Below the pieces are notes generated by a model that had not been told where the DNA came from, did no database searches, and saw only the letters and a program-made list of their open reading frames with translations. Positions 1 through 64,000 of a stretch of 64,000 nt of DNA are shown here, piece after piece. Within the stretch, counting starts at the first letter, position 1; each line of letters opens with the position of its first letter. A program made the position numbers and the translations under genes. The stretch spans positions 372,001 through 436,000 of the forward strand of contig NZ_MWXA01000005.1 of assembly GCF_002259795.1 (NCBI RefSeq). The letters run 5' to 3'. This DNA comes from Bifidobacterium aquikefiri. Its GTDB lineage: Bacteria > Actinomycetota > Actinomycetes > Actinomycetales > Bifidobacteriaceae.

Positions 1-1438
1 AAACAGCATGGAAACTCACGGCTTGCCGCTGATCTTGGCGGTGGATACCCCCTCGGGAATCGGCATTGATGATGGAACCCTTCCCGGCGCATATATTCCT
101 GCAGATGTCACCGTCACCTTCGGAGCATTAAAGCCTTGCTCGATGCTTCCACCGGCGGCCTATGTCTGCGGTCAGGTAGTCGTTGTCGATTTCGGCTTTG
201 ACACGGAGCATATCGAGCCAGCGGTGCGAGCGACAACAATGGACGCGTCAGCCCAATGGATTCGTTTACCGCATCTCAGTGATTCCAAGTATTCACGTGG
301 AGTAGTGGGTCTCGTCACCGGTTCAGAGCAGTATCCAGGTGCAGCGGTCATGTCAAGCACCGCAGCAAGTGCAAGCAATGTTGGCATGATTCGCTATTGC
401 GGTCCACAACGTGCCGAGGAGATGGTTCTCTCGCGGCTTCCAGAAGCGGTGACAGGGGCCGGCCATGTACAGTCGTGGGTTGTGGGATCAGGAGTATCTG
501 TAAAGGACGACGATTCTCAACATCGCCAGATTCAGGACATTCTCGATGATTACGATATTGCAATGGTTGATGGCACCGATATCGACGATGTCGATGCAGA
601 TGAGAAGGTAGACGAAAGCGAGCTTTCGAATAATGCCTCTCAGATCAGGCTCTCGGTAAATTCATCGGAAGCTACGAATGCCGCTTCCGGCAAGCGTGCC
701 CAACCATGTGCAGTGGTCGATGCTGGGGCTTTGCCATTGTTGCCCGGACGCGTAACCGCCAATGTCATTCTCACGCCACATGCCGGGGAGTTGGCTTCCT
801 TGCTTGCTTCTCGAGGAGAAGATGTTTCCACCGAAGATGTTCTTGCTGAACCAATGAAGTGGGGCATTCGTGCCTGGGAACTGACGGGGGCGACGATTCT
901 GCTCAAGGGCGCCATCACTGTGATCATCTTCGACGACGGCTTGGGCAATCCAACAGTTATCACCTCAGGCTTTGCTCCAGCATGGACGGGAACGGCAGGC
1001 TCAGGCGATGTCCTGGCCGGCATAATTGGAGCGGTGGTTGCGCAGAATGCTGATGCACTGCGAGAAAATCCATATCGAATCGGCGAATGCGTTGCAGCAG
1101 GAGCGTATCTTCATGGTATTGCGGCAAGAATCGCTTCCGGTTCGTATCAACGAGGATGGACCTTGCCGCTGCTGTGTGACCCACATCATGCTCGCAACTT
1201 TGTCCAATGGCTCGGCGATGTGCTTGATGGCGACACCTATGCCACCAAGCCGGTACTCGGACATCCAATCGTCGCATCTGACATCGTTGCACAAATCCGA
1301 GCATCCCTGACTCTCCTAGTTGAAAACCGGGTCAGCTATATTGCCGAAATTGAGGAAGAATCCGAAGATGAGGCAAACACCAGTGCCGATGAGGATTCAG
1401 AGGACATGGATGATGTCTCTGAAGACGATGATCTTTAA
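1..1438 (+). CDS. nnrD: Bifunctional NAD(P)HX epimerase/dehydratase, 5'-truncated by the window edge
   Basis: Repairs hydrated NADH/NADPH: an N-terminal YjeF-type epimerase domain and a C-terminal ribokinase-like ADP/ATP-dependent dehydratase domain. Codons are open from base 2, so the real start lies upstream. What is visible is the end of the epimerase domain (AVDTPSGIGID, VTFGALKPC), then the dehydratase domain ([43 protein letters not shown], and the nucleotide/catalytic motif GTAGSGDVLAGIIGA). Between the two halves of the dehydratase fold there is an Asp/Glu-rich insert, and the protein ends in a strongly acidic tail (last ~30 residues, mostly E/D/S). The acidic tail is not part of the family core. 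The family call is secure; the substrate role is taken from the family. Confidence 0.9.
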   Translation, partial: NSMETHGLPLILAVDTPSGIGIDDGTLPGAYIPADVTVTFGALKPCSMLPPAAYVCGQVVVVDFGFDTEHIEPAVRATTMDASAQWIRLPHLSDSKYSRGVVGLVTGSEQYPGAAVMSSTAASASNVGMIRYCGPQRAEEMVLSRLPEAVTGAGHVQSWVVGSGVSVKDDDSQHRQIQDILDDYDIAMVDGTDIDDVDADEKVDESELSNNASQIRLSVNSSEATNAASGKRAQPCAVVDAGALPLLPGRVTANVILTPHAGELASLLASRGEDVSTEDVLAEPMKWGIRAWELTGATILLKGAITVIIFDDGLGNPTVITSGFAPAWTGTAGSGDVLAGIIGAVVAQNADALRENPYRIGECVAAGAYLHGIAARIASGSYQRGWTLPLLCDPHHARNFVQWLGDVLDGDTYATKPVLGHPIVASDIVAQIRASLTLLVENRVSYIAEIEEESEDEANTSADEDSEDMDDVSEDDDL

Positions 1439-1511
1439 CTCGACAGACCGAACAAGAAGAAGGCAATACCTGCCACACAGATTCATCAACTCGTGAAAGG
1501 TGATGAGTTCC

Positions 1512-2294
1512 ATGCTAATCATTATGCGACATGGCCAAAGTACATGGACAGACAAGTCTGTAAATCGTTTCGCCGGCTGGGTCGACATTCCACTGACTCA
1601 CATCGGTACCGAGCAAGCCGAGCATGCAGGTGAGTTACTGCAAAAATCCGACTTGAAACCGGATTTCGTGTTCACTTCGCTGCTGCGCCGTTCCATTGTG
1701 ACGGCTGACATCGTGCTCGATGCCATTGACCGCTCCTGGATACCGGTGCAGCGTTCATGGAGACTCAATGAGCGTCACTATGGCGCGTTTCAGGGCGAAA
1801 CGCGACCTGCCATGCACGATAGGTACGGCGACAAACTCTTTGCGACATATCGTCGCTCGTATGATGTTCGGCCGCCAGTCATAGATGTCGATTCACCGTT
1901 TTTCCAAGGCAATGACCCAAGATACGGCTCCGCGATCCGAGATGGGCTTGATGATCGAGATCCATCTACAATTCGCACTGAATGCCTCAAGGATCTCGCT
2001 GGGCGTCTTCAACCATATTGGGACAGGCGTGTAGCCCCGATGCTCGTTGAAGGGAAAACCGTACTCATTGTCACGCATGGATCGGTGGTACGAGCCATTG
2101 TCAAGATGCTCGAGCATATCAGTGATGCGGATATTCGCTCAATCAACGTGCCAACCGGCGTTCCCATGATCTACGACTTTATGGTCTCTTCAGCTGGCAA
2201 GCTCAGAGTGCAGGGACCGGGGCAATATCTCGATCCAAAGGCTGCCGAACAGGGCATTGCCGAGGTGTCTGCACTCGGGCAATCCAAGCAATAA
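1512..2294 (+). CDS. gpmA: 2,3-bisphosphoglycerate-dependent phosphoglycerate mutase family (histidine phosphatase superfamily)
   Basis: Probably interconverts 3- and 2-phosphoglycerate in glycolysis, or is a close phosphatase relative. The catalytic RHGQSTW motif starts at residue ~6; FAGWVDIPLT, LLRRSIVTADIVLDAID, LNERHYGAFQG and THGSVVRA follow in the order expected of dPGM enzymes. Deviations from the usual pattern are RHGQ for RHGE and THGS for the more common (A/S)HGN, so a divergent paralogue is possible. About 260 aa, close to dPGM length. GTG 1500 and ATG 1503 are in frame, but the AAAGG at 1496-1500 is better placed for ATG 1512, which also matches the family N-terminus. Monocistronic by spacing. 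Confidence 0.8.
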   Translation: MLIIMRHGQSTWTDKSVNRFAGWVDIPLTHIGTEQAEHAGELLQKSDLKPDFVFTSLLRRSIVTADIVLDAIDRSWIPVQRSWRLNERHYGAFQGETRPAMHDRYGDKLFATYRRSYDVRPPVIDVDSPFFQGNDPRYGSAIRDGLDDRDPSTIRTECLKDLAGRLQPYWDRRVAPMLVEGKTVLIVTHGSVVRAIVKMLEHISDADIRSINVPTGVPMIYDFMVSSAGKLRVQGPGQYLDPKAAEQGIAEVSALGQSKQ

Positions 2295-2363
2295 GCCAGT
2301 TTGTTTCCCGTATCTATTGTTCGTGGTTCCCACACCTTGCAGGATGGATGCAGACAACTCCTC

Positions 2364-2402
2364 GTTATAAGTGATTTGAGCGAAACAACCTTTTGCTATA
2401 AA
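2364..2402 (+). promoter_or_regulatory. Promoter and putative autoregulatory site of the LysR gene
   Basis: GTTATAAGT at 2364-2372 and GCTATAA at 2395-2401 also occur upstream of metE (21315-21335). TATAAA at 2397-2402 would serve as a -10 box; it would place the transcript start at about 2408-2411, that is, at the ATG itself (leaderless). No Shine-Dalgarno is visible. The -35 (TTTGAG, 2375-2380) is weak. Inference from motif sharing only. Confidence 0.4.
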
Positions 2403-2410
2403 TTATGCAT

Positions 2411-3334
2411 ATGACTCTGCTGCAGTTGAAATATATCGTCAAAATCGTTGAATGCGGTTCCATGAATGAGGCATCTCACGAACTTTACGTGTCCCAGCCC
2501 GCCCTCAGCTCGTCGGTCAAGGAACTGGAAAATGAGCTGGGCATCGACATCTTCACACGTTCATCCCAAGGCATCGCGCTCACTGTTGATGGCGCGGAAT
2601 TCCTGACCTACGCTCGTCAGGTTCTCGATCAGGCATCGTTGCTTGAGGAACGCTATAAGAATGCAAAGCCGCGAAAGCAGCTCTGCCGCGTCTCAACGCA
2701 GCATTATATGTTCGCAGTGGAGGCTTTCGTCGAGATGATCAGTTCGACGAATTCAGATGAGTATGAATTCACGATTCGCGAGACCCGCACGCGTGACATC
2801 ATCAATCAGGTGGCCAACATGCAGTCTGAGATTGGCATCATCTATCTTTCCGATTTCAACAAGGATGTGCTGGGCAAGTTGCTTCGAGGCAAGCATCTTG
2901 AATTCCATCCACTGTTCCGGGCGGGATTGCATGTGTTTTTGTCGCGCAACAATCCACTCGCAGCCAAGTCAAAGATCACGATGAAGGATTTGGAGCCATA
3001 TCCATTCCTTCAATATGAGCAGGGTGAGGAAGGCAGTTTCTATTTCGCGGAGGAAGCCGTTTGGCCTGAATACTCCCCGAAGCAGATCAACGTGACAGAT
3101 CGAGCCACAATTTTGAACTTCATCGTCGGATTGAACGGATACACCGTCTGCACAGGAATCGACAACGAGGACTTGAACAACGAGAAAATCGTCACGGTTC
3201 CACTTGAGTCGGATGAATCCATGCTTGTTGGGTGGATCAGCAACGAACGTGCGAAACTTTCAAGCGCAGCAAGCATGTACCTTGACAAGCTACGTAACGT
3301 GGTCGATTCCCACGGCTACACCATCATCAATTAA
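2411..3334 (+). CDS. LysR-type transcriptional regulator
   Basis: Typical LTTR of 307 aa. The N-terminal winged helix-turn-helix is clear (LLQLKYIVKIVECGSMNEAS, then LYVSQPALSSSVKELE, LGIDIFTRSSQGIALT), followed by a linker helix (FLTYARQVLDQASLLEERY) and a periplasmic-binding-protein-like effector domain (residues ~90-300). It resembles the CysB/CmbR/MetR group that controls sulfur amino-acid genes. ATG 2405 is also in frame, but ATG 2411 gives the usual LTTR N-terminus and fits a leaderless start from the TATAAA just upstream. Shared upstream motifs point to metE-metF as a target (inference). It stands alone; the 103-bp repeat copy A begins 33 bp after the stop codon. Confidence 0.85.
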   Translation: MTLLQLKYIVKIVECGSMNEASHELYVSQPALSSSVKELENELGIDIFTRSSQGIALTVDGAEFLTYARQVLDQASLLEERYKNAKPRKQLCRVSTQHYMFAVEAFVEMISSTNSDEYEFTIRETRTRDIINQVANMQSEIGIIYLSDFNKDVLGKLLRGKHLEFHPLFRAGLHVFLSRNNPLAAKSKITMKDLEPYPFLQYEQGEEGSFYFAEEAVWPEYSPKQINVTDRATILNFIVGLNGYTVCTGIDNEDLNNEKIVTVPLESDESMLVGWISNERAKLSSAASMYLDKLRNVVDSHGYTIIN

Positions 3335-3366
3335 AGGGATTTGAACGTCCATACGCCCGCCATTGT

Positions 3367-3469
3367 GCTCATTGTGAACTTGTCAAAGTATTAACTCTCA
3401 ACATCGTTGATTTTTGACCTAATTTATGGGAAAAAACAGCATTGATACTTTCGCAAGTTCACAATGAAC
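3367..3469. repeat. 103-bp inverted-arm intergenic repeat, copy A
   Basis: Left arm GCTCATTGTGAACTT at 3367-3381 and right arm AAGTTCACAATGAAC at 3455-3469. The inner blocks are AGTATT (from 3388) and GATACT (from 3444). The interior is unrelated to the other copies. It lies between the LysR stop and the TfoX-N gene. No flanking target duplication is visible. See copies at 17958, 36554, 37578 and 56851. Confidence 0.85.
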
Positions 3470-3610
3470 GGCGCGCGCTGGAATTTACTCCCCCCGCGAC
3501 CCGATATTGACGTCATGACCCTGGCTCGACGGGCATTCAAGCGCCTTTCATCACGCGTACATTTCGAATAGCATATGTGTGACGAGGCTCATTACTCTTG
3601 GAGGAGTATT

Positions 3611-3979
3611 ATGTCATCAACTCGAGAATTCGTTGAATATGTCTGCGAGACAATTCGTGAGGCGGGTGCCATTCGATATCGCAAAATGTTCGGCGACTAC
3701 ATGGTCTATGTCAACGACAAGCCGCTGTTGCTCCTATGTGACAACACCGTGTACGTCAAGATACTGCCCTGCATCGAGAACCTGATGGGAGATGCCGAAC
3801 GCGGCATCCCCTATCCAGGTGCAAAGGAGCATTACATGCTCGACTTTGAAAATCGAGAACTCGCACTGCCAGTGATAGCACAACTCGAGGAAGTCACCCC
3901 AGTACCAAGGAAAAAGCAACGAGGTGCCCGGATTTCCAGGACTTCCAAGCCCACTCCGCGCTCCGACATAGAGCAATAG
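3611..3979 (+). CDS. TfoX/Sxy N-terminal domain protein
   Basis: 122 aa, essentially a single TfoX_N domain: FVEYVCETIREAGAIRYRKM, FGDYMVYVNDKPLLLLCDN, VYVKILP, GIPYPGAKEHYMLD. In Proteobacteria this domain forms the N-terminus of competence regulators. The stand-alone actinobacterial versions have no established function, so no competence role is claimed. The C-terminal ~25 residues are basic (RKKQRGARISR) and probably disordered. ATG 3611 is preceded by an excellent ribosome-binding site GGAGGAG (3600-3606); upstream in-frame starts near 3575 lack one. It is followed after 54 bp by the DUF1801 gene, probably in one transcript. Confidence 0.75.
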   Translation: MSSTREFVEYVCETIREAGAIRYRKMFGDYMVYVNDKPLLLLCDNTVYVKILPCIENLMGDAERGIPYPGAKEHYMLDFENRELALPVIAQLEEVTPVPRKKQRGARISRTSKPTPRSDIEQ

Positions 3980-4033
3980 CATCTTGGATAGGAATGGACA
4001 CAGATATCTTCACCACAGCACGAAAGGAAACTG

Positions 4034-4399
4034 ATGACTCCAACAGCATTGCCACCGATTACAGATCCCATTGGCGATTACATTGCCGCACAATCAGTTG
4101 ACATGCAACCGCGCCTCTATGAGGTGTATCAGGCAATCGCATCGGTGCTTCCCGATGCCACGGAGAAAATGTCGTATGGCATTCCCACATTCTGGCAGGG
4201 AAGGAATCTGATTCATTTCGCCGCCTTCACGAGGCATATCGGCATTTACCCCGGCAGCAAGGCCATAGAAGCTTTCAACGATCGTCTGACCGAATACAAG
4301 ACCAGCAAGGGCACCATCCAAATCCCCAACGACAAACCACTCCCCCTTGGTCTGATCAAGGAGCTTGCCCAGTGGAGCAAGGAACACAACGCCCGCTAG
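4034..4399 (+). CDS. DUF1801 / YdhG-like iron-chaperone-fold protein
   Basis: 121 aa. Motifs of the DUF1801 (YdhG/Fra-like) family are present: YIAAQSVDMQPRLYEVYQAI, ATEKMSYGIPTFW, LIHFAAFTRHIGIYPG, KGTIQIPNDKPLP and a C-terminal helix. The fold has been called an iron chaperone because of distant similarity to frataxin-type proteins; the biochemical role in bacteria is not settled. An AAAGGA lies just upstream of ATG 4034. Same orientation as the TfoX-N gene 54 bp upstream; these two small domains are often found near each other in Gram-positive genomes (general knowledge, not shown here). Confidence 0.75.
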   Translation: MTPTALPPITDPIGDYIAAQSVDMQPRLYEVYQAIASVLPDATEKMSYGIPTFWQGRNLIHFAAFTRHIGIYPGSKAIEAFNDRLTEYKTSKGTIQIPNDKPLPLGLIKELAQWSKEHNAR

Positions 4400-4499
4400 A
4401 TAATATCCTCTCGTATCACATGGAAACTACAGCAATGGCGCCTTCGAACAACTCTGGGTAACGCCGTGAATAGCTAAGGTCAACCTTATTTTCGGTTGA

Positions 4500-5250
4500 T
4501 CACTTCAATTCCATCATTTCGACACGAGTGAGACCGCCTGACAGCAGACCCTCTGCGTGTTTGCGCAGCCAATCAGAAATAGCTTCCAGATTGTTCGATT
4601 CATAATACGCAAGCAAATGCTGTATAAAATCGCGCTTCAACCCGTGGGGCTACTGAGAATATGCCAACTCCAGCATTGATAAGGCAATGATTTGCTACCA
4701 TCAAAAGGGTTCGCTTATTGCCATTTGCAAACCATTGGCCCCTTGAAATAGCGAGGAATATGACAACCGCACGGCTTTCAGGGTCATGAAGAAGCGATGC
4801 ATCTCCGATACAAGCTCGCGCAGATTCAATCGTTGGCACGTTCGGAGTCCAGTCTGTTCCGCCAATTCTCACTGGGATTGTCCGAAGCTTATCTGGATTA
4901 GCAATCGATCCAATACCAATTATGGTGTTGTAATGCGAAACGAATGACCAATCGACAGCTTCATCGACGTGTTCACAAAGGAATTCCCACGCCCGCTTGA
5001 GATTATTCACGACAATGATGTCAGCTACACGCATTCCTTCCGGGCGCGACCTTCAAGAATTTCTTCGTTGCCCGGAAAAGTGATTCCATCGACTTCGATG
5101 TTCGCCGTTTTCCACAGCACATCAATCAACAGTCGCCTCGCCAGACGCAGCGCGTACTTTCGCTGAATATCCATATGCCACTTGTGCTTCCCGAGGACGT
5201 ATCCCTTATGGGTACTCGAACGAGTCTCAAGCGGAATGTTCTTCTGTCAT
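4500..5250 (-). pseudogene. Fic/DOC-family gene broken by frameshifts
   Basis: Read on the minus strand. The N-terminal part (RKYALRLARRLLIDVLW, then KTANIEVDGITFPGNEEI) runs in one frame from at least 5174 and ends at a stop just after LEGRARKE (about 5030). The middle part (ADIIVVNNLKRAWEFL, then the Fic core GQWFANGNKRT) is in a second frame, 5034-4600. The end (RDFIQHLLAYYESNNLEAI to EMMELK, stop at 4500-4502) is in a third frame. One shift lies near 5035-5045, the other in the C-run at about 4648-4653. The reading frame upstream of 5174 remains Fic-like (ETRSSTHKGYVLGKHKW), with a possible original ATG at 5250 and a further shift. The canonical catalytic His of HxFxxGN is Gln here. Either a decayed gene or sequencing errors in homopolymers. 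Confidence 0.8.
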
Positions 5251-5280
5251 ATTAGGCGAAGCCGAACGAGCAGCCGCAGT

Positions 5281-5550
5281 CAGCCTGCCCTGAGCGAATG
5301 CAGTGAGATGAAGGGAGAGATCTTATGCCCATGAATACCAAAAACGGAGATCCCTCAACTCGCTGCGCTCGCTCGGGATGACGGAAAAAGAGAACGGTCA
5401 GAGCGACAGGGCACCCCTTCGTCATCACCAACAACCCAGGCTCACCAACAACCCAGCCATCACCAACAACCCAGGCACCCCGAACAATCTTTTGTCATCC
5501 CGAACGGAGCCGAGGGATCTCCTGTTGATTGGGTTCCGCTCGGGATGACC
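5281..5550. repeat. Intergenic repeat patch of GGAGATCCCT...GGGATGAC type
   Basis: A 37-bp unit at 5346-5382 begins GGAGATCCCT and ends GCTCGGGATGAC. An inverted, shorter relative lies at 5494-5522 (GTCATCCCGA to GGGATCTCC), and further fragments at about 5288-5323 (CCTGAGCGAATGCAG) and 5536-5549 (GCTCGGGATGAC). No gene is supported here. The arms would let RNA from this patch fold back over about 180 bp. The units look like dispersed intergenic repeats rather than an insertion sequence: no transposase is present. Confidence 0.6.
5426..5475. repeat. Three near-identical tandem repeats inside the intergenic patch
   Basis: CACCAACAACCCAGG at 5426-5440, CACCAACAACCCAGC at 5443-5457 and CACCAACAACCCAGG at 5461-5475, with spacing of 17 and 18 bp. 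They sit in the loop between the inverted units of the surrounding patch. Confidence 0.75.
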
Positions 5551-5685
5551 GGAATGAAGCCGATCACTGCATCGACACATCGTTCAGCAGCGTGAACGAA
5601 CTCGTTCAGGATCTCAATGGGAACAATTTAGCATACGCTTCCAATTCCAAGTTTTGAAAGCGATCACAAAGAACTTTCAGAGATA

Positions 5686-5727
5686 CGCGATGGGTGGGTT
5701 GAATCGTAATTCAGCCCACCCATCGCG
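5686..5727 (-). terminator. Long hairpin downstream of pyruvate oxidase
   Basis: CGCGATGGGTGGG...CCCACCCATCGCG forms a stem of about 19 bp with a 4-nt loop 41 bp after the spxB stop codon. There is no strong T-run on the minus strand side, so it may be a transcript-stabilising or factor-assisted end rather than a canonical intrinsic terminator. Confidence 0.5.
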
Positions 5728-5767
5728 AACAGCCACTTTCTACCAGGCATTGCTCGATTCTTGTGCT

Positions 5768-7501
5768 TTAGAAGAACTGGCGCATGATGTCCTTCAGCGG
5801 CGGCATTGATGGGATCTTCCAATAATTCTCAAGATAATGGGTGCCATACTTCGTGTATCCCATGGCCTCTTCGCCAACGATCTTGCCAGGCAGCGGCGCA
5901 TTATCCTTGACATAGACGTTGATCAGCACTGGCTTGTCGGTTTCCTTGTATGCCTTCTCCAGCGCATCCTTGAATTCGGCATTGCTTCGGGCGGTGTAGC
6001 CAACGCCACCTGCAGCCTCGGCGAACTTGGCATAATCCATGTCTTCCAAATCAATCTCGTAATTCAACTGGCCTGCGCTCTGCTGTTCATATTCGATGAA
6101 GGCAAGCTTCTGATTGTTGATGACTACCTGGATGATAGGGAGCTTGTATTTGACGGCCGTCACGAAGTCCTGCATGACCATTGCAAAGGCGCCATCTCCA
6201 GAAACGCTGATATTCTTTCGCTCCGGATACGATTCAGCACCTGCGATGGCACTTGGCAGACCGCAGCCCATGGTGCCCAGCCACGCCGAGATCGAATACT
6301 TCTGCGTTGGCTGAACGTGAAGGAACCGCGCTCCCCACGAAGTCGATGTACCGACATCGATGGAATAGACAGCATCCTTCGGAGCGGTCTCGTCAATGCT
6401 GGCGAACACTGCCTCAGGTGAGGCAGGCGTGGTATTGAGACTGCGCTTCTCGGACATCCACTTGTTCCAGATGTCCATATCCTTCTGGCATGCCTTGAGA
6501 AAACGATCATCACTGCGCAGAGCACCCTTGGCATTGAGTTGTGAGACGACGGCACCCGCGTCGCCATCAATGGCAAGATCAACTGCATAGCGACTGCCCA
6601 GATTCTCCGGGCAGGTATCAATCTGAATGCACTTGGCCTGGCCTGCATCCGGCAGATACGGCGTGTATGGATAATTTGTGCCGATCATCAGCAGCAGATC
6701 AGTCGACTTCATTGCCTCATACGCTGGCTTCGTTCCCAACTTGCCAACGTTGCCAAGGCTGTTTGCATGGTCATCGGCAATCGTGCCCTTGGCTGGCATC
6801 GTCAGGATAAATGGAATGTTGTTGGTCTCGACGAACTTCTGCAACTCGGCACCGGCGTGCTCGCCACCCTTGCCAATCAGCGCAAGTGGCTTCTGTGCCT
6901 GCTGTACCATGGAAATGGCCTCGGCAAGCTGCTCGTCATCGACCTGCGGAGTGCTGAGCTTGAATGCAGCGGCACTATCCTTGTATTCGTTCGTAACTTT
7001 ATGATCTGGAAGATCATCGGGAATGGTCAGGACTGCAACACCCTTTTTTGTCATTGCCGCACGAATGGCCGAGTCCACGACCTTGCCAAGATTGTCCGAA
7101 GCGGAAATGGTCTTGTTAAAGACTGCGACGTCGTCGAAAAGCTTAGGGGTATTGACCTCTTGGAAATAGCCTTCGTTGATGTCCTTCGTAGTGACCTGAC
7201 CGAGCAAGGCGAGCACGGGCACATGATCCATCTTGGCATCATACAGGCCATTGAGTAAATGAATCGCACCAGGTCCGCCAATGGCGAGGCACACGCCCAC
7301 ACCACCAGTAAGTTTGGCATTCGCGGCTGCAGAGAGCGCTGCGACTTCCTCGTGCCGTACCTGAACGAACTTGATTTTCTCCTGATTGCGTCGCAAAGCA
7401 TCGACTGTGGTGTCAATCGAGTCTCCTGGCAAACCGAAGACGTGCTTTACTTTCCAATTCATCAACACACTGACCAGTTGGTCAGCAGCTTTTGTCGACA
7501 T
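5768..7501 (-). CDS. spxB: Pyruvate oxidase, thiamine-diphosphate dependent
   Basis: Converts pyruvate, phosphate and O2 to acetyl phosphate, CO2 and H2O2 (SpxB type), or pyruvate to acetate with a quinone (PoxB type). The 577-aa protein has the N-terminal pyrimidine-binding domain (ADQLVSVLMNWKVKHVFGLP, catalytic Glu in VRHEEVAAL), a central FAD domain, and the C-terminal ThDP motif GDGAFAMVMQDF...VVINN. The end LPGKIVGEEAMGYTKYG resembles lactic-acid-bacterial SpxB more than the membrane-binding tail of PoxB. ATG 7507 directly abuts the AAAGGGGA site; ATG 7501 has proper spacing and is preferred. Not a core bifidobacterial gene as far as I know. Acetyl phosphate would feed acetate kinase of the bifid shunt. 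Confidence 0.88.
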   Translation of the reverse strand: MSTKAADQLVSVLMNWKVKHVFGLPGDSIDTTVDALRRNQEKIKFVQVRHEEVAALSAAANAKLTGGVGVCLAIGGPGAIHLLNGLYDAKMDHVPVLALLGQVTTKDINEGYFQEVNTPKLFDDVAVFNKTISASDNLGKVVDSAIRAAMTKKGVAVLTIPDDLPDHKVTNEYKDSAAAFKLSTPQVDDEQLAEAISMVQQAQKPLALIGKGGEHAGAELQKFVETNNIPFILTMPAKGTIADDHANSLGNVGKLGTKPAYEAMKSTDLLLMIGTNYPYTPYLPDAGQAKCIQIDTCPENLGSRYAVDLAIDGDAGAVVSQLNAKGALRSDDRFLKACQKDMDIWNKWMSEKRSLNTTPASPEAVFASIDETAPKDAVYSIDVGTSTSWGARFLHVQPTQKYSISAWLGTMGCGLPSAIAGAESYPERKNISVSGDGAFAMVMQDFVTAVKYKLPIIQVVINNQKLAFIEYEQQSAGQLNYEIDLEDMDYAKFAEAAGGVGYTARSNAEFKDALEKAYKETDKPVLINVYVKDNAPLPGKIVGEEAMGYTKYGTHYLENYWKIPSMPPLKDIMRQFF

Positions 7502-7551
7502 GAACATTCCCCTTTACCTAACGCTATGTTTCCCCCGTGATAACGGTTCTA

Positions 7552-7563
7552 CATACACGTATG
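7552..7563 (-). promoter_or_regulatory. Candidate operator in the spxB promoter region
   Basis: CATACACGTATG is a perfect 5-bp-arm inverted repeat with a 2-bp spacer, 50 bp upstream of the spxB start and within an imperfect longer dyad (CTACATACACGTATGGTAG). The rest of 7508-7763 holds only the spxB upstream region and the pyrE downstream region; no gene is supported there. Function is inferred from position only. Confidence 0.3.
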
Positions 7564-7763
7564 GTAGTGAAGGGAAATTGTTTCAAGAGACTTTTTCAAT
7601 GTCTACTTCATTACATTTGAGTGACCAAACTACTCATTTGCAAGGATTTAAGCCAAAAGTCAGGACAGTCCCGTACCTGCAATGTGACGAATGCCACACG
7701 CCTTCAGGAGCCACTTCGAAGAGCTGCAAGCAGTAAAAAGCGTGGAGCGCCTGGCGCAATTGC

Positions 7764-8480
7764 TCAGCAGCCGTATTCGATGAAGTAGTTGTGAGCCTGC
7801 TCCTGGAGCTGCTCCGAAATGATTGGGGTGCCATCCGGTTCGGTCATCTGTGCAGCCGTGTCGAAGATCTCCTGGACGTTGGCAATGCTGAATACCGGAA
7901 AACCAAATTCCTGCTCAACGGCCTTCACCGCTGACATATGCGAATTTGCAATGTGCTCCATGCGGTCCACACTCAAGACAAGACCAACGATTTCAACATC
8001 CGCCTGACTTTTGAGCTTGGGAATGACCTCATGAATTGCCGTTCCTGCGGTCATCACATCGTCGACCAGCAGTACCTTCATGCCGTCTTGCAACTGTGTG
8101 CCGACCATGATGCCGCCATCACCATGGTCCTTGGCCTCCTTGCGGTCGAAGGTGTATCCAACAGGCATGTCGTGTGCGGATGCGAGTGCGATTGCAGTCG
8201 ACACAGCGAGTGGAATGCCCTTGTATGCTGGTCCGAATACCGTGGCTATGTCCACTGGCAAATCGCCATTATGGATCGCCTGCGTAATGGTCTGTGCATA
8301 GAATTCGCCGAGCAAGGCGATTTTCCGACCATCATCGAATGCCCCAGCATTGATGAAGTATGGGGATTTTCTGCCTGATTTCAACGTAAAATCACCAAAT
8401 CTGAGCGCTCCAACTTCAAGCAGAAATGAAGTGAATCTTTGACTGATGGTTTCTCCATGCAGCGCTTTAAAAGCTACCAT
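7764..8480 (-). CDS. pyrE: Orotate phosphoribosyltransferase
   Basis: Joins orotate to PRPP to give OMP, the fifth step of UMP synthesis. 238 aa, with the PRPP-binding signature [13 protein letters not shown] at about residues 137-149, [14 protein letters not shown] near the N-terminus and [11 protein letters not shown] in the middle. Last gene of the pyrBICFKDE operon; its ATG overlaps the 3' end of pyrD by 7 bp, indicating translational coupling. Downstream on the minus strand a short GC-rich fold followed by TTTTT (about 7735-7760) may end the operon, but it is weak. Confidence 0.95.
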
Positions 8481-9448
8481 GTGCGTCCTTCCGCAAGTTT
8501 TTCAGCTAATTCAGGCCGTGCATCCAAAAGATCATCAAGTTCCCGAGCAATGCGTAACGGCGCTATTGGATCAAGGAGAGCGGCGGCTCCGACCTCAACC
8601 GCGTTGGCTCCCGCATAAAGGTACTCCAACGCATTGTCACCATTCGAAATACCACCTATTCCGATGATTGGTATGTCTGGCAACGCTCGGCGAACGCGCC
8701 ACACAAAACTTAGTGCAATGGGAAAAATGCATGGCCCGGAAACACCGCCCGTAATATTGGCGAGGATCGGTCGCCCCGTTGTGGTGTTGATCCTCATGCC
8801 CACAAGCGTGTTGATGAGGCTCAGAGCATCAGCACCCGCATCGACAGCGGCTTTGGCGATGCCCACTATATCGGTGACGTTCGGAGAAAGCTTGACTATC
8901 ATCGGCTTGTCCGTGATATTGCGCAATGCACCGATAAGATGGTGCAGAGCCTTGGCATCCGTGCCCACGGACATGCCTCCGTGCGAGACGTTGGGGCAGC
9001 TGACATTGATTTCGAGCATGTCGCATGGCTTGTCAGCGAGGCGCTCAACGACCTGAATGTAGTCTTCATCACTGTGACCTGCCACGTTGGTGATGACGTT
9101 CGCACCCATGCGCTTCAACATGGGAAGATCATTGGCAAGATAGTGGTCGAGACCTGGATTTTGCAGCCCTACAGAATTTACGGTTCCTGCCGGAGTTTCA
9201 GCGGTTCTTGGCGTGGGATTGCCCTCCCAGGGAATGATGGAGACACCCTTTGTGGAAACGGCTCCCATCTGTGCAACGTCATAGAATCTGCTGCAAGCCT
9301 CGACATTGAACGTGCCGGAAGCCGTACCGACCGGATTTTTCCACGGAACACCTGCAACAATCGTTGGATGTTTCCATGGCAGTGTCAGCATGTCTTGCAG
9401 CGACTGACTGCTGGACAAGGCGTCAGTCCGTTCAATCGCAGTCGTCAT
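8474..9448 (-). CDS. pyrD: Dihydroorotate dehydrogenase B (NAD+), catalytic subunit
   Basis: Oxidises dihydroorotate to orotate using FMN; with PyrK it forms the class 1B enzyme that passes electrons to NAD+. 324 aa. Visible motifs: [47 protein letters not shown] with the catalytic Cys, [16 protein letters not shown] and [21 protein letters not shown] near the C-terminus (phosphate binding). Start ATG 9448 overlaps the pyrK stop (ATGA) and is preceded by GGAGAG; a longer in-frame extension lies inside pyrK and is not used. Class 1B identity is supported by the adjacent pyrK. Confidence 0.95.
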
Positions 9449-10350
9449 CGTTCGCTCTCCCATCCGAGTTCCTGAGCAGTAAACACCGGCCCTTCGAGAC
9501 AGACTTTTTTGCGCCCATGAATGGTATCGACCACGCACACGACGCAGGTTCCATATCCACAGCCCATACGTTCCTCAAGGTTAAACTGGGTCGCAATACC
9601 CCTGCTCGAAGCCCAGAACGCCACCGCCTTCATCATCGGAGTGGGACCACATGAGAGTATGACAACCGGATCCGAAATCTGTCTGAGTTCTGCATCCATG
9701 CTATCGAGAACGGTAATTACATTGCCCTGTTCCTCATCGATGCTGCGCACATCATCGCTATATTGACCAACGATCGAATCGGCAAAATGATGCTTGCGAT
9801 ATCCAAAGATTGCAGTGGTTCTGTTCTCTCTCCCGGAGTCATGCAGGTACTGTGCCGCCTGAATCAGTGGAGGAACGCCCAAGCCACCACCAACGAGGAT
9901 GTATCGGGCATCAGGACTGGTCAGGTCGAAGGTCTTGCCCAAAGGACCCAGCACATCGATGGAATCTCCTGCCTTCATCTGTGCGAATTGCGCTGTTCCG
10001 GCACCAACGATTGCAAATATGAAACTGACCTCGTCACCGCAAATCTCACAGATGCCAAAGGGACGCGGCATCAGACGCAGTCCATCATGGGTGAAGAGGT
10101 TGGCAAACTGCGCTGGTCTGGCGTGTTCTGCCATATACCGGTCGCAAATGACAAGCTCGATCACACCCTGATCAAGCTGTCTCACACTGACGATGGGAAC
10201 CGAGCGCCTTGCCGGCAGATAGCTTTCGCCATTGACGACAATGCCTTCACTCGGCTCATGGCATCTGCAGATATCTGAAGCATCATGAGAGCCCTTGGCG
10301 GGACCAGTGTGACGCTGCTTGATTTGTGTCGGAATGAATTGGGTCGACAT
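9445..10350 (-). CDS. pyrK: Dihydroorotate dehydrogenase B, electron-transfer (iron-sulfur flavoprotein) subunit
   Basis: Carries FAD and a [2Fe-2S] cluster between PyrD and NAD+. 301 aa. FAD-binding RPFGIC, NAD-binding YILVGGGLGVPPLIQAAQYL, and the cluster motif GCGYGTCVVC with a fourth Cys further on (KKVCLEGPVF). Start ATG 10350 has GGAAAGG upstream and overlaps the pyrF stop (TGATG). The first ~45 residues, before the reductase fold, form a PyrK-atypical N-terminal extension (PTQIKQRHTGPAKG, SDICRCHEPSEG). Fourth from the end of the operon order BICFKDE. Confidence 0.93.
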   Translation of the reverse strand: MSTQFIPTQIKQRHTGPAKGSHDASDICRCHEPSEGIVVNGESYLPARRSVPIVSVRQLDQGVIELVICDRYMAEHARPAQFANLFTHDGLRLMPRPFGICEICGDEVSFIFAIVGAGTAQFAQMKAGDSIDVLGPLGKTFDLTSPDARYILVGGGLGVPPLIQAAQYLHDSGRENRTTAIFGYRKHHFADSIVGQYSDDVRSIDEEQGNVITVLDSMDAELRQISDPVVILSCGPTPMMKAVAFWASSRGIATQFNLEERMGCGYGTCVVCVVDTIHGRKKVCLEGPVFTAQELGWESER

Positions 10351-11441
10351 CAAGACCTTTCCTTCAACGCTGTGTTCAATGCATCTCTCATATCGAGCGC
10401 AGCTCGACGAGCATTCATCCCTACAAGTTGCAGAGAATCTTCGATGGAAAGCGCGGAATTGTAAGCAGGATCTTTGCGCCAAGCGCCGATAATGCCACGA
10501 GATGAGTTTACAATCGCACCTTCACCATGAACATCAAACATAGCTGCCACGTCAGACGCAGTGCCACCCTGTGCACCGTATCCGGGAATCAGGAACATGG
10601 CCCGTGGCATTCGAGCTCTCAGAGAGGCTCCTACACGCGGATGCGTAGCTCCCACAACGGCACCCACCCTTGAAAAACCCTCATCTCCTACTGAGTCGGA
10701 TCCCCACTGCATGACTTTGTCTGCAACATGCTCGTACACACGTTGATCATTGTCGCTCATCAGCTCTTGAAATTCGTCGCTTGAAGGGTTGGAGGTGCGC
10801 ACCAGCACGAAGATGTCTTTATCGGCCTGTTGAGCGGCATCAACAAATGGCGCTATGCCGTCAGTTCCGAGGTATGGATTGACGGTTACCGAGTCCTCGT
10901 ACCAAGGGAAAAATCCAAGTTCCTCCCGTGATGCATCCGGTTTTCCTTCATCGCGCTCGTCGTCTGCGAGACACTTGCACTGCGAAGTATTTTCAGAAGC
11001 ACCTCCAGAAAGATCAAACGCTTGAAAAATCTCACTATTCGGACGTGGTATGCCTGAAAGGTGGTATGCGTACGCCGCCGCTGTTGAACCGATATCACCG
11101 CGCTTGATATCGCCGATCACATGCAGTCCCGCTTCATGTGCAGCACGGCACGTCTCAACATATGCCATCATTCCTGCTGGTCCCAAGGCTTCGTACATGG
11201 CAATCTGAACCTTTACAGCAGGAACAATATCCTTCACGGCGTTGATGATGCTTCGATTGAATTCCAGGAACTTTGCATTCACCATTGCTGCCCACAAGGC
11301 GCGGCCCTTGACTGTATCGATGTCACCGACAATTTCCCGTGCTCCTGCAAACAATTGGGGTGGCAACAGCGCAATGGTGGGATCCAAGCCTACAACGCTT
11401 GGATTATCGAATTTCCGTATGGCCTCAACGAGTTTATCCAT
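10350..11441 (-). CDS. pyrF: Orotidine-5'-phosphate decarboxylase, subfamily 2
   Basis: Decarboxylates OMP to UMP. Catalytic motif DIKRGDIGSTAAAYA at about residues 111-125; GLDPTIALLPP at the N-terminus; FLIPGYGAQGGTASD and VNSSRGIIGAW at the C-terminus mark the subfamily-2 (actinobacterial) type. At 363 aa it is longer than the usual 270-310: residues ~145-175 hold a hydrophilic insert (SENTSQCKCLADDERDEGKP) directly before the EDSVTVNPYLG strand. AAAGG precedes ATG 11441. 64 bp separate it from pyrC, the only non-overlapping junction in the operon. Confidence 0.93.
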   Translation of the reverse strand: MDKLVEAIRKFDNPSVVGLDPTIALLPPQLFAGAREIVGDIDTVKGRALWAAMVNAKFLEFNRSIINAVKDIVPAVKVQIAMYEALGPAGMMAYVETCRAAHEAGLHVIGDIKRGDIGSTAAAYAYHLSGIPRPNSEIFQAFDLSGGASENTSQCKCLADDERDEGKPDASREELGFFPWYEDSVTVNPYLGTDGIAPFVDAAQQADKDIFVLVRTSNPSSDEFQELMSDNDQRVYEHVADKVMQWGSDSVGDEGFSRVGAVVGATHPRVGASLRARMPRAMFLIPGYGAQGGTASDVAAMFDVHGEGAIVNSSRGIIGAWRKDPAYNSALSIEDSLQLVGMNARRAALDMRDALNTALKERS

Positions 11442-11505
11442 GTTTATTCAGCCTTTTATTCTATGTCGGATGCGCAGTTCGTCGTGATGGCTTCTTATTG
11501 TCTTG

Positions 11506-13143
11506 CTATTCGCATGGATTCATCTCTCTGGTGGCTGGAATCCGGTTGAATGCAATCGCAGCATTGAGGATCGTTGCCTGAGCCCTGCCAGACACCGACA
11601 TCCCTTGGAATGGCGTGTTATGCGCCTTCGAATGAAAGTCGCCTGACTCTACAGTCCATGTGCAGTCAGTGTCGAGAATAGAGAAATCGAGGGATTGAGT
11701 GTTTTCACGATTGCTCAAATCAAGCAACCTTCTATGAAGGTGCTCAACATGTGCATCCTGTGCGCGATGTTCACCATCGCAGTTGTCCAGCAATGCCGAA
11801 ATATCAACCACATCAATCCCCATGAGTCGTGCCGGCGCAAGCGACATCAGTTCGATCAGGCGAGTGTCATCGATCACTCCACCATCGACCAGAACACGGT
11901 GACATACGGCATAGGCCGTCTCCAAGCCAATGATGCCGTTCGGCGAATCCAGCATGCCCTGGTTCTTCTCGGACATGGTGTGAGGCGCATGGTCGGTTGC
12001 GATCATGTCTACAGTGCCGTCCTCAACCGCAGCGATCGTCGCCTCGCGGTCGGCAGCGCTGCGCAATGGCGGATTCATCTTCGCCATCGCTGCGAAACGC
12101 TTCACGTCCTCGTCACAGAGTGCCAGATAGTGCGGAGCTGTTTCGCAGCTCACCGGAATACCTTCTGCCTTTGCCTTGCGAATCGCATCGAATGCGAGCG
12201 CCGTGCTCACATGCTGCAGATGCATATGGGTGCCGGTGGTGCGGGCGAACTCGATGTCTCGCGACACCACATTCAACTCCGTGGACGCAGGAATGCCAGG
12301 CAGCCCCATGCTTCGTGAGGTCTGCCCCTCATTCATGACACCACTGTCATGATGCTCGCAGTGGTCAAGAATGGGAAGTGAGTAACGTCTTGCGTGTTCA
12401 CCAACATCGGCAAGAATTTTCGATGTTACTGCCGAGCCATCATCGCTGATGGCTACCAGTGGATGTTCGCGCATGACACTATCAGATGGGAGCTGCTGAA
12501 CCGAAGCACGCAGATACCTCTTCCAATCCTCAGGGTCACTTGCGTCGATTCCTGCTCTGTCAACGCTCGCACATACGCTCAACAGGTATTTCGTCGGCAA
12601 TGTTGCTCGGTGGGCCTGCGCATAGTGTTGCACATAGTCGATGACTGAATGGAATCCAGCCTGTTCAACCTCGCGCCTCCCGTGTGCGTCTGTTGGTGAA
12701 AAACCATCAAGGGCATCACTGGTGTCGAATCGCCTGCCATCCATGGCTGGTGCGGTGTTCGGCATGAGCAGCACGGTGGTGAAGCCACCGGCCGCTGCCG
12801 ATCGACAGCCTGAAAGCATATCCTCCTTGTCGCGCTGCCCGGGATCGCGAAAATGCACATGCGGATCGCACAGGCCAGGAGCGAGCACAAGCCCTCGAGC
12901 ATCGACATGAATCACAGCATCGGCGCAGGACTCGTCCGAAGACTCGATCTGATGCACACAGGCTTCGCCACGATGCGAAAACAAGCCCGTATCGTCAAGA
13001 ATCCCATCGAACGAAGTGGACGGCAGTGCCACATCAATGATCTCACCGGTATCCCAGACGCGGAGTCCATGGAAAACAACGCGGAACGAACCATGAGCAG
13101 AGTGTTGATTGATGTCGAGTGAATCCATCGATGCGGCAGCCAT
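11506..13143 (-). CDS. pyrC: Dihydroorotase
   Basis: Zn-dependent cyclisation of carbamoyl aspartate to dihydroorotate. 545 aa, longer than the usual ~430, with extensions at both ends. Motifs: APGLCDPHVHFRDPGQ (metal-binding HxH), GGFTTVLLMPNT, LPILDHCEHHDSGVMNEG (metal His), CETAPHYLAL, MNPPLRS and TDHAPHT (catalytic Asp). The C-terminal ~90 residues include a linker (ISALLDNCDGEHRAQDAH) before a terminal WTVESGDFHSKAHNTPFQG that matches the family end. Start ATG 13143 overlaps the pyrI stop (TGATG), with AGGAGG upstream. Confidence 0.93.
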   Translation of the reverse strand: MAAASMDSLDINQHSAHGSFRVVFHGLRVWDTGEIIDVALPSTSFDGILDDTGLFSHRGEACVHQIESSDESCADAVIHVDARGLVLAPGLCDPHVHFRDPGQRDKEDMLSGCRSAAAGGFTTVLLMPNTAPAMDGRRFDTSDALDGFSPTDAHGRREVEQAGFHSVIDYVQHYAQAHRATLPTKYLLSVCASVDRAGIDASDPEDWKRYLRASVQQLPSDSVMREHPLVAISDDGSAVTSKILADVGEHARRYSLPILDHCEHHDSGVMNEGQTSRSMGLPGIPASTELNVVSRDIEFARTTGTHMHLQHVSTALAFDAIRKAKAEGIPVSCETAPHYLALCDEDVKRFAAMAKMNPPLRSAADREATIAAVEDGTVDMIATDHAPHTMSEKNQGMLDSPNGIIGLETAYAVCHRVLVDGGVIDDTRLIELMSLAPARLMGIDVVDISALLDNCDGEHRAQDAHVEHLHRRLLDLSNRENTQSLDFSILDTDCTWTVESGDFHSKAHNTPFQGMSVSGRAQATILNAAIAFNRIPATREMNPCE

Positions 13144-13562
13144 CAGAACTTGGCCTCCTCGTCGCAATAATCGCAACGATATTCCTGACGCTTGGTGTGC
13201 ATCAGATGGAACAGCTGGTCAATGCCGTGCTCGGTGGTCGTGACACAACGCGGATTGGTGCAACTGATGACGTTGACCACATGCTCCGGAAGACTTGGCT
13301 GCTGCTTGTCAATGATCTTGCCGCCCTTGACGATGTCAACGGTCGCTTGGCGAGCGATGAGACTCAACACATTCAGATCAACGCTTGTTTCATCCTCGAT
13401 CTTGATGATGTCCTTGGTGCCATAGCGTTGACTGCTCGCGTTCATGATCAATGCAAGCTTGGTCTTGGCCGGGTCGATATGCAGGAACTGCAGCACCTTC
13501 AGTGCCGTCCCTGCGGGAACGTGATCGATGATGATGCCGTTGGTAACGCTGGTAACCTCCAT
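13143..13562 (-). CDS. pyrI: Aspartate carbamoyltransferase regulatory chain
   Basis: Allosteric partner of PyrB; binds nucleotides and a structural Zn. 139 aa, N-terminal nucleotide domain (GIIIDHVPAGTALKVLQFL, IMNASSQRYGTKDIIKIED) and C-terminal zinc domain with four Cys (CTNPRC ... CDYC). Its presence means ATCase here is of the feedback-regulated class B type. Start ATG 13562 overlaps the pyrB stop (TGATG); the in-frame upstream extension lies in pyrB and is rejected. Confidence 0.95.
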   Translation of the reverse strand: MEVTSVTNGIIIDHVPAGTALKVLQFLHIDPAKTKLALIMNASSQRYGTKDIIKIEDETSVDLNVLSLIARQATVDIVKGGKIIDKQQPSLPEHVVNVISCTNPRCVTTTEHGIDQLFHLMHTKRQEYRCDYCDEEAKF

Positions 13563-14632
13563 CAGGCATACACCTCCTTCCCTGACCATGCTTCATAGCC
13601 TGGAAGCTCATCTCCGAGCACCGAACTTTCCAGTGCCATGCGCATGAGCATGCCGTTCTTGACCTGTTCGAAGTATGCAGCTCGGGGGTCGTTATCCACT
13701 TCGACTGCGATCTCATTGACGCGAGGCAGAGGATGTAATACCGCCATCTCCGGCTTCGCGTGCCTGAGTTTGTCCTCGTCGAGAATGTAGGTATCACGCA
13801 GACGCAGGTAATCGTCTTCGTTGAAGAAACGCTCTTTCTGTACTCGTGTCATGTACAGCACATCAAGATCGCCAATGACACCGACAAGGTCACGTGTCTG
13901 CACGAATGAACACGATGGGGTGTCGTTGATGCGATCGAGCACATATTGCGGCGTTTTCAACTCATCTGGACTGATAAGCACAAAACGGACATTGCCGAAA
14001 CGGCAGAGTGTAGAAATCAGAGAGTGTACCGTACGACCAAAGGTAAGATCGCCGCACAGACCAACCGTGAGATTGTTGACTCTGCCGAAGCGTGAAGTCA
14101 AGGTTGCAAGATCCGCGAGAGTCTGAGTTGGATGCATATGACCGCCATCACCGGCATTGATCACCGGAACCGAAGCAGCTCTTGAAGCCACCAGCGCAGC
14201 GCCCTCCTTCGGGTGTCGAATGGCAACGACATCGGCATAATTGCTCACTGTCTTCAATGTGTCCGAGATGGATTCACCTTTTGAAACGCTCGATAGCTGT
14301 GCACCGGCGAAACCAATCACATTGCCGCCAAGGCGCAGCATCGCTGTTTCGAAGCTGAGACGGGTTCTTGTACTCGGTTCATAGAACAGCGTGGCAAGAA
14401 TTCTTCCGTCGCACGTGTGCATCACCTGTCTACGATGCGAATCGATATATTCAGCCTTGCGAAGCAGCTCAATGATCTGCTGTGGTGAAAGGTCATCAAG
14501 CGTGACGACGCTGTGACCTCGTAACGTGGAGGTATTCCCCGAAATACCAGCACTATGGATTGATGATGATGCGGATTCAACACGAGCAGAAGACGCTTCC
14601 ACTGATAAATCCGGATTGTTATTGTCGGACAA
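13562..14632 (-). CDS. pyrB: Aspartate carbamoyltransferase catalytic chain
   Basis: First committed step of pyrimidine synthesis. About 356 aa. Carbamoyl-phosphate site FYEPSTRTRLSFE, then KGESISDTL, GDGGHMHPTQTLADL, GDLTFGRTVHSL and HPLPRVNEI. The ~35 residues ahead of the fold (SDNNNPDLSVEASSARVE) are Ser-rich and non-conserved. Start is uncertain: GTG 14662 is in frame, but TTG 14632 follows AAAGGTGAG at proper spacing and is preferred. First gene of the operon. The upstream region contains a 10-bp palindrome TTGTTAACAA (about 14695-14704) of unknown meaning; no attenuator-like PyrR structure was recognised. Confidence 0.93.
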   Translation of the reverse strand: MSDNNNPDLSVEASSARVESASSSIHSAGISGNTSTLRGHSVVTLDDLSPQQIIELLRKAEYIDSHRRQVMHTCDGRILATLFYEPSTRTRLSFETAMLRLGGNVIGFAGAQLSSVSKGESISDTLKTVSNYADVVAIRHPKEGAALVASRAASVPVINAGDGGHMHPTQTLADLATLTSRFGRVNNLTVGLCGDLTFGRTVHSLISTLCRFGNVRFVLISPDELKTPQYVLDRINDTPSCSFVQTRDLVGVIGDLDVLYMTRVQKERFFNEDDYLRLRDTYILDEDKLRHAKPEMAVLHPLPRVNEIAVEVDNDPRAAYFEQVKNGMLMRMALESSVLGDELPGYEAWSGKEVYA

Positions 14633-14810
14633 CGGCTCACCTTTCTGCGATAAGGTGGCCACACTGACGTGACCTAGTCAACAATAGATAAGTTTTGTTA
14701 ACAACGCAACATGTCCGAATGTCCTTCGTCCGTCCATATGAACACCTTGCGTTTTGGGAGTCGCTTTTTGGTTGAAATCAGTGAGAAAGCGACTACCAAA
14801 GTACAATCTG

Positions 14811-14842
14811 AAAAAACAGTGCACCCGAAGCGCAGGGTGTGC
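14811..14842 (-). terminator. Intrinsic terminator of glnE
   Basis: On the minus strand GCACACCC, an 8-nt loop and GGGTGC are followed by a T6 run (14816-14811). It begins immediately after the glnE stop, between glnE and pyrB, so the two are separate transcripts. Confidence 0.8.
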
Positions 14843-14843
14843 G

Positions 14844-17800
14844 TTACATGATGCCATAGAAGAGGCGGTTGCTGATCTCTCGGCAGCGGCGCATCTTTGC
14901 CAGCACGTCATTTTCAAATCTCTGGCCCTGATGCGCGGCATAGCCAAGATAGATGGCTATGCCGCCCAATGAATAGACGTCATCGGGCAGGATGTCTGCG
15001 CGTGTGGCCCTACCGGACCATAGATAGCTGCCATTGCGGGCAGCGGTGCACATAATCCATGTCTCGCGCAGATTATCGGCATCCTCCACATCGATCAAGC
15101 CTTCGCGGCGCAAAGATTCCAGCGCTTCCAGAGTTGAGGTTGTCTGCAACGCAGGAATGTCATGAGCATGCTGCAACTGCGACAATTGAACCGTCCATTC
15201 GATGTCTGAAAGACCGCCCTTGCCGAGTTTGATGTGACGTTCTCTCCTGACCCCACGCGGCAAACGCTCAGATTCCATTCGCGCCTTCAATGTGCGGATT
15301 TCACTGATCTGATCATCGGTCAAGGCAGACTTGGGGTATCTCAGAGGATTGATGATGTCATCAATAATCCTGTGGCCTAAATCGGAATCTCCTGCAGCGA
15401 AGCGAGCTCTGAGCAAAGCTTGTGATTCCCATGTGCTTGCCCAGGAGCGGTAGTATTCACGGCATGAATCATAGGACCGCACCAGCGGACCGTTCTTGCC
15501 TTCCGGTCGAAGATCCATATCGAGATCGATTTTTTCTTCCACACTCACAGAGCCTGACAGCACCAGACGCATGTCGTCGATCACGTGGAGCGCAAAAAGG
15601 TTGGCTTCATGTGAATCTGCACCCTGCTTGGGCTCATACACTGCGATGATATCGGCATCTGAACTGAAATTCACTTCGCTGCCGCCATATCTTCCCATTG
15701 CAATGATGGCGATGTTAGCCGGCGCAAGTGCGGCCTTCGACTGATCAATCTGTCTGGTTACCGCCCATCTCAGCGTTGCGGAAAGAATGGCGTCATACAC
15801 ATCCGTCATGCCCTGAAGACATTCACTCTCCGACACTGCATGACTCATCCATCCAAGACCGATGCGTTCGATCTCATGCCGGCGCATGGCTCTGATCGAT
15901 GTGGCGAATCCAGCAGGCTTATCGGCAAAACGTTCGACTGTAGAACGGGTCTGCGTACGAAGGCTCATTTGTGAACGAAGCTGCAACTGCTCGTCGGCAC
16001 CAAGCCAGGTAATGGATTCCGCAGATTTGCGCAATGCCTCTCCAAGGAATCTCGAATTGGAGAGAATATGACATAACCGCTGAGCCGCGGAGGGCGAATC
16101 TCTCAAAAATCCGAGATATTGGCTGCCCGTACCAAAACGCTCTTGCAAGCTTCTCCAGCCAAGCAGTCCCATATCTGGATTCTGCCCCTGACCAAGCCAT
16201 TCCAAGACTGCTGGCAGGAGAATCCTGTTGATCTTGGCGGCACGCGACAAGCCTGTTGTCAAGACCTCAACATGGCGCATGGCTGCCTGCGGATCCGCAA
16301 AGCCGATGGAAGCGAAGCGATCCTCGGCTGCCTCCCTGCTCAGCCGAATGTCATCGGTCTGAGTCTGCGCGCTGATGGGGAGCATGGGACGATAATAGAT
16401 ATCCTGGTGCAGCTTGCGAATCTCGCGCCTTGTGGCATCGAAACGGTTCACCAGCTCATCGGAATGAATGTTGAATGCACGCGCAAGTCTGCGTAGGTCG
16501 ATGTTTGCGTCCAACTCCTCTCGCGTGATCTCACGAACGCGTTCCATACCACCGTAACTTCCTTTACCTAAATCTGGGAAGAGATGGGTCCGCTTCAACT
16601 CCCACATCTGTTGACGATGTTCCAACACACGTTCGAAGCGATAATCCTGCGAAAGTCGAACGGCCTGTTTTCGAGAGATGTAACCGCCGCTGGCCAAGGC
16701 TTGCAAGGATTCCAAGGTTGATGCCGTACGTAGGGTGGCATCGGTTCGGCCGTGAACGAGCTGCAGCATCTGTACCGTGAATTCAACATCGCGCAATCCT
16801 CCACGACCCAGTTTGATCTCGCGATCCTTCAACGGCGCAGGGATAAGAGACTCGACCCGTTTGCGCATGCTCTGGCAGTCGTACACAAAATTACTGCGCT
16901 GCGACGCGTTCCATACGAACGGCCGAGTTCCGTCATAATAGGCTTTTCCAAGTTCGGCATCTCCAGCAACCGGTCGTGCCTTCAACAATGCTTGGAATTC
17001 CCAGCTTTCCGCCCACTGCTCGTAATAGCTGAGATGCGATTGAAGCCGACGGACCAATGGGCCATCCTTGCCCTCTGGCCGTAGTCCCCCATCGATCTGC
17101 CACAATGCTGGCTCCGTAACGCCTGCAATCACCGACTGACAGATTTTCTGCACCATCATCGCAATCTTGCTGCCGATTCGAATCAGCTGTGCATTATCGA
17201 CTTCTTCGCTGACTGGTTCGACAACATAGATGAGATCGACATCCGAGACGTAATTCAACTCCTGCGAGCCCAACTTGCCCATGCCGATTATGGCAAAGCG
17301 GCAGATATCGCCATGCTCGACGTTGTTCTTTGCTATGGCAAGCGCCGCCTCAAGCGCCGAATCGGCCAATGCAGACAGCATCGTGCTCACACGTGGCTGA
17401 ACATCGATCGGATTGCGCGTCTGCGCATCGAATTGCATGATCGCTGCAAGTTGAAGATAATATTCGCGCCGCATCGAGTTGACTGCCTCAGCAAGTGACT
17501 TGTCAGCATCCTCGGTCATGGCACTCTTGCGCTGTGCAACGTCGAATTGCAACGAATGCTGTGCATCTTTCGCCGCTGCAATAACCAGTTCGGGCCTGTT
17601 CATCATCATGAATCCAAGAGCCTTTGAAACTCCAAGAACCATGGTCAGATTTGCAATCTGACCATCTTCTGGAAGCTTGTCATGCAATCTCAACCCCTGC
17701 CGGTGCAGCGAACCGATAATGTCATAGAGATTTCTCAAGGCTGTATCAGGATCGCAAGCTCGTGCAAGGCTGCTCAGAAGAAGTGATATGCACTGGCTTC

Positions 17801-17909
17801 CCAGACCCTCATCACCGAGTTTCTCCAATACCGTTCGTGCAGCGGCAAGATTGCGCAGTCCGGCACGAATGAGAGCCTGAGCGCTCAACGCTTCATCAAT
17901 TTCTTGCAT
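14844..17909 (-). CDS. glnE: Glutamine synthetase adenylyltransferase / adenylyl-removing enzyme
   Basis: Adenylylates and deadenylylates glutamine synthetase in response to nitrogen status. 1021 aa with the expected duplicated nucleotidyltransferase architecture: the first catalytic half has GKLGSQELNYVSDVDLIYV and QIDGGLRPEGKDGPLVRRL, the second GRYGGSEVNFSSDADIIAV and DLDLRPEGKNGPLVRSY-type motifs, each followed by a helical (K)LGRGGLRDVEFTVQ / KLGKGGLSDIEWTVQ segment. Both GSDxD-type acidic pairs are intact. Nitrogen link: gltBD lies 8 kb away. No glnA in the window. Its promoter side faces the 103-bp repeat copy B. Confidence 0.95.
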   Translation of the reverse strand: MQEIDEALSAQALIRAGLRNLAAARTVLEKLGDEGLGSQCISLLLSSLARACDPDTALRNLYDIIGSLHRQGLRLHDKLPEDGQIANLTMVLGVSKALGFMMMNRPELVIAAAKDAQHSLQFDVAQRKSAMTEDADKSLAEAVNSMRREYYLQLAAIMQFDAQTRNPIDVQPRVSTMLSALADSALEAALAIAKNNVEHGDICRFAIIGMGKLGSQELNYVSDVDLIYVVEPVSEEVDNAQLIRIGSKIAMMVQKICQSVIAGVTEPALWQIDGGLRPEGKDGPLVRRLQSHLSYYEQWAESWEFQALLKARPVAGDAELGKAYYDGTRPFVWNASQRSNFVYDCQSMRKRVESLIPAPLKDREIKLGRGGLRDVEFTVQMLQLVHGRTDATLRTASTLESLQALASGGYISRKQAVRLSQDYRFERVLEHRQQMWELKRTHLFPDLGKGSYGGMERVREITREELDANIDLRRLARAFNIHSDELVNRFDATRREIRKLHQDIYYRPMLPISAQTQTDDIRLSREAAEDRFASIGFADPQAAMRHVEVLTTGLSRAAKINRILLPAVLEWLGQGQNPDMGLLGWRSLQERFGTGSQYLGFLRDSPSAAQRLCHILSNSRFLGEALRKSAESITWLGADEQLQLRSQMSLRTQTRSTVERFADKPAGFATSIRAMRRHEIERIGLGWMSHAVSESECLQGMTDVYDAILSATLRWAVTRQIDQSKAALAPANIAIIAMGRYGGSEVNFSSDADIIAVYEPKQGADSHEANLFALHVIDDMRLVLSGSVSVEEKIDLDMDLRPEGKNGPLVRSYDSCREYYRSWASTWESQALLRARFAAGDSDLGHRIIDDIINPLRYPKSALTDDQISEIRTLKARMESERLPRGVRRERHIKLGKGGLSDIEWTVQLSQLQHAHDIPALQTTSTLEALESLRREGLIDVEDADNLRETWIMCTAARNGSYLWSGRATRADILPDDVYSLGGIAIYLGYAAHQGQRFENDVLAKMRRCREISNRLFYGIM

Positions 17910-17957
17910 ACAGTCAATCTACCCTATGCAAAACGTATACAAATGTGGAGTGCCAAA

Positions 17958-18060
17958 GTTCATTGTGAACTCCCCAGAGTATAGACCCACCAGAATGACA
18001 GAATATGCCACTCATTTAGCGGAAATATAGTGTTTATACTTCAACGAGTTCACAATGAAC
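17958..18060. repeat. 103-bp inverted-arm intergenic repeat, copy B
   Basis: Left arm GTTCATTGTGAACT at 17958-17971 then AGTATA; right arm TATACTT then GAGTTCACAATGAAC ending 18060. It lies 14 bp after the metF stop and 48 bp upstream of the glnE start, so it could affect metF 3' processing or the glnE promoter. Confidence 0.88.
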
Positions 18061-18074
18061 GCAGTCCATCACTA

Positions 18075-18917
18075 TCAGGCAAAGAGTGAGCGAACATTGT
18101 TCCAGATTCTGCGGGTGGTTACTGCCTTGTTCATCGTATAGAGATGAATGCCGTCGACTCCGCGTGCAACAAGATCGGAAATCTGTGCGGATGCGTAGAT
18201 GATGCCCGCCTCCTGCATGGCAGAAGGGTCTTCACCCCACCGTTCAATCATGTGTTCGACAGTTGAAGGGATGCGCGAACCGCACATGCCCACCATATGT
18301 TTGACTCGAGAAGCGTTCGTAACCGGCATGATGCCGGCCTCGATGGGAACGGTAATGCCCGCGGCACGAACCTTGTCCAGGAATTTCAGATAATCCTCGT
18401 TATCAAAGAACAGTTGCGAAATCAGGTGATTCGCGCCTGCATCAACCTTGGTCTTCAAATTATCGATATCAACATCGAGATTTGGGGCTTCTGGGTGGCA
18501 CTCTGGATAGCATGCGGCATATACGGTCATCTCAGGCTTACGCTCACGAATATAACGCACCAGATCACTCGCATATTGGAACTCGCCGCATGGATCGGTT
18601 CCCAGCTGAGAATCACCGCGCAAGGCGAGTGTCGCTTTCACCCCTGCATCCTCAAACAGATCGAGCTCATGATCAATCGTTGTCTTGTCAGCATATCGGG
18701 CGGTCAGATGAGCGACCGCCGGTATGCCGTATTCTGTTCGAATTGTATTTGCAATTCTGGCCGTCGCCGTGCGATCTGCCTGCTTTCCCGTTCCGTAGGT
18801 AACCGAAATGAAGTCAGGATGCATGCCTTGCAAGCCGTCCAGGGTGTCATAGATGGTTCCGACCGGCGCAGTTCTGCGTGGAGGAAACACTTCAAGCGAA
18901 AACATTGGAGAATGCAA
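18075..18917 (-). CDS. metF: 5,10-methylenetetrahydrofolate reductase
   Basis: Makes 5-methyl-THF, the methyl donor used by the adjacent MetE. 280 aa. MFSLEVFPPR at the N-terminus (catalytic Glu), DFISVTYGTG, HLTARYAD, LALRGD, AACYPECHPEAPN, GANHLISQLFFDNE, VPIEAGIMPVTNA and GIHLYTMNK. It lies 2 bp downstream of metE with GGAG upstream of TTG 18917; ATG 18905 is the alternative start. Transcribed with metE as a two-gene unit. Confidence 0.95.
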   Translation of the reverse strand: MHSPMFSLEVFPPRRTAPVGTIYDTLDGLQGMHPDFISVTYGTGKQADRTATARIANTIRTEYGIPAVAHLTARYADKTTIDHELDLFEDAGVKATLALRGDSQLGTDPCGEFQYASDLVRYIRERKPEMTVYAACYPECHPEAPNLDVDIDNLKTKVDAGANHLISQLFFDNEDYLKFLDKVRAAGITVPIEAGIMPVTNASRVKHMVGMCGSRIPSTVEHMIERWGEDPSAMQEAGIIYASAQISDLVARGVDGIHLYTMNKAVTTRRIWNNVRSLFA

Positions 18918-18919
18918 GG

Positions 18920-21232
18920 CTAGCGCTCCAACCTCGCACGAATTGCCTGAGCTGCAGCCACCATGTGCTCAAGGCTTGGCCATGTCTCTGCATCGCCTCG
19001 TGTCTTCAGACCGCAGTCGGGATTGATCCACACCGCCGAAGCTTCCATCTTGTCAAGAATCTCGTTGATACGTGTCTCGATCTCTGCCTCGGATGGAATG
19101 CGAGGCGAATGGATGTCATAGACGCCTGGACCAGCCTCAGTCTCAAAGTGCGCGTCATGAATTGCATCGAGAACGGTCAAATCGGAACGAGATGCCTCGA
19201 ATGAGATGACATCGGCATCCATCGCATCAATATCCTTGATGATGTCATTGAATTCGGAGTAGCACATATGCGTGTGAATCTGAGTGGTTGGCTTCACACC
19301 GGAATGCACGAGTCTGAATGCTGGGATGGCCCAGTCAAGGTAAAGCTTATGCCAGTCGCTGCGGCGCAACGGAAGCTTTTCACGCAACGCTGCCTCATCG
19401 ATCTGGATGACCTTGATGCCGGCATCCTCGAGGTCAAGCACCTCGTCACGGATGGCGAGCGCCAGCTGCGTGGTCTGTAGCTTATGGCTCACATCTTCGC
19501 GCGGCCACGACCAGTTGAGAATGGTCACAGGACCGGTCAGCATGCCCTTGACCAGACGAGTGGTGCGGGATTGCGCGTATGCGCTCCATGAAACGGTAAT
19601 CGGCTGGGCACGGGACACATCAGACCATACGATTGGAGGCTTGACGCAACGCGTGCCATAGGACTGCACCCAAGCGTTCTTGGTGAAGAGGAAGCCGTTC
19701 AAGTGCTGGCCGAAGTATTCGACCATATCGTTGCGCTCGAATTCTCCGTGGACCAAGACATCCAGACCGATGCGCTCCTGCTTTTCAAGCACTCCATCGA
19801 TGTGCTGCTTGATGAAGGTGTCGTACTGTTCTTCGGAAATCTCGTGCTTGCGGAATTGTGCACGCTCGGCGCGAATCTCACGTGTCTGGGGGAACGAACC
19901 AATGGTCGTCGTAGGCAGCAGCGGCAAAGCCAACTCTTCACGCTGCTCCGCCTGACGCTCCTTACGCTCTGGCAGACGAGTGAAATCACTGTGGTGCAAA
20001 GCTTCGATTCGCTTGGCGACCTTGCTGTCAGTCTCTACACGGTGACCATCAAACAAAGCCTGATTATCAGCAAGTTCACGAGAATCCTTCAACGCTGCCT
20101 CATCCAATTCGGATAAAGCCGCAATCTCATTGATTTCCTGTAGCTTTTCGACGGCGAATGCGAAATGCTTGCGCACATCGGGATGCAATCCATTCTCGCC
20201 CTCGACGCTGAATGGCACATGGAGCAGCGAACAGCCAGTCGATACCGCAACACGGTCGGTTATCTGATTGACGGCATCCAACACGCCGAGGCTGTCAGCA
20301 TAGTTATTGCGCCAAATGTTGCGTCCGTTGACGATACCGGCAAAAATAGTGGTGCGTTGCGCAACACCGAATTTCTTGAGAGCGGCAAGGTTGTCGTCGC
20401 GTCCTTCAACGAAATCAAGCCCGACACCATCGAATTCAAACAGATTCACCGTCTCATAGATGTCGGCAATATGACCAAAGTATGTCTGCAACAGCACCTT
20501 TACCGATGCCTTCTCGGTGTCTCGTGCGGGAAGAATCTTGGAGTAGAGGCTCTTGAACAGCTCAAGGTCCCCATCACTCTTGTCGAGCACCAGATATGGC
20601 TCGTCAAGCTGCACCCATTGTGCGCCCAACTCTGCGAATCTTGAAAGCACCTGCGCATAGACGCGTGCAACCGCGTTGACCAGACCTTTGTCAAAGGTCA
20701 ATGGCGCACCTTCTGGACGACGCGCCAGCTTCAGGAATGCATATGGTCCAATCAGCACGGGCTTGGTGATGATGCCAAGCTCCTTCGCCTCGCTGAATTC
20801 GTCGAAAGGCTTGGTGCTGTTCAGCTTGATTTCCTCGGAATCATCGATTTCCGGAACGAGATAGTGATAGTTGGTAGTGAACCATTTCTTCATGGGAAGC
20901 GCTGTTACATCACCGCGTTCACCCTGATATCCGCGTCCCATCGCGAATAGGGTGTCCTCGGCATCAAGCGAAAGCCTATTGTAACGTTGTGGAATTGCGC
21001 CGAGGAGCATGGACGTATCAAGCAGTTGATCGTAATAGCTGAAATCATTGCTTGGAATCAGGTCAATCCCAACTTCCTTTTGGAGCAGCCAATGCTTCTT
21101 ACGCAACTCGCGGGCCGTGGCCTGCATATCCTCCAGTGTCGATGTGCCTTTCCAATAACTTTCAATCGACCGTTTCAGCTCCCTGTTCGAACCGATGCGC
21201 GGGAAACCGATTACCGAAGTGAGTGCGGACAT
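18920..21232 (-). CDS. metE: Cobalamin-independent methionine synthase
   Basis: Transfers methyl from methyl-THF-polyglutamate to homocysteine. 770 aa, two-barrel enzyme: N-terminal [12 protein letters not shown] and C-terminal catalytic barrel with [57 protein letters not shown], the zinc-site HMCYSEF and [17 protein letters not shown] at ideal spacing supports ATG 21232. First gene of metE-metF. The promoter has a good -10 (TATAAT, 21300-21295) but a poor -35 overlapped by a motif shared with the LysR gene promoter, as expected for an activator-dependent promoter. Confidence 0.96.
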
Positions 21233-21294
21233 GCTTCCTCCAATGTATGTTGATTCAACCCCTGAAGCGTACCAACTGAGGACATTTATCGGTA

Positions 21295-21335
21295 ATTATA
21301 ATGAGAGGTGTGTCGTTATAAGTAAAGTTTATAGC
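21295..21335 (-). promoter_or_regulatory. metE promoter with putative LysR-regulator site
   Basis: -10 TATAAT at 21300-21295 (minus). Upstream of it GCTATAA (21335-21329) and ACTTATAAC (21323-21315) flank CTTT and cover the -35 position, for which no good hexamer is present. GTTATAAGT (+ strand reading) and GCTATAA recur upstream of the LysR gene at 2364 and 2395. Binding by that LysR protein is inference. Confidence 0.45.
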
Positions 21336-21357
21336 TTACATGCAAGGCCGATGGCTT

Positions 21358-21918
21358 CTACACTTCAAAATCGCGCGGGGTCAAGACCGCAACAAGGTCA
21401 GCACCGTGCATGGTCCACTCGCCGAATGGCCTGTCACAGGCGAAAATCGCCACACTTGCAGGAGAGAGACCGAGATGCAGCAGATCCAGCTGAGTAGGAT
21501 CCGATTCGGATGTCGCCAGCCATTCACAACTCACCGAAACCGTCGGCTCATGACCCAGAATCATCAAGGTTCGTCTCTTGGGCTTGGTGGTGTGAATCTC
21601 GTCGAGGATTGATTGAATGCCGCCCTGATATAGACTCAGCCTGACATCAACCTTGGGGCCGTCGCCGAAGTATTTGAGCATCCGATTCAGAGTCTCCACG
21701 GTGCGGTCTGCACTGGACGTAGCGATGCGGTCAGGAACCAGTTCCAGCGCATCAAGTCCCTTGGCGACCGCCTTGGCTTGTTTTCTTCCCTTATCGGTTA
21801 TCTTTCTTGTACGATCGCCCCCCTCGCCCAACGCTTCGGCTTTCGCATGTCTCATAACAATCAGCACATATTTGCGCGAACGAAGGCTCTTTCTCAGCTT
21901 GTGCAGATTGACGTTCAT
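21358..21918 (-). CDS. SixA-like phosphohistidine phosphatase (histidine phosphatase superfamily)
   Basis: 186 aa. Catalytic RHAKAE at about residue 23, SSADRTVETL and LGHEPTVS near the C-terminus are typical of the short SixA branch. Family members remove phosphate from phosphohistidine in proteins or from small molecules; the substrate in Actinobacteria is unknown. GAGGAG precedes ATG 21918. Same strand and 57 bp from trmI, possibly co-transcribed. A 125-bp divergent spacer separates it from metE's start side; its 3' end faces the metE promoter. Confidence 0.75.
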   Translation of the reverse strand: MNVNLHKLRKSLRSRKYVLIVMRHAKAEALGEGGDRTRKITDKGRKQAKAVAKGLDALELVPDRIATSSADRTVETLNRMLKYFGDGPKVDVRLSLYQGGIQSILDEIHTTKPKRRTLMILGHEPTVSVSCEWLATSESDPTQLDLLHLGLSPASVAIFACDRPFGEWTMHGADLVAVLTPRDFEV

Positions 21919-21975
21919 CAGCGACTCCTCAGCAACTCAGCTCGTAGCAGCATCTCACACTCCATCGCGTGGCGG

Positions 21976-23088
21976 TCATGATCCAACAGGAGTCCCCTGC
22001 CCCGTATTCGATGTTACTACAGTTGCCTGATGCTCAAGGTCACGCAGAACCTTGCGAAGCTTACGATCTGAAATATCACGCAACTCAAGTTCTTCCAAAG
22101 TCTGTGACGGCGTTGCATCGTCAACGTCGGAATACGTATCCTTCGTGGCACGCTCACGCCTATGCAGAGCTTCGACCCCAACATCCATCGCACGCGAGAT
22201 GACGATGAATCCGGTATGACCAATCATCTGATGATTGGGGCGAACTGCCAGCCCTTGAACCTTCCAATCTCGCTGGATGGTCTCGCTCACCTCTGGTTCG
22301 GTCCACGAACCACGCTCACGCATCATCTCAACCAAACGGCTCATCTGCGTGGTCGTGGTGACATAGGCACTCAGCACGCCTCCCGGAACGATCAGACGTT
22401 CGACCTGCTCCAACCGATTCCATGGATCGAGCATGTCGAGGACTACTCGATCGTAGAAATGTTCCTCGCACCCTTTCGCAACCACATCGAAATCACCAGT
22501 AAGCAGATTCCACCATTGGGGCATGCCTCCAAAATACACGGAAGCATTCAAGCCTGCGATCCGAGCGAACTCTGAACGCCTTTCGATGGTCGTCAGATGG
22601 CCTTGCTCACCCACCGCATCCAACAGATGAAGGCTCATCGCACCCGATCCGGCACCTGATTCAAGCACGCGCATACCTGAACGAATATCACCCATCGTCA
22701 AAACCTGCGCAATATCCTTTGGATACATGATCTGAGCACCGCGCGGCATGGAAAGCACGAAGTCCGCCAGACGCGGTCGCATCACCGTATAGGACCAGCC
22801 ACCAACGTGACGAGCAATCTTCCATGGCTTTTTCTTGTCATGAATCGAATCGGGGGAATCACTCGCCGCTCCAGAAGGCACTCCATTACGGTCAACCGCA
22901 AAGGATCGCTCCGAACTCTGCGTGGTGACCACAGAGCCTTCTGACATACCTATCAGGCTGCTGTGTGGAATAACGCCACGCTGTGTCTGCACCACTCCTC
23001 CGTCTTCAAGCAGTGCAGTGATCATTGCACCCTTGCGGTCGGTCAGCTGGACTTTCTCCCCCACACATAGGGGACCTCGTTTCGGCAT
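21976..23088 (-). CDS. trmI: tRNA (adenine-58-N1)-methyltransferase
   Basis: Methylates A58 in the T-loop of tRNAs. 370 aa with an N-terminal beta-domain (GPLCVGEKVQLTDRKGAMIT), YTVMRPRLADFVLSMPRGAQ, YPKDIAQVL, the SAM motif VLESGAGSGAMSLHLL, ERRSEFARIAGLN, VVLDMLDPWNRLEQV and a C-terminal IGHTGFIVISRA. There is a hydrophilic insert at about residues 62-90 and a charged C-terminal tail (residues 315-370) outside the fold. GGAGGG supports ATG 23088. In many Actinobacteria this gene sits upstream of the proteasome locus; no proteasome genes are seen here. Confidence 0.9.
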   Translation of the reverse strand: MPKRGPLCVGEKVQLTDRKGAMITALLEDGGVVQTQRGVIPHSSLIGMSEGSVVTTQSSERSFAVDRNGVPSGAASDSPDSIHDKKKPWKIARHVGGWSYTVMRPRLADFVLSMPRGAQIMYPKDIAQVLTMGDIRSGMRVLESGAGSGAMSLHLLDAVGEQGHLTTIERRSEFARIAGLNASVYFGGMPQWWNLLTGDFDVVAKGCEEHFYDRVVLDMLDPWNRLEQVERLIVPGGVLSAYVTTTTQMSRLVEMMRERGSWTEPEVSETIQRDWKVQGLAVRPNHQMIGHTGFIVISRAMDVGVEALHRRERATKDTYSDVDDATPSQTLEELELRDISDRKLRKVLRDLEHQATVVTSNTGQGTPVGS

Positions 23089-23159
23089 AATCCCTCCAAA
23101 TCCTCACTCGGTCGAGAATTATACAGACCAGGGCGAAAGTGCCAGCGGCATTTCTCGAC

Positions 23160-23999
23160 CTATCGTCGAGCGTATGCTGCCCAGCGTCCGTCAGCAGACG
23201 ATACAGCTAAAGGAATTCCAAATATTTCACTGAGTCGTTGAGACGTAAAACCATGTTCCAAATCACCACGGTAGATTATGGTTCCAGGTTCTGGATCACG
23301 ACCTGTAACGGCATCCTTGTGCGCATCTGCTTCACTGCCGCTTTGTCGACCCATGATCGCGACATGATCGAATCCTTCGGGAATCTCCTCAAGACGATGT
23401 GTCACCAGCAGCACCGTTCTGTGAGGATCGGCTCCCAACCTACCCAGGGCTTCGAGCACCAGCTCGCGACCACCAAGATCCAGTCCGGTTGTTGGTTCAT
23501 CAAGAATCAGCAGGTCAGGATTGGCCATGAGCGCACGGCATATCAGCACACGTGTGCGCTCACCCTCAGAAAGTTTGAACATCTGCTTGCCCTCAAGATA
23601 TTCAATCCCGAACTCTCCCATCAATGATCGGGCTCTGTCATATTCCTCTTGCGAATATGAATCACGCCATTTCCCCGTTGTAGCAGTAAGCGCGGTAACG
23701 ACAATATCGAGAGGATCCTCCTGAGGTGGAAAAGCTCTCGAGAGCTCAGCCGAAGAAAGCCCTATACGATGCCGATATGAGAACACATCAACCTTGCCCA
23801 GCCTATTGCCCAAAATGTCGACGGTGCCCGCACTGGGAAAGCCGCGGGTGCTCATCATGGCAACAAGACTTGACTTTCCTATGCCATTGGGACCAAAGAG
23901 AATCCACTTCTCCCCTTGCTCCACCGTAAGATTCACATCACGAAGAATGACACGTCGTTGACGACGAAATTCAACATCGTTCAGAGCAAGAATATCCAT
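23160..23999 (-). CDS. Orphan ABC-type ATPase (YlmA/ModF-like)
   Basis: 279 aa. Walker A GPNGIGKSSL at about residue 37, Walker B LLILDEPTTGLDLGG, H-loop VTHRLEEIP and a variant ABC signature LSEGERTRVL in place of LSGGQ. No permease or substrate-binding gene is adjacent. YlmA-type ATPases are also found alone, so the partner or a non-transport role is unknown. It starts 1 bp after the stop of the glgA-type gene, so translation is probably coupled to that gene. Confidence 0.8.
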   Translation of the reverse strand: MDILALNDVEFRRQRRVILRDVNLTVEQGEKWILFGPNGIGKSSLVAMMSTRGFPSAGTVDILGNRLGKVDVFSYRHRIGLSSAELSRAFPPQEDPLDIVVTALTATTGKWRDSYSQEEYDRARSLMGEFGIEYLEGKQMFKLSEGERTRVLICRALMANPDLLILDEPTTGLDLGGRELVLEALGRLGADPHRTVLLVTHRLEEIPEGFDHVAIMGRQSGSEADAHKDAVTGRDPEPGTIIYRGDLEHGFTSQRLSEIFGIPLAVSSADGRWAAYARR

Positions 24000-24000
24000 G

Positions 24001-25236
24001 TCACCTCAACGCCTGTCTGTATACATCGATGGTCTGATCGGCGATCCTCTCCCAGGAGAATCGGTCCCGAGCGCGCTCATAACCACATTCACCCATTCTC
24101 TCAGCCGCTTCCACATCAGCGAACATTCTATCGATTGCATCAGCCAGATCATGTATGTAAGTCTGCGGATGAAGCGGCGTTCCCGTACCGTCCTGAAGCT
24201 GCTCAATCGGCACCAGATAACCGGTTTCACCGTCGACGACGACCTCGGGTATGCCTCCAGTCGCGCTTGCCACAACCGGAAGGCCGCACGCCATGGCCTC
24301 AAGATTCACGATGCCTAAGGGTTCATAGATGCTCGGGCATACGAAGGCATCGCAACCATGCTCCAAGGCACGCAGTTCGGGACGTGCAAGCATCTCTTCG
24401 ATCCAGATGATGTTGCCACGCTCGTCATCAAGCTTCTTGAATGCCGTGCGCACCTCATCGGCTATTTCAGGCGTGTCGGGGGCTCCTGCGCATAGGACGA
24501 CCTGAATGTCTTTGTCGATCAGGTGCAATGCCTGCAGCAGATACGGAAGACCCTTCTGACGCGTTATCCTGCCCACGAAAAGCAGTGTCGGCTTATCCCT
24601 GTCAATGTGGTAGCGGTCGAAGACATGCCACGCCCCGTCATCCTCAGCAGGACGGGTGAAATCATCCAAGGTAATGCCGTTATGGACCACACAGACCTTG
24701 TCTGGATCTACCTTTGGATATGCGGTCAGAATATCCTTGCGCATGCCCGCGGAAACAGCGATGACACGGTCTGCAGACTCATATGCGTCTCGTTCTGCCC
24801 AGGAGCTCAGGCGGTATCCTCCGCCAAGCTGTTCGGCCTTCCACGGACGGAAGGGCTCAAGGCTATGCGCAGTGATTACCAAAGGAATGTCGTTCAGCTG
24901 CGCGGCAACACGTCCGGCAAGGCATGTATACCACGTATGCGCATGGACGAGATCTGCCTGGACATCGGATGCGATGCTCAGATCGACTCCAAAGGTCTTC
25001 AACGCCTGATTGCTTCGCTCAAGATATTGAGGAGCATCATAGCCCACAAGATGCAGGCTGCCAAGGGGATTCTTTCCCGGAATTGCAGGGATGTCGGCAG
25101 CAGTTCGAGGACCATCGAATGCTCGAACCGTAACATCGATACGTTCAGCCAGAACCTTCGAAAGTTCCTCGACGTGCACTCCGGCACCACCATAGATATG
25201 CGGAGGGTATTCACGGGTCAGTATGTCAACCTTCAT
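24001..25236 (-). CDS. glgA: Glycogen synthase-type GT4 glycosyltransferase (actinobacterial GlgA/GlgM type)
   Basis: 411 aa GT-B enzyme. N-terminal KVDILTREYPPHIYGGAGVH, LVHAHTWYTCLAGRVAA, VITAHSLEPFRPWKAEQLGGGY, then KPTLLFVGRITRQKGLPYLL, the catalytic EPLGIVNLEAMACGLPVVAS and a C-terminal RFSWERIADQTIDVYR. This matches the actinobacterial family that uses ADP-glucose (or UDP-glucose) for glycogen or maltose-1-phosphate synthesis; the exact product cannot be told from sequence. ATG 25236 begins the conserved N-terminus and has GGAAGAAG upstream; a 53-codon upstream extension is rejected. The 174 bp upstream (25237-25410) show no other gene. Confidence 0.87.
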   Translation of the reverse strand: MKVDILTREYPPHIYGGAGVHVEELSKVLAERIDVTVRAFDGPRTAADIPAIPGKNPLGSLHLVGYDAPQYLERSNQALKTFGVDLSIASDVQADLVHAHTWYTCLAGRVAAQLNDIPLVITAHSLEPFRPWKAEQLGGGYRLSSWAERDAYESADRVIAVSAGMRKDILTAYPKVDPDKVCVVHNGITLDDFTRPAEDDGAWHVFDRYHIDRDKPTLLFVGRITRQKGLPYLLQALHLIDKDIQVVLCAGAPDTPEIADEVRTAFKKLDDERGNIIWIEEMLARPELRALEHGCDAFVCPSIYEPLGIVNLEAMACGLPVVASATGGIPEVVVDGETGYLVPIEQLQDGTGTPLHPQTYIHDLADAIDRMFADVEAAERMGECGYERARDRFSWERIADQTIDVYRQALR

Positions 25237-25410
25237 GTCACGCTTCTTCCTTGCTTTGTGATTCCTACCATTGCTAACTTCAACGTAAGCCCCCGGCAAA
25301 CCTCGTTGTCCGCCGGGTACAGCTCGATTGTCATGGTTCAATGACGATGACGCAAACCCGTACTCCACTGAAGGATCATGACGAGCATGCGACATGATGC
25401 GCTCGCGCGT

Positions 25411-25863
25411 TCATACCGCAGTTCCATTGCCGTCCAGATTTGGATTTTCACGGGGCGATCCGCCAACTATGAAAAGGCTCAGCACACCAACCGCAAAAAG
25501 GGCTGAAACAGTGATGACCAGCCACAGCGGCGTCGTCGAAACCCACATGATCACCACGAATGCACAGGCGGAGACGACAATGAGAATCCAGCTAAGAATG
25601 CGCAGCCATTGTCTGAATGTGCTGGGCGTTCCGATTGACGGCATTGCCCGATCTTTCGTTGCAGTTTTCTGAATGTCAACATCAACATGACCGGCTGGTT
25701 TCCAAACACCATCTTCATTGGCCTGAATTCTGCGGGATTTCTCCTGCAGCGACTGCTCATCGAGCATGCCGCCACGTCCACGGCCACGAGTCTGATCATA
25801 TTGAGTCGGTATGCCTTTGCGCTCATTGCGCGCATTGGCCCTCCGTTGGGAACGGTTGGGCAT
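25411..25863 (-). CDS. Small membrane protein with two C-terminal transmembrane helices
   Basis: 150 aa, not recognised as a characterised family. The N-terminal ~75 residues are hydrophilic and Arg-rich (NRSQRRANARNERKG, TRGRGRGG), then two hydrophobic helices (WLRILSWILIVVSACAFVVI, residues ~87-106, and LWLVITVSALFAVGVLSLFI, ~114-133) and a short polar tail. GAGGAG with 4-nt spacing supports ATG 25863. The basic N-terminus should be cytoplasmic by the positive-inside rule. It stands between gltD and the glgA-type gene on the same strand. Confidence 0.7.
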   Translation of the reverse strand: MPNRSQRRANARNERKGIPTQYDQTRGRGRGGMLDEQSLQEKSRRIQANEDGVWKPAGHVDVDIQKTATKDRAMPSIGTPSTFRQWLRILSWILIVVSACAFVVIMWVSTTPLWLVITVSALFAVGVLSLFIVGGSPRENPNLDGNGTAV

Positions 25864-25993
25864 ATTGCTCCTCTCGCACTATGCAATTCCTCATCAGTCC
25901 CCCTCGATGCAGCCCAGTCGGTCACGTTTGTCATAGACCACTCGAATACTGCGTGAAAGGAACGAATGACTCCTAACCATCAAGTGTAACGGC

Positions 25994-27526
25994 TTATCGC
26001 GGTAGCATCATCGGGCGTTGCGTTGCGGTGATTGGCGCTGGAAGCTCGGTATTTCCAGTGAGGAACTTGTCGACGGCGGCTGCGCAGCTTCGACCTTCTG
26101 AAATAGCCCATACCACAAGGGACTGGCCGCGTCCTGCGTCACCACAAACGAACATGCCTTCCTGCGATGTGGCGAAATCATTGTTTCGCGCAACATTGCC
26201 ACGCTTGTCAAGCTCGACTGGAAGCTGGTCAACCAAGGTCTGTGTGTCAGGATGCAGGAAACCAATGGAGATGAGTACCAGATCTGCTGGGAGGATGCGT
26301 TCGGTCCCATGCTGACGCGTGAACGGGCCGTTATCTCCCGGAGCAACATCGATGACCTTCAGCCCTGTAATATGACCGTTCTCATCCGCGATAAAGCTCT
26401 CAGCCGTGGTGTGTTCCTTGATTTCAACTGCGGTGTCTTCTGCCTCACCTGCCTCGAATTCAACGGAGTCCGTGCTATAGAGGTATTCGCCGCCCTCTTC
26501 CATCGAGGAAGTCTTCTGATAGGTACGCGCATAAGTTGGCCATGGATCCTTGTCCGGACGCTGCGCAGGTTCCTTCGGATTGATCTGGAGCACCGTCACG
26601 GACTGTGCCCCCTGGCGAATCGAAGTACCCAGGCAGTCAGAACCGGTATCGCCACCGCCAATGATCACCACATGCTTGTTCTTGGCCGTGATGCCGTTGA
26701 TCGGCTTCTTGCCCCAGACCACACGGGTCGCGTCCGGAAGAAAGTCCATCGCGAAATGAATGCCCTTGAGCTCTCGCCCTGGAATAGAGATGTTTCTTGG
26801 CACGGTCGATCCGATGGCGACGACCACGGCATCATAGCGACTGCGCAGTTCGTCCCAGCTGATGTCCTTGCCGATCTCAACATTTGTGCGGAAGCGCGTT
26901 CCCTCAGCTTCCATCTGCTCCTGACGCTTGTCGATCAGTGCCTTGTCAAGCTTGAAGTTCGGAATGCCATAACGCATGAGACCACCAATGGCGTCATCAC
27001 GTTCGTAGACTACAACCGTATGGCCAGCTCGTGTGAGCTGCTGAGCGCACGCAAGGCCAGCCGGACCGGAACCCACTACCGCCACCGTCATGTCGGTCAG
27101 ACGCTGCGGAGGCTGCGGCTTGACATAGTCGAGCTTCCAAGCCTGATCAATGATGGTCTGCTCATCGAGTTTGATCATCGTCGCAGGCTGATGAATGGCG
27201 AGCACGCATGCCTGTTCGCATGGCGCCGGGCATACACGACCGGTAACTTCAGGGAAGTTATTGGTGACGGAAAGACGGTTGTATCCATCTTCCCATTTAC
27301 CTTGACGGACCAAATCGTTGAATTCTGGGATCAGATTGCCCAATGGGCAGCCTGTCATGCAGAACGGCGTACCACAATCCATGCATCGCGCCGCCTGACT
27401 CTTGGTGAAGTCCTGCAGACCGAATTCGGCATGCACATCCTGCCAGTCCTTGACACGCTCTGAAACTGGTCGTTCCTTGAGCTCTCGACGCGTACGAACC
27501 TTCAGAAATCCTCTTGGATCGGTCAT
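25994..27526 (-). CDS. gltD: Glutamate synthase (NADPH) small chain
   Basis: Supplies electrons from NADPH to GltB. 510 aa. N-terminal [4Fe-4S] ligands in ARCMDCGTPFC, GCPLGN and CPAPCEQAC, FAD motif VAVVGSGPAGLACAQQL, NADPH motif VVIIGGGDTGSDC, and FVCGDAGRGQSLVVWAISEG near the C-terminus. ATG 27526 has GGAG upstream and lies 1 bp after the gltB stop, so the two subunits are translationally coupled; the longer in-frame extension lies inside gltB. Confidence 0.95.
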   Translation of the reverse strand: MTDPRGFLKVRTRRELKERPVSERVKDWQDVHAEFGLQDFTKSQAARCMDCGTPFCMTGCPLGNLIPEFNDLVRQGKWEDGYNRLSVTNNFPEVTGRVCPAPCEQACVLAIHQPATMIKLDEQTIIDQAWKLDYVKPQPPQRLTDMTVAVVGSGPAGLACAQQLTRAGHTVVVYERDDAIGGLMRYGIPNFKLDKALIDKRQEQMEAEGTRFRTNVEIGKDISWDELRSRYDAVVVAIGSTVPRNISIPGRELKGIHFAMDFLPDATRVVWGKKPINGITAKNKHVVIIGGGDTGSDCLGTSIRQGAQSVTVLQINPKEPAQRPDKDPWPTYARTYQKTSSMEEGGEYLYSTDSVEFEAGEAEDTAVEIKEHTTAESFIADENGHITGLKVIDVAPGDNGPFTRQHGTERILPADLVLISIGFLHPDTQTLVDQLPVELDKRGNVARNNDFATSQEGMFVCGDAGRGQSLVVWAISEGRSCAAAVDKFLTGNTELPAPITATQRPMMLPR

Positions 27527-27527
27527 C

Positions 27528-30500
27528 TCAGTGCACTCCTTCCACAACACGCTCATACAGTGATTCCCATGCCCCAGGCTGGTTGAAATCTACATTGTCC
27601 TTGTGTGCCTGGTCCATGGCGGTCTTCATTGCAAGATATTGCGTGGGAACAACATGAGTAAATCGTGCAATACTCGTCTTCCAATCCTTCAACAGATTCT
27701 TTGCCGTCTCAGAACCGGTCTCCTCCGCATGATGCTTGACAAGCGCGTGCAGCTCCTCGGCATATTCCGCCTCGACGGCCAAGAATTTCAATGAACCGTT
27801 CACCCGTGCCGATGGATTCACCTTGTCCATGTCCAGATCAAGGACATAGGCATTGCCGCCGGAGAATCCTGCACCGAAGTTTCTTCCCGTGGGCCCCAAT
27901 ATGGCTACCGTTCCACCTGTCATGTATTCGCAACCGTGGTCACCAACGCCCTCGACAACGAAGCTGGCACCTCCATTACGCACAGCGAAGCGCTCCCCCG
28001 CCTTGCCCGCAATCAGCATTTGACCCGAGGTTGCGCCGAAACCAGTGACATTACCGCAAATCACGTTCTCGTGTGGATCGAAATGAATGTCTTCTGCTGG
28101 ACGAACGATGATGCGTCCGCCTGAAAGCCCCTTGCCTGCGTAATCGTTGACTTCGCCATAAATGCGCAGCGTCTCGCCACGAGGGATGAACGCACCGATG
28201 GACTGGCCACCCGATCCGTGAAGCGTGATGTCAATCGTGTCATCAGGCAGGCCCTGTGCCTTGTAGCGTTTGGTGATCTCGTAACCGAGCATCGTGCCGA
28301 CCGTTCGATTCACGTTTCGAATCGGCACATCGATCAATACCGGTTCCTTGCGATCCAATGCAGGCTCGGCAAGCTTGATCAGCCTGTTATCGAGCGCCTT
28401 CTCAAGCTCATGATTCTGATTGATCGTGTGATGCAGAATGGTGCCCGGCGTAGGGCCCGCCTGCATGAGCACATTGGAAAGGTCAATGCCACCCGACTTC
28501 CAACGACTGATAGCCTCGTTCTGGTCAAGCATCTCGACATGGCCGACCGCCTCTTCCAAGGTGTGGAAACCAAGTTGAGCCAGCAGTTCTCGAACCTCCT
28601 CAGCGATGAACATGAAGAAGTTGATGACGTGCTCCGGCTTGCCACGGAAGCGGGCACGCAATTCAGGATCCTGCGTTGCGATGCCCTGCGGGCACGTATT
28701 GAGCTGGCATGCGCGCATCATGACGCAGCCTTCTACAATAAGGGCTGCCGTTGCAAAGCCAAATTCCTCCGCACCCAGGAGCGCGGCGATCACAACATCT
28801 CGGCCGGTCTTGAGCTCGCCATCGCATTGCACGACGATTCTGCTACGCAAACCATTGAGAATCAATGTCTGCTGGGTCTCGGAAAGACCGATCTCCCACG
28901 GTGTTCCGGCATGCTTGATGGCATTGAGCGGAGCAGCTCCGGTACCACCGTCATATCCAGAGATCAGCACGACATCCGCGTAGCACTTTGCCACACCTGC
29001 CGCAATCGTGCCCACGCCAAACTCGGACACCAACTTGACATGGATGCGAGCCTTGGGATTAGCCATTTTCGCATCATTGATGAGCTGCTTCAAATCCTCA
29101 ATCGAATATATATCGTGATGAGGGGGCGGAGAAATGAGTTCCACACCCGGGGTTGCGCGACGCACCTCTGCAATCCATGGTGGAACCTTGGCACCGGGCA
29201 GATGCCCGCCTTCACCAGGCTTGGCACCCTGAGCAAGCTTGATCTGCAGATCGGTTGCGGACACAAGATAGTCACTGGTCACACCAAATCGCGCCGATGC
29301 AATCTGCTTGATGCGACTCGTGCGTGCTGGATCTTCAATACGATCCTGCGATTCGCCACCCTCTCCGGAATTCGAGCGAGCACCGAGCTTGTTCATTGCC
29401 TTGGCCAGTGTCTCATGAGCCTCCTGTGAGATTGATCCATAGCTCATGGCACCGGTCGAGAAGCGCTTGACGATCTCGGAAGCAGGCTCAACCTCACTGA
29501 TGTCGATCGGCTTGCGTTTATGATTGAACTTCATCAGCCCACGCAATGTCATCAGACGGTTCGAGGTGTCGTTGATGTGATGGGAATACTGCTTGAACAT
29601 CGTATAATCTGCACGCTGCGTCGACTGTTGCAGCAGGAATATCGACTCTGGATCGTTCAGATGTTCCTCGCCGGTTCTGCGCCACTTATAGTCGCCACCT
29701 GAACGCAGATTCCTGTGCGGACGTGCAGTCCACTGCGTTGGATATGCCACTCGGTGTCGAATAGCGACTTCCTCGGCGATTTCGTCCAAGCCAGTGCCGC
29801 CGACACGAGATGTGGTGCCGGTAAAGTACTCGTCCACAATCTCCTGGCTCAGTCCGATGGCCTCGAAGAGCTGCGAGCCACGATACGACATGATGGTGCT
29901 CACGCCCATCTTGCTCATAATTTTCAGAACACCAGTGCTCAGAGCCTTGGTGAGGTTCTTGGCTGCCTGTTCCCCGGTGACCTTCAGATATCCTCGTTCG
30001 GAAAGATTCTCGACGGATTCCAGTGCCAGGTACGGGTTCACGCAGGCGGCACCGTAGGCAATCAACAAGGCAACATGGTGCACCTCACGCACATCTCCGG
30101 CTTCGACTGCAAGCGAAACCTGTGTTCTGGTATGACGTCGCAGCAAGTGATGCTGCACCGCGCTCGTCATCAGCAGCGAGGGAATCGGACCCCATGTGTG
30201 GTTCGAATCACGGTCTGAAAGCACGATGAAGTTCTTGCCCACATCGATGGCATCATCTATCTGCTTGAATATCTCATCCAGTCGAGCCTTGAGCGCCTTG
30301 CCTCCGCCCGCAACCTGATACAGTCCTTTTACCACGAAGGGCTTGTAATAGTTATTGAGAATCTGTGCCTTGTCCAATCGCTTCAACTGCGCCATTTCAT
30401 CCGAGTCGACCACAGGATTGGGAATCAGAATCTTCTTCGCATGCAACTCGGTGTCTTCGAGCAGATTGGGTTCCGGTCCGATGGCGGACTCAAGGCATGT

Positions 30501-32099
30501 GACGATCTCTTCACGTTCCCAGTCAAGCGGTGGATTGGTGACCTGGGCAAACTTCTGGGTAAAGTAGTCGAACAGCATTCTGGAGCGTGAAGACAGCACC
30601 GCCATAGGCGTGTCATTACCCATCGCCCCCAAAGGTTCCTTACCGCCATCAGCCATGGGAGCCAGAAGCATCTTGAGATCCTCTTCGGTATAGCCGAAGG
30701 CCCTCTGACGTCGCTGTACCGACATTCCAGAATGACTGACATGTTCACGCGCCGGCAGTTCGCTCATCTCGACAGAATTGCCTTCAACCCATGATCGGTA
30801 TGGATGTTGCGATGCGAGATCCTTGCGAATTTCACCGTCTGGGACAATGCGCCCTTCATTGACATCAACCAGGAACATCTTTCCTGGTTCCAGACGCCCC
30901 TTGCGCGCGATATGGCTCTGTGGAATCTTGTCAAGCACACCGGTTTCCGATGCGAGTACAAGGTGCCCATCATCCATCAGCTGCCAACGCCCGGGCCTGA
31001 GACCATTACGATCAAGCTGTGCCCCCACGAGATCGCCATCCGTGAAGATGATGTTCGCAGGACCATCCCAAGGCTCGATCAACGTGTTGTTGTACTCATA
31101 GAATGCTCGAACATCGGGATCGAGCGTGTCATCCTTCTCCCAGGCGGGCGGCAGCATCATGGAAACGGCGTGAGGCAGCGATCGTCCAGCGAGATAGAGC
31201 AGTTCCAGAGTTTCATCGAAAGTGCCGGAATCCGAATAACCTGGGGTGTTGATTGGCAGAAGTTGGGAAATATCGCCCAGAAGTTCAGAACTCAGACGGC
31301 CTTCACGTGCAGACACCCAATTGCGATTGCCCTGAATCGTATTGATCTCGCCATTGTGGGCAAGCAGTCTAAAGGGCTGTGCGAGTGGCCAGCTGGGGAA
31401 GGTATTGGTGGAGAAGCGTGAATGGACGATGGCGATGCGTGCCTTCATCAATGGGTTCGACAGATCAGGGAAGAAAGGCTGAAGCTGCATCGTCGTGAGC
31501 ATGCCTTTATAGGTGATCGTCTTGGTTGATAGTGACGCGAAATACACGCCAACAGCATGTTCAACGCGCTTTCTGACACGGAACGCTCGCCGCTCCAGAT
31601 CCATGCCTTTCAAACCTCCGGTCGGATCCGCAATCACCAAGGTCTTGAACGATGGCATCGTACTCAAGGCCTGTAGTCCCAGTCCATTGGGATTGGTGGG
31701 CACATCCCGCCACGCAAGGACCGATAGTCCTTCCTCTTCGACGATGGAGGCGATGGCTTGCTCCTGCTGCGCGCCAAGCGCGATATCGCGATCGAGGAAG
31801 ACAATACCCGCCGCATAGCTTCCCTGTTCAGGCAGTTCGGCTTCAATCGTCGCGCGCATGAATTCATCAGGCATGGTGATGAGCATTCCTGCACCGTCAC
31901 CAGTGTTCTTTTCAGCACCAACGGCACCGCGGTGATCAAGGTTCACGAGAACCTCAATCGCATGGTCGACTATGGAACGTTCGGGAAGCCCATTCAAGGT
32001 AGTGACCATACCTACACCACATGCGTCATGCTCGTTGGCAGGATCGTATAGTCCCTGTGCATTATGAACAGTAAGATCAAGTGGTGCTTTGAAAGTCAC
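27528..32099 (-). CDS. gltB: Glutamate synthase (NADPH) large chain
   Basis: Converts glutamine and 2-oxoglutarate to two glutamates. 1523 aa. The N-terminal glutaminase nucleophile is Cys27 in HDACGVGMV, so a propeptide of 26 residues would be removed. Then RFSTNTFPSWPLAQPFRLLA, FMN/synthase domain with GARSNSGEGGE and HLPGAKVPPWIA, 3Fe-4S ligands CVMMRACQLNTC, and the C-terminal beta-helix repeats (GKGLSGGRIIV, GERFAVRNGG, GRNFGAGFSGG). Start: GTG 32099 after GAGAGGTGA; the additional 29 codons upstream are not supported. First gene of gltBD. Confidence 0.96.
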   Translation of the reverse strand: MTFKAPLDLTVHNAQGLYDPANEHDACGVGMVTTLNGLPERSIVDHAIEVLVNLDHRGAVGAEKNTGDGAGMLITMPDEFMRATIEAELPEQGSYAAGIVFLDRDIALGAQQEQAIASIVEEEGLSVLAWRDVPTNPNGLGLQALSTMPSFKTLVIADPTGGLKGMDLERRAFRVRKRVEHAVGVYFASLSTKTITYKGMLTTMQLQPFFPDLSNPLMKARIAIVHSRFSTNTFPSWPLAQPFRLLAHNGEINTIQGNRNWVSAREGRLSSELLGDISQLLPINTPGYSDSGTFDETLELLYLAGRSLPHAVSMMLPPAWEKDDTLDPDVRAFYEYNNTLIEPWDGPANIIFTDGDLVGAQLDRNGLRPGRWQLMDDGHLVLASETGVLDKIPQSHIARKGRLEPGKMFLVDVNEGRIVPDGEIRKDLASQHPYRSWVEGNSVEMSELPAREHVSHSGMSVQRRQRAFGYTEEDLKMLLAPMADGGKEPLGAMGNDTPMAVLSSRSRMLFDYFTQKFAQVTNPPLDWEREEIVTCLESAIGPEPNLLEDTELHAKKILIPNPVVDSDEMAQLKRLDKAQILNNYYKPFVVKGLYQVAGGGKALKARLDEIFKQIDDAIDVGKNFIVLSDRDSNHTWGPIPSLLMTSAVQHHLLRRHTRTQVSLAVEAGDVREVHHVALLIAYGAACVNPYLALESVENLSERGYLKVTGEQAAKNLTKALSTGVLKIMSKMGVSTIMSYRGSQLFEAIGLSQEIVDEYFTGTTSRVGGTGLDEIAEEVAIRHRVAYPTQWTARPHRNLRSGGDYKWRRTGEEHLNDPESIFLLQQSTQRADYTMFKQYSHHINDTSNRLMTLRGLMKFNHKRKPIDISEVEPASEIVKRFSTGAMSYGSISQEAHETLAKAMNKLGARSNSGEGGESQDRIEDPARTSRIKQIASARFGVTSDYLVSATDLQIKLAQGAKPGEGGHLPGAKVPPWIAEVRRATPGVELISPPPHHDIYSIEDLKQLINDAKMANPKARIHVKLVSEFGVGTIAAGVAKCYADVVLISGYDGGTGAAPLNAIKHAGTPWEIGLSETQQTLILNGLRSRIVVQCDGELKTGRDVVIAALLGAEEFGFATAALIVEGCVMMRACQLNTCPQGIATQDPELRARFRGKPEHVINFFMFIAEEVRELLAQLGFHTLEEAVGHVEMLDQNEAISRWKSGGIDLSNVLMQAGPTPGTILHHTINQNHELEKALDNRLIKLAEPALDRKEPVLIDVPIRNVNRTVGTMLGYEITKRYKAQGLPDDTIDITLHGSGGQSIGAFIPRGETLRIYGEVNDYAGKGLSGGRIIVRPAEDIHFDPHENVICGNVTGFGATSGQMLIAGKAGERFAVRNGGASFVVEGVGDHGCEYMTGGTVAILGPTGRNFGAGFSGGNAYVLDLDMDKVNPSARVNGSLKFLAVEAEYAEELHALVKHHAEETGSETAKNLLKDWKTSIARFTHVVPTQYLAMKTAMDQAHKDNVDFNQPGAWESLYERVVEGVH

Positions 32100-32232
32100 T
32101 GATATCACCTCTCTAGGGTGGGCAGAAGCCCGATTGGAACGCTTTGATAGAACAGAATACCGTGTGATTGTGTCATTCTTGGGCATGATTCCAAAATTCG
32201 TGTCGAATTAGACATTATTTGGTATCAGCCTC

Positions 32233-33495
32233 TCACTCGAGCATATAGGCATCAAGCAGCTTTTCAACGATGATATCATTCAACAACCTCCCGTGAAGGG
32301 TAGGCACTATGGTTGATGTCTGCCGTTCGATCAAGCCCTCAGCGTGCAATGCATGCAATATGCCGGGCTGCAACTGCTTTCCGGCAATTGCATTGATGCC
32401 TGCCACATCCAAGCCCTCCCGAAGGCGAACTCCCAGCATGATGGCCTCTTCAAGCGTCGCATGGTGATTCAGCGTTTCCGCTCCTTGCCAGGGAACGTTG
32501 CCTTGATGAATCGTATGCGCCCAGCGCCGAGGATGGCGAATGTCCCAGGCCCTTATCGAAGAGCAATCTTCTGGAAGCCGGCGATGTTGCCTCGTGAAGC
32601 CATCATGATCGTCAACCGCATACGCCCCTTGCGGCAAAGTCGTTGAGGCATTCAGATGGCTGAAATGCGAGTGAGCCCCCGGTCCAAGCCCCGCCCAATC
32701 AATGTTTCGCCAGTAGCCAAGATTGTGCCGGCATTCATGGCCGGGTACTGCCCAATTCGAAATCTCATACCATTCGAGACCCTGCGCTGAAAAAAGAGAA
32801 TCAGCAATTTCATACTTTTCAGCTTCATCATCATCGTTAGGTTTGGGCAGAATGCCGTAATCAACCTTCCTGCCCATCGGCGTCGTCGGTTCCAAGGTGA
32901 GCGCATACGCGGAAATATGCGTAGGTTCCATGGCCAAGGCACTGCGGACACTCGTTTTCCAATCGTCGATGCTTTCTCCGGGGGTGCCGTAGATAAGGTC
33001 AACGCTGCATTCGAGTCCGAGGATCTGAGCTGCCTTGACGTTGGTCACCACATTTTCCGGCGTGTGCGTCCGATCGAGCGTTTTCAGCACATGTGGAACC
33101 GCTGACTGCATACCGAATGAGATTCTTGTGAAACCACCAGCCTTCAATGTTTGCAAATATGCCGCATCAACAGTGTCAGGGTTCGCTTCTGTAGTGATTT
33201 CAGGATTGTCGATAATCCCCCATTCGTGCTCGGCGGTCTGCACCATGCGAACAAGATCGAACGCCTTGAGAACGGTCGGCGTTCCTCCCCCAAAGAATAT
33301 GGTCGAAATGGGTTCGGGCGTGATGCCGTTGCGTTCTTGCCATCGTTTGAGTAATGCCATCTCTTCGATGATCATGGTCGCATAGTGATCAACGCTTGCG
33401 CCCTCTCCCATGTCCATCGACGTGTAGGTATTGAAATCACAGTATCCACAACGCTTCAAGCAGAATGGCACATGAATATAGAGGCCAAAGGTCAT
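32233..33495 (-). CDS. hemW: Radical SAM heme chaperone HemW-like protein
   Basis: 420 aa. N-terminal GLYIHVPFCLKRCGYCDF holds the CxxxCxxC radical-SAM cluster motif plus the fourth Cys-region pattern characteristic of HemW; IFFGGGTPT, ISFGMQSAV, SVDLIYGTPGES and ECRHNLGYW follow. Formerly annotated as oxygen-independent coproporphyrinogen oxidase; family work supports heme trafficking rather than the HemN reaction. ATG 33495 with GGGGGA upstream is chosen over TTG 33507. Lies 29 bp downstream of lepA, as in many Gram-positive genomes. Confidence 0.9.
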   Translation of the reverse strand: MTFGLYIHVPFCLKRCGYCDFNTYTSMDMGEGASVDHYATMIIEEMALLKRWQERNGITPEPISTIFFGGGTPTVLKAFDLVRMVQTAEHEWGIIDNPEITTEANPDTVDAAYLQTLKAGGFTRISFGMQSAVPHVLKTLDRTHTPENVVTNVKAAQILGLECSVDLIYGTPGESIDDWKTSVRSALAMEPTHISAYALTLEPTTPMGRKVDYGILPKPNDDDEAEKYEIADSLFSAQGLEWYEISNWAVPGHECRHNLGYWRNIDWAGLGPGAHSHFSHLNASTTLPQGAYAVDDHDGFTRQHRRLPEDCSSIRAWDIRHPRRWAHTIHQGNVPWQGAETLNHHATLEEAIMLGVRLREGLDVAGINAIAGKQLQPGILHALHAEGLIERQTSTIVPTLHGRLLNDIIVEKLLDAYMLE

Positions 33496-33524
33496 GGTGT
33501 CCCCCAATGCAACTGAGCTTTCGT

Positions 33525-35402
33525 CTAACTATCTTTCTTCGCAGCCGCACGAATCTTGTCTCGAGTATCTCTATCCGTGGAATCGTCAGTACTCAATGCT
33601 GCGATGAAGGCTTCCTGCGGCACTTCGACGCGCCCAAGCATCTTCATGCGCTTCTTGCCAGCCTTCTGCTTCTCAAGCAACTTGCGCTTTCGTGTGATGT
33701 CTCCGCCATAACATTTGGCAAGCACGTCCTTGCGCAGTGCACGAATCGTTTCGCGCGCGATGATGCGCGAACCAATAGCCGCCTGAATGGGAATCTCGAA
33801 CTGCTGGCGCGGTATGAGCTCCCTGAGCTTCTTCGTCATCATCACGCCATATGCATACGCCTTGTCCCGGTGTACGACGGCGCTGAAAGCATCGACCTTC
33901 TCGCCCTGAATCAGGATATCGACCTTGACCAAGTCTGCCGACTGCTCGCCCGACTCGTGATAGTCAAGGCTGGCATACCCCTTGGTGCGGCTTTTCAGCT
34001 GGTCAAAGAAGTCGAACACAATCTCAGCAAGCGGCATCGTGTAATGCATTTCGACGCGATCCTCACTGATGTATTCCATGGTGCCCATCTGACCGCGATG
34101 ATCCTGACACAGCTCCATGACCGAACCAATGAATTCTTTGGGCGTGATGATATCGGCTGAAACCACAGGTTCAACGATTTTCTTCACCTTGCCGTCAGGG
34201 AATTCGCTGGGATTGGTGACATGATGCACCTTGCCATCTTCCATCGTCACGTCATAGGTCACATTTGGGGCAGTCGAAATCAGATCGAGATCAAATTCCC
34301 GGCTCAGACGCTCGGCAACGATTTCCATGTGCAGCAGTCCAAGGAAACCGCAGCGGAATCCAAACCCTAAGGCGACTGAAGTTTCCGGTTCGTAGATGAG
34401 CGCGGCATCGTTGAGCTTGAGCTTGTCCAATGCCTCGCGCAAGTCTGGGAAATCGGCGTTATCAACCGGGAAGAGTCCGGCATAGACCATCGGGTGAGGA
34501 TCTCTATAGCCAGGAAGAGCCGTGGTTGCGGGGTCTTGCTCAGTCGTGATCGTGTCGCCGACCTTGGATTGACCAACGTCCTTGACGCCGGTGATCACAT
34601 AACCGACTTCACCGGCACCAAGCGCCTTCGTTGGTGTCATGTCGGGGCTGATCACGCCAAGCTCGATCGGATCATGGACAGTGCCCAGACCCATCATGCG
34701 GATTTTCTGACGGGATTTGATTTCGCCGTCAATCATACGAATATAGGTCACGATGCCACGGTAGGAGTCGTAGACCGAATCGAAGATCATTGCTCGTGCT
34801 GGTGCCCGTGCATCGCCGTGCGGCGGAGGAACCTCCACCACGATGCGGTCGAGCAACTCCCTGATGCCTTCGCCAGTCTTGCCGGAGACACGCAATATAT
34901 CGCTTTCCGGGCAGCCCAGGAGCCCAGCAATCTCCTTGGCATGTTTATCAGGCTCTGCACTTGGCAGATCAATCTTATTGAGCACTGGAATGATGGTCAG
35001 GTCGTGATCTATCGCCATATACAGATTCGAAAGCGTCTGAGCTTCAATTCCCTGCGTGGCATCAACGAGAAGCACCGCACCTTCGCATGCAGCGAGCGCT
35101 CGGGAAACCTCGTAGGTGAAATCGACATGGCCAGGGGTGTCGATCATGCCAAGCGTATATTCCTTGCCATCCGCGATCCAAGGCACACGCACAGCCTGTG
35201 ACTTGATTGTAATGCCGCGTTCCTGCTCGATATCCATGCGATCGAGGAATTGATCATGCATTTCACGATCAGACACGATGCCACTCAGTTGCAAAATGCG
35301 ATCAGCAACCGTTGACTTACCATGATCAATATGCGCAATGATGCAGAAGTTGCGTATCAATGATTGATCGGTGAATCCGGGCTGATTATGCTGAACCGCC
35401 AC
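33525..35402 (-). CDS. lepA: Elongation factor 4 (LepA)
   Basis: Ribosome-associated GTPase acting on translation elongation/initiation. 625 aa. G1 [10 protein letters not shown]2/G3 ERGITIKSQ and DTPGHVDF, G4 NKID, then LepA-specific [10 protein letters not shown] and the C-terminal basic domain ending in [19 protein letters not shown] 35402 has a strong GGAGGGAG. Divergent from rpsT; the spacer contains the inverted repeat at 35427-35450. Confidence 0.96.
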
Positions 35403-35426
35403 CGTGCTCCCTCCGATAAAGTGTGA

Positions 35427-35450
35427 ACTTACGGAATTCTACCCGTAAGT
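35427..35450. promoter_or_regulatory. Inverted repeat in the lepA 5' region
   Basis: ACTTACGG, 8-nt spacer, CCGTAAGT: perfect 8-bp arms 25 bp upstream of the lepA start. It could be an operator or an mRNA hairpin near the ribosome-binding site. No regulator is assigned. Confidence 0.45.
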
Positions 35451-35531
35451 GCAGCCAGAGTGGAACCCTGACGGGTTGAGCAGCGTCACCAGCGTTTTCA
35501 TACGCCATTTATGCGGCTCATGGCAAGATTC

Positions 35532-35561
35532 TTGGCGAATGGGCATGAGGCATGGTAGCCT
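35532..35561 (+). promoter_or_regulatory. Possible rpsT promoter
   Basis: TTGGCG at 35532-35537, 18-bp spacer, TAGCCT at 35556-35561. Imperfect -10; position relative to rpsT (about 45 nt leader) is reasonable. Confidence 0.3.
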
Positions 35562-35607
35562 GTATGTTTGTCTATAAGGATATAGCATAACGTCGTTTGG
35601 AGTAACA

Positions 35608-35868
35608 GTGGCAAACATCAAGTCGCAGAAGAAGCGCGTCATCACCAATGAGAACGCTCATCTTCGTAACGTATCGGTGAAGAGCGAAGTAAAGACTGCC
35701 GTGCGTGCGGCACGCGAGGCAATCAGCGCCGGAGATAAGGAAAGCGCACAGACCGCTTACCAAGTCGCGGCACGCAGTCTCGACAGAGCTGCAGGCAAGG
35801 GCGTGATTCATAAGAATCAGGCTGCAAACCGCAAGTCCGGTCTTGCTACGGCTGTGAACGCTCTCTGA
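35608..35868 (+). CDS. rpsT: 30S ribosomal protein S20
   Basis: 86 aa, binds the 5' domain of 16S rRNA. N-terminus [20 protein letters not shown], then [19 protein letters not shown] and the conserved end [23 protein letters not shown] start 35608 with TTTGGAG upstream. Monocistronic: a strong intrinsic terminator follows. Position beside divergent lepA is common in Actinobacteria. Confidence 0.97.
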
Positions 35869-35887
35869 GCTTTCTTTTAAGATTTCA

Positions 35888-35924
35888 ATTCCCGCAATTC
35901 TTAACAGATTCGCGGGAATTTTTG
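35888..35924 (+). terminator. Intrinsic terminator of rpsT
   Basis: ATTCCCGC at 35888-35895 and GCGGGAAT at 35912-35919 form an 8-bp stem, followed by TTTTTG. Confidence 0.88.
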
Positions 35925-36078
35925 TATGCGATCGCGAGCACTGCTGCGATAGATGAGGATGATACTGCCAGCATACGGGAAATTTCGTCACACCGTTTCA
36001 TTCACCGATCTGTACAGACCATTTTCTATCCGCCCGCAACAAGCACCATTTCGCACCTCTCACGCTAATGTTGCATAT

Positions 36079-36552
36079 ATGCGAATAGTCTTGCAACGGG
36101 TTTCCTCCGCTTCGGTAAGTGTAATATCTCAACAAGAACCTTCACACACCGATGCCATGCCGCTTCCTGAGCCTCAGGGCATCGGCATTGGCTTCCTCCT
36201 GCTCGTCGCCGTGAGCGACATCGACAATGAAGACACGGTCTCTTGGATGTCACACAAAATTGCTCACTTAAGAATCTTTGAAGATTGCGCAGGCAAAATG
36301 AACCGCTCGATTCAGGAAATCAAGGGTTCTATTCTCTCGATATCGCAATTTACGCTGTATGGAGACGCTCGAAAAGGAAATCGTCCCAGCTTCACGGCGG
36401 CAGGAAAGCCTGAACACGCGGCACAGATATGGGATCAGTTCAATGAGGCACTTCGTAGCCAAGGCATCATCGTCCGAACCGGCACATTCGGTGCCCACAT
36501 GTCTGTACAACTCGTCAATGATGGTCCAGTGACACTTATTCTCGAGCGCTGA
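36079..36552 (+). CDS. dtd: D-aminoacyl-tRNA deacylase
   Basis: Hydrolyses D-amino acids from mischarged tRNA. 157 aa. MRIVLQRVSSASVSV at the start, GIGFLLLVAVSD, the catalytic SQFTLYGDARKGNRPSF and the Gly-cisPro motif GPVTLILE at the end. An insert QQEPSHTDAMPLPEPQ at about residues 19-34 makes the first loop longer than usual. ATG 36079 opens the conserved N-terminus; the 42 upstream in-frame codons are not supported. The 103-bp repeat copy C starts 1 bp after its stop. Confidence 0.93.
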   Translation: MRIVLQRVSSASVSVISQQEPSHTDAMPLPEPQGIGIGFLLLVAVSDIDNEDTVSWMSHKIAHLRIFEDCAGKMNRSIQEIKGSILSISQFTLYGDARKGNRPSFTAAGKPEHAAQIWDQFNEALRSQGIIVRTGTFGAHMSVQLVNDGPVTLILER

Positions 36553-36553
36553 G

Positions 36554-36656
36554 ATTCGTTGTGAACTTCGACAGGTATAGTACGGTATTTTTTGGCGGAA
36601 ATCACTGTATATGCTTAAGAAAATCATTGCTGTATCTTTTGAAGTTCACAATGAGC
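36554..36656. repeat. 103-bp inverted-arm intergenic repeat, copy C
   Basis: Left arm ATTCGTTGTGAACTT (36554-36568) then GGTATA; right arm AAGTTCACAATGAGC (36642-36656) preceded by TGTATC. The most diverged copy, with two changes in the left dyad and one at the right end, yet the total length is unchanged. It abuts the dtd stop codon. Confidence 0.82.
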
Positions 36657-36749
36657 CGAGCACCACGCAACATCTCGGTCATTCTTCCACATTCGACCAC
36701 ATGAATTCGCCACCTTTGCCGCTGCATGAGCATTCATTAGCATTTTTCC

Positions 36750-37604
36750 ATGGATATCACACAAGATGAGGCTTGGCTGAGTTCAGCGAACTCAGAATTA
36801 GAACGATGCTTTCATTTGGCAAGAAAGGCGCGAACTCCACTGGTGCTTGCCGGTTTAACAGCCATAGCGCTCATGGGTCTGCCACCACCATGGAATCAGG
36901 ACAGAGACCAGCTGCGCGTGACAGTCTGTGCATCCCCGCAACAACAAAGATCGAAACAGAGAGACATTCGAGCTATCTATTGGAGCCTGCCCTTTTTCAC
37001 ATCAACAATTACATGCGGTGACATATCAATGAATATTGTCGATCCAGTGACCGCATGCCTCCAAAGTCTGCGCGACATAAGCAAAGAAGAGGCGGTTGTC
37101 CTGTTCGATTCACTTCTCGCAAGAGGAGCAAATCGAAAAGAGGTCTCCAAGCAAGATCTTGAATGTCTGATAAACACAAATCAGCGATTTGTTGGAAAAG
37201 CTAGCGCACGGTGGGCGTTGGAACGCTGCAGAGAAGGAACTGACTCTCCCATGGAATCCCGGCTAAGAATAAAACTCATTCAGCATCATTTTCCATGCCC
37301 GCAGGTGAACTACATGATTCAACATCCACAAACAGGTGAGATCTGGCTTGCGGATCTCGCCTACCCCGAACTCAAGATCGCGATTGAATACCAAGGCGTC
37401 AGGTTTCATACATCCAAAGAAAGCCTGAAAAGAGACAGCCGTAAGAGTTCCGCTCTTCAAGGAATGAAATGGAATCTCATCCCAGTAACATCAGAAGATA
37501 TTCTCGATCAAACATGCTGGAATCGATTTACGGACACACTTGAGAGCGTTATTGTGGCGCAATCAGCCCGATACTCGGTTCATTGTGAACTAGATGAGGT
37601 ATAA
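36750..37604 (+). CDS. AbiEi-like / DUF559 (Vsr-type endonuclease fold) domain protein
   Basis: 284 aa. N-terminal segment ARTPLVLAGLTAIALMGLPP resembles the fold seen at the start of AbiEi-type antitoxins. The C-terminal domain has the DUF559 order MESRLRIKLI, WLADLAYPELKIAIEYQG, LIPVTSEDI: the PD-(D/E)xK-like residues E, D and E-x-Q are present, but the usual EYDG reads EYQG. No cognate toxin is adjacent. No Shine-Dalgarno is visible at ATG 36750; base composition looks more AT-rich than neighbours (by eye). It is bracketed by repeat copies C and D, and copy D supplies the last codons. Function unknown; nuclease activity untested. Confidence 0.65.
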   Translation: MDITQDEAWLSSANSELERCFHLARKARTPLVLAGLTAIALMGLPPPWNQDRDQLRVTVCASPQQQRSKQRDIRAIYWSLPFFTSTITCGDISMNIVDPVTACLQSLRDISKEEAVVLFDSLLARGANRKEVSKQDLECLINTNQRFVGKASARWALERCREGTDSPMESRLRIKLIQHHFPCPQVNYMIQHPQTGEIWLADLAYPELKIAIEYQGVRFHTSKESLKRDSRKSSALQGMKWNLIPVTSEDILDQTCWNRFTDTLESVIVAQSARYSVHCELDEV

Positions 37605-37680
37605 CTGCCGAGAAATCGGGTAATCAGTACCGAATACAGCGTAAAAAATGCGTTTATACTTCGCTCAGTTCACAATGAAC
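37578..37680. repeat. 103-bp inverted-arm intergenic repeat, copy D
   Basis: Left arm GTTCATTGTGAACT (37578-37591) then GGTATA; right arm TATACTT then CAGTTCACAATGAAC ending 37680. The left arm encodes the last nine residues and stop codon of the DUF559 gene; the right end lies 16 bp from the ftsQ stop. It occupies the convergent junction between the two genes. Confidence 0.88.
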
Positions 37681-37696
37681 ACAATCATAGGATTGC

Positions 37697-38737
37697 TCAC
37701 TGAATGATCGGTCGAAGTGGCGCGGAAACGTCGACATCATGCTTTGATCCGATCTTGCTGGGATCGTTGATGATCTTATCCACGACCGCTTTCTTCAGCT
37801 CAAGCTGCGAAGCGTCGCCCCAGACGATGGTGTATTTCCCCGAACTGATTTCCGTGGTGATGGAATCCTGTGTATTCGCCGTGACCTTGGTGATACTCTG
37901 ACGCATGCTTTCAGGCAGCGAAGCCAGAATCTTCAACGCCTGCTTGACAGCATCGTTGGCAAGTCCACCTTTGAGCGTCGACACCTGGATCTCGGGAATG
38001 CCCGTAACGGTTGCAGCCGTGACGGTGTTCAGGATGCGCGCCTCACTGTCTACAGCGGTCAAAGTATTATTCGAGGATTTCAACACTGCGGCAGGCTTCT
38101 CCGATTTCACGCTTATGCGGATTCCATGAGGATAGAGCTTTTCGGCTTTCGCCGATGTGACACCTGGGAGTGCACCAACTTGATTTTCAACCGTCTCGGT
38201 GGAAACGAGGAGCAAGGACTTTCCTACCTGCTTCGCCGCTATGGCACTGATCTCATTCGAAGACACCCATTGGTTTGCACCAGTGACCTTGATGCCTGAA
38301 ATCTCAAATCGAAACACGGAGGAGAAAAACAACATCCAGACCAGCAAAACCACAAGAGCGGTTGCAGATACCACGATAGAAATTCTGGTCAGGGATTTAT
38401 ATAATCCTGCCTTACGCCGTTCTTTCAGTCTTGCAGTGAAATCAACGACCTTTGGCCTGGTAAACATGCCCGGAATCGGACCGGAATCCTCACCTTCGAC
38501 AGGTTGCTCATGCAGCGAACGAGCAACTCGTTCATCTACAGATTCCGAAGCATCCAGCACTCTCGCATCAACAAAATCACCATCGGATGAGCTCGTAGTC
38601 ATATCAGAACGCGCAGTCCGAGGAGAGTCACCACTATGCGCCGACTGCGGCTTTCGCCCAGACTCGGCAGAACGTACCGATCTTCCCTTGTCATCGCGAT
38701 GTGGGGTGTGTCCGGAACTGACTGTTTTTCGAGCCAT
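37697..38737 (-). CDS. ftsQ: Cell division protein FtsQ
   Basis: Bitopic divisome scaffold. 346 aa: a long Ser/Arg-rich cytoplasmic region (residues 1-~115), one transmembrane helix (SIVVSATALVVLLVWMLFFS), then POTRA (FEISGIKVTGANQWVSSNEI, LPGVTSAKAEKLYPHGIRIS) and the FtsQ beta-domain (TITTEISSGKYTIVWGDA...KKAVVDKI). GGAAAGG supports ATG 38737. Last gene of the dcw cluster in this window, 19 bp after murC. Confidence 0.9.
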   Translation of the reverse strand: MARKTVSSGHTPHRDDKGRSVRSAESGRKPQSAHSGDSPRTARSDMTTSSSDGDFVDARVLDASESVDERVARSLHEQPVEGEDSGPIPGMFTRPKVVDFTARLKERRKAGLYKSLTRISIVVSATALVVLLVWMLFFSSVFRFEISGIKVTGANQWVSSNEISAIAAKQVGKSLLLVSTETVENQVGALPGVTSAKAEKLYPHGIRISVKSEKPAAVLKSSNNTLTAVDSEARILNTVTAATVTGIPEIQVSTLKGGLANDAVKQALKILASLPESMRQSITKVTANTQDSITTEISSGKYTIVWGDASQLELKKAVVDKIINDPSKIGSKHDVDVSAPLRPIIQ

Positions 38738-38756
38738 TGTTCAGCCTTTCCGGCAA

Positions 38757-40490
38757 TCAGCGAGTCATCGACTCTTGCGAAAGAGGTTCAGAGGAATCAG
38801 GCTGAGTGGATGAGGAATCTTTAGCCTGCAGATGACCTTCTCGCGCCTCAAGGACATGCAGAATAATGGGCACAACGGCATTGATGTCGCCTGCACCTGC
38901 AGTAATCACGACATCGCCTGGCTGAGCACGCAATGCAATCATCTGTGCTGCCTGATTCATGCTATCCACTGCACTTATCCACGTATGAACAGGACTATCG
39001 CCCAGAGCCTGAGCCGCCTGCACGATACTGCGCGGACCAACATCGGGAAAGTCCGATTGCTTTTCTCGGGCTGGGAAGATGCCCGTCACCACGACATCGT
39101 CCGCCTTGCGCAATGCCTGAGCAAACGCGGTGGCAAAGAACCGAGTTCTGGAGAACAGGTGCGGCTGGAAGATGATATGAATCCTAGAGCTTGGATATCT
39201 TCTTCGTGCGGCATCCAACAGAGCCGCGATTTCGGTGGGATGGTGTGCGTAATCATCAACGACGGTGACCTGATTGACATGCCCGCATACTTGGAAACGT
39301 CTCACAGCGCCAAGAAATGATGCAGCGGCTGCCGCGGCGGCTTGGACATCCACACCGAGCAACGCAGCGGCAATGATTGCAGCAGTTGCATTGCGGGCAT
39401 TATGGATGCCCGGAATTTTCAAGGCTACGGAAATTGTTCGCTCATCACCGTCTGCCAGCACCGAAGGAATAACAATGCTGAAACGTTCCTCACCACTGCC
39501 CTGATGCTCCGACTCAGAGACGATGCGCACCACGCAACCCGCGAATCCAGCAAAGCGTGCACCCGACTCAGTCGTGTAGATGACGGTGTGCCGAGCAGTG
39601 TCATGATCGAGATTTGCGATGATTTCTTGAGCTCCTGCATCGTCACCGGTTATCACCACATGCGCCTTGGCGTGGCCTGCGTGAGCTACGAAAGCTCGAC
39701 GGTATGTTTTTGCCGTGCCGTAATGATCAAGATGATCTGCCTCAGCATTCGTGATTATGGCAATCTCAGGATGATATTTCAGAAAACTTCCATCGGATTC
39801 ATCAGCCTCGGCAACGAAAACCGACCCAGTGTCCGCATGACCGCCATCAATGGGTCCGTCGATGCCTTGCACCGAACCACCAATCGCATAGCTGGGCTTG
39901 CCAAGCTTGTCTACCGACCCTGCTGCATGGATCAGAATGTGCGACAGCAAGGCACTTGTTGTGGTTTTTCCATGCGCTCCAGCAACGCTGACAGCCTTCT
40001 TGAGCGACATGAGCAGACCGAGGATATCGCTACGATGCACAAGATGAAGATGCTGGCGTTTCGCCTCTATGATCTCGGCGTTGCTGGATTTGATGGCGCT
40101 CGACCATACCACCGTATTGACTCCCTGCAGATTCTGTGCCCGCTGGCCAATATGCACCGGTATCCCCAATGATTCCAAGCGCTTTGTCTTGCTGCTCTCA
40201 CCTGAATCCGAACCACTGACCTCTACACCGTTCTGGTGAAGCATCTCAGCGAGAACACTCATACCAGCCCCGCCGATGCCGATAAAGTACGTCGAGCCTA
40301 GATGACGAAACGCTGCATCTGCACGCTGCGTGGAGTCTGATCCGTGCCCGGTCTGCAGATCAAAGGCGTCCCCAGTGGGATCCAACGGTTGTGAAGACTG
40401 CTGCGCTTGCTGCTCACTGCTATTCATCGTCTTGGATTCATCCATTCCTATACCCATTACTCCATGCATCAATTCATTGTTCACGAACAT
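38757..40490 (-). CDS. murC: UDP-N-acetylmuramate--L-alanine ligase
   Basis: Adds L-Ala to UDP-MurNAc. FIGIGGAGMSVLAEML, VSGSDSGESSKT, ATP loop VAGAHGKTTTSALLS, EADESDGSF, ITNAEADHLDHYGT, VVDDYAHHPTEIAALLDAAR and VITAGAGDIN. Up to 577 aa; the first ~65 residues (Gln/Ser-rich) precede the conserved domain, and a Ser-rich tail of about 25 residues follows. The start is uncertain among ATGs at 40490, 40469, 40457, 40445 and 40427; none has a convincing ribosome-binding site at ideal spacing. Confidence 0.92.
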   Translation of the reverse strand: MFVNNELMHGVMGIGMDESKTMNSSEQQAQQSSQPLDPTGDAFDLQTGHGSDSTQRADAAFRHLGSTYFIGIGGAGMSVLAEMLHQNGVEVSGSDSGESSKTKRLESLGIPVHIGQRAQNLQGVNTVVWSSAIKSSNAEIIEAKRQHLHLVHRSDILGLLMSLKKAVSVAGAHGKTTTSALLSHILIHAAGSVDKLGKPSYAIGGSVQGIDGPIDGGHADTGSVFVAEADESDGSFLKYHPEIAIITNAEADHLDHYGTAKTYRRAFVAHAGHAKAHVVITGDDAGAQEIIANLDHDTARHTVIYTTESGARFAGFAGCVVRIVSESEHQGSGEERFSIVIPSVLADGDERTISVALKIPGIHNARNATAAIIAAALLGVDVQAAAAAAASFLGAVRRFQVCGHVNQVTVVDDYAHHPTEIAALLDAARRRYPSSRIHIIFQPHLFSRTRFFATAFAQALRKADDVVVTGIFPAREKQSDFPDVGPRSIVQAAQALGDSPVHTWISAVDSMNQAAQMIALRAQPGDVVITAGAGDINAVVPIILHVLEAREGHLQAKDSSSTQPDSSEPLSQESMTR

Positions 40491-40565
40491 CGACTCCCCG
40501 ATACTGCTGCTTCAACCATTATTGCCGTGGGACATAACATAATCCATCGATCAGAGGTCACCCCC

Positions 40566-40595
40566 ATGAAACGACTCATCATGAAACGACACATC
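40566..40595. repeat. Two 15-bp tandem repeats between murG and murC
   Basis: ATGAAACGACTCATC followed directly by ATGAAACGACACATC (one mismatch). They lie in the 150-bp spacer upstream of murC, an unusually long gap inside the dcw cluster; no promoter was convincingly identified there. Confidence 0.6.
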
Positions 40596-40640
40596 AAGCA
40601 TCAATTCATTCGTGATTGGGCTGCATATGAGTGAATACCA

Positions 40641-41828
40641 TCATGCGCACGATTCAACACGCGCAGCCATGGTCTCCGCCGCATCACGAGTTCCATAATT
40701 CCATGCCGACTTGCCCATCGCAAGAAGATTCTCTCGATTGCGCAACAATGGGATGACATGTTCACGAATCCATGTGGGGGTAAACTCGTCGTCATCAACC
40801 ATTATTCCTCCGTGAGCATCCACAACTGGCTGCGCATTGTATCGTTGCTCACCATTGCCAATCGGAAGGGGCACATAGACGGCAGGAATGCCGAGAGCGG
40901 TCAGCTCAGCGACCGTGCCTGCACCGGAACGGCAGATTACCAGATCTGCACAGGCAAAGGCTAGATCGATACGTTCAAGATATTCAACGACATGATAATC
41001 ACCTTGACCGGTTTTCCCAATTCCCAGACTGTTGACCGCATTGGCTCCGACCTGTTGCTCTACTATCGAGCGAACCTCATCGCCCTTGCCTTTCCCCGTC
41101 AGATGGATGATCTGCACATAATTGAGGAGCTCACCCGCAGAACGGGCTACGGATTGATTCAGACTGACCGCGCCCAGTGAACCACCCGTGACCAGTACCA
41201 GCGGACGGGACGTATCGATGCCAAGGGCGGAGGATGCCTCCACACGGGCCAATTTCGCATTATCTGCGATGCGGTTTGCCAATTCTGAGATTGTCGGTCG
41301 CAAGGGAAGGCCAATCCGTTCGATTCTGGCGCCCTTTCGTGCTTCCAGACCGGTGTTCTCATACACCGTCCCGATGAAATCGGCCCAACGAGCGCCAAGT
41401 TTATTCGCCATGCCTGCCTTGGCATTCTGTTCATGAATCAGAATCGGAATATGCATCAGATGAGCCGCTCTGTAAACCGGTGCCGAAGCATACCCGCCGA
41501 AGCCTACAACCACCTGCGCCTGATGATCACGCAAGATTCGCTTGACCTTATGCACCTCACGCATCCAGCGGAAGGGAAAGGTGAAGAGAGCGAGACTCAG
41601 GGAACGTGGGAATGGCACCTTTTCGATGGTGTCCAATGCAAAGCCGGCCTGCGGAACCAAGTCACGTTCGAGTCCGACCTGCGTGCCAATCACACTGATC
41701 TGGTTGTGTGGATTCCTTGTTCTGAGTGCCCTGGCTACACTGAGCAGAGGATTCACATGCCCTGCAGTGCCGCCTCCAGCCAAAACAACCCGGATCTTCT
41801 CTTCTTCTGTTCCCATATCCCTGAGCAT
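40641..41828 (-). CDS. murG: UDP-GlcNAc--undecaprenyl-PP-MurNAc-pentapeptide N-acetylglucosaminyltransferase
   Basis: Makes lipid II from lipid I at the inner membrane face. 395 aa GT-B enzyme: [61 protein letters not shown], and the acceptor/donor site [26 protein letters not shown] 41828 or 41816 are both possible. Spacers of 150-155 bp on both sides set it apart from the otherwise tight cluster. Confidence 0.93.
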
Positions 41829-41984
41829 ATCCCTTATTCAGTCCATACCACGCCAACCAAGGGATACAGTGAACAATATGTCGGGTCAATTATTACGCAA
41901 CATATCAGCCTAGCCTTGCATCACATCTCAGCAGCCCTGATCTGAACTTATCTTCTCTTGTTCAATTCACAACACAAACCTTTA

Positions 41985-43286
41985 TCATGGCTTTGCCTGC
42001 GAGGAGCGAATCTCTGGCAGACTCTTCATCATACTCACAGCAACCCCAGAAGCGCAAAGACACATGATCAACGCCGTTCCACCAGCTGAGACAAAGGGCA
42101 ATGGCAAACCCATGACCGGAAGCAAGCCGAGGACGACGGAAATATTGATCAACGCCTGACTGACAATCCATGTGGCGATGCACACCAAGACCAGTCGCGT
42201 AAACGCGTTGTGGGATTGCAATGCAACTCGTATCAGGCACCAACCCATGATGATGAAGGTGAGAACAACAAGAGCAGTGCCAATGAATCCGAGCTCCTCG
42301 CCTATGACGGCAAAGATGAAATCGTTGTGGGCCTCTGGTAGATAATTCCACTTTTCACGTGAATTTCCCAGCCCCACACCGGTCAAACCTCCCGATGCCA
42401 TGGCATACATGCTGTGAATGGACTGGTAGCAGACTCCCTGGGCGCTTTCTGCACTGCATGGAAGATACGCTGCAAGGATGCGGTCCATGCGATTCGAGGA
42501 CCCAAAGACGAAAACAACCAATATTCCGACTGCTGCAATGACGCTGAACAGAAATAGCAGTACCATCGAAAAGCCACCAATGAGGAATGCAACGAATCCT
42601 ATGATGATGAGAATCATGGCCGTTCCCAGATCCTTGCCTATCAGGACCAGACCTACCGAAGCTGCAAACATGACAATGGGGATCCAATATGCCTGCCAGA
42701 CGTTCACCTTCGCGTTTCTTGTCTTTGCAACGCTCAATGCGAGCGGCAGCCAGATGCACAGTGCGAGCTTCAATGCCTCGGCTGGTTGCAGGGTTAGTGG
42801 ACCGATGCCAATCCAACCTGTATTGCCATTGATGTTGCGCCCGAGCGGACTCAAGGTCAGTAGCTGAAGAAACATGGCTGCAATCAGCAGAAAGAACGAG
42901 AAGCGCCGATACCATCGAGCGCCGATATGGGCAGTCACTGCAGCGACAATCAAGCCAAATATGCCATAGATCGTCTGATTTGCAGCCTGAGACCATGGCG
43001 ATTTTCCTGCCGCGACCATGCTCACGGACGAACTGGAAAACACCATGATGAAGCCAAAAACGGTGAGTGCGACAACACAGGTTATGAAACCGTTGTAGCA
43101 CCAGACCGGATTGAAGATGTTTCTCCAACCGGAATAGCTGACCTTTCGCGCAATATCCGAAGCATCCTCTCGCGATGAAGCCTTACGATATCGCTCACCT
43201 GCGTTGTCTTGAACATGCCGCTGACGATTCGAGGATGCACCCGAGCGTGACCGAGAATCGGAACTGGATCTAGTCGTTCTGGGCAT
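41985..43286 (-). CDS. ftsW: Lipid II polymerase FtsW (SEDS family)
   Basis: Septal peptidoglycan glycosyltransferase. 433 aa, hydrophilic Ser/Arg-rich N-terminus (~60 residues) then about ten membrane helices. SEDS signatures: [73 protein letters not shown] (read across the fourth loop) and [15 protein letters not shown]. Its ATG overlaps the 3' end of murD by 17 bp, so translation is coupled. Confidence 0.92.
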
Positions 43287-44700
43287 GTTCCCGAACCCAT
43301 CGCGATGCCTGTTTCACAAATTGGTCGCCTCTATCGGCATATGAGATGAATTGATCCATTGACGCACATGCAGGAGCCATCAATATGACATCCCCTGCCT
43401 GGGCATATGATCCACAGGCATCGACTGCACGCTGCATGACGGTGTCGTTATCGGTCGGATCAATCACTGTCGTTGCAATATCCGGTGCAGAAACCGCCAA
43501 AGCCTTGAGCATTGGCTGCTGTTCTTTTCCAATGATCACAGCGGCCTTGATTTTCTCACGCTGATCTGCAACGAGTTGTTCGAATCGACTGCCTTTCGCC
43601 AACCCTCCGGCAATCCAGACCACGCTGTGATCAGCAAAACTCGACAGTGACGCCGCCGCCGCATGAGCGTTCGTCGCCTTGGAATCATCGACGAATCTGA
43701 TGCTTCCATCGGTGAGCGAGGCGGTTGCAACGGTCTGAATGCGATGTCCGCCCGGTACGAAGTTCTTCAATGCCCTGATTGCATCATCAACGCAGACGCC
43801 AAAGCCAAGCGCAAGAGCCAAGGCGCACAGCGAGTCAGCGACCAGATGCGGATAAACCGTTCCGTCCGGCTCACTCATATGCTTGAATTCAGTGATCTTC
43901 GCGAGTTTGGCGGGACTCTTGGAATCATTTGCCAGACCGCTCGCATCAACGATCCAGCCATGTTCAACACCAATCTGGCCCTCGTGCGGGGAGTTGAGAG
44001 TGAATCCTATCTTCCTGCAACCAGCTGCCGGCTGAGCCTTCATCGCCAAAGCCGTGACACGCACGTCATCGGCATTATAGACAAGCGCTTTGGTGACGCC
44101 ACGATATACCTTTGCCTTGTCAGCCGCATAGTGTGCAAAACCGCCATGCCAATCTAAATGATCGTCGGCAAGATTGGTGATTGCCGCACATGCCAGAGTC
44201 ATGGAGTCGGTGAAATGAAGCTGGAATGAACTCAGTTCCACACACAGCACCTGATTGGATTCATCCACCGCTGCATGTGAAACAGCCTTGCCGATATTGC
44301 CTACTGCTGGAGCCACAAGACCCGAATCGGTCAGCATCGCCGATGTCATTTCAGTCGTGGATGTCTTGCCGTTCGTGCCCGTTATGCCAATCCATGGTGC
44401 AGGAGCCTCGCTCCCCTTGCTCTTCACTCTGAGCTGCCATGCGAGTTCGACCTCACTCATGACTGGAATGGAGTGTCGCTGGGCCTCGAGTATGAAAGGC
44501 GTCCGAGGATTGAACACCGGTGAAGTGACGACTATGTCAATCGATTTCCAGGGTATGTCTTCAAAACTGTGCAAATCCGCTTCAGCCTTGTGCTCGTCAA
44601 CGGTAATCACTCGCTTTGCGCGATTGTTCAGCACAGCGCACGAACTTCTGCCAGAAATACCAAGACCCGCAACCAGAACCGTTGCATTGCCAACATCCAT
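43270..44700 (-). CDS. murD: UDP-N-acetylmuramoylalanine--D-glutamate ligase
   Basis: Adds D-Glu. 476 aa. [32 protein letters not shown] loop [68 protein letters not shown], and [15 protein letters not shown] 44700 follows GGTGGAG with an 8-nt spacer and starts directly before the conserved Rossmann strand; longer in-frame starts are less likely. 59 bp downstream of mraY. Confidence 0.93.
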
Positions 44701-44759
44701 GATGTCTACTCCACCCTTCATTGCTCCACTTGTCGACGATCCACAACCTATGTTCACAA

Positions 44760-45863
44760 TCAACCCAGGAGACCGGACCGAGTGACCCAATCACCATAGA
44801 AGGTCACCATGCCGATAAGGACAAACATGAGTTCGACCATCCAGAATCTCACCACTACCTTTGACTCAGGCCAACCCATCAATTCGAAGTGATGATGGAT
44901 CGGAGCCATCTTGAACACACGCTTATGCGTCATTTTGAAATATCCGACTTGAATCACGTCAGACATGGCCTCGATGACGAACAATCCACCCATGATTATC
45001 GCAAGGAACTCGGTATGGGTAGCAATCGAAATCGCGGCAAACAATCCTCCCAATGCGAGAGAGCCTGTATCCCCCATGAAAATCGTTGCCGGCTTCGTGT
45101 TGTACCAGAGAAAACCAAAGCAAGCCGTTGCCGCACAGACAGCGATGATCGAGAGATCCAAGGGATCAGAAACGGCGTAGGAAAATCCTGGATGCACTCC
45201 ACCCTTGATGTGGTAGCTTTCCCAGAAAGCTATGATTGCATAGCCGACGAAGGCAATCATCGAGCTACCGGATGCAAGCCCGTCCAACCCATCATTCAGG
45301 TTCACAGCATTGGTCCACGCAGCCATCAGGAAATTGACCCAGATCACGAAGATAATGATGGCGAGAAAACGGCCGGCGAAATCAAAATTGAAAAATGGCT
45401 TTTCAATGAAGGCCATTCCCGCCTGAGCACTGGGGAAGCCTGACTTGGTTGGAATAATGAGAGCAAGCACGGCGTAGATGGTTGCAAAGATAACCTGCCC
45501 AAGGAACTTGGCAGACACGGACAATCCGAGATTCTGCTTTTTCCTCACCTTGGCGAAATCATCGATGAAACCTAGCAGACCCATGGAGACCATGGCAAAG
45601 AGAACAAGAATTGCCGACCATGAGGGAGCCGTGTGATAAAAGAAGAATCGATATAGAGCAGACGCAACCCAACCAAGGATGATTGCAAGATTGATGATCA
45701 CCCCGCCCATGGTTGGAGTTCCGCGCTTTACCAGATGCGATTTCGGACCATCCTGACGAATATATTGACCATAATGCAGACGATGCACAAGGTTGATGAG
45801 AAGAGGCGTGCCGATCACCGTCACTGCCAGAGAAACCACAATTCCAATAATGAGTGAAATCAC
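44760..45863 (-). CDS. mraY: Phospho-N-acetylmuramoyl-pentapeptide-transferase
   Basis: Forms lipid I at the membrane. 367 aa, about ten helices. [35 protein letters not shown] (catalytic Asp pair), [29 protein letters not shown] and the cytoplasmic [22 protein letters not shown] 45863 ([11 protein letters not shown]) has GGGGTG at 6-nt spacing; the 53 upstream codons are outside the fold. Confidence 0.93.
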
Positions 45864-45978
45864 TTGTGCACCCCGTTCATTGCTTCCTGTATTCCATCGT
45901 ACGATGACCCCCGATACCTTCGTATACTCGGAAGGGTTATTCCTAAGCGCAGCCCATGCATGATGCTGCAGGGATTGT

Positions 45979-47544
45979 TCATGATTGCTGCGCCTTGGGT
46001 GTTGCATTCCAACGATCTGCAAGAGTACTCAGCCCCGAAGCATGAGAGCCTTTGAGCAGGACGACGGTATGCGGGTGTTCGGCAGATATCTGTGCAACCA
46101 TTGCATCGGCCTCGTCAATGTTGCTCGCACATGAACTGATCATCGCCTTATTCCCATCGGTGTTATCCGCTGGTGTGGTCATATCATCCCCATGCTCTGC
46201 TGCTGCGGCGGCCTCGGCGCCGTCAACGATGTCATGCGCAAGAGCATTGAGCTGCTCATTGCCGCCAACGGCGATCAACTGATCGATATGTTGCCGCGCG
46301 CAGAGAGCACCGATATCAGCATGCAGCCGCTTTTCATCAGCACCAAGCTCGAGCATTGCCCCAAGAACGGCCACACGATATGGAGGAGTCCGCTGATTCG
46401 CTCCCCAATCAGCCAGGCCCTGCACACCTGCAGCAACTGAATTGGGGTTTGCATTGAATGAGTCATCGATGAGGGTGAAGGACGATTCCTTGCCTGCAAC
46501 CTTCGACACTGCCATACGATGTGGGCTGATTCGTTCCTGTTTGCCGAGCACGTCTGCAATGTCGGGCAAAGACAGTCCAAGTTCATGGGCAACCGCAGAC
46601 GCAGCCAGGGCATTCATCACATTATGCGTCCCACGAATGCCGAGCGTCACCTGATGGGTATCTTCTTTTACCGAGTTGGCATCGTTCGCGGTTGGAAGTT
46701 CATCATGTGCATGCATAAGGAATCTCGGATGGTCGAGATCATCGGTGTGAATACCGGTGGCATACATGTTCAAATGCGAACCGGCAGGAAGCTGGCTCCC
46801 GTTCTCTCCGAACCATAGAATCTTTCCAGGAGCATATCTTCTCATGGCGCTAACCCGTGGATCGTCGGCATTGAGCACCGAAATACCTCCAGGAAGCAGG
46901 TTCTGGATGATCTCACTCTTGGCTATCGCAATATTGTCTACCGAACCAAATTCACCAAGGTGCGCGATTCCGACGATCAGCGCAATCGATATGTCAGGTG
47001 GAGCGATTTTCGTCAGATAATCGATGTCGCCAATATGAGAGGCTCCCATTTCAGCAGTGAAGAATCGAGTGGATGCGTGCACCTTCAACGCAGTCAGAGG
47101 CAGCCCAATCTCATTGTTAAATGATCCAACGGGCGAAATGGTATTTCCCAGACGAGAGAGCAGCGAGAAGAGCAGATCCTTGGTGGTGGTCTTCCCCACA
47201 GAGCCGGTTATACCGATGATGGTAAAGGGATCCGGCAATTCACGGCGTCGATCAATGTTATGGCGTGCCAGCATTCCAAGTGCCCTGACCGTATCGTCAA
47301 CGACAATCTGTGTTATGTCAGTGTCAGCAACCTTATGCTCAACCAAAGCTGCGACCGCACCTTGACGAGCAGCCACGGACACGAAGTCATGCCCATCGAC
47401 TCGAGTCCCAGGAATGGCAACGAACAATGAACCTTGGCCCGCTGTTCTCGAATCGGTCGTTACGCTGCTGACCTTGTGGCCATTATCGAAGTCCACGATA
47501 CCCGAGACGGAATGTGCGATTTCGTCAATGCTCATGGTCATCAT
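45979..47544 (-). CDS. murF: UDP-N-acetylmuramoyl-tripeptide--D-alanyl-D-alanine ligase
   Basis: Adds D-Ala-D-Ala. About 521 aa. SSVTTDSRTAGQGSLFVAI, ATP loop IGITGSVGKTTTKDLL, SFNNEIGLPLTAL, AEMGASHIGDIDYL, GIAHLGEFGSVDNIAIAK, DDSFNANPNSVAAGV. It carries an insert rich in Ala, Glu and Asp at about residues 440-475 (DGAEAAAAAEHGDDMT) near the C-terminus. Start ATG 47544 has GGAG at 6 nt. The frame is open to TTG 47682, which overlaps the end of the murE-like gene and has AGGAGA near TTG 47668, so a 40-residue N-terminal extension is possible. Confidence 0.9.
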   Translation of the reverse strand: MMTMSIDEIAHSVSGIVDFDNGHKVSSVTTDSRTAGQGSLFVAIPGTRVDGHDFVSVAARQGAVAALVEHKVADTDITQIVVDDTVRALGMLARHNIDRRRELPDPFTIIGITGSVGKTTTKDLLFSLLSRLGNTISPVGSFNNEIGLPLTALKVHASTRFFTAEMGASHIGDIDYLTKIAPPDISIALIVGIAHLGEFGSVDNIAIAKSEIIQNLLPGGISVLNADDPRVSAMRRYAPGKILWFGENGSQLPAGSHLNMYATGIHTDDLDHPRFLMHAHDELPTANDANSVKEDTHQVTLGIRGTHNVMNALAASAVAHELGLSLPDIADVLGKQERISPHRMAVSKVAGKESSFTLIDDSFNANPNSVAAGVQGLADWGANQRTPPYRVAVLGAMLELGADEKRLHADIGALCARQHIDQLIAVGGNEQLNALAHDIVDGAEAAAAAEHGDDMTTPADNTDGNKAMISSCASNIDEADAMVAQISAEHPHTVVLLKGSHASGLSTLADRWNATPKAQQS

Positions 47545-47678
47545 CTCAGGCTCCAGATCCCCGGATGACTTGTCAAACGCCCCTTCTCCAGAAAGCAGGC
47601 CCTCGTCCGATGCCAGCTGTTGCCGGAAATCCTTGGCGTCATCTTCCACTTCGTAACCCCGCTTGTTCAATGTTCTCC

Positions 47679-48743
47679 TCAAGATAGCTCTTTGGAAACG
47701 CGTAGTGCGCTTTTAATATTGTTTCTTCGGACACCTGCTGCCATGGCCATCGAAATGCTCAATGACAGCTGCTTCTGCGAATCCCCATCTTCGCTGATGC
47801 CCGCCTGCATTGAGAGTGAATCGGACTCATCGGTCCGTGCAGCGACCTTGGTATTCTTAGCGATGCGCAGCCCATAGGTTGTGCAGATTTGCTCCAACCG
47901 TCGCTGCTCTGCCTGACGTGTCTGGTTTCTGCTGATGCCGAATGATGAGTCGCGCCTCTTGTCCGGCTGCTCGTCCTTGTTGATTTTCATTTCGTCAGAT
48001 GCAATGGCAACGGTCTGTGTAACATCAGCCTCTGAAACTACCTTGATATTGGCCTGTTTGTCGGCCTTCCTGGCTGCCTCGTCGGCTGCCTCTCTCGCCT
48101 GGGCAGAGATCTGTGCCAAGGCGGAACTCGAAGAGGCGAGGCTCACGACATCAACCTGTACCGCCTGTAACGCATGAGGCTTCAAGGTCTGCGGATTGAC
48201 TGCTATCACTAGGGCAGCGGCACCATCTTCCAGACATACCGACATCAACCGTTCCATGTCGAACATGCTGATGGGATAGTTCAATTCCAACGGACGGTCA
48301 AGGGAATAGGAACCTTCCGAACTCACAACCCCCACAGGATTGCCAAGAATATGAAGGAATTCCGCCAGTTTATTGACATACTTGGCACCGTCGGAATCCG
48401 CTATTGCAAAGATTGCCAACGCTTCGGATGGTTCACCGGCAACATCCGAAGCGAGCTGCCCAATCTGCTCGGCATCCAAAGTGCCCAGCAATAGCGGAAT
48501 CTGAATGTTGTTGGCAACGGTTTCCTGAGCCTGAGGCAAGACCATGGCATAGGCTCCACGAGTCTGCGCCTCGACAATTTCAGCCGCAGAGACTCGATTT
48601 TGAGATGGCACAAAAAGTGCTCCTGGTCGTACTGACCGGGCATCGTCTGCCAATGAGGTTATCGTCACTGGTTCGCAGAATTTGGGTTGCACCACAAGGC
48701 CATAATGATTGCCAAGGTAGCCCAGAGTCATTCTCTGTGACAT
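47679..48743 (-). CDS. Degenerate MurE-like protein of the dcw cluster, probably without ligase activity
   Basis: 354 aa in the position of murE between ftsI and murF. The N-terminal UMT-binding-like domain is recognisable (PVTITSLADDARSVRPGALF, AYAMVLPQ), but where Mur ligases have the ATP loop GTNGKT this protein reads AIADSDGAKYVNKLAEF, followed by VGVVSSEGSYS. The central ATPase and C-terminal ligase domains are shortened; the last ~150 residues are Ala/Lys/Asp-rich and low-complexity. It therefore looks unable to bind ATP in the Mur-ligase way. A functional murE must be elsewhere in the genome. AGGTGA supports ATG 48743. Divisome scaffold or assembly role would be speculation. Confidence 0.7.
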   Translation of the reverse strand: MSQRMTLGYLGNHYGLVVQPKFCEPVTITSLADDARSVRPGALFVPSQNRVSAAEIVEAQTRGAYAMVLPQAQETVANNIQIPLLLGTLDAEQIGQLASDVAGEPSEALAIFAIADSDGAKYVNKLAEFLHILGNPVGVVSSEGSYSLDRPLELNYPISMFDMERLMSVCLEDGAAALVIAVNPQTLKPHALQAVQVDVVSLASSSSALAQISAQAREAADEAARKADKQANIKVVSEADVTQTVAIASDEMKINKDEQPDKRRDSSFGISRNQTRQAEQRRLEQICTTYGLRIAKNTKVAARTDESDSLSMQAGISEDGDSQKQLSLSISMAMAAGVRRNNIKSALRVSKELS

Positions 48744-48851
48744 GGTTTCACCTAATGAACTCACTATCCAGCCTCTCTTCTCACAGATAACGAGTGCACT
48801 TGCCGAGCGTAATGGTGAATTCGTCACCAATTGAATCGGCCATGCACGCAG

Positions 48852-50651
48852 TCACCAAGTCACTGGAATAGCACCTGTACGTGGCGAAGATGTAGGAACT
48901 TCATATTTCTGCATAAGGAATTCACCAATATTGGCAAAAATCGGGCCGGCGGTCAAGCCACCATACGTTCCTTCAGGATTCTTCAAGACTACAGTCACGA
49001 CATACTTGGGATTGTCAGCAGGCAATACGCCAACCCAATCTGCCACAATCCCCGTCAACGCACCATTGGCTCCCGCCACCTCTGCGGTGCCTGTCTTCGC
49101 CGCAACGCGATAGCCGGAAACCCCAGCGACACTTTTATAGCCTTCGGCAACGGATTCCATGGCATTCATCATCTGTGAAGCAACGGAAGGGTCAATCACC
49201 CGCGTTGACTCTGGCGTCTGTACCGAGAGCTCCTTACCATTCTCGTCCTTGACATTGGCAATGATCGACTGCTGATTCTTGACACCTTTATTGGCAATCG
49301 TCGCGGCCACATTGCTCACCTGAAGCACGTTGGTCGCATACCCCTGACCAAAGAGCACCGTATTCTGCGTGCGCTTATCCCAGCTGGTATCCTTCGAGAG
49401 CAATCCATCGGATTCACCGGGGAGCCCCATTCCGGAAGACTGGCCGATACCAAATTTGGTCAGATAGGAGTACCGCTGAGCCAGCGAGTAGTTGGAGGAT
49501 GCCATGATTACGCCAACATTGGAGGAATTCTGCAGAATGCCAGCGAGAGTCCACTTTTCGGTTGGATGCGACTCAGAATCGTGGTACGTCTGCCCATTCA
49601 CATCAATGCTGTATGGAACGCTGAATTTGTTGTTCATTGTCTGCTGCTTCTCTTGCAGCAGCCCAGAGAGCGTAACCAGCTTGCCCACAGAACCGGGTTC
49701 AAAGGTTTCAGTTACCGCGTGCGATGGATTGAGCTTGGCATCGGAACTTCCCGCTTCCTCAGTGGAGGTATCAGCAAGCGCGAGAATCTTTCCCGTGGAG
49801 ACTTCCTGAACCGAAGCAACTGCCCAGTCGGCCTTATACTTCGCCTTTCCCTGTTCCAGCGCCTGTTCCACGTACCATTGCACATCCCTGTCAATGGTGA
49901 GCTGAACGTTATCGCCATTGACCGCCGCAACTGATTCCGTCTGCGTACCCGGAATCTGTTGGCCGTCATTGCCGCGCTGATATTTCGTGTATCCATCGGT
50001 CCCGGTGAGCAGCTTGTTCTCCATCTGTTCAATGCCGGCCACGCCAGTACCTGAATCATCAACACCACCGAGCAGTGAACCCATGAGCGTACCGTTGGGA
50101 TATACGCGGTCGGTGGTGAGCTGAGCCGTGATGACTCCGCTCAGATTCAATGCATCGATGGCGCGCTTCACCGTAGGGACAACATCCCTCTTGATGACCA
50201 CATATTGGTTGGTACCGGTCAGCATCGCGCCGAGTTCCATCGTGTTCATGCCAAGCACGGGAGCGAGCAGTTTTGCAACTGCCGCAGGCCCGGTCGTCCC
50301 GACAGGCTTTCCATCAATGCTTTGGCAGTTGCCCTCCGTTGCCTTGGTACATGTTGTTGGCTCGAAGGTGGATGCCGCCTTGGGATCACCAATAATCGTG
50401 TATCGTTCGACGCTCTGTGCCAGGACGATACCGTTCGAATCGGTGATGTTGCCACGCTGAGCGCTGATTGTTGTGCTCACCGTTCTGCTTGCTGTGGCTG
50501 CCTCAGCGGTGGTCTTTCCGGCAATGAGCTGGACATATGTCAGTTTGATCACTGCCCCGGATGCGATCATCGCGATTACAGCCGCCACGCATACCGTACG
50601 TTTCATGAACTGTGTGGCGTTCTTCCACCAGACGATAAGGGGTACGTTCAT
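48852..50651 (-). CDS. ftsI: Penicillin-binding protein FtsI (PBP3-type septal transpeptidase)
   Basis: Class B PBP that cross-links septal peptidoglycan with FtsW. 599 aa. Transmembrane anchor at ~17-38, dimerisation domain with RGNITDSNGIVLAQ, then catalytic SxxK in FEPGSVGKLVT, SxN in NSSNVG and KTGT in AAKTGTAEVAG. No PASTA domains at the C-terminus. SxxK reads SVGK rather than the frequent STMK/SVMK. ATG 50651 overlaps the ftsL-like stop (ATGA) with GGGAGA upstream. Confidence 0.93.
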   Translation of the reverse strand: MNVPLIVWWKNATQFMKRTVCVAAVIAMIASGAVIKLTYVQLIAGKTTAEAATASRTVSTTISAQRGNITDSNGIVLAQSVERYTIIGDPKAASTFEPTTCTKATEGNCQSIDGKPVGTTGPAAVAKLLAPVLGMNTMELGAMLTGTNQYVVIKRDVVPTVKRAIDALNLSGVITAQLTTDRVYPNGTLMGSLLGGVDDSGTGVAGIEQMENKLLTGTDGYTKYQRGNDGQQIPGTQTESVAAVNGDNVQLTIDRDVQWYVEQALEQGKAKYKADWAVASVQEVSTGKILALADTSTEEAGSSDAKLNPSHAVTETFEPGSVGKLVTLSGLLQEKQQTMNNKFSVPYSIDVNGQTYHDSESHPTEKWTLAGILQNSSNVGVIMASSNYSLAQRYSYLTKFGIGQSSGMGLPGESDGLLSKDTSWDKRTQNTVLFGQGYATNVLQVSNVAATIANKGVKNQQSIIANVKDENGKELSVQTPESTRVIDPSVASQMMNAMESVAEGYKSVAGVSGYRVAAKTGTAEVAGANGALTGIVADWVGVLPADNPKYVVTVVLKNPEGTYGGLTAGPIFANIGEFLMQKYEVPTSSPRTGAIPVTW

Positions 50652-51109
50652 TGTTTGTCTCCCGAACTCTGAGTGGCCTTATAGCCTTGCAAATCGATCG
50701 AAATCGAACTCTGCTGGGGTACCATGCCCATTTTCTGGGCTTTGTCAGGCAACGATGCCTGCAGACTGTCGAGTGTGCTCCGGTCATCCTCAATGTCTTG
50801 GGTCAGACGACTGATCGACTGCTGCTCACGCGTCGCCTCGAAGGAGTTCTCCATCATCTGCGTTCTGAGCATCAATGAACCTATAAGACTTGCACCAAGT
50901 ACCGAGAACGCAATCATGAAGTGGAACATCGGGGTTCTACGGGTTCGCGTCCAATGAATGAGCTGCTGCGCCCTTTCGGAAAGGGTATGCTGATTGGTCC
51001 TGCGATTCGTCAGCAGTTGCAGTTCAGGTCTCGTCTCGTGTTGCTGTGAGTCCGGACGTCGCTTCTCGCGTCTCGCCCCGGACTGTATGCGTCGTGCTGC
51101 TGCAGGCAT
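50648..51109 (-). CDS. ftsL: FtsL/FtsB-like septum protein
   Basis: 153 aa, assigned mainly by position between rsmH and ftsI and by topology: a basic cytoplasmic N-terminus (~75 residues), one transmembrane helix (HFMIAFSVLGASLIGSLMLR) and an extracytoplasmic coiled coil (heptad-like RLTQDIEDDRSTLDSLQASL). FtsL proteins are poorly conserved in sequence. AAAGGGGA supports ATG 51109, 1 bp after the rsmH stop. Confidence 0.8.
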   Translation of the reverse strand: MPAAARRIQSGARREKRRPDSQQHETRPELQLLTNRRTNQHTLSERAQQLIHWTRTRRTPMFHFMIAFSVLGASLIGSLMLRTQMMENSFEATREQQSISRLTQDIEDDRSTLDSLQASLPDKAQKMGMVPQQSSISIDLQGYKATQSSGDKQ

Positions 51110-51110
51110 C

Positions 51111-52118
51111 TTATCCCCTTTCCTTTCCGTGCTCCTCGTATTCTTTCAATGCATTCTCGGGAATGTGGCGTATCAGTTCGACAGCCCTCAATCTCACCGA
51201 CGCCGATCGTGGATTCTCTTCAATCTGCATGTCGTCGGCTTTGATTGCACCGTGCGTCAGATCCTTGAAATATGGCTGTGCCTCCTCAGGAATGATTGGC
51301 AGCCCACGGGGTACGTTCACTCGTGTGCCGGCAGTCATGAAACGTTTTACGGTGCGGTCTTCGAGTGAGTGATAAGACTCGACGACAATTCGACCGTGCA
51401 TGTTCAGATGCGTTGCGATCTGAGGCAAGGTCTGTGACAATTTCTCCAGTTCTCCGTTGACCTCGATGCGCAATGCCTGAAAGACACGCTTCGCGGGATT
51501 TCCTGCGGGCCGATGCGATTTGGGAACCGTGGCATCCACCAGTTCGTTCAAATCCTTCGAGGTCTGCAACGGATGTGATTCGCGGCTTTCAACAATCGCT
51601 CTCGCAATAGGCCTGCTGAATCGCTCTTCACCGTATTCCCTGAATATCGATGTCAGCCGCTGCAGCGAGTAACTTGCAAGAACCTCTGCTGCCGTAAGGG
51701 TCTGAGTTGTATCCATGCGCATATCGAGTGGCGCATCATGCGCATATGAAAATCCTCGAGAGGTCTCATCAATCTGCAGACTCGACAATCCCAAATCCAT
51801 GAATGCTGCGTCTACGTGCTCTATGCCCTGACTTTCGAGCACCTCGTCGAAATCATCGAAGGCAGCATGAACGGGAATGAATCTGCTCGAAAGCCCCTCC
51901 TGATCCATCCGCTGCGTGGCCAGTTCCAGCGCTTCCTCGTCACGGTCAATACCGATGAGATGCGCGCCGGGAGAGGATTTCAGGAATGCTATCGCATGCC
52001 CAGCCAGTCCAAGCGTGCAGTCCACGACTATGGCATCCCCATGTGCAAGTGCAGGAGCAACAAGGCCGACGCACTCATCCAGCAACACCGGTTGATGTAT
52101 GGCATTCAAGTCTGTCAT
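51111..52118 (-). CDS. rsmH: 16S rRNA (cytosine-1402-N4)-methyltransferase
   Basis: Methylates C1402 in the ribosomal P site. 335 aa. HQPVLLDECVGLVAPAL, DCTLGLAGHAIAFL (SAM motif), GIDRDEEALELA, FMDLGLSSLQIDE, RGFSYAHDAPLDMRMD, VFQALRIEVNGELE and VVESYHSLEDRTVKRF. ATG 52118 overlaps the mraZ stop (TGATG), preceded by GGAGG; the longer in-frame extension is inside mraZ. Confidence 0.95.
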   Translation of the reverse strand: MTDLNAIHQPVLLDECVGLVAPALAHGDAIVVDCTLGLAGHAIAFLKSSPGAHLIGIDRDEEALELATQRMDQEGLSSRFIPVHAAFDDFDEVLESQGIEHVDAAFMDLGLSSLQIDETSRGFSYAHDAPLDMRMDTTQTLTAAEVLASYSLQRLTSIFREYGEERFSRPIARAIVESRESHPLQTSKDLNELVDATVPKSHRPAGNPAKRVFQALRIEVNGELEKLSQTLPQIATHLNMHGRIVVESYHSLEDRTVKRFMTAGTRVNVPRGLPIIPEEAQPYFKDLTHGAIKADDMQIEENPRSASVRLRAVELIRHIPENALKEYEEHGKERG

Positions 52119-52705
52119 CAGAAATCCACCTCCGGAAGCACATCGTCGGCTATGTCGGAGTATCCCTGTTCCTTGCTTTCGAGATAGCTTTGCCACGAAG
52201 CACTATCCCAGAGCTCAGCGCGAGTGCCTACTCCGATGACGACCACTTCGGTGTTCAAGTGTGCATACGAGCGCAGCATCTGTGGAACCAGCACGCGACC
52301 TTGCCGGTCAGGCACCTCGTCAACGGCGCCGGAAAGAAATACACGAAGATAGTCACGAGCAGCCTTGTTGCCCATCGATGTACGTTGAATCTGTATGGCA
52401 ACGCGTCTGAATTCGCTTTGTGGCAACAGATAGACGCAGCGTTCCTGACCTCGCGCCATGACCAGGCCATCGCCGAATTGCGAACGAAGCTTGGCAGGGA
52501 GCGCCATGCGACCCTTGTCATCGATTTTTGGCGTATAGGTTCCCAGCAACAGTGCGGGCATTTCGAAGCCATTGTCGTGATCGGCAGACATTGGAGAAGG
52601 TGAGGACGGCTGAGCACGGTGAACATTCTGGCTTTGCTCTGGCTGTAGTGTCCCTTTTTCCTGATTGGAATCGGGCTGCTCATTGCGAACGAAGTCGTTC
52701 GTCAT
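52118..52705 (-). CDS. mraZ: Transcriptional regulator MraZ with an N-terminal extension
   Basis: Binds repeats upstream of the dcw operon. Two AbrB-type SpoVT repeats are visible: LLGTYTPKIDDKGRMALPAK with RGQERCVYLLP, and FLSGAVDEVPDRQGRVLVPQ with VVVIGVGTRAELWD. The core starts at residue ~49; before it is a Gln/Ser/Pro-rich tail of about 48 residues, so the protein is 195 aa against the usual ~145. The strong GGAGG with 6-nt spacing lies only before ATG 52705, which argues that the extension is translated. First gene of the dcw operon. Confidence 0.92.
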   Translation of the reverse strand: MTNDFVRNEQPDSNQEKGTLQPEQSQNVHRAQPSSPSPMSADHDNGFEMPALLLGTYTPKIDDKGRMALPAKLRSQFGDGLVMARGQERCVYLLPQSEFRRVAIQIQRTSMGNKAARDYLRVFLSGAVDEVPDRQGRVLVPQMLRSYAHLNTEVVVIGVGTRAELWDSASWQSYLESKEQGYSDIADDVLPEVDF

Positions 52706-52749
52706 GTCGCACCTCCATCCCCAGGATCACTCACAACTCGTCACTGTTT

Positions 52750-52784
52750 CCCCACTTTACCCCATAACACTCCACTTTTCCCCA
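52750..52784 (-). promoter_or_regulatory. MraZ operator: four TGGRG boxes with 10-bp period
   Basis: On the minus strand TGGGG, TGGAG, TGGGG and TGGGG start exactly 10 bp apart (52784, 52774, 52764, 52754), each with a 5-bp spacer. This is the known MraZ box architecture (TGGGN direct repeats) and lies 45 bp upstream of mraZ. TATAAG/TATATT just upstream (about 52785-52803) are candidate -10 boxes. Confidence 0.88.
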
Positions 52785-52922
52785 CTTATAAACAAAATAT
52801 ACGTTCACTTGCTTGTTCTGTTGGGAAACTCACAATTTCTGGGATCCTGACGCATGTCATATCAATGACAAGGCTCTGAGGTATATTGGATTGCCCAGTT
52901 TTTGTAGGAGGAATGGATACGA

Positions 52923-55202
52923 ATGTCGCAATACTCTTCCCAATTGCAGGATGAACAACGAGCAACCGATCGTGCTTATGCACGCTTGGATTCATTACGC
53001 GCCCAGATACGTTCACGACTCGATGCCGTGCGCGCTGCGGGGTCGCATGGTTCACCGACACAACGTACCGAACGTGATTCATTCGCGACCCTGTACGAGG
53101 ATCGCCTGACCCAACTGCGGGCAGTGGAGGACAGGCTCGTGTTTGGCAGACTGGATAGCAGACAGGGCGAACATCGTTACGTGGGAAGAATTGGATTATC
53201 AAGCGAAGATCATGAACCAATTCTTACTGATTGGCGAGCCGATGCAGCTCGGCCGTTCTATGAGGCCACTCCTTCACATCATGGCGACATCGTGATGCGT
53301 CGACATATCACGCTGAGCTTTCGTGATGTCGTGGCCATTGAGGATGAAATTCTCGACATGAACTCTCCCACCGTCAGTCAGGCATCACAATCGGGTACTC
53401 TTACCGGCGAGGGTGCGTTGCTGGCTTCCCTGAGTTCACGCCGCACCGGGAAAATGACCGACATCGTTGCCACCATCCAGGCTGAACAGGATCGAATCAT
53501 TCGATCCGACATGGCGCATGCAGTGGTAGTACAGGGCGGTCCCGGTACAGGCAAGACCGCAGTCGCCCTGCATCGTGCTGCATACCTGCTTTATACCCAT
53601 CGCCGCACACTTGAGCGTTCAGGTGTGCTGATCATTGGTCCCAGCTCAGCATTTCTGCATTATATTGACCAAGTTCTGCCTTCTCTGGGGGAAACGGGCG
53701 TTATTAGCCGAACCATTGGCGATCTGATTCCTGGAGTCGTGGCTACTGCACAGGAATCGCCCCGCGTGGCTGCATTGAAAGGCGACATTCGCATGAGGCA
53801 TGCGATCGCCAATGCTGTGGCCGCACGTGTCAGAATTCCCCCTGCGCTGCCAGGCATTCATGTGAATGGCTTGATCGTTCCCATCCTCAGCACAGACATC
53901 GAACAGGCGCAGGGCGATGCACTTCGCACACATCAGCCGCACAACAAGGCGCGAAAGACTTTCGTGCGTTCGATGATGCACGCTCTCACCAACAGGTATG
54001 CCGAGCAGCTCGACTACACTCCAGAACAGTCCGAACTCTCGCATGCCACATCGGTGTTCCGTTTGAACGATGACGTACGCAAGACCTTGAATCTTGCATG
54101 GCTTCCCATGAACGCCGCCTGGCTTTTGTCGGATATGTGGGCAAAACCTGAACATTTGAGACACTTTGCACCTTGGCTCAGTAATGAGCAGATACACATG
54201 CTCAGCCGTCCAAAAGGATCGCCGTTCACCATATCTGACATTCCTCTGTTGGACGAGGCGATGGATGTGCTCGGTCCAGACCCCAAGAGCATAAGAAATG
54301 TCTCTGCTCAGGCTTCACGACGTGCTCACGATGAGCAGATTGCCTCAGAAACACTTGGACAGGCGGGCATTGGCAATGGCATTGTCACCTCCCAGATGCT
54401 GGTCGACCAGATGACGGCCGACGATGACGAAACCATGTCTCAACGTGCAGCCTCCGATCGAGAATGGACCTATGGCCATATCGTTGTTGACGAGGCTCAG
54501 GAACTGACCGCAATGGACTGGCGCATGCTCATTCGCAGATGCCCATCACGTTCTTTCACGATTGTTGGCGATGTTGCCCAGACATCTGCCCTAGGCGGTT
54601 CCAGATCCTGGCAGAAGACGATGACTCCTCTCTTCGGTGAACATAATTGGACGCTCAACGAGCTCAGCATCAACTATCGAAACCCAAAAGAGGTTTCAGA
54701 TCTCTCTTCACGCTTTGCCAAAGAGGAGGGGCTTTACATTTCAACCGTGAATGCAGTTCGAGCGATTCCCGATTCCGTGCAGAACATCACCGTTGAGGCA
54801 TCGTCAGACTTAAGTTCGCGCATTTTCCAGGAATTGGATGTGCTGCGTCCGCAGTTTGTCTCGTCCGACGGCAGTGGTCGCATAGCGATCATCGCAGAGG
54901 CGAGCATGATACCAGATATCTCGCGCAACCTTGATACCTACATCAATACGCGTTTGAATGCCGATGACCGCTTCCGCCTTCAATCGCAACATTCGTGGGA
55001 CAGGCAGATTGGCGTCTATAGAACTGAAGAGGTCAAAGGGCTGGAATTCGATGCGGTGATTCTCGTTGAGCCCGGTCTGATGGAGAACAATGCCCCCTCT
55101 CGCATCGTTGCGGCTTCCGATCTCTATGTCTCGATGACGCGACCGACCCAAAAACTTGTCATTATTCGAACACGGCAAGATACTGACGACCTCCCACTAT
55201 AA
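52923..55202 (+). CDS. HelD-type RNA-polymerase-associated ATPase (UvrD/Rep superfamily 1)
   Basis: 759 aa. N-terminal antiparallel coiled coil (DEQRATDRAYARLDSLRAQI onwards, residues ~8-75), Walker A VVVQGGPGTGKTAVALHRAA at ~200, a long helical insert, Walker B HIVVDEAQELTAMDW with FTIVGDVAQ, then INYRNPKEV and the C-terminal EVKGLEFDAVILVEP and YVSMTRPTQKLVII motifs. The order matches HelD, which frees stalled RNA polymerase; the actinobacterial relative HelR protects against rifampicin. DNA unwinding is not implied. AGGAGG precedes ATG 52923. 10 bp upstream of serA: one transcript, divergent from mraZ. Confidence 0.85.
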   Translation: MSQYSSQLQDEQRATDRAYARLDSLRAQIRSRLDAVRAAGSHGSPTQRTERDSFATLYEDRLTQLRAVEDRLVFGRLDSRQGEHRYVGRIGLSSEDHEPILTDWRADAARPFYEATPSHHGDIVMRRHITLSFRDVVAIEDEILDMNSPTVSQASQSGTLTGEGALLASLSSRRTGKMTDIVATIQAEQDRIIRSDMAHAVVVQGGPGTGKTAVALHRAAYLLYTHRRTLERSGVLIIGPSSAFLHYIDQVLPSLGETGVISRTIGDLIPGVVATAQESPRVAALKGDIRMRHAIANAVAARVRIPPALPGIHVNGLIVPILSTDIEQAQGDALRTHQPHNKARKTFVRSMMHALTNRYAEQLDYTPEQSELSHATSVFRLNDDVRKTLNLAWLPMNAAWLLSDMWAKPEHLRHFAPWLSNEQIHMLSRPKGSPFTISDIPLLDEAMDVLGPDPKSIRNVSAQASRRAHDEQIASETLGQAGIGNGIVTSQMLVDQMTADDDETMSQRAASDREWTYGHIVVDEAQELTAMDWRMLIRRCPSRSFTIVGDVAQTSALGGSRSWQKTMTPLFGEHNWTLNELSINYRNPKEVSDLSSRFAKEEGLYISTVNAVRAIPDSVQNITVEASSDLSSRIFQELDVLRPQFVSSDGSGRIAIIAEASMIPDISRNLDTYINTRLNADDRFRLQSQHSWDRQIGVYRTEEVKGLEFDAVILVEPGLMENNAPSRIVAASDLYVSMTRPTQKLVIIRTRQDTDDLPL

Positions 55203-55212
55203 GGTATGAAAT

Positions 55213-56412
55213 ATGCCTAAAGCTTTGCTACTTGAAAATATTCATCCCTTTGCGGCCGAATCATTGCGTAATCACGGATTCGAAGTCAATACGCAGCCAG
55301 GGGCACTCGACGAAGATGACCTGATCGAGGCTCTTGACGATGTGGATGTTCTTGGAATTCGTTCCAAGACCAATGTTACGAGACGCGTTCTCGATGCCAG
55401 ACCCGGTCTGACTGCCATAGGCTGCTTCTGCATCGGAACGAACCAGGTCGATTTGGACTATGCAGGATCGCATGGCATCGGTGTGTTCAATGCACCATAT
55501 TCAAACACACGATCCGTTGTTGAGCTGGTCATCAGTGACATCATCAGTCTGATGAGGAGAATCCCTGCACATTCGCACCGCATGCGCGATGGCGTATGGG
55601 ATAAGTCTGCCTCAGGCTCGCACGAGGTACGCGGCAAGACTTTGGGAATCATCGGCTACGGCAATATTGGCGCACAGCTTTCAGTTCTCGCCGAGGCATT
55701 GGGCATGCGTGTCGTCTTCTACGACATCGAAGAGAAGCTCGCCCTTGGCAATGCACATAGAGCTGGGAGCCTGGAAGAGCTCCTGCTTCAGTCCGATGCA
55801 GTGACGCTGCATGTTGACGGACGAAAGTCCAATACCGGTTTCTTCGGTGAAGATCAATTCTCACACATGAAGCAGGGCTCAATATTCATCAACATTTCCA
55901 GAGGATTCGTTGCGGATTTGGATGCATTGAAGCGCCATCTTGAATCCGGTCATCTTTCAGGCGCTGCCATCGATGTATTTCCCAAGGAACCCCGCAAAAG
56001 TGGCGATGCGTTCGATTCCTCATTGAATAAGGAAGACAATGTCATCCTGACGCCGCATATTGGCGGTTCGACTCTCGAAGCGCAGGAATCGATAGGTCAT
56101 TTCGTTTCCCAAAGGCTCTTGGATTATTGGGAGAAGGGATCCACCACTCTCTCCGTTAATTTGCCAGAACTCACGCTGGGTGCAGTTTCTGGCGTTACAC
56201 GCATTGCACACCTTCACAAGAATCTGCCTGGAGTCCTTGCTCAGGTTAATCGAATCCTTGGTGAAGAAAACATCAATGTCAATGCACAGTCGCTGGCAAC
56301 TGAAGGCGAATTGGGATATGTGGTCACTGATGTTTCCAGTATGCCCAGCAACGATGCTTTCCAGGCATTGCAGGATCTTTACGGGAGAATTCGCATGAGA
56401 ACCCTGAAATAG
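55213..56412 (+). CDS. serA: D-3-phosphoglycerate dehydrogenase
   Basis: First step of serine synthesis. 399 aa. LGIRSKTNVTRRVLDA, GCFCIGTNQVDLDYA, NAD motif LGIIGYGNIGAQLSVLAEAL, catalytic Arg in FINISRGFVAD, Glu in DVFPKEP and His in ILTPHIGGSTLEAQE, plus a C-terminal ACT domain (HKNLPGVLAQVNRILGEENI) for serine feedback. This is the short E. coli-like type, not the long mycobacterial form with an extra allosteric domain. AAGG precedes ATG 55213. Confidence 0.94.
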   Translation: MPKALLLENIHPFAAESLRNHGFEVNTQPGALDEDDLIEALDDVDVLGIRSKTNVTRRVLDARPGLTAIGCFCIGTNQVDLDYAGSHGIGVFNAPYSNTRSVVELVISDIISLMRRIPAHSHRMRDGVWDKSASGSHEVRGKTLGIIGYGNIGAQLSVLAEALGMRVVFYDIEEKLALGNAHRAGSLEELLLQSDAVTLHVDGRKSNTGFFGEDQFSHMKQGSIFINISRGFVADLDALKRHLESGHLSGAAIDVFPKEPRKSGDAFDSSLNKEDNVILTPHIGGSTLEAQESIGHFVSQRLLDYWEKGSTTLSVNLPELTLGAVSGVTRIAHLHKNLPGVLAQVNRILGEENINVNAQSLATEGELGYVVTDVSSMPSNDAFQALQDLYGRIRMRTLK

Positions 56413-56460
56413 CCTACATACTCTACATGCAGGAGCGTCCAGTGCGACGACATGCGCATG

Positions 56461-56492
56461 CAATCCCCGCGTTCCTTGGAATGCGGGGATTG
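56461..56492 (+). terminator. Hairpin terminator of serA
   Basis: CAATCCCCGCGTTCC, TT loop, GGAATGCGGGGATTG: a 15-bp stem with one mismatch, 48 bp after the serA stop. The following T-tract is short, so it may act for both strands as a general end signal. Confidence 0.75.
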
Positions 56493-56850
56493 CTGGCATT
56501 TAGGGACAGACAGCTCATCGTCCATCTGTCCCGATGATTGGATGCTGACCGGTTCTGCATGTTGGTGGATCGTGTCAGTGTCGTGTTTGATACGTGTCGT
56601 ATACCTTCGTGCGTCAGGCAGTTGCATTGTTTCGTAGAATACCGGTCAATACCTTGTACTTGCTCAGGCGAATAACACGCTGTTGCCGATGGATACCGGT
56701 TGGACGGTTTATTGGTCGGATGGGGCTCACATGCCTGTCGTGAATGGGCTATATGTTGCCTTAGATGAGAAGCGAAGCCAGTCCACGCTCATGAAGACCG
56801 TCCTCCTGCCACCGGTACCGTCGGTAGACCGCCAATGAACCTACCGCAGC
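56493..56850. other. Non-coding stretch with a doubtful 49-codon ORF
   Basis: No recognised gene between the serA terminator and repeat copy E. The only coherent reading is a 49-codon ORF at 56689-56838 (+), starting MDTGWTVYWSDGAHMPV, open upstream to about 56640 without another start. It has no ribosome-binding site and no match that I recognise; it could be a remnant of a lost gene. At 56833-56840 a CAATGAAC forms an 8-bp inverted repeat with the left end of copy E. Confidence 0.3.
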
Positions 56851-56965
56851 GTTCATTGTGAACTTCGCCAAGTATAAAAAGCACTGGAAAGGGTGATATC
56901 AGTTTCAAAATGGTCAAATTTCCATTGATTCAAGTCATCTATACTTCGTGAAGTTCACAATGAAT
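56851..56965. repeat. Inverted-arm intergenic repeat, copy E (115 bp)
   Basis: Left arm GTTCATTGTGAACTT (56851-56865) then AGTATA; right arm TATACTT then AAGTTCACAATGAAT ending 56965. Twelve bases longer than the other four copies. It lies between the convergent serA and nrdR genes, not directly at a stop codon. Confidence 0.87.
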
Positions 56966-57011
56966 GTATGCACACGCCAACCGGAAGTGAGCAGCGCGAT
57001 GCAGGCGCGTA

Positions 57012-57067
57012 GTGCCGTGTGGAATTATCTGTACCGTTCGAAATTATCTGTGCCGTTTGAAATGACC
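57012..57067. repeat. Three degenerate 19-bp tandem repeats next to nrdR
   Basis: GTGCCGTGTGGAATTATCT (57012-57030), GTACCGTTCGAAATTATCT (57031-57049) and GTGCCGTTTGAAATGACC (57050-57067). Such multiple repeats occur at the ends of IS21-type elements, so this may be the scar of one; no transposase sequence is adjacent. Confidence 0.6.
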
Positions 57068-57105
57068 ATTGCAGTTCGGAATCACCGGTACCATTGTGGT
57101 CCCAA

Positions 57106-57567
57106 TCAGTCCTGTTCGGCGTTATCTTCGCTTCTGAGTTCTTCTATGGCGTGCTCAAAATCTGTCAGTCCATTGAAATTCTGATAGACGCTGGCGAACC
57201 GTAAGTATGCGACTTCATCAAGCTTACGCAAAGGCTTCAAGATGGCCCTGCCGACCTCATCGGAATCAACCTGTGCAGCACCAAGCGAGCGTAAGTCCTC
57301 CTCAACTTTTTGTCCGAGAGCCTTAAGATCATCTTCGTTAATGGGTCTCCCCTGACACGCCTTTCGCACGCCGGAAATTACCTTATCCCTATTGAATGCC
57401 TCTGCGTTCCCCGAACGTTTCAAAACCATGAGGCTTGCTGTCTCGACCGTGGTAAAACGTCTGCCGCATTTTGGGCATTCGCGACGTCTGCGGATGGCAA
57501 ACCCATCGTCGCTAATACGTGTATCCACGACTTTCGTTTCAGAATTCTGGCAAAAAGGACAATGCAT
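57106..57567 (-). CDS. nrdR: Transcriptional repressor NrdR
   Basis: Represses ribonucleotide reductase genes in response to ATP/dATP. 153 aa. N-terminal zinc ribbon CPFCQ...CPKC with [18 protein letters not shown], then the ATP-cone ([20 protein letters not shown] ... [20 protein letters not shown]). ATG 57567 gives the family start MHCPFCQ; GTG 57576 is the alternative, and neither has a clear ribosome-binding site. Same strand and 83 bp downstream of the LysM gene; the lexA - LysM - nrdR order is common in Actinobacteria. Confidence 0.94.
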
Positions 57568-57650
57568 AGGTACCACAGTAGCCCACTGTTCTCAATCTTC
57601 ATCGCCAGGAATGAATGCAATGGTGAAAATCCCGTGAAATCAACGAAATC

Positions 57651-58019
57651 TTATTCCTGAGGAACAATAAGGCGCTGTCCGACCTGTAACGAGGTGGAAT
57701 GCAGGTTGTTCATCTTTACAAGCTTATCTATGGTCTCGTTGACGTTACCACCCGATGGCGTGATATTCGACGCATACGACCACATGGTCTCACCGGGACG
57801 AACGGTGTAGCTCGTCACCTGCTGTGGCGGTATGGACGATTCTGCCTGTGTGGCACCAATGGTCACACCGGCAAAGCACATTGCTGCAGCAAGCAGTCCG
57901 GTAACGATCTTTCCACGAAGAGTGAGCCTCATCCGCGTACGGCTGCCACGCACAGCCCTACGGACACTAGCGCCATCAGATGATGGCAGAAATTCTCCTA
58001 CTTGCATCGTCATCGACAT
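57651..58019 (-). CDS. LysM membrane protein, candidate SOS cell-division inhibitor (YneA/DivS/ChiZ-like)
   Basis: 122 aa: cytoplasmic basic N-terminus, one transmembrane helix (IVTGLLAAAMCFAGVTIGAT), and an extracytoplasmic LysM domain (SYTVRPGETMWSYASNIT to SLQVGQRLIVP). Size, topology and divergent placement next to lexA match B. subtilis YneA, C. glutamicum DivS and M. tuberculosis Rv2719c, which halt division during DNA damage. Two LexA boxes lie 12-41 bp upstream of its start. AAGGAG with 5-nt spacing fixes ATG 58019. Role is inferred from context and topology; sequence conservation in this group is low. Confidence 0.78.
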   Translation of the reverse strand: MSMTMQVGEFLPSSDGASVRRAVRGSRTRMRLTLRGKIVTGLLAAAMCFAGVTIGATQAESSIPPQQVTSYTVRPGETMWSYASNITPSGGNVNETIDKLVKMNNLHSTSLQVGQRLIVPQE

Positions 58020-58030
58020 ATTGACTCCTT

Positions 58031-58113
58031 CGAACATTTGTTCTATCGAACGTATGTTCTCATTGTGGCATACAAGCACGATTTTTCCAACCCCAATTTC
58101 GAACATATGTTTG
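58031..58113. promoter_or_regulatory. Three LexA (SOS) boxes between the LysM gene and lexA
   Basis: CGAACATTTGTTCT at 58031-58044, CGAACGTATGTTCT at 58047-58060 and CGAACATATGTTTG at 58100-58113, all fitting the Gram-positive/actinobacterial consensus CGAAC-N4-GTTYG/T. The first two are adjacent and close to the LysM gene start; the third overlaps the proposed lexA -35. Confidence 0.9.
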
Positions 58114-58139
58114 ATTTCACAGAATTGACACGGTAGACT
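58111..58139 (+). promoter_or_regulatory. lexA promoter
   Basis: TTGATT (58111-58116), 17-bp spacer, TAGACT (58134-58139), about 28 bp ahead of the start codon. The -35 overlaps the third LexA box, which fits autorepression. Confidence 0.6.
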
Positions 58140-58167
58140 CTTGATTGTCGATTGAAAGGAGCCCCTC

Positions 58168-59079
58168 GTGAGCACCATCCCGTTCCGCCCCCAGAGCAAC
58201 GAAGCGGTGTCCAGGCATAGCGCCGTCGCCGGGCATATGTCTGCGACAAACCAAAACGATGATGCCATCGCACATGCCAAGGGTGCGAACTCTCTTTCTC
58301 GACGTCAGCAATTGGTGCTTCAGGCCATTCGCAAACATGTCAGTGAACATGGTTATGCACCGTCATTCCGTGAAATCGGCGATGCTGCCGGTCTTAAAAG
58401 CACTTCATCGGTCAAGCACCAGCTCAGCACTCTCGAAGAAAAGGGTTATATCCGCATCAGTGCCAACAAGGGTCGTGCCATCGAACTCATAGAAGACTTG
58501 AACACCCTGGTTATTGACAATTCAGCTTCCGCAGCGAAGCATGAAAAGAAAGATGCTGCCAGTGATTTCGAGCAGCGGCTTCAATCGGCACAATCCCACT
58601 CCACCGTGCAACCCAGCTCCACCGTGCAACCCACGCCTAATCCGCAGCACATTGCTACAATTCTGCCATTTCCTTCAATGGAATCCGAAAATCCATCGAT
58701 TGCCGAATCACAAGATGTGCCCTTGGTTGGCCGCATCGCCGCAGGTGCTCCAATCACTGCGGAGCAACATGTCGATGACGTGATGCGACTTCCCCAGCGA
58801 CTTACAGGATCCGGCAATCTCTTCATGCTTGAGGTACATGGTGATTCAATGATCGATGCCGCCATATGTGACGGCGATTTTGTAGTCGTTCGTGAACAGA
58901 ACACAGCCCAGAGCGGGGAAATCGTCGCCGCACTCCTTGATGACGAAGCCACTGTCAAGACCTTCCGTCAAGATCACGGTCATGTATGGCTAATGCCCCA
59001 CAATCCCGCATACTCCCCGATTGATGGCACCCATGCCACAATCATGGGCATCGTCGTTACCGTGCTGCGAAAGATCTAG
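58168..59079 (+). CDS. lexA: SOS repressor LexA
   Basis: 303 aa, longer than the usual 200-240. Winged HTH at ~45-105 (LSRRQQLVLQAIRKHVSEHG, FREIGDAAGLKSTSSVKHQL), a long linker, then the autoprotease: cleavage site in RIAAGAP (Ala-Gly), catalytic Ser in EVHGDSMIDAAICDGD, and Lys in EATVKTFR. The extra length is a ~40-residue N-terminal tail and a ~60-residue linker containing the duplicated STVQPSSTVQP. GTG 58168 has AAAGGAG at ideal spacing, so the N-terminal tail is translated unless an internal start is used. Confidence 0.95.
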   Translation: MSTIPFRPQSNEAVSRHSAVAGHMSATNQNDDAIAHAKGANSLSRRQQLVLQAIRKHVSEHGYAPSFREIGDAAGLKSTSSVKHQLSTLEEKGYIRISANKGRAIELIEDLNTLVIDNSASAAKHEKKDAASDFEQRLQSAQSHSTVQPSSTVQPTPNPQHIATILPFPSMESENPSIAESQDVPLVGRIAAGAPITAEQHVDDVMRLPQRLTGSGNLFMLEVHGDSMIDAAICDGDFVVVREQNTAQSGEIVAALLDDEATVKTFRQDHGHVWLMPHNPAYSPIDGTHATIMGIVVTVLRKI

Positions 59080-59103
59080 GATCTCGATCATCCGTTAAGT
59101 GCC

Positions 59104-59151
59104 TGTGATACCTGTGTGGTATCTATGCGGTACCTCTGCGATACTTATGCG
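59104..59151. repeat. 11-bp tandem repeat at the lexA/CDF convergent junction
   Basis: TGTGATACCTG, TGTGGTATCTA, TGCGGTACCTC, TGCGATACTTA, then TGCG: 4.4 units with consensus TGYGRTAYCTN. The last bases overlap the stop of the CDF gene. No hairpin terminator is visible at this junction. Confidence 0.75.
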
Positions 59152-60083
59152 TGAATATGCAAGGTACTTTCATAGCGCTGCTCGTATCCTTCCGGCTCAA
59201 TCTGGAAGGTGGTGTGATCAATGCTGACCGGAAAATGCGTGCGGAGACATACCTGCATGCTGCGAAGAATTTCAGCACGCTGAGTATCAGAAAGATTGCT
59301 ATTCACAACAATATGTGCGCTTAACTGTGTCATACCCGTCGCCACGGTGCTGGCATGCAGATCATGAACAGCAACGACTCCAGGGACACGATCCAAATGA
59401 TTGCGCACAGCCTTCAAATCCAGTCCATGCGGAGTCTCTTCAAGCAGGACCTTCAGACTTTTTGAAATCAATCGAAGTGCCCGCGGAATCATCAACAGTG
59501 CTATCACTCCACCGGCAAGAGCGTCGGCATCTGCCCAACCCGTGTACAGAACCACGAGAGCTGCAGCAATGACACCCACAGAGCCAAGCGCGTCATTCAT
59601 GACTTCAAGGAATGCAGTGCGCATGTTCAGATTGTCGTTATGAGAAGATCGAAGAATGACCAACGAGCCCACGTTAGCCAAAAGGCCAATCAAGCCGAAG
59701 AGCAGCATCAGTTGGGTATCGCGAACCTGCGCCTCTTCAACGCCAGTCAATCGCAGGACCGCTTCAATGAGTGCATAGATACCGACCAATAAAAGAATCG
59801 TCGAACCCGCAGCAGCGGTGATCACTTCCAGACGTGCCCAACCCCACGTCCGGCTCTCGGTTGGGCGCCGTCTCATCAAGGCTGCCGTGATGGTCGAGGC
59901 TATGAGTACCGAGACATCGGTAAGCATATGACCGACATCCACCAACAGTGCAAGACTTCCAGTCAGAACAACACCAACAAGTTCAGCAATGAATACAGTG
60001 AATGTCAAGCCCAATGTCAGAGTCAACGTCCGTTGATGCGCTCTGGACTGCTGCTCGATTGTCTGCTCACTTGCCGAATCCAT
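59145..60083 (-). CDS. Cation diffusion facilitator family metal exporter
   Basis: 312 aa, six helices plus a cytoplasmic ferredoxin-like domain (~215-310). Helix II carries ALLVDVGHMLTDVS (Asp/His/Asp metal site); helix V reads AFLEVMNDALGSV, in which the metal-site His of many zinc exporters is replaced by Glu, with the Asp kept. The metal (Zn, Co, Mn or other) cannot be assigned. C-terminal VPGVVAVHDLHASTVATGMTQ is the family cytoplasmic motif. TTGGAG supports ATG 60083 over the 16-codon longer frame. Convergent with lexA. Confidence 0.88.
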   Translation of the reverse strand: MDSASEQTIEQQSRAHQRTLTLTLGLTFTVFIAELVGVVLTGSLALLVDVGHMLTDVSVLIASTITAALMRRRPTESRTWGWARLEVITAAAGSTILLLVGIYALIEAVLRLTGVEEAQVRDTQLMLLFGLIGLLANVGSLVILRSSHNDNLNMRTAFLEVMNDALGSVGVIAAALVVLYTGWADADALAGGVIALLMIPRALRLISKSLKVLLEETPHGLDLKAVRNHLDRVPGVVAVHDLHASTVATGMTQLSAHIVVNSNLSDTQRAEILRSMQVCLRTHFPVSIDHTTFQIEPEGYEQRYESTLHIHA

Positions 60084-60230
60084 ACCACTCCAATCCTTGG
60101 TACCCTCCACGATACAGGCAATGTGCATCAATCACCACCCGTGTTTCAAGAAGAACTCACCTCAATGAATGATCATCGCGGATCATCCGCACATTGACTT
60201 TCTTCCCTGCAGACGTACAAGCAGACATAC

Positions 60231-60262
60231 AAAAAGGGGATGTCCCTCAGGGACATCCCCTT
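60231..60262 (-). terminator. Intrinsic terminator of ldh
   Basis: On the minus strand GGGGATGTCCCT, 1-3 nt loop, AGGGACATCCCC followed by TTTTT, 28 bp after the ldh stop. Confidence 0.9.
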
Positions 60263-60289
60263 CATATGGCGATAAAGCACTGAAAGGAA

Positions 60290-61264
<975 letters not shown>

Positions 61265-61335
61265 CTAAAATGACCCGAAGATTGGCCGGGCTCTCTGTGA
61301 TGTTTCAGTCCCACTCTAACGAGAAGAGTTGACGT

Positions 61336-62877
61336 TTATGCAACTGCCTGATCCACCACTCTGGCCGCAAGTCTATTATCGACATCAGCCTGAATATGAA
61401 TGCCTTGATCAAGATAATCCACATTCAGCACCTTGCCACGCTCACGTATTTCGGAAACCAAAGAACCGCTGGCATAAGGAAGGACGGCATCGATATGAAC
61501 ATCAGGAACCGGGAGCAGACTTTCGATGGCCTCTCTCAGCTCCGCCAACCCTTCGCCGGTTCTCGCCGATACCAGATACGCAGAGGGCATCAGCTGGCGA
61601 AGACGGTCCGTGACGACATCGCTTACCGAATCGATCTTGTTGAATACAACGATGCGCGGTATCGAAGCCGCTCCGGGGATATCTTCCAGAACCGCGTTCA
61701 CGGCATCAATCTGTGCAAAAGGATCGGGATGGGAACCATCAACGATATGGATGATGATGTCAGCGACACCGACTTCCTCCAAGGTCGACTTGAATGCCTC
61801 GACCAACTGAGTGGGCAGACGTCTTACAAAACCGACGGTATCCACATAGGCATATACACGACCATCCTGCGTCTCGGCTCGACGTACGGCAGTGTCCAAA
61901 GTTGCAAAAAGAGCATTCTCGACCAATTCGCCTGAGCCGGTAAGGCGATTGGTGAGTGATGACTTTCCGGCATTCGTATATCCAACGACTGCCACCGTGG
62001 GCATGTCAAAGCGTCTGCGTGAACCGCGCTTGATATTGCGTGCGGGCTCCATATGAGCTATCTGACGACGCAACTTGGCGATTCGCGTTCTAATTACTCG
62101 TCGATCCATTTCTATCTTGGTTTCACCAGGGCCACGCGAACCGATGCCACCGGCCTGACCGGCAGCCTGGCCACCAGCCTGTCTGGAGAGAGACCCACCC
62201 CAACCACGCAGTCGCGGAAGCATATATTCAAGCTGGGCAAGTTCAATCTGTGCCTTGCCCTCTCGACTGGTCGCATGTTGCGCGAAGATATCAAGAATGA
62301 CTGCCGTTCTGTCGACGACCTTGACCTTCGTTACATCTTCGAGTGCGCGACGCTGTGAAGGATGGAGATCATCGTCAACAATGATCGTGTCGGCCTCGAG
62401 TCTTGCCACGAGTCCAGCCAGTTCGTAAGCCTTGCCTGAACCGAGATAGGTTGCCGAATCCGGTTTGGCGCGTTGCTGCAAAACACCATCAAGCACCTGT
62501 GCGCCGGCAGTCTGAGCCAGCGCAGCGAGCTCTCTCATGGATTCCTCGGCCTTGCCAAAGCTGGTTTCTGCGCTTGACCATACGCCAGCCAGCACCACAC
62601 GCTCGAGACGAACCTTGCGGTATTCAACCTCCGAGACATCTTCAAGCTCGCCAATACCCGTCACGTGGCGGAATTCATTGCGCTGCTCACGCTCCTGCCA
62701 CACCTCGGGAAGATCCTCGGCCCCGTGACCGTCATGAAGTACCTCTGAATGACCGGCCAACACATCGCTGGCGCGCTCGTTCACATGCGAATCGGGTATG
62801 ACTGGATCGGTTGACATAGTTACGTTCACAGTCTTCTTCTGTGTTGGATCCTGTTGAGAAAATTGCTTCAATTGCAC
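61336..62877 (-). CDS. hflX: Ribosome-splitting GTPase HflX
   Basis: 513 aa. N-terminal HflX domain (SAETSFGKAEESMRELAALA, GSGKAYELAGLV, DDDLHPSQRRALED, DRTAVILDIFAQHATSREGK, QIELAQLEYMLPRL), a glycine-rich linker (GGIGSRGPGETKIE), then the GTPase: VGYTNAGKSSLTNRL, DTVGFVRRLPTQLVE, NKID and SARTGEGL. The ~90 residues before the conserved domain are acidic and non-conserved. Start uncertain: GTG 62877 or TTG 62871 (near AGAGGT) or ATG 62817 (no site). Confidence 0.94.
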   Translation of the reverse strand: MQLKQFSQQDPTQKKTVNVTMSTDPVIPDSHVNERASDVLAGHSEVLHDGHGAEDLPEVWQEREQRNEFRHVTGIGELEDVSEVEYRKVRLERVVLAGVWSSAETSFGKAEESMRELAALAQTAGAQVLDGVLQQRAKPDSATYLGSGKAYELAGLVARLEADTIIVDDDLHPSQRRALEDVTKVKVVDRTAVILDIFAQHATSREGKAQIELAQLEYMLPRLRGWGGSLSRQAGGQAAGQAGGIGSRGPGETKIEMDRRVIRTRIAKLRRQIAHMEPARNIKRGSRRRFDMPTVAVVGYTNAGKSSLTNRLTGSGELVENALFATLDTAVRRAETQDGRVYAYVDTVGFVRRLPTQLVEAFKSTLEEVGVADIIIHIVDGSHPDPFAQIDAVNAVLEDIPGAASIPRIVVFNKIDSVSDVVTDRLRQLMPSAYLVSARTGEGLAELREAIESLLPVPDVHIDAVLPYASGSLVSEIRERGKVLNVDYLDQGIHIQADVDNRLAARVVDQAVA

Positions 62878-63090
62878 CTCTGCTGCACATGAATTGCTGG
62901 TTCACGATGAAATTATGGTCTGGTTACGCTATGCGGGTAGGATTATGAGCTTGGAAATCCGCGCATCGCCTACCATATTCCTTGTATTATCATCACGAGT
63001 TGCGACATGTTCACTGGCAATGGAATGTTTTCGGGGAAAGATGTCAGACGCATAATGCGTGGTGCAACGAGCAAAGGGCAGGGTAAAGGT

Positions 63091-63891
63091 ATGACTTCAG
63101 AAGAGAATACAGCTAACGGGCAATACTTTTCTGCGCATCCTGAAACGCCCGATGTACGGCGGACGCTCAAGGTGAAGCTGCGCGGACATGAGATGAATGT
63201 GGAGACCTCGCACGGTGTGTTTTCAATGAATCGAGTCGATCTGGGCACATCCGTGCTACTCAGGCATGCCCCTGAAGCACCGAAACATGGCCGTTTTCTC
63301 GATCTCGGTTGCGGTTGGGGTCCAGTTGCTCTCTCCCTTGCACAGGAATCTCCCGATGCTCAGATCGTGGCGGTGGATGTCAATGAACGAGCCGTTGAGC
63401 TCACTTCCCACAATGCACAGTTGAATGGTTTCTCGAACGTGTCGGCATTCACTCCCACGAATATGCCCACTGACATGAGCTTTGATCTGATATGGTCGAA
63501 TCCGCCGATTCGCATAGGTAAAGCCGACCTGCATGCACTGCTGATGCAATATCTTGCACGTTTGAGCGTTGGAGGTGACGCATATCTTGTCGTGCAGAAG
63601 AATCTGGGAGCTGACTCGTTGAGGGCGTGGCTCGACTCCACATTGAATGCGTCGAATGCGGTGGATGTATCCAATGCATCCACCGGGCAGACTGAGGATA
63701 TTCAACCGTGGACCGTCGAAAAGACGGCATCATCGAAGGGCTTTAGAATCCTGCATCTTCACCGCAACGCAGGCGATCATAACCCAACTGGCCATAGCGC
63801 GAATGATGACAAGACTGGCGAAGGCATTGGCAATCCATCCAACTCAGAGCACCAGCATCCAGAAAACAAGACGGAGCGTCTCGCTATATGA
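63091..63891 (+). CDS. Class I SAM-dependent methyltransferase (RsmC-like)
   Basis: 266 aa. HGVFSMNRVDLGTSVLL, SAM motif FLDLGCGWGPVALSLA, VDVNERAVELTSHNAQLNG and the N6/N2-methyltransferase motif SNPPIRIGK mark the RsmC/RlmG group that modifies guanine in rRNA; the exact target is not known for actinobacterial members. The C-terminal ~40 residues are Asn/His/Glu-rich and not part of the fold. AGGG with a 7-nt spacer favours ATG 63091; the frame is open up to 63007. Its stop overlaps the hrpA start (ATGA). Confidence 0.85.
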   Translation: MTSEENTANGQYFSAHPETPDVRRTLKVKLRGHEMNVETSHGVFSMNRVDLGTSVLLRHAPEAPKHGRFLDLGCGWGPVALSLAQESPDAQIVAVDVNERAVELTSHNAQLNGFSNVSAFTPTNMPTDMSFDLIWSNPPIRIGKADLHALLMQYLARLSVGGDAYLVVQKNLGADSLRAWLDSTLNASNAVDVSNASTGQTEDIQPWTVEKTASSKGFRILHLHRNAGDHNPTGHSANDDKTGEGIGNPSNSEHQHPENKTERLAI

Positions 63892-64000
63892 GATTTGATT
63901 ATCCACAGGAATTACCGGTCAGCGCCGCTCGGACTGAGATCGAGCAAGCTGTTCGCAAGTCTCAGGTCGTTATCGTTTCCGGCCAAACCGGTTCGGGGAA
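63888..64000 (+). CDS. hrpA: ATP-dependent RNA helicase HrpA, 3'-truncated by the window edge
   Basis: The visible 37 residues read YPQELPVSAARTEIEQAV followed by VVIVSGQTGSG, the Walker A motif of DEAH-box HrpA helicases. ATG 63888 overlaps the methyltransferase stop, so the two are translationally coupled. The rest lies outside the window. Confidence 0.85.
   Translation, partial: MRFDYPQELPVSAARTEIEQAVRKSQVVIVSGQTGSG

Follow-up and report, generated by a model that had tools for sequence, protein, structure and literature searches.

The stretch of DNA analysed here, referred to as the window, covers 64 kb of the Bifidobacterium aquikefiri genome (G000, 2.41 Mb) and holds five copies of a repeated element, each end of which carries a 13-bp dyad, P1 (GTTCATTGTGAAC):

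Element 1, 3367..3469, 103 bp: P1 dyads at 3367-3379 and 3457-3469, ACTT-N4-AAGT dyads at 3378-3389 and 3447-3458; 32 bp past the stop codon of a LysR-type regulator gene (2405-3334)
Element 2, 17958..18060, 103 bp: P1 dyads at 17958-17970 and 18048-18060; it follows the stop codon of an MTHFR-like gene (18075-18917, minus strand) by 14 bp and precedes the start of a glnE-like ORF by 48 bp
Element 3, 36554..36656, 103 bp: P1 dyads at 36554-36566 (2 mismatches) and 36644-36656; 1 bp past a D-Tyr-tRNA deacylase-like gene (35953-36552)
Element 4, 37578..37680, 103 bp: P1 dyads at 37578-37590 and 37668-37680; flanked by convergent ORFs, one (36750-37604) with its stop codon inside the left arm and the other, on the minus strand (37697-38737), of the FtsQ/POTRA type
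Element 5, 56851..56965, 115 bp (longer by roughly a helical turn): P1 dyads at 56851-56863 and 56953-56965

The positions and lengths (103, 103, 103, 103, and 115 bp) that the earlier note on this DNA had given for the five copies were all borne out. P1 is exact in six of their ten ends, has one mismatch in three and two mismatches in one. With up to two mismatches it is found 16 times in the window, six of these outside the elements, against 2.15 ± 1.31 times in shuffles. The earlier note was right that the family is real and wrong in counting five copies, as the genome contains 47 elements with 94 ends, all of them paired. The pattern TTCATTGTGAACTN6RGTA, allowing two mismatches, gave 47 forward and 47 reverse ends genome-wide and its reversed control gave none; this count, to which the earlier note had looked for a decision, rejects a chance origin of the repeat. 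No lone end of the GTTCATTGTGAAC type was found in the genome at two or fewer mismatches, and one half-site-like match to the end profile stands unpaired. Each end is made up of two adjoining dyads one helical turn apart, GTTCATTGTGAAC being centred at position 7 and ACTT-N4-AAGT at position 17.5, and all 47 elements start and finish with variants of GTTC (GTTC, GCTC, ATTC, CTTC, and the like). The ends had been described as including RGTATA, of which RGTA is near-invariant in the genome-wide end profile and the trailing TA variable. Two alignments were used, A1 with 64 of the 94 halves (from 32 copies of the 103-bp class) and A2 with 47 hand-chosen sequences (21 of the 23 elements of a third species, G016, and 26 of the 34 B. 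aquikefiri copies of 103/104 bp). The variable bases of the arms (positions 15-20), said earlier not to complement one another, are on average complementary, i.e., in 163 of 282 cells compared to 123.3 ± 7.0 with the arms re-dealt, a value attained in none of 10,000 re-deals. Many arm spacers are nonetheless mismatched. A site that merely binds a protein would have no need of such matching, for which a hairpin, the overlap region of a recombinase or descent from a common source are equally good explanations.

The lengths of the elements are quantised. The three genomes yielded 106 elements, with lengths of 103 bp (53 elements), 104 bp (25), 113 bp (4), 114 bp (21), 115 bp (2), and 124 bp (1) and none of 105-112 or 116-123 bp, so that every element falls into classes (103/104, 113-115, and 124 bp) that lie one helical turn apart. 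In the inner part, of 63 bp or one or two turns more, AT-rich patches recur at ~10-bp intervals and keep the register of the end dyads. The AT content of the interior oscillates with a 10.5-bp period (coherent power 8.2-13.2, shuffle maxima 1.7-3.3), and all 91 elements tested, i.e., those of the 106 in the main length classes, deviate by no more than 60 degrees from the mean phase of the set to which they belong, including 20 from the third species with different ends; the sets from B. aquikefiri and its sister species (G005) share orthologs and are not independent, and in B. aquikefiri alone 41 of 41 elements are in phase. The wave runs through the centre of the element, where the 114-bp class has one extra AT patch and where the 103 and 114 classes differ in phase. 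The interior is therefore not free, as had been supposed, its composition being constrained. Lengths in helical turns and phased AT are properties of the double helix that an RNA hairpin leaves unexplained, and they support the earlier preference for protein-bound ends at fixed spacing over such a hairpin.

The elements are found mostly behind genes. Of the 40 B. aquikefiri elements whose neighbouring genes are tandem or convergent, 36 have a stop codon no more than 60 bp away; this count omits five elements overlapping small ORFs and two with divergent flanks. A slightly different ORF picker gave 23 tandem, 15 convergent, and 3 divergent arrangements, and the bias of orientation towards gene ends is modest relative to background (deficit of divergent arrangements, Fisher p 0.040; excess of convergent ones, 0.038). 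In a simple scan, uninformative as to whether the elements replace terminators, intrinsic terminators were found at 6 of 53 gene ends with an element and at 20 of 250 random ones without at dG <= -8; the stricter thresholds of -10 and -12 gave 1/53 vs 9/250 and 1/53 vs 7/250, respectively. Outward promoters were considered and rejected, as each end has a TATACT but the profile, read by eye, has no properly spaced -35-like hexamer.

At least 36 elements are present in the sister species, where 71 end matches were counted and 39 pairings were reduced by three (lengths 94, 159, and 184) that overlap real elements. Among the 36 listed, 27 sit at sites orthologous to those of B. aquikefiri; 21 of these pairs are equal in length, four differ by 1 bp and two by 10-11 bp. 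In the 21 pairs the identity is 0.967 in P1, 0.924 in AAGTA and 0.69-0.74 in the interior, and the flanks of the 27 pairs drop from 0.59 to 0.50 in an ungapped comparison that understates identity where indels occur. Interior positions at AT peaks are better conserved than the others (0.79 vs 0.64-0.70; 15 pairs with both members of 103 bp). With ends 97% identical, an interior of about 70% and surroundings of 50-59% (ungapped), the ends seem, from this comparison of sequences, to be constrained in situ. Twenty of the 47 B. aquikefiri elements lack an ortholog in the sister-species DNA read, and turnover may therefore be high. In the window, no element was found at the place in the sister species corresponding to Element 2, nor between the flanks corresponding to those of Element 5. 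Element 4 is colinear with its ortholog (interior identity 0.71 vs 0.33 inverted), and so is Element 1 (0.62 vs 0.36), to which the second copy of the pair L164 was assigned as ortholog with one flank close and the other looser. The ortholog of Element 3 is inverted in place (0.51 colinear, 0.75 inverted).

Inversion of the middle relative to the flanks was observed in 6 of the 21 equal-length pairs, orientation being compared between the two species. The best-fitting breakpoints lie after position 19-28 (L052), 16-27 (L055), 5-16 (Element 3), 30-31 (L079), and 34-36 (L074), with L059 unresolved; these fits mostly beat inversion of the whole element by just 1-4 matches, and by 6 in L052.

There are also near-identical copies at different places in the sister species. 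L161 and L162 are identical at 100 of 103 positions, lie 6 kb apart and have only about 8-12 bp of flank in common, the two copies of L164 (99/103) are 1.2 kb apart with about 10-20 bp in common, and L148 and L152 (109/114) both have a left flank resembling a tRNA 3' end. As these copies show ongoing spread, mobility could account for some of the conservation of the ends. The 23 elements of the third species have the phased core with other ends, relatives detected by a core model are present in another genus, and several end-variant subfamilies on one core occur within a genome; among the end types are GTTCATTGTGAAC, CAAGTTTTTGGCACTTG, and GAGGGGTACC. Of the two kinds of element suggested earlier, one mobile in trans and the other a two-operator architectural site, both keep support, the former from the near-identical copies and the latter from retained orthologs whose ends have diverged much less than the DNA around them.

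Several explanations must be weighed. A purely selfish, non-autonomous MITE- or REPIN-like element could be moved in trans, with phasing and bending selected only for the pairing of ends by an enzyme across ~70-90 bp and with inversion as a side effect of either the enzyme or the inverted arms. The little flank shared by the near-identical copies and the end-variant subfamilies on one core, which are expected of amplifying lineages, agree with this, and inversion of a MITE is on record for the Correia element (PMC10969869). On the other hand, the orthologous pairs have kept their ends while their interiors diverged. A transposase with the same terminal repeats, which the earlier note had proposed to look for, did not turn up in B. 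aquikefiri, where all 94 ends (two or fewer mismatches) pair within 124 bp and no autonomous or longer relative was found. The genes between copies in two clusters of the third species look ordinary when their translations are read by eye, and an autonomous element inside these clusters was rejected. Mobilisation by a RAYT was rejected since the Y1/RAYT transposase domain (PF01797, E<=0.001) is found in none of 27 genomes of the genus, although the same search did detect it in 5 of 14 control genomes. Placement of the genus in the Bifidobacteriaceae agrees with a 16S primer sequence that is present in 9 of 13 of its genomes and in 0 of 6 from other families of the order. In eight comparisons of an occupied site with the other species no target-site duplication could be read, the intergenic DNA being too diverged for a clean empty site to be recognised. 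Carriage by phages was rejected with 0 exact matches in viral contigs, and the exact end pattern had 0 matches in a genome-contig collection from which near genomes may be missing and where a protein of the window matched only three distant MAGs. We consider the purely selfish element rather unlikely. Much less probable is a site-specific inverton, in which a tyrosine or serine recombinase would act on the arms, the matched N4-N6 being the overlap region and the phased bent loop serving synapsis. Like invertible promoters between inverted repeats the element is a short segment seen in both orientations at one site, its arm spacers match and its phasing agrees with synapsis over a short loop; domains of tyrosine recombinases (PF00589) are present in 27 of 27 genus genomes (7, 9, and 5 in B. 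aquikefiri, the sister and the third species) and serine recombinase domains (PF00239) in 15 of 27 (2, 6, and 2). However, the two orientations are known here from a between-species comparison, the mismatched spacers and the breakpoints varying from pair to pair do not fit, the interior is nearly symmetric, no promoter logic is seen in elements that lie behind genes, and at the domain level no recombinase stands out as tracking the element, similar ones being present in element-free genomes.

Strong sites for DNA gyrase, or for another DNA-wrapping enzyme, as a counterpart of BIME-2 are also unlikely, if somewhat less so than an inverton. According to PMC6379681, E. coli gyrase sites have a GC content periodic at 10.75 bp and are enriched in BIME-2 and downstream of highly transcribed operons, and the ~10.5-bp period and the location behind genes are shared by the present elements. 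In the gyrase motif, however, cleavage falls in a distinct central portion (-16 to +19) between two periodic flanks, whereas here the periodicity is unbroken at the centre and differs there in phase between length classes, and the specific, conserved 13-bp ends and the other end types are left unexplained. An RNA hairpin at mRNA 3' ends, acting as a bidirectional terminator, stabiliser or RNase site, is the least probable explanation. The location behind stop codons and the long stems to which the arms of the five window copies fold (-34 to -40 kcal/mol) would suit it, as would a covariation test, for which 45 of 52 sequences were kept after removal of similar copies and which placed its top four covarying 4-bp helices without exception on the main axis of symmetry. 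Yet the end sequence is itself conserved beyond its pairing, there is no RNA reason for quantised lengths and phased AT in a ~50-nt loop, no Rfam family reaches the gathering score in the window, and internal helices are inconspicuous (3.4 for the highest off-axis score vs 5.6-5.9), for which reason internal hairpins were also rejected as the source of the AT/GC wave.

The explanation that we regard as somewhat probable is that of a mobile-derived, REP/MITE-like extragenic element of double-stranded DNA, kept as a putative two-ended protein-binding site at the 3' ends of genes. It is conceivable that an end-bound protein pairs both ends across a sharply bent loop or, alternatively, that the whole ~100 bp wraps on the surface of a protein, and the resulting near-symmetric complex, mostly behind stop codons, may serve as a topological or transcription boundary. 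As the site is symmetric its middle could flip without loss, presumably when the inverted arms recombine or when template switching occurs between them, and the same events could keep the arm spacers alike. It is tempting, though doubtful, to go further and see here a new class of chromosome site, i.e., a nucleosome-like or micro-loop particle of ~100 bp with paired specific ends and a phased bendable core, placed behind genes and flippable, in which end specificity is swapped between lineages while the core is kept; this would imply that the protein binding the ends evolves fast and that a DNA-shaping partner is conserved. The lengths in helical turns and the 10.5-bp wave, present in every copy tested, can be read as traces of DNA bending written into the genome in dozens of natural replicates. 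Should the binding protein be found, the elements would offer a readable system both for DNA shaping and insulation at bacterial gene ends and for how repeats turn into fixed chromosomal sites, and the inversions between close species would allow recombination between short inverted arms to be measured.

The earlier note had left room for the repeat being already catalogued. No description of these elements was found in the literature searched, most subscription papers being outside its coverage, and Rfam gave 0 matches at gathering score in the window and, at ten further loci, six matches at E<=1 that are all far below it. The elements resemble REP dimers, BIMEs, and REPINs in being short extragenic pairs of conserved palindromic ends, inverted and separated by a spacer, in dozens of copies (5 of 47 overlap small predicted ORFs). 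REPs and REPINs are GTAG/CGTC-tagged and associated with RAYTs; the present elements have no GTAG or CGTC end and no Y1 domain in 27 genomes of their genus, and differ further in the lack of lone ends (at two or fewer mismatches), in a spacer quantised by helical turn, in phased AT in every copy tested and in their in-place inversion. MatP/matS, SlmA, Noc, and ParB have palindromic sites of about 13-16 bp scattered over the chromosome, similar in size to P1; those sites are single, whereas here they form phased inverted pairs with a shaped interior. Correia elements are about 104-157 bp long. In PMC10969869 the first of them is given as 204 bp, and a site for the DNA-bending protein IHF and inversion are reported. 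Like these and other bacterial MITEs the present elements are short (103-124 bp, i.e., below 500 bp), dispersed in 47 copies and bounded by long terminal inverted repeats. They differ in that no autonomous partner was seen at two or fewer mismatches in the ends, in that orthologous sites are retained, and in that their interiors are kept less as sequence than as helical phase; nor was a target duplication seen, in intergenic DNA too diverged to show clean empty sites.

The five copies in the window lie at the coordinates that the earlier note reported, and the family, an element of about 103-124 bp with the 13-bp dyad GTTCATTGTGAAC at each end, is found throughout the source genome (2.41 Mb, 18 contigs; window at C14:372001-436000). 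The whole-genome count proposed in that note, made by a one-ended search (TTCATTGTGAACTN6RGTA, at most 2 mismatches), returned 94 ends, 47 forward and 47 reverse, against 0 in the whole genome for the reversed control pattern, and with flanking DNA included all 94 were paired into 47 elements. A half-element profile search gave 93 matches at E <= 1e-3. One of them, a half-site at C13:46963-47001 on the minus strand (end profile, 23.5 bits, positions 10-48), without a listed partner, is possibly a decayed element or a member of another subfamily. Elements of the source genome and of a sister species (G005) were obtained by single-end search and pairing within 60-200 bp, three spurious pairings in G005 being left out, and those of a third species of the genus (G016) by a pattern permitting about 88-127 bp.

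Element lengths in bp (number of elements)
Source genome (n=47): 103 (32), 104 (2), 113 (1), 114 (9), 115 (2), 124 (1)
G005 (n=36, among the matches listed): 103 (20), 104 (3), 113 (3), 114 (10)
G016 (other ends): 104 (20), 103 (1), 114 (2)

All 106 pooled elements fall into three classes spaced by one helical turn, and none measures 105-112 or 116-123 bp. The composition of the interior is phased. In the 32 symmetrised copies of the 103-bp class, AT content has maxima at positions 25-28, 35-38 (0.91-0.95) and 45-47, with minima at 30-31, 40-42 and 50-51; the coherent power of the 10.5-bp component is 8.23, compared with at most 1.91 in 500 shuffles (best of periods 7 to 14). The phase of 91/91 elements (103 and 114 bp in the source genome and G005, 104 bp in G016) lies within 60 degrees of that of their own set, a count in which orthologs of the first two genomes are not independent and to which the source genome by itself contributes 41/41. 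The 114-bp class carries an extra AT patch at its centre (19 copies, source genome and G005). As length is quantised in turns and composition is phased in every copy tested, the double helix between the ends would follow a bend or wrap that keeps the two ends in register.

Symmetrising the same 32 copies left positions 3-14 and 22-24 nearly invariant and disclosed a second dyad, ACTT (12-15) N4 AAGT (20-23), the spacer of which makes up most of the six variable bases; the centre of this second dyad, at 17.5, is offset by 10.5 bp from that of GTTCATTGTGAAC, at 7. These variable bases had been described as non-complementary between arms, which on average is wrong because positions 15-20 agree in 163/282 cells, above the 123.3 ± 7.0 obtained with arms re-dealt. 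In a scan of column pairs from position 15 to 89 (45 dissimilar 103-mers) the four 4-bp helices with the highest scores (5.6-5.9) all fell on the main symmetry axis, and off it no helix exceeded 3.4.

Masked-flank BLAST placed 27/36 G005 elements, among the matches listed, at sites orthologous to elements of the source genome. After re-orientation, identity in the 21 equal-length pairs was 0.967 in the 13-bp dyad and 0.924 in AAGTA, 0.66 in the spacer and 0.69-0.74 in the interior, while outside DNA reached 0.59 over the nearest 10 bp, falling to 0.50 past 20 bp (27 pairs, ungapped). By position, AT peaks (0.79) were better conserved than troughs (0.70) and the rest (0.64; 15 pairs). Orthologous sites differed by a helical turn in two cases (103/114 and 103/113) and by 1 bp in four. 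Such conservation of the ends, site by site, suggests that the bent or wrapped form matters where the element sits. An ortholog was absent from the G005 DNA examined for 20/47 elements; for seven of these 20 the search for empty sites yielded a G005 place without the element, in intergenic DNA too diverged for an empty site or a target duplication to be read cleanly.

In 6/21 equal-length pairs the interior matched better when inverted, both flanks being colinear; 14 others were colinear and one ambiguous. Identity in the six was 0.64-0.84 inverted and 0.35-0.56 colinear, the background of non-orthologous pairs being 0.40 ± 0.076 (99th percentile 0.576). The inversions may stem from a recombinase or from template switching.

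Inverted pairs (source genome/G005) and best-fitting breakpoint; fits mostly differ by just 1-4 matches
L052/L179: after position 19-28, inside the arm spacer
L055/L177: 16-27, near the arm spacer
Window element 36554/L163: 5-16, further out
L079/L170 and L074/L157: 30-36, further in
L059/L174: no single best position

Near-identical copies occur in G005, at loci L161 and L162 (100/103 identical, shared flank about 8-12 bp) and twice within L164 (99/103, about 10-20 bp), and suggest that the family is still spreading or being copied. Similarly, interiors at L148, L152 and L175 (elements at about 2001-2114), the last oppositely oriented, are 0.92-0.97 identical. Recombination at tRNA genes may explain the spread of these three, since the L152 and L175 elements lie behind tRNA-Gly genes and the flank at L148, where no tRNA was called, is only tRNA-3'-end-like. 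A purely mobile element ranks second and seems unlikely to us. Taken together, length and phase, site-by-site conservation of the ends and the near-identical copies lead us to lean slightly towards a mobile-derived element kept as a predicted two-ended nucleoprotein site at gene ends. Among the 27 genus genomes a Y1 transposase domain was found in none, serine recombinase domains in 15 and tyrosine recombinase domains in all (7 in the source genome), and in a domain-level comparison no recombinase stood out as tracking the element. Among known kinds, REP dimers/BIMEs come nearest, together with MITEs such as Correia. Literature consulted was PMC6379681, PMC3733652 and PMC10969869; PMC2267715 and PMC12306157 yielded no useful match to the terms sought. 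The tetranucleotide end and the RAYT that define REP/REPIN were both tested for and are lacking here.

According to a simple ORF picker, the 47 elements lie between tandem (24), convergent (16) or divergent (2) genes or overlap small ORFs (5), and a stop codon lies within 60 bp in 36/40 tandem or convergent cases. With gaps that lack an element and are no shorter than 100 bp as the background (n=143), elements are modestly depleted between divergent genes (p 0.040) and modestly enriched between convergent ones (p 0.038). The family does not look like a regulon, as nine neighbouring window proteins tested have unrelated functions. The left arm of the window element at 37578-37680 ends the reading frame of an ORF at 36750-37604, with its stop codon in GTATAA. 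Directly 3' of the D-Tyr-tRNA deacylase gene, the site of the window element at 36554-36656, G024 carries a different inverted repeat with perfect 24-bp arms (GATAACTGCACTAAAAGTGGAGAT...; L184, 2013-2089).

Elements of G016 have the same core with CAAGTTTTTGGCACTTG or CAAGTTTTGAGAACTTG ends; 4/25 such loci map to the source-genome DNA examined, each where a GTTCATTGTGAAC element is lacking. The source genome and G005 also contain GAGTTTTGTGGCAATTGCC- and GAGTTTTGTTGCCTTT-ended subfamilies, of which the core model matches some, and end type differs between species at two orthologous places (G005 L154/source L210; G016 L129/source L048:1121). The core model matched 13/189 family genomes at E <= 0.01, a count in which several single weak matches may be chance and weak matches are, under strict filters, a lower bound. 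Matches in G056, G108 and G112, of another genus, have GAGGGGTACC-type ends and those in G089 have CAAGTTTTGAGAACTTG ends; 24/27 genus genomes gave no match at threshold, and G021 and G024 only sub-threshold ones.

Other inverted repeats
L211 (source genome) 16588-16681, L209 5166-5324 and L090 (G016) 1665-1766: GTCATCCCGAGCG...GAGTCGAGGGATCT, dispersed repeat with long inverted arms, in the source genome and G016
L082 443-540, L087 5867-5939 and L212 8520-8603 (source genome): short inverted-repeat family with GGTTGTGCTTT in the arms
L223 (G005) 820-894: inverted repeat, 75 bp long, whose 24-base arms pair perfectly, ACTAGGTTCTAGTGATTGTTGCAA; no relation to the element family
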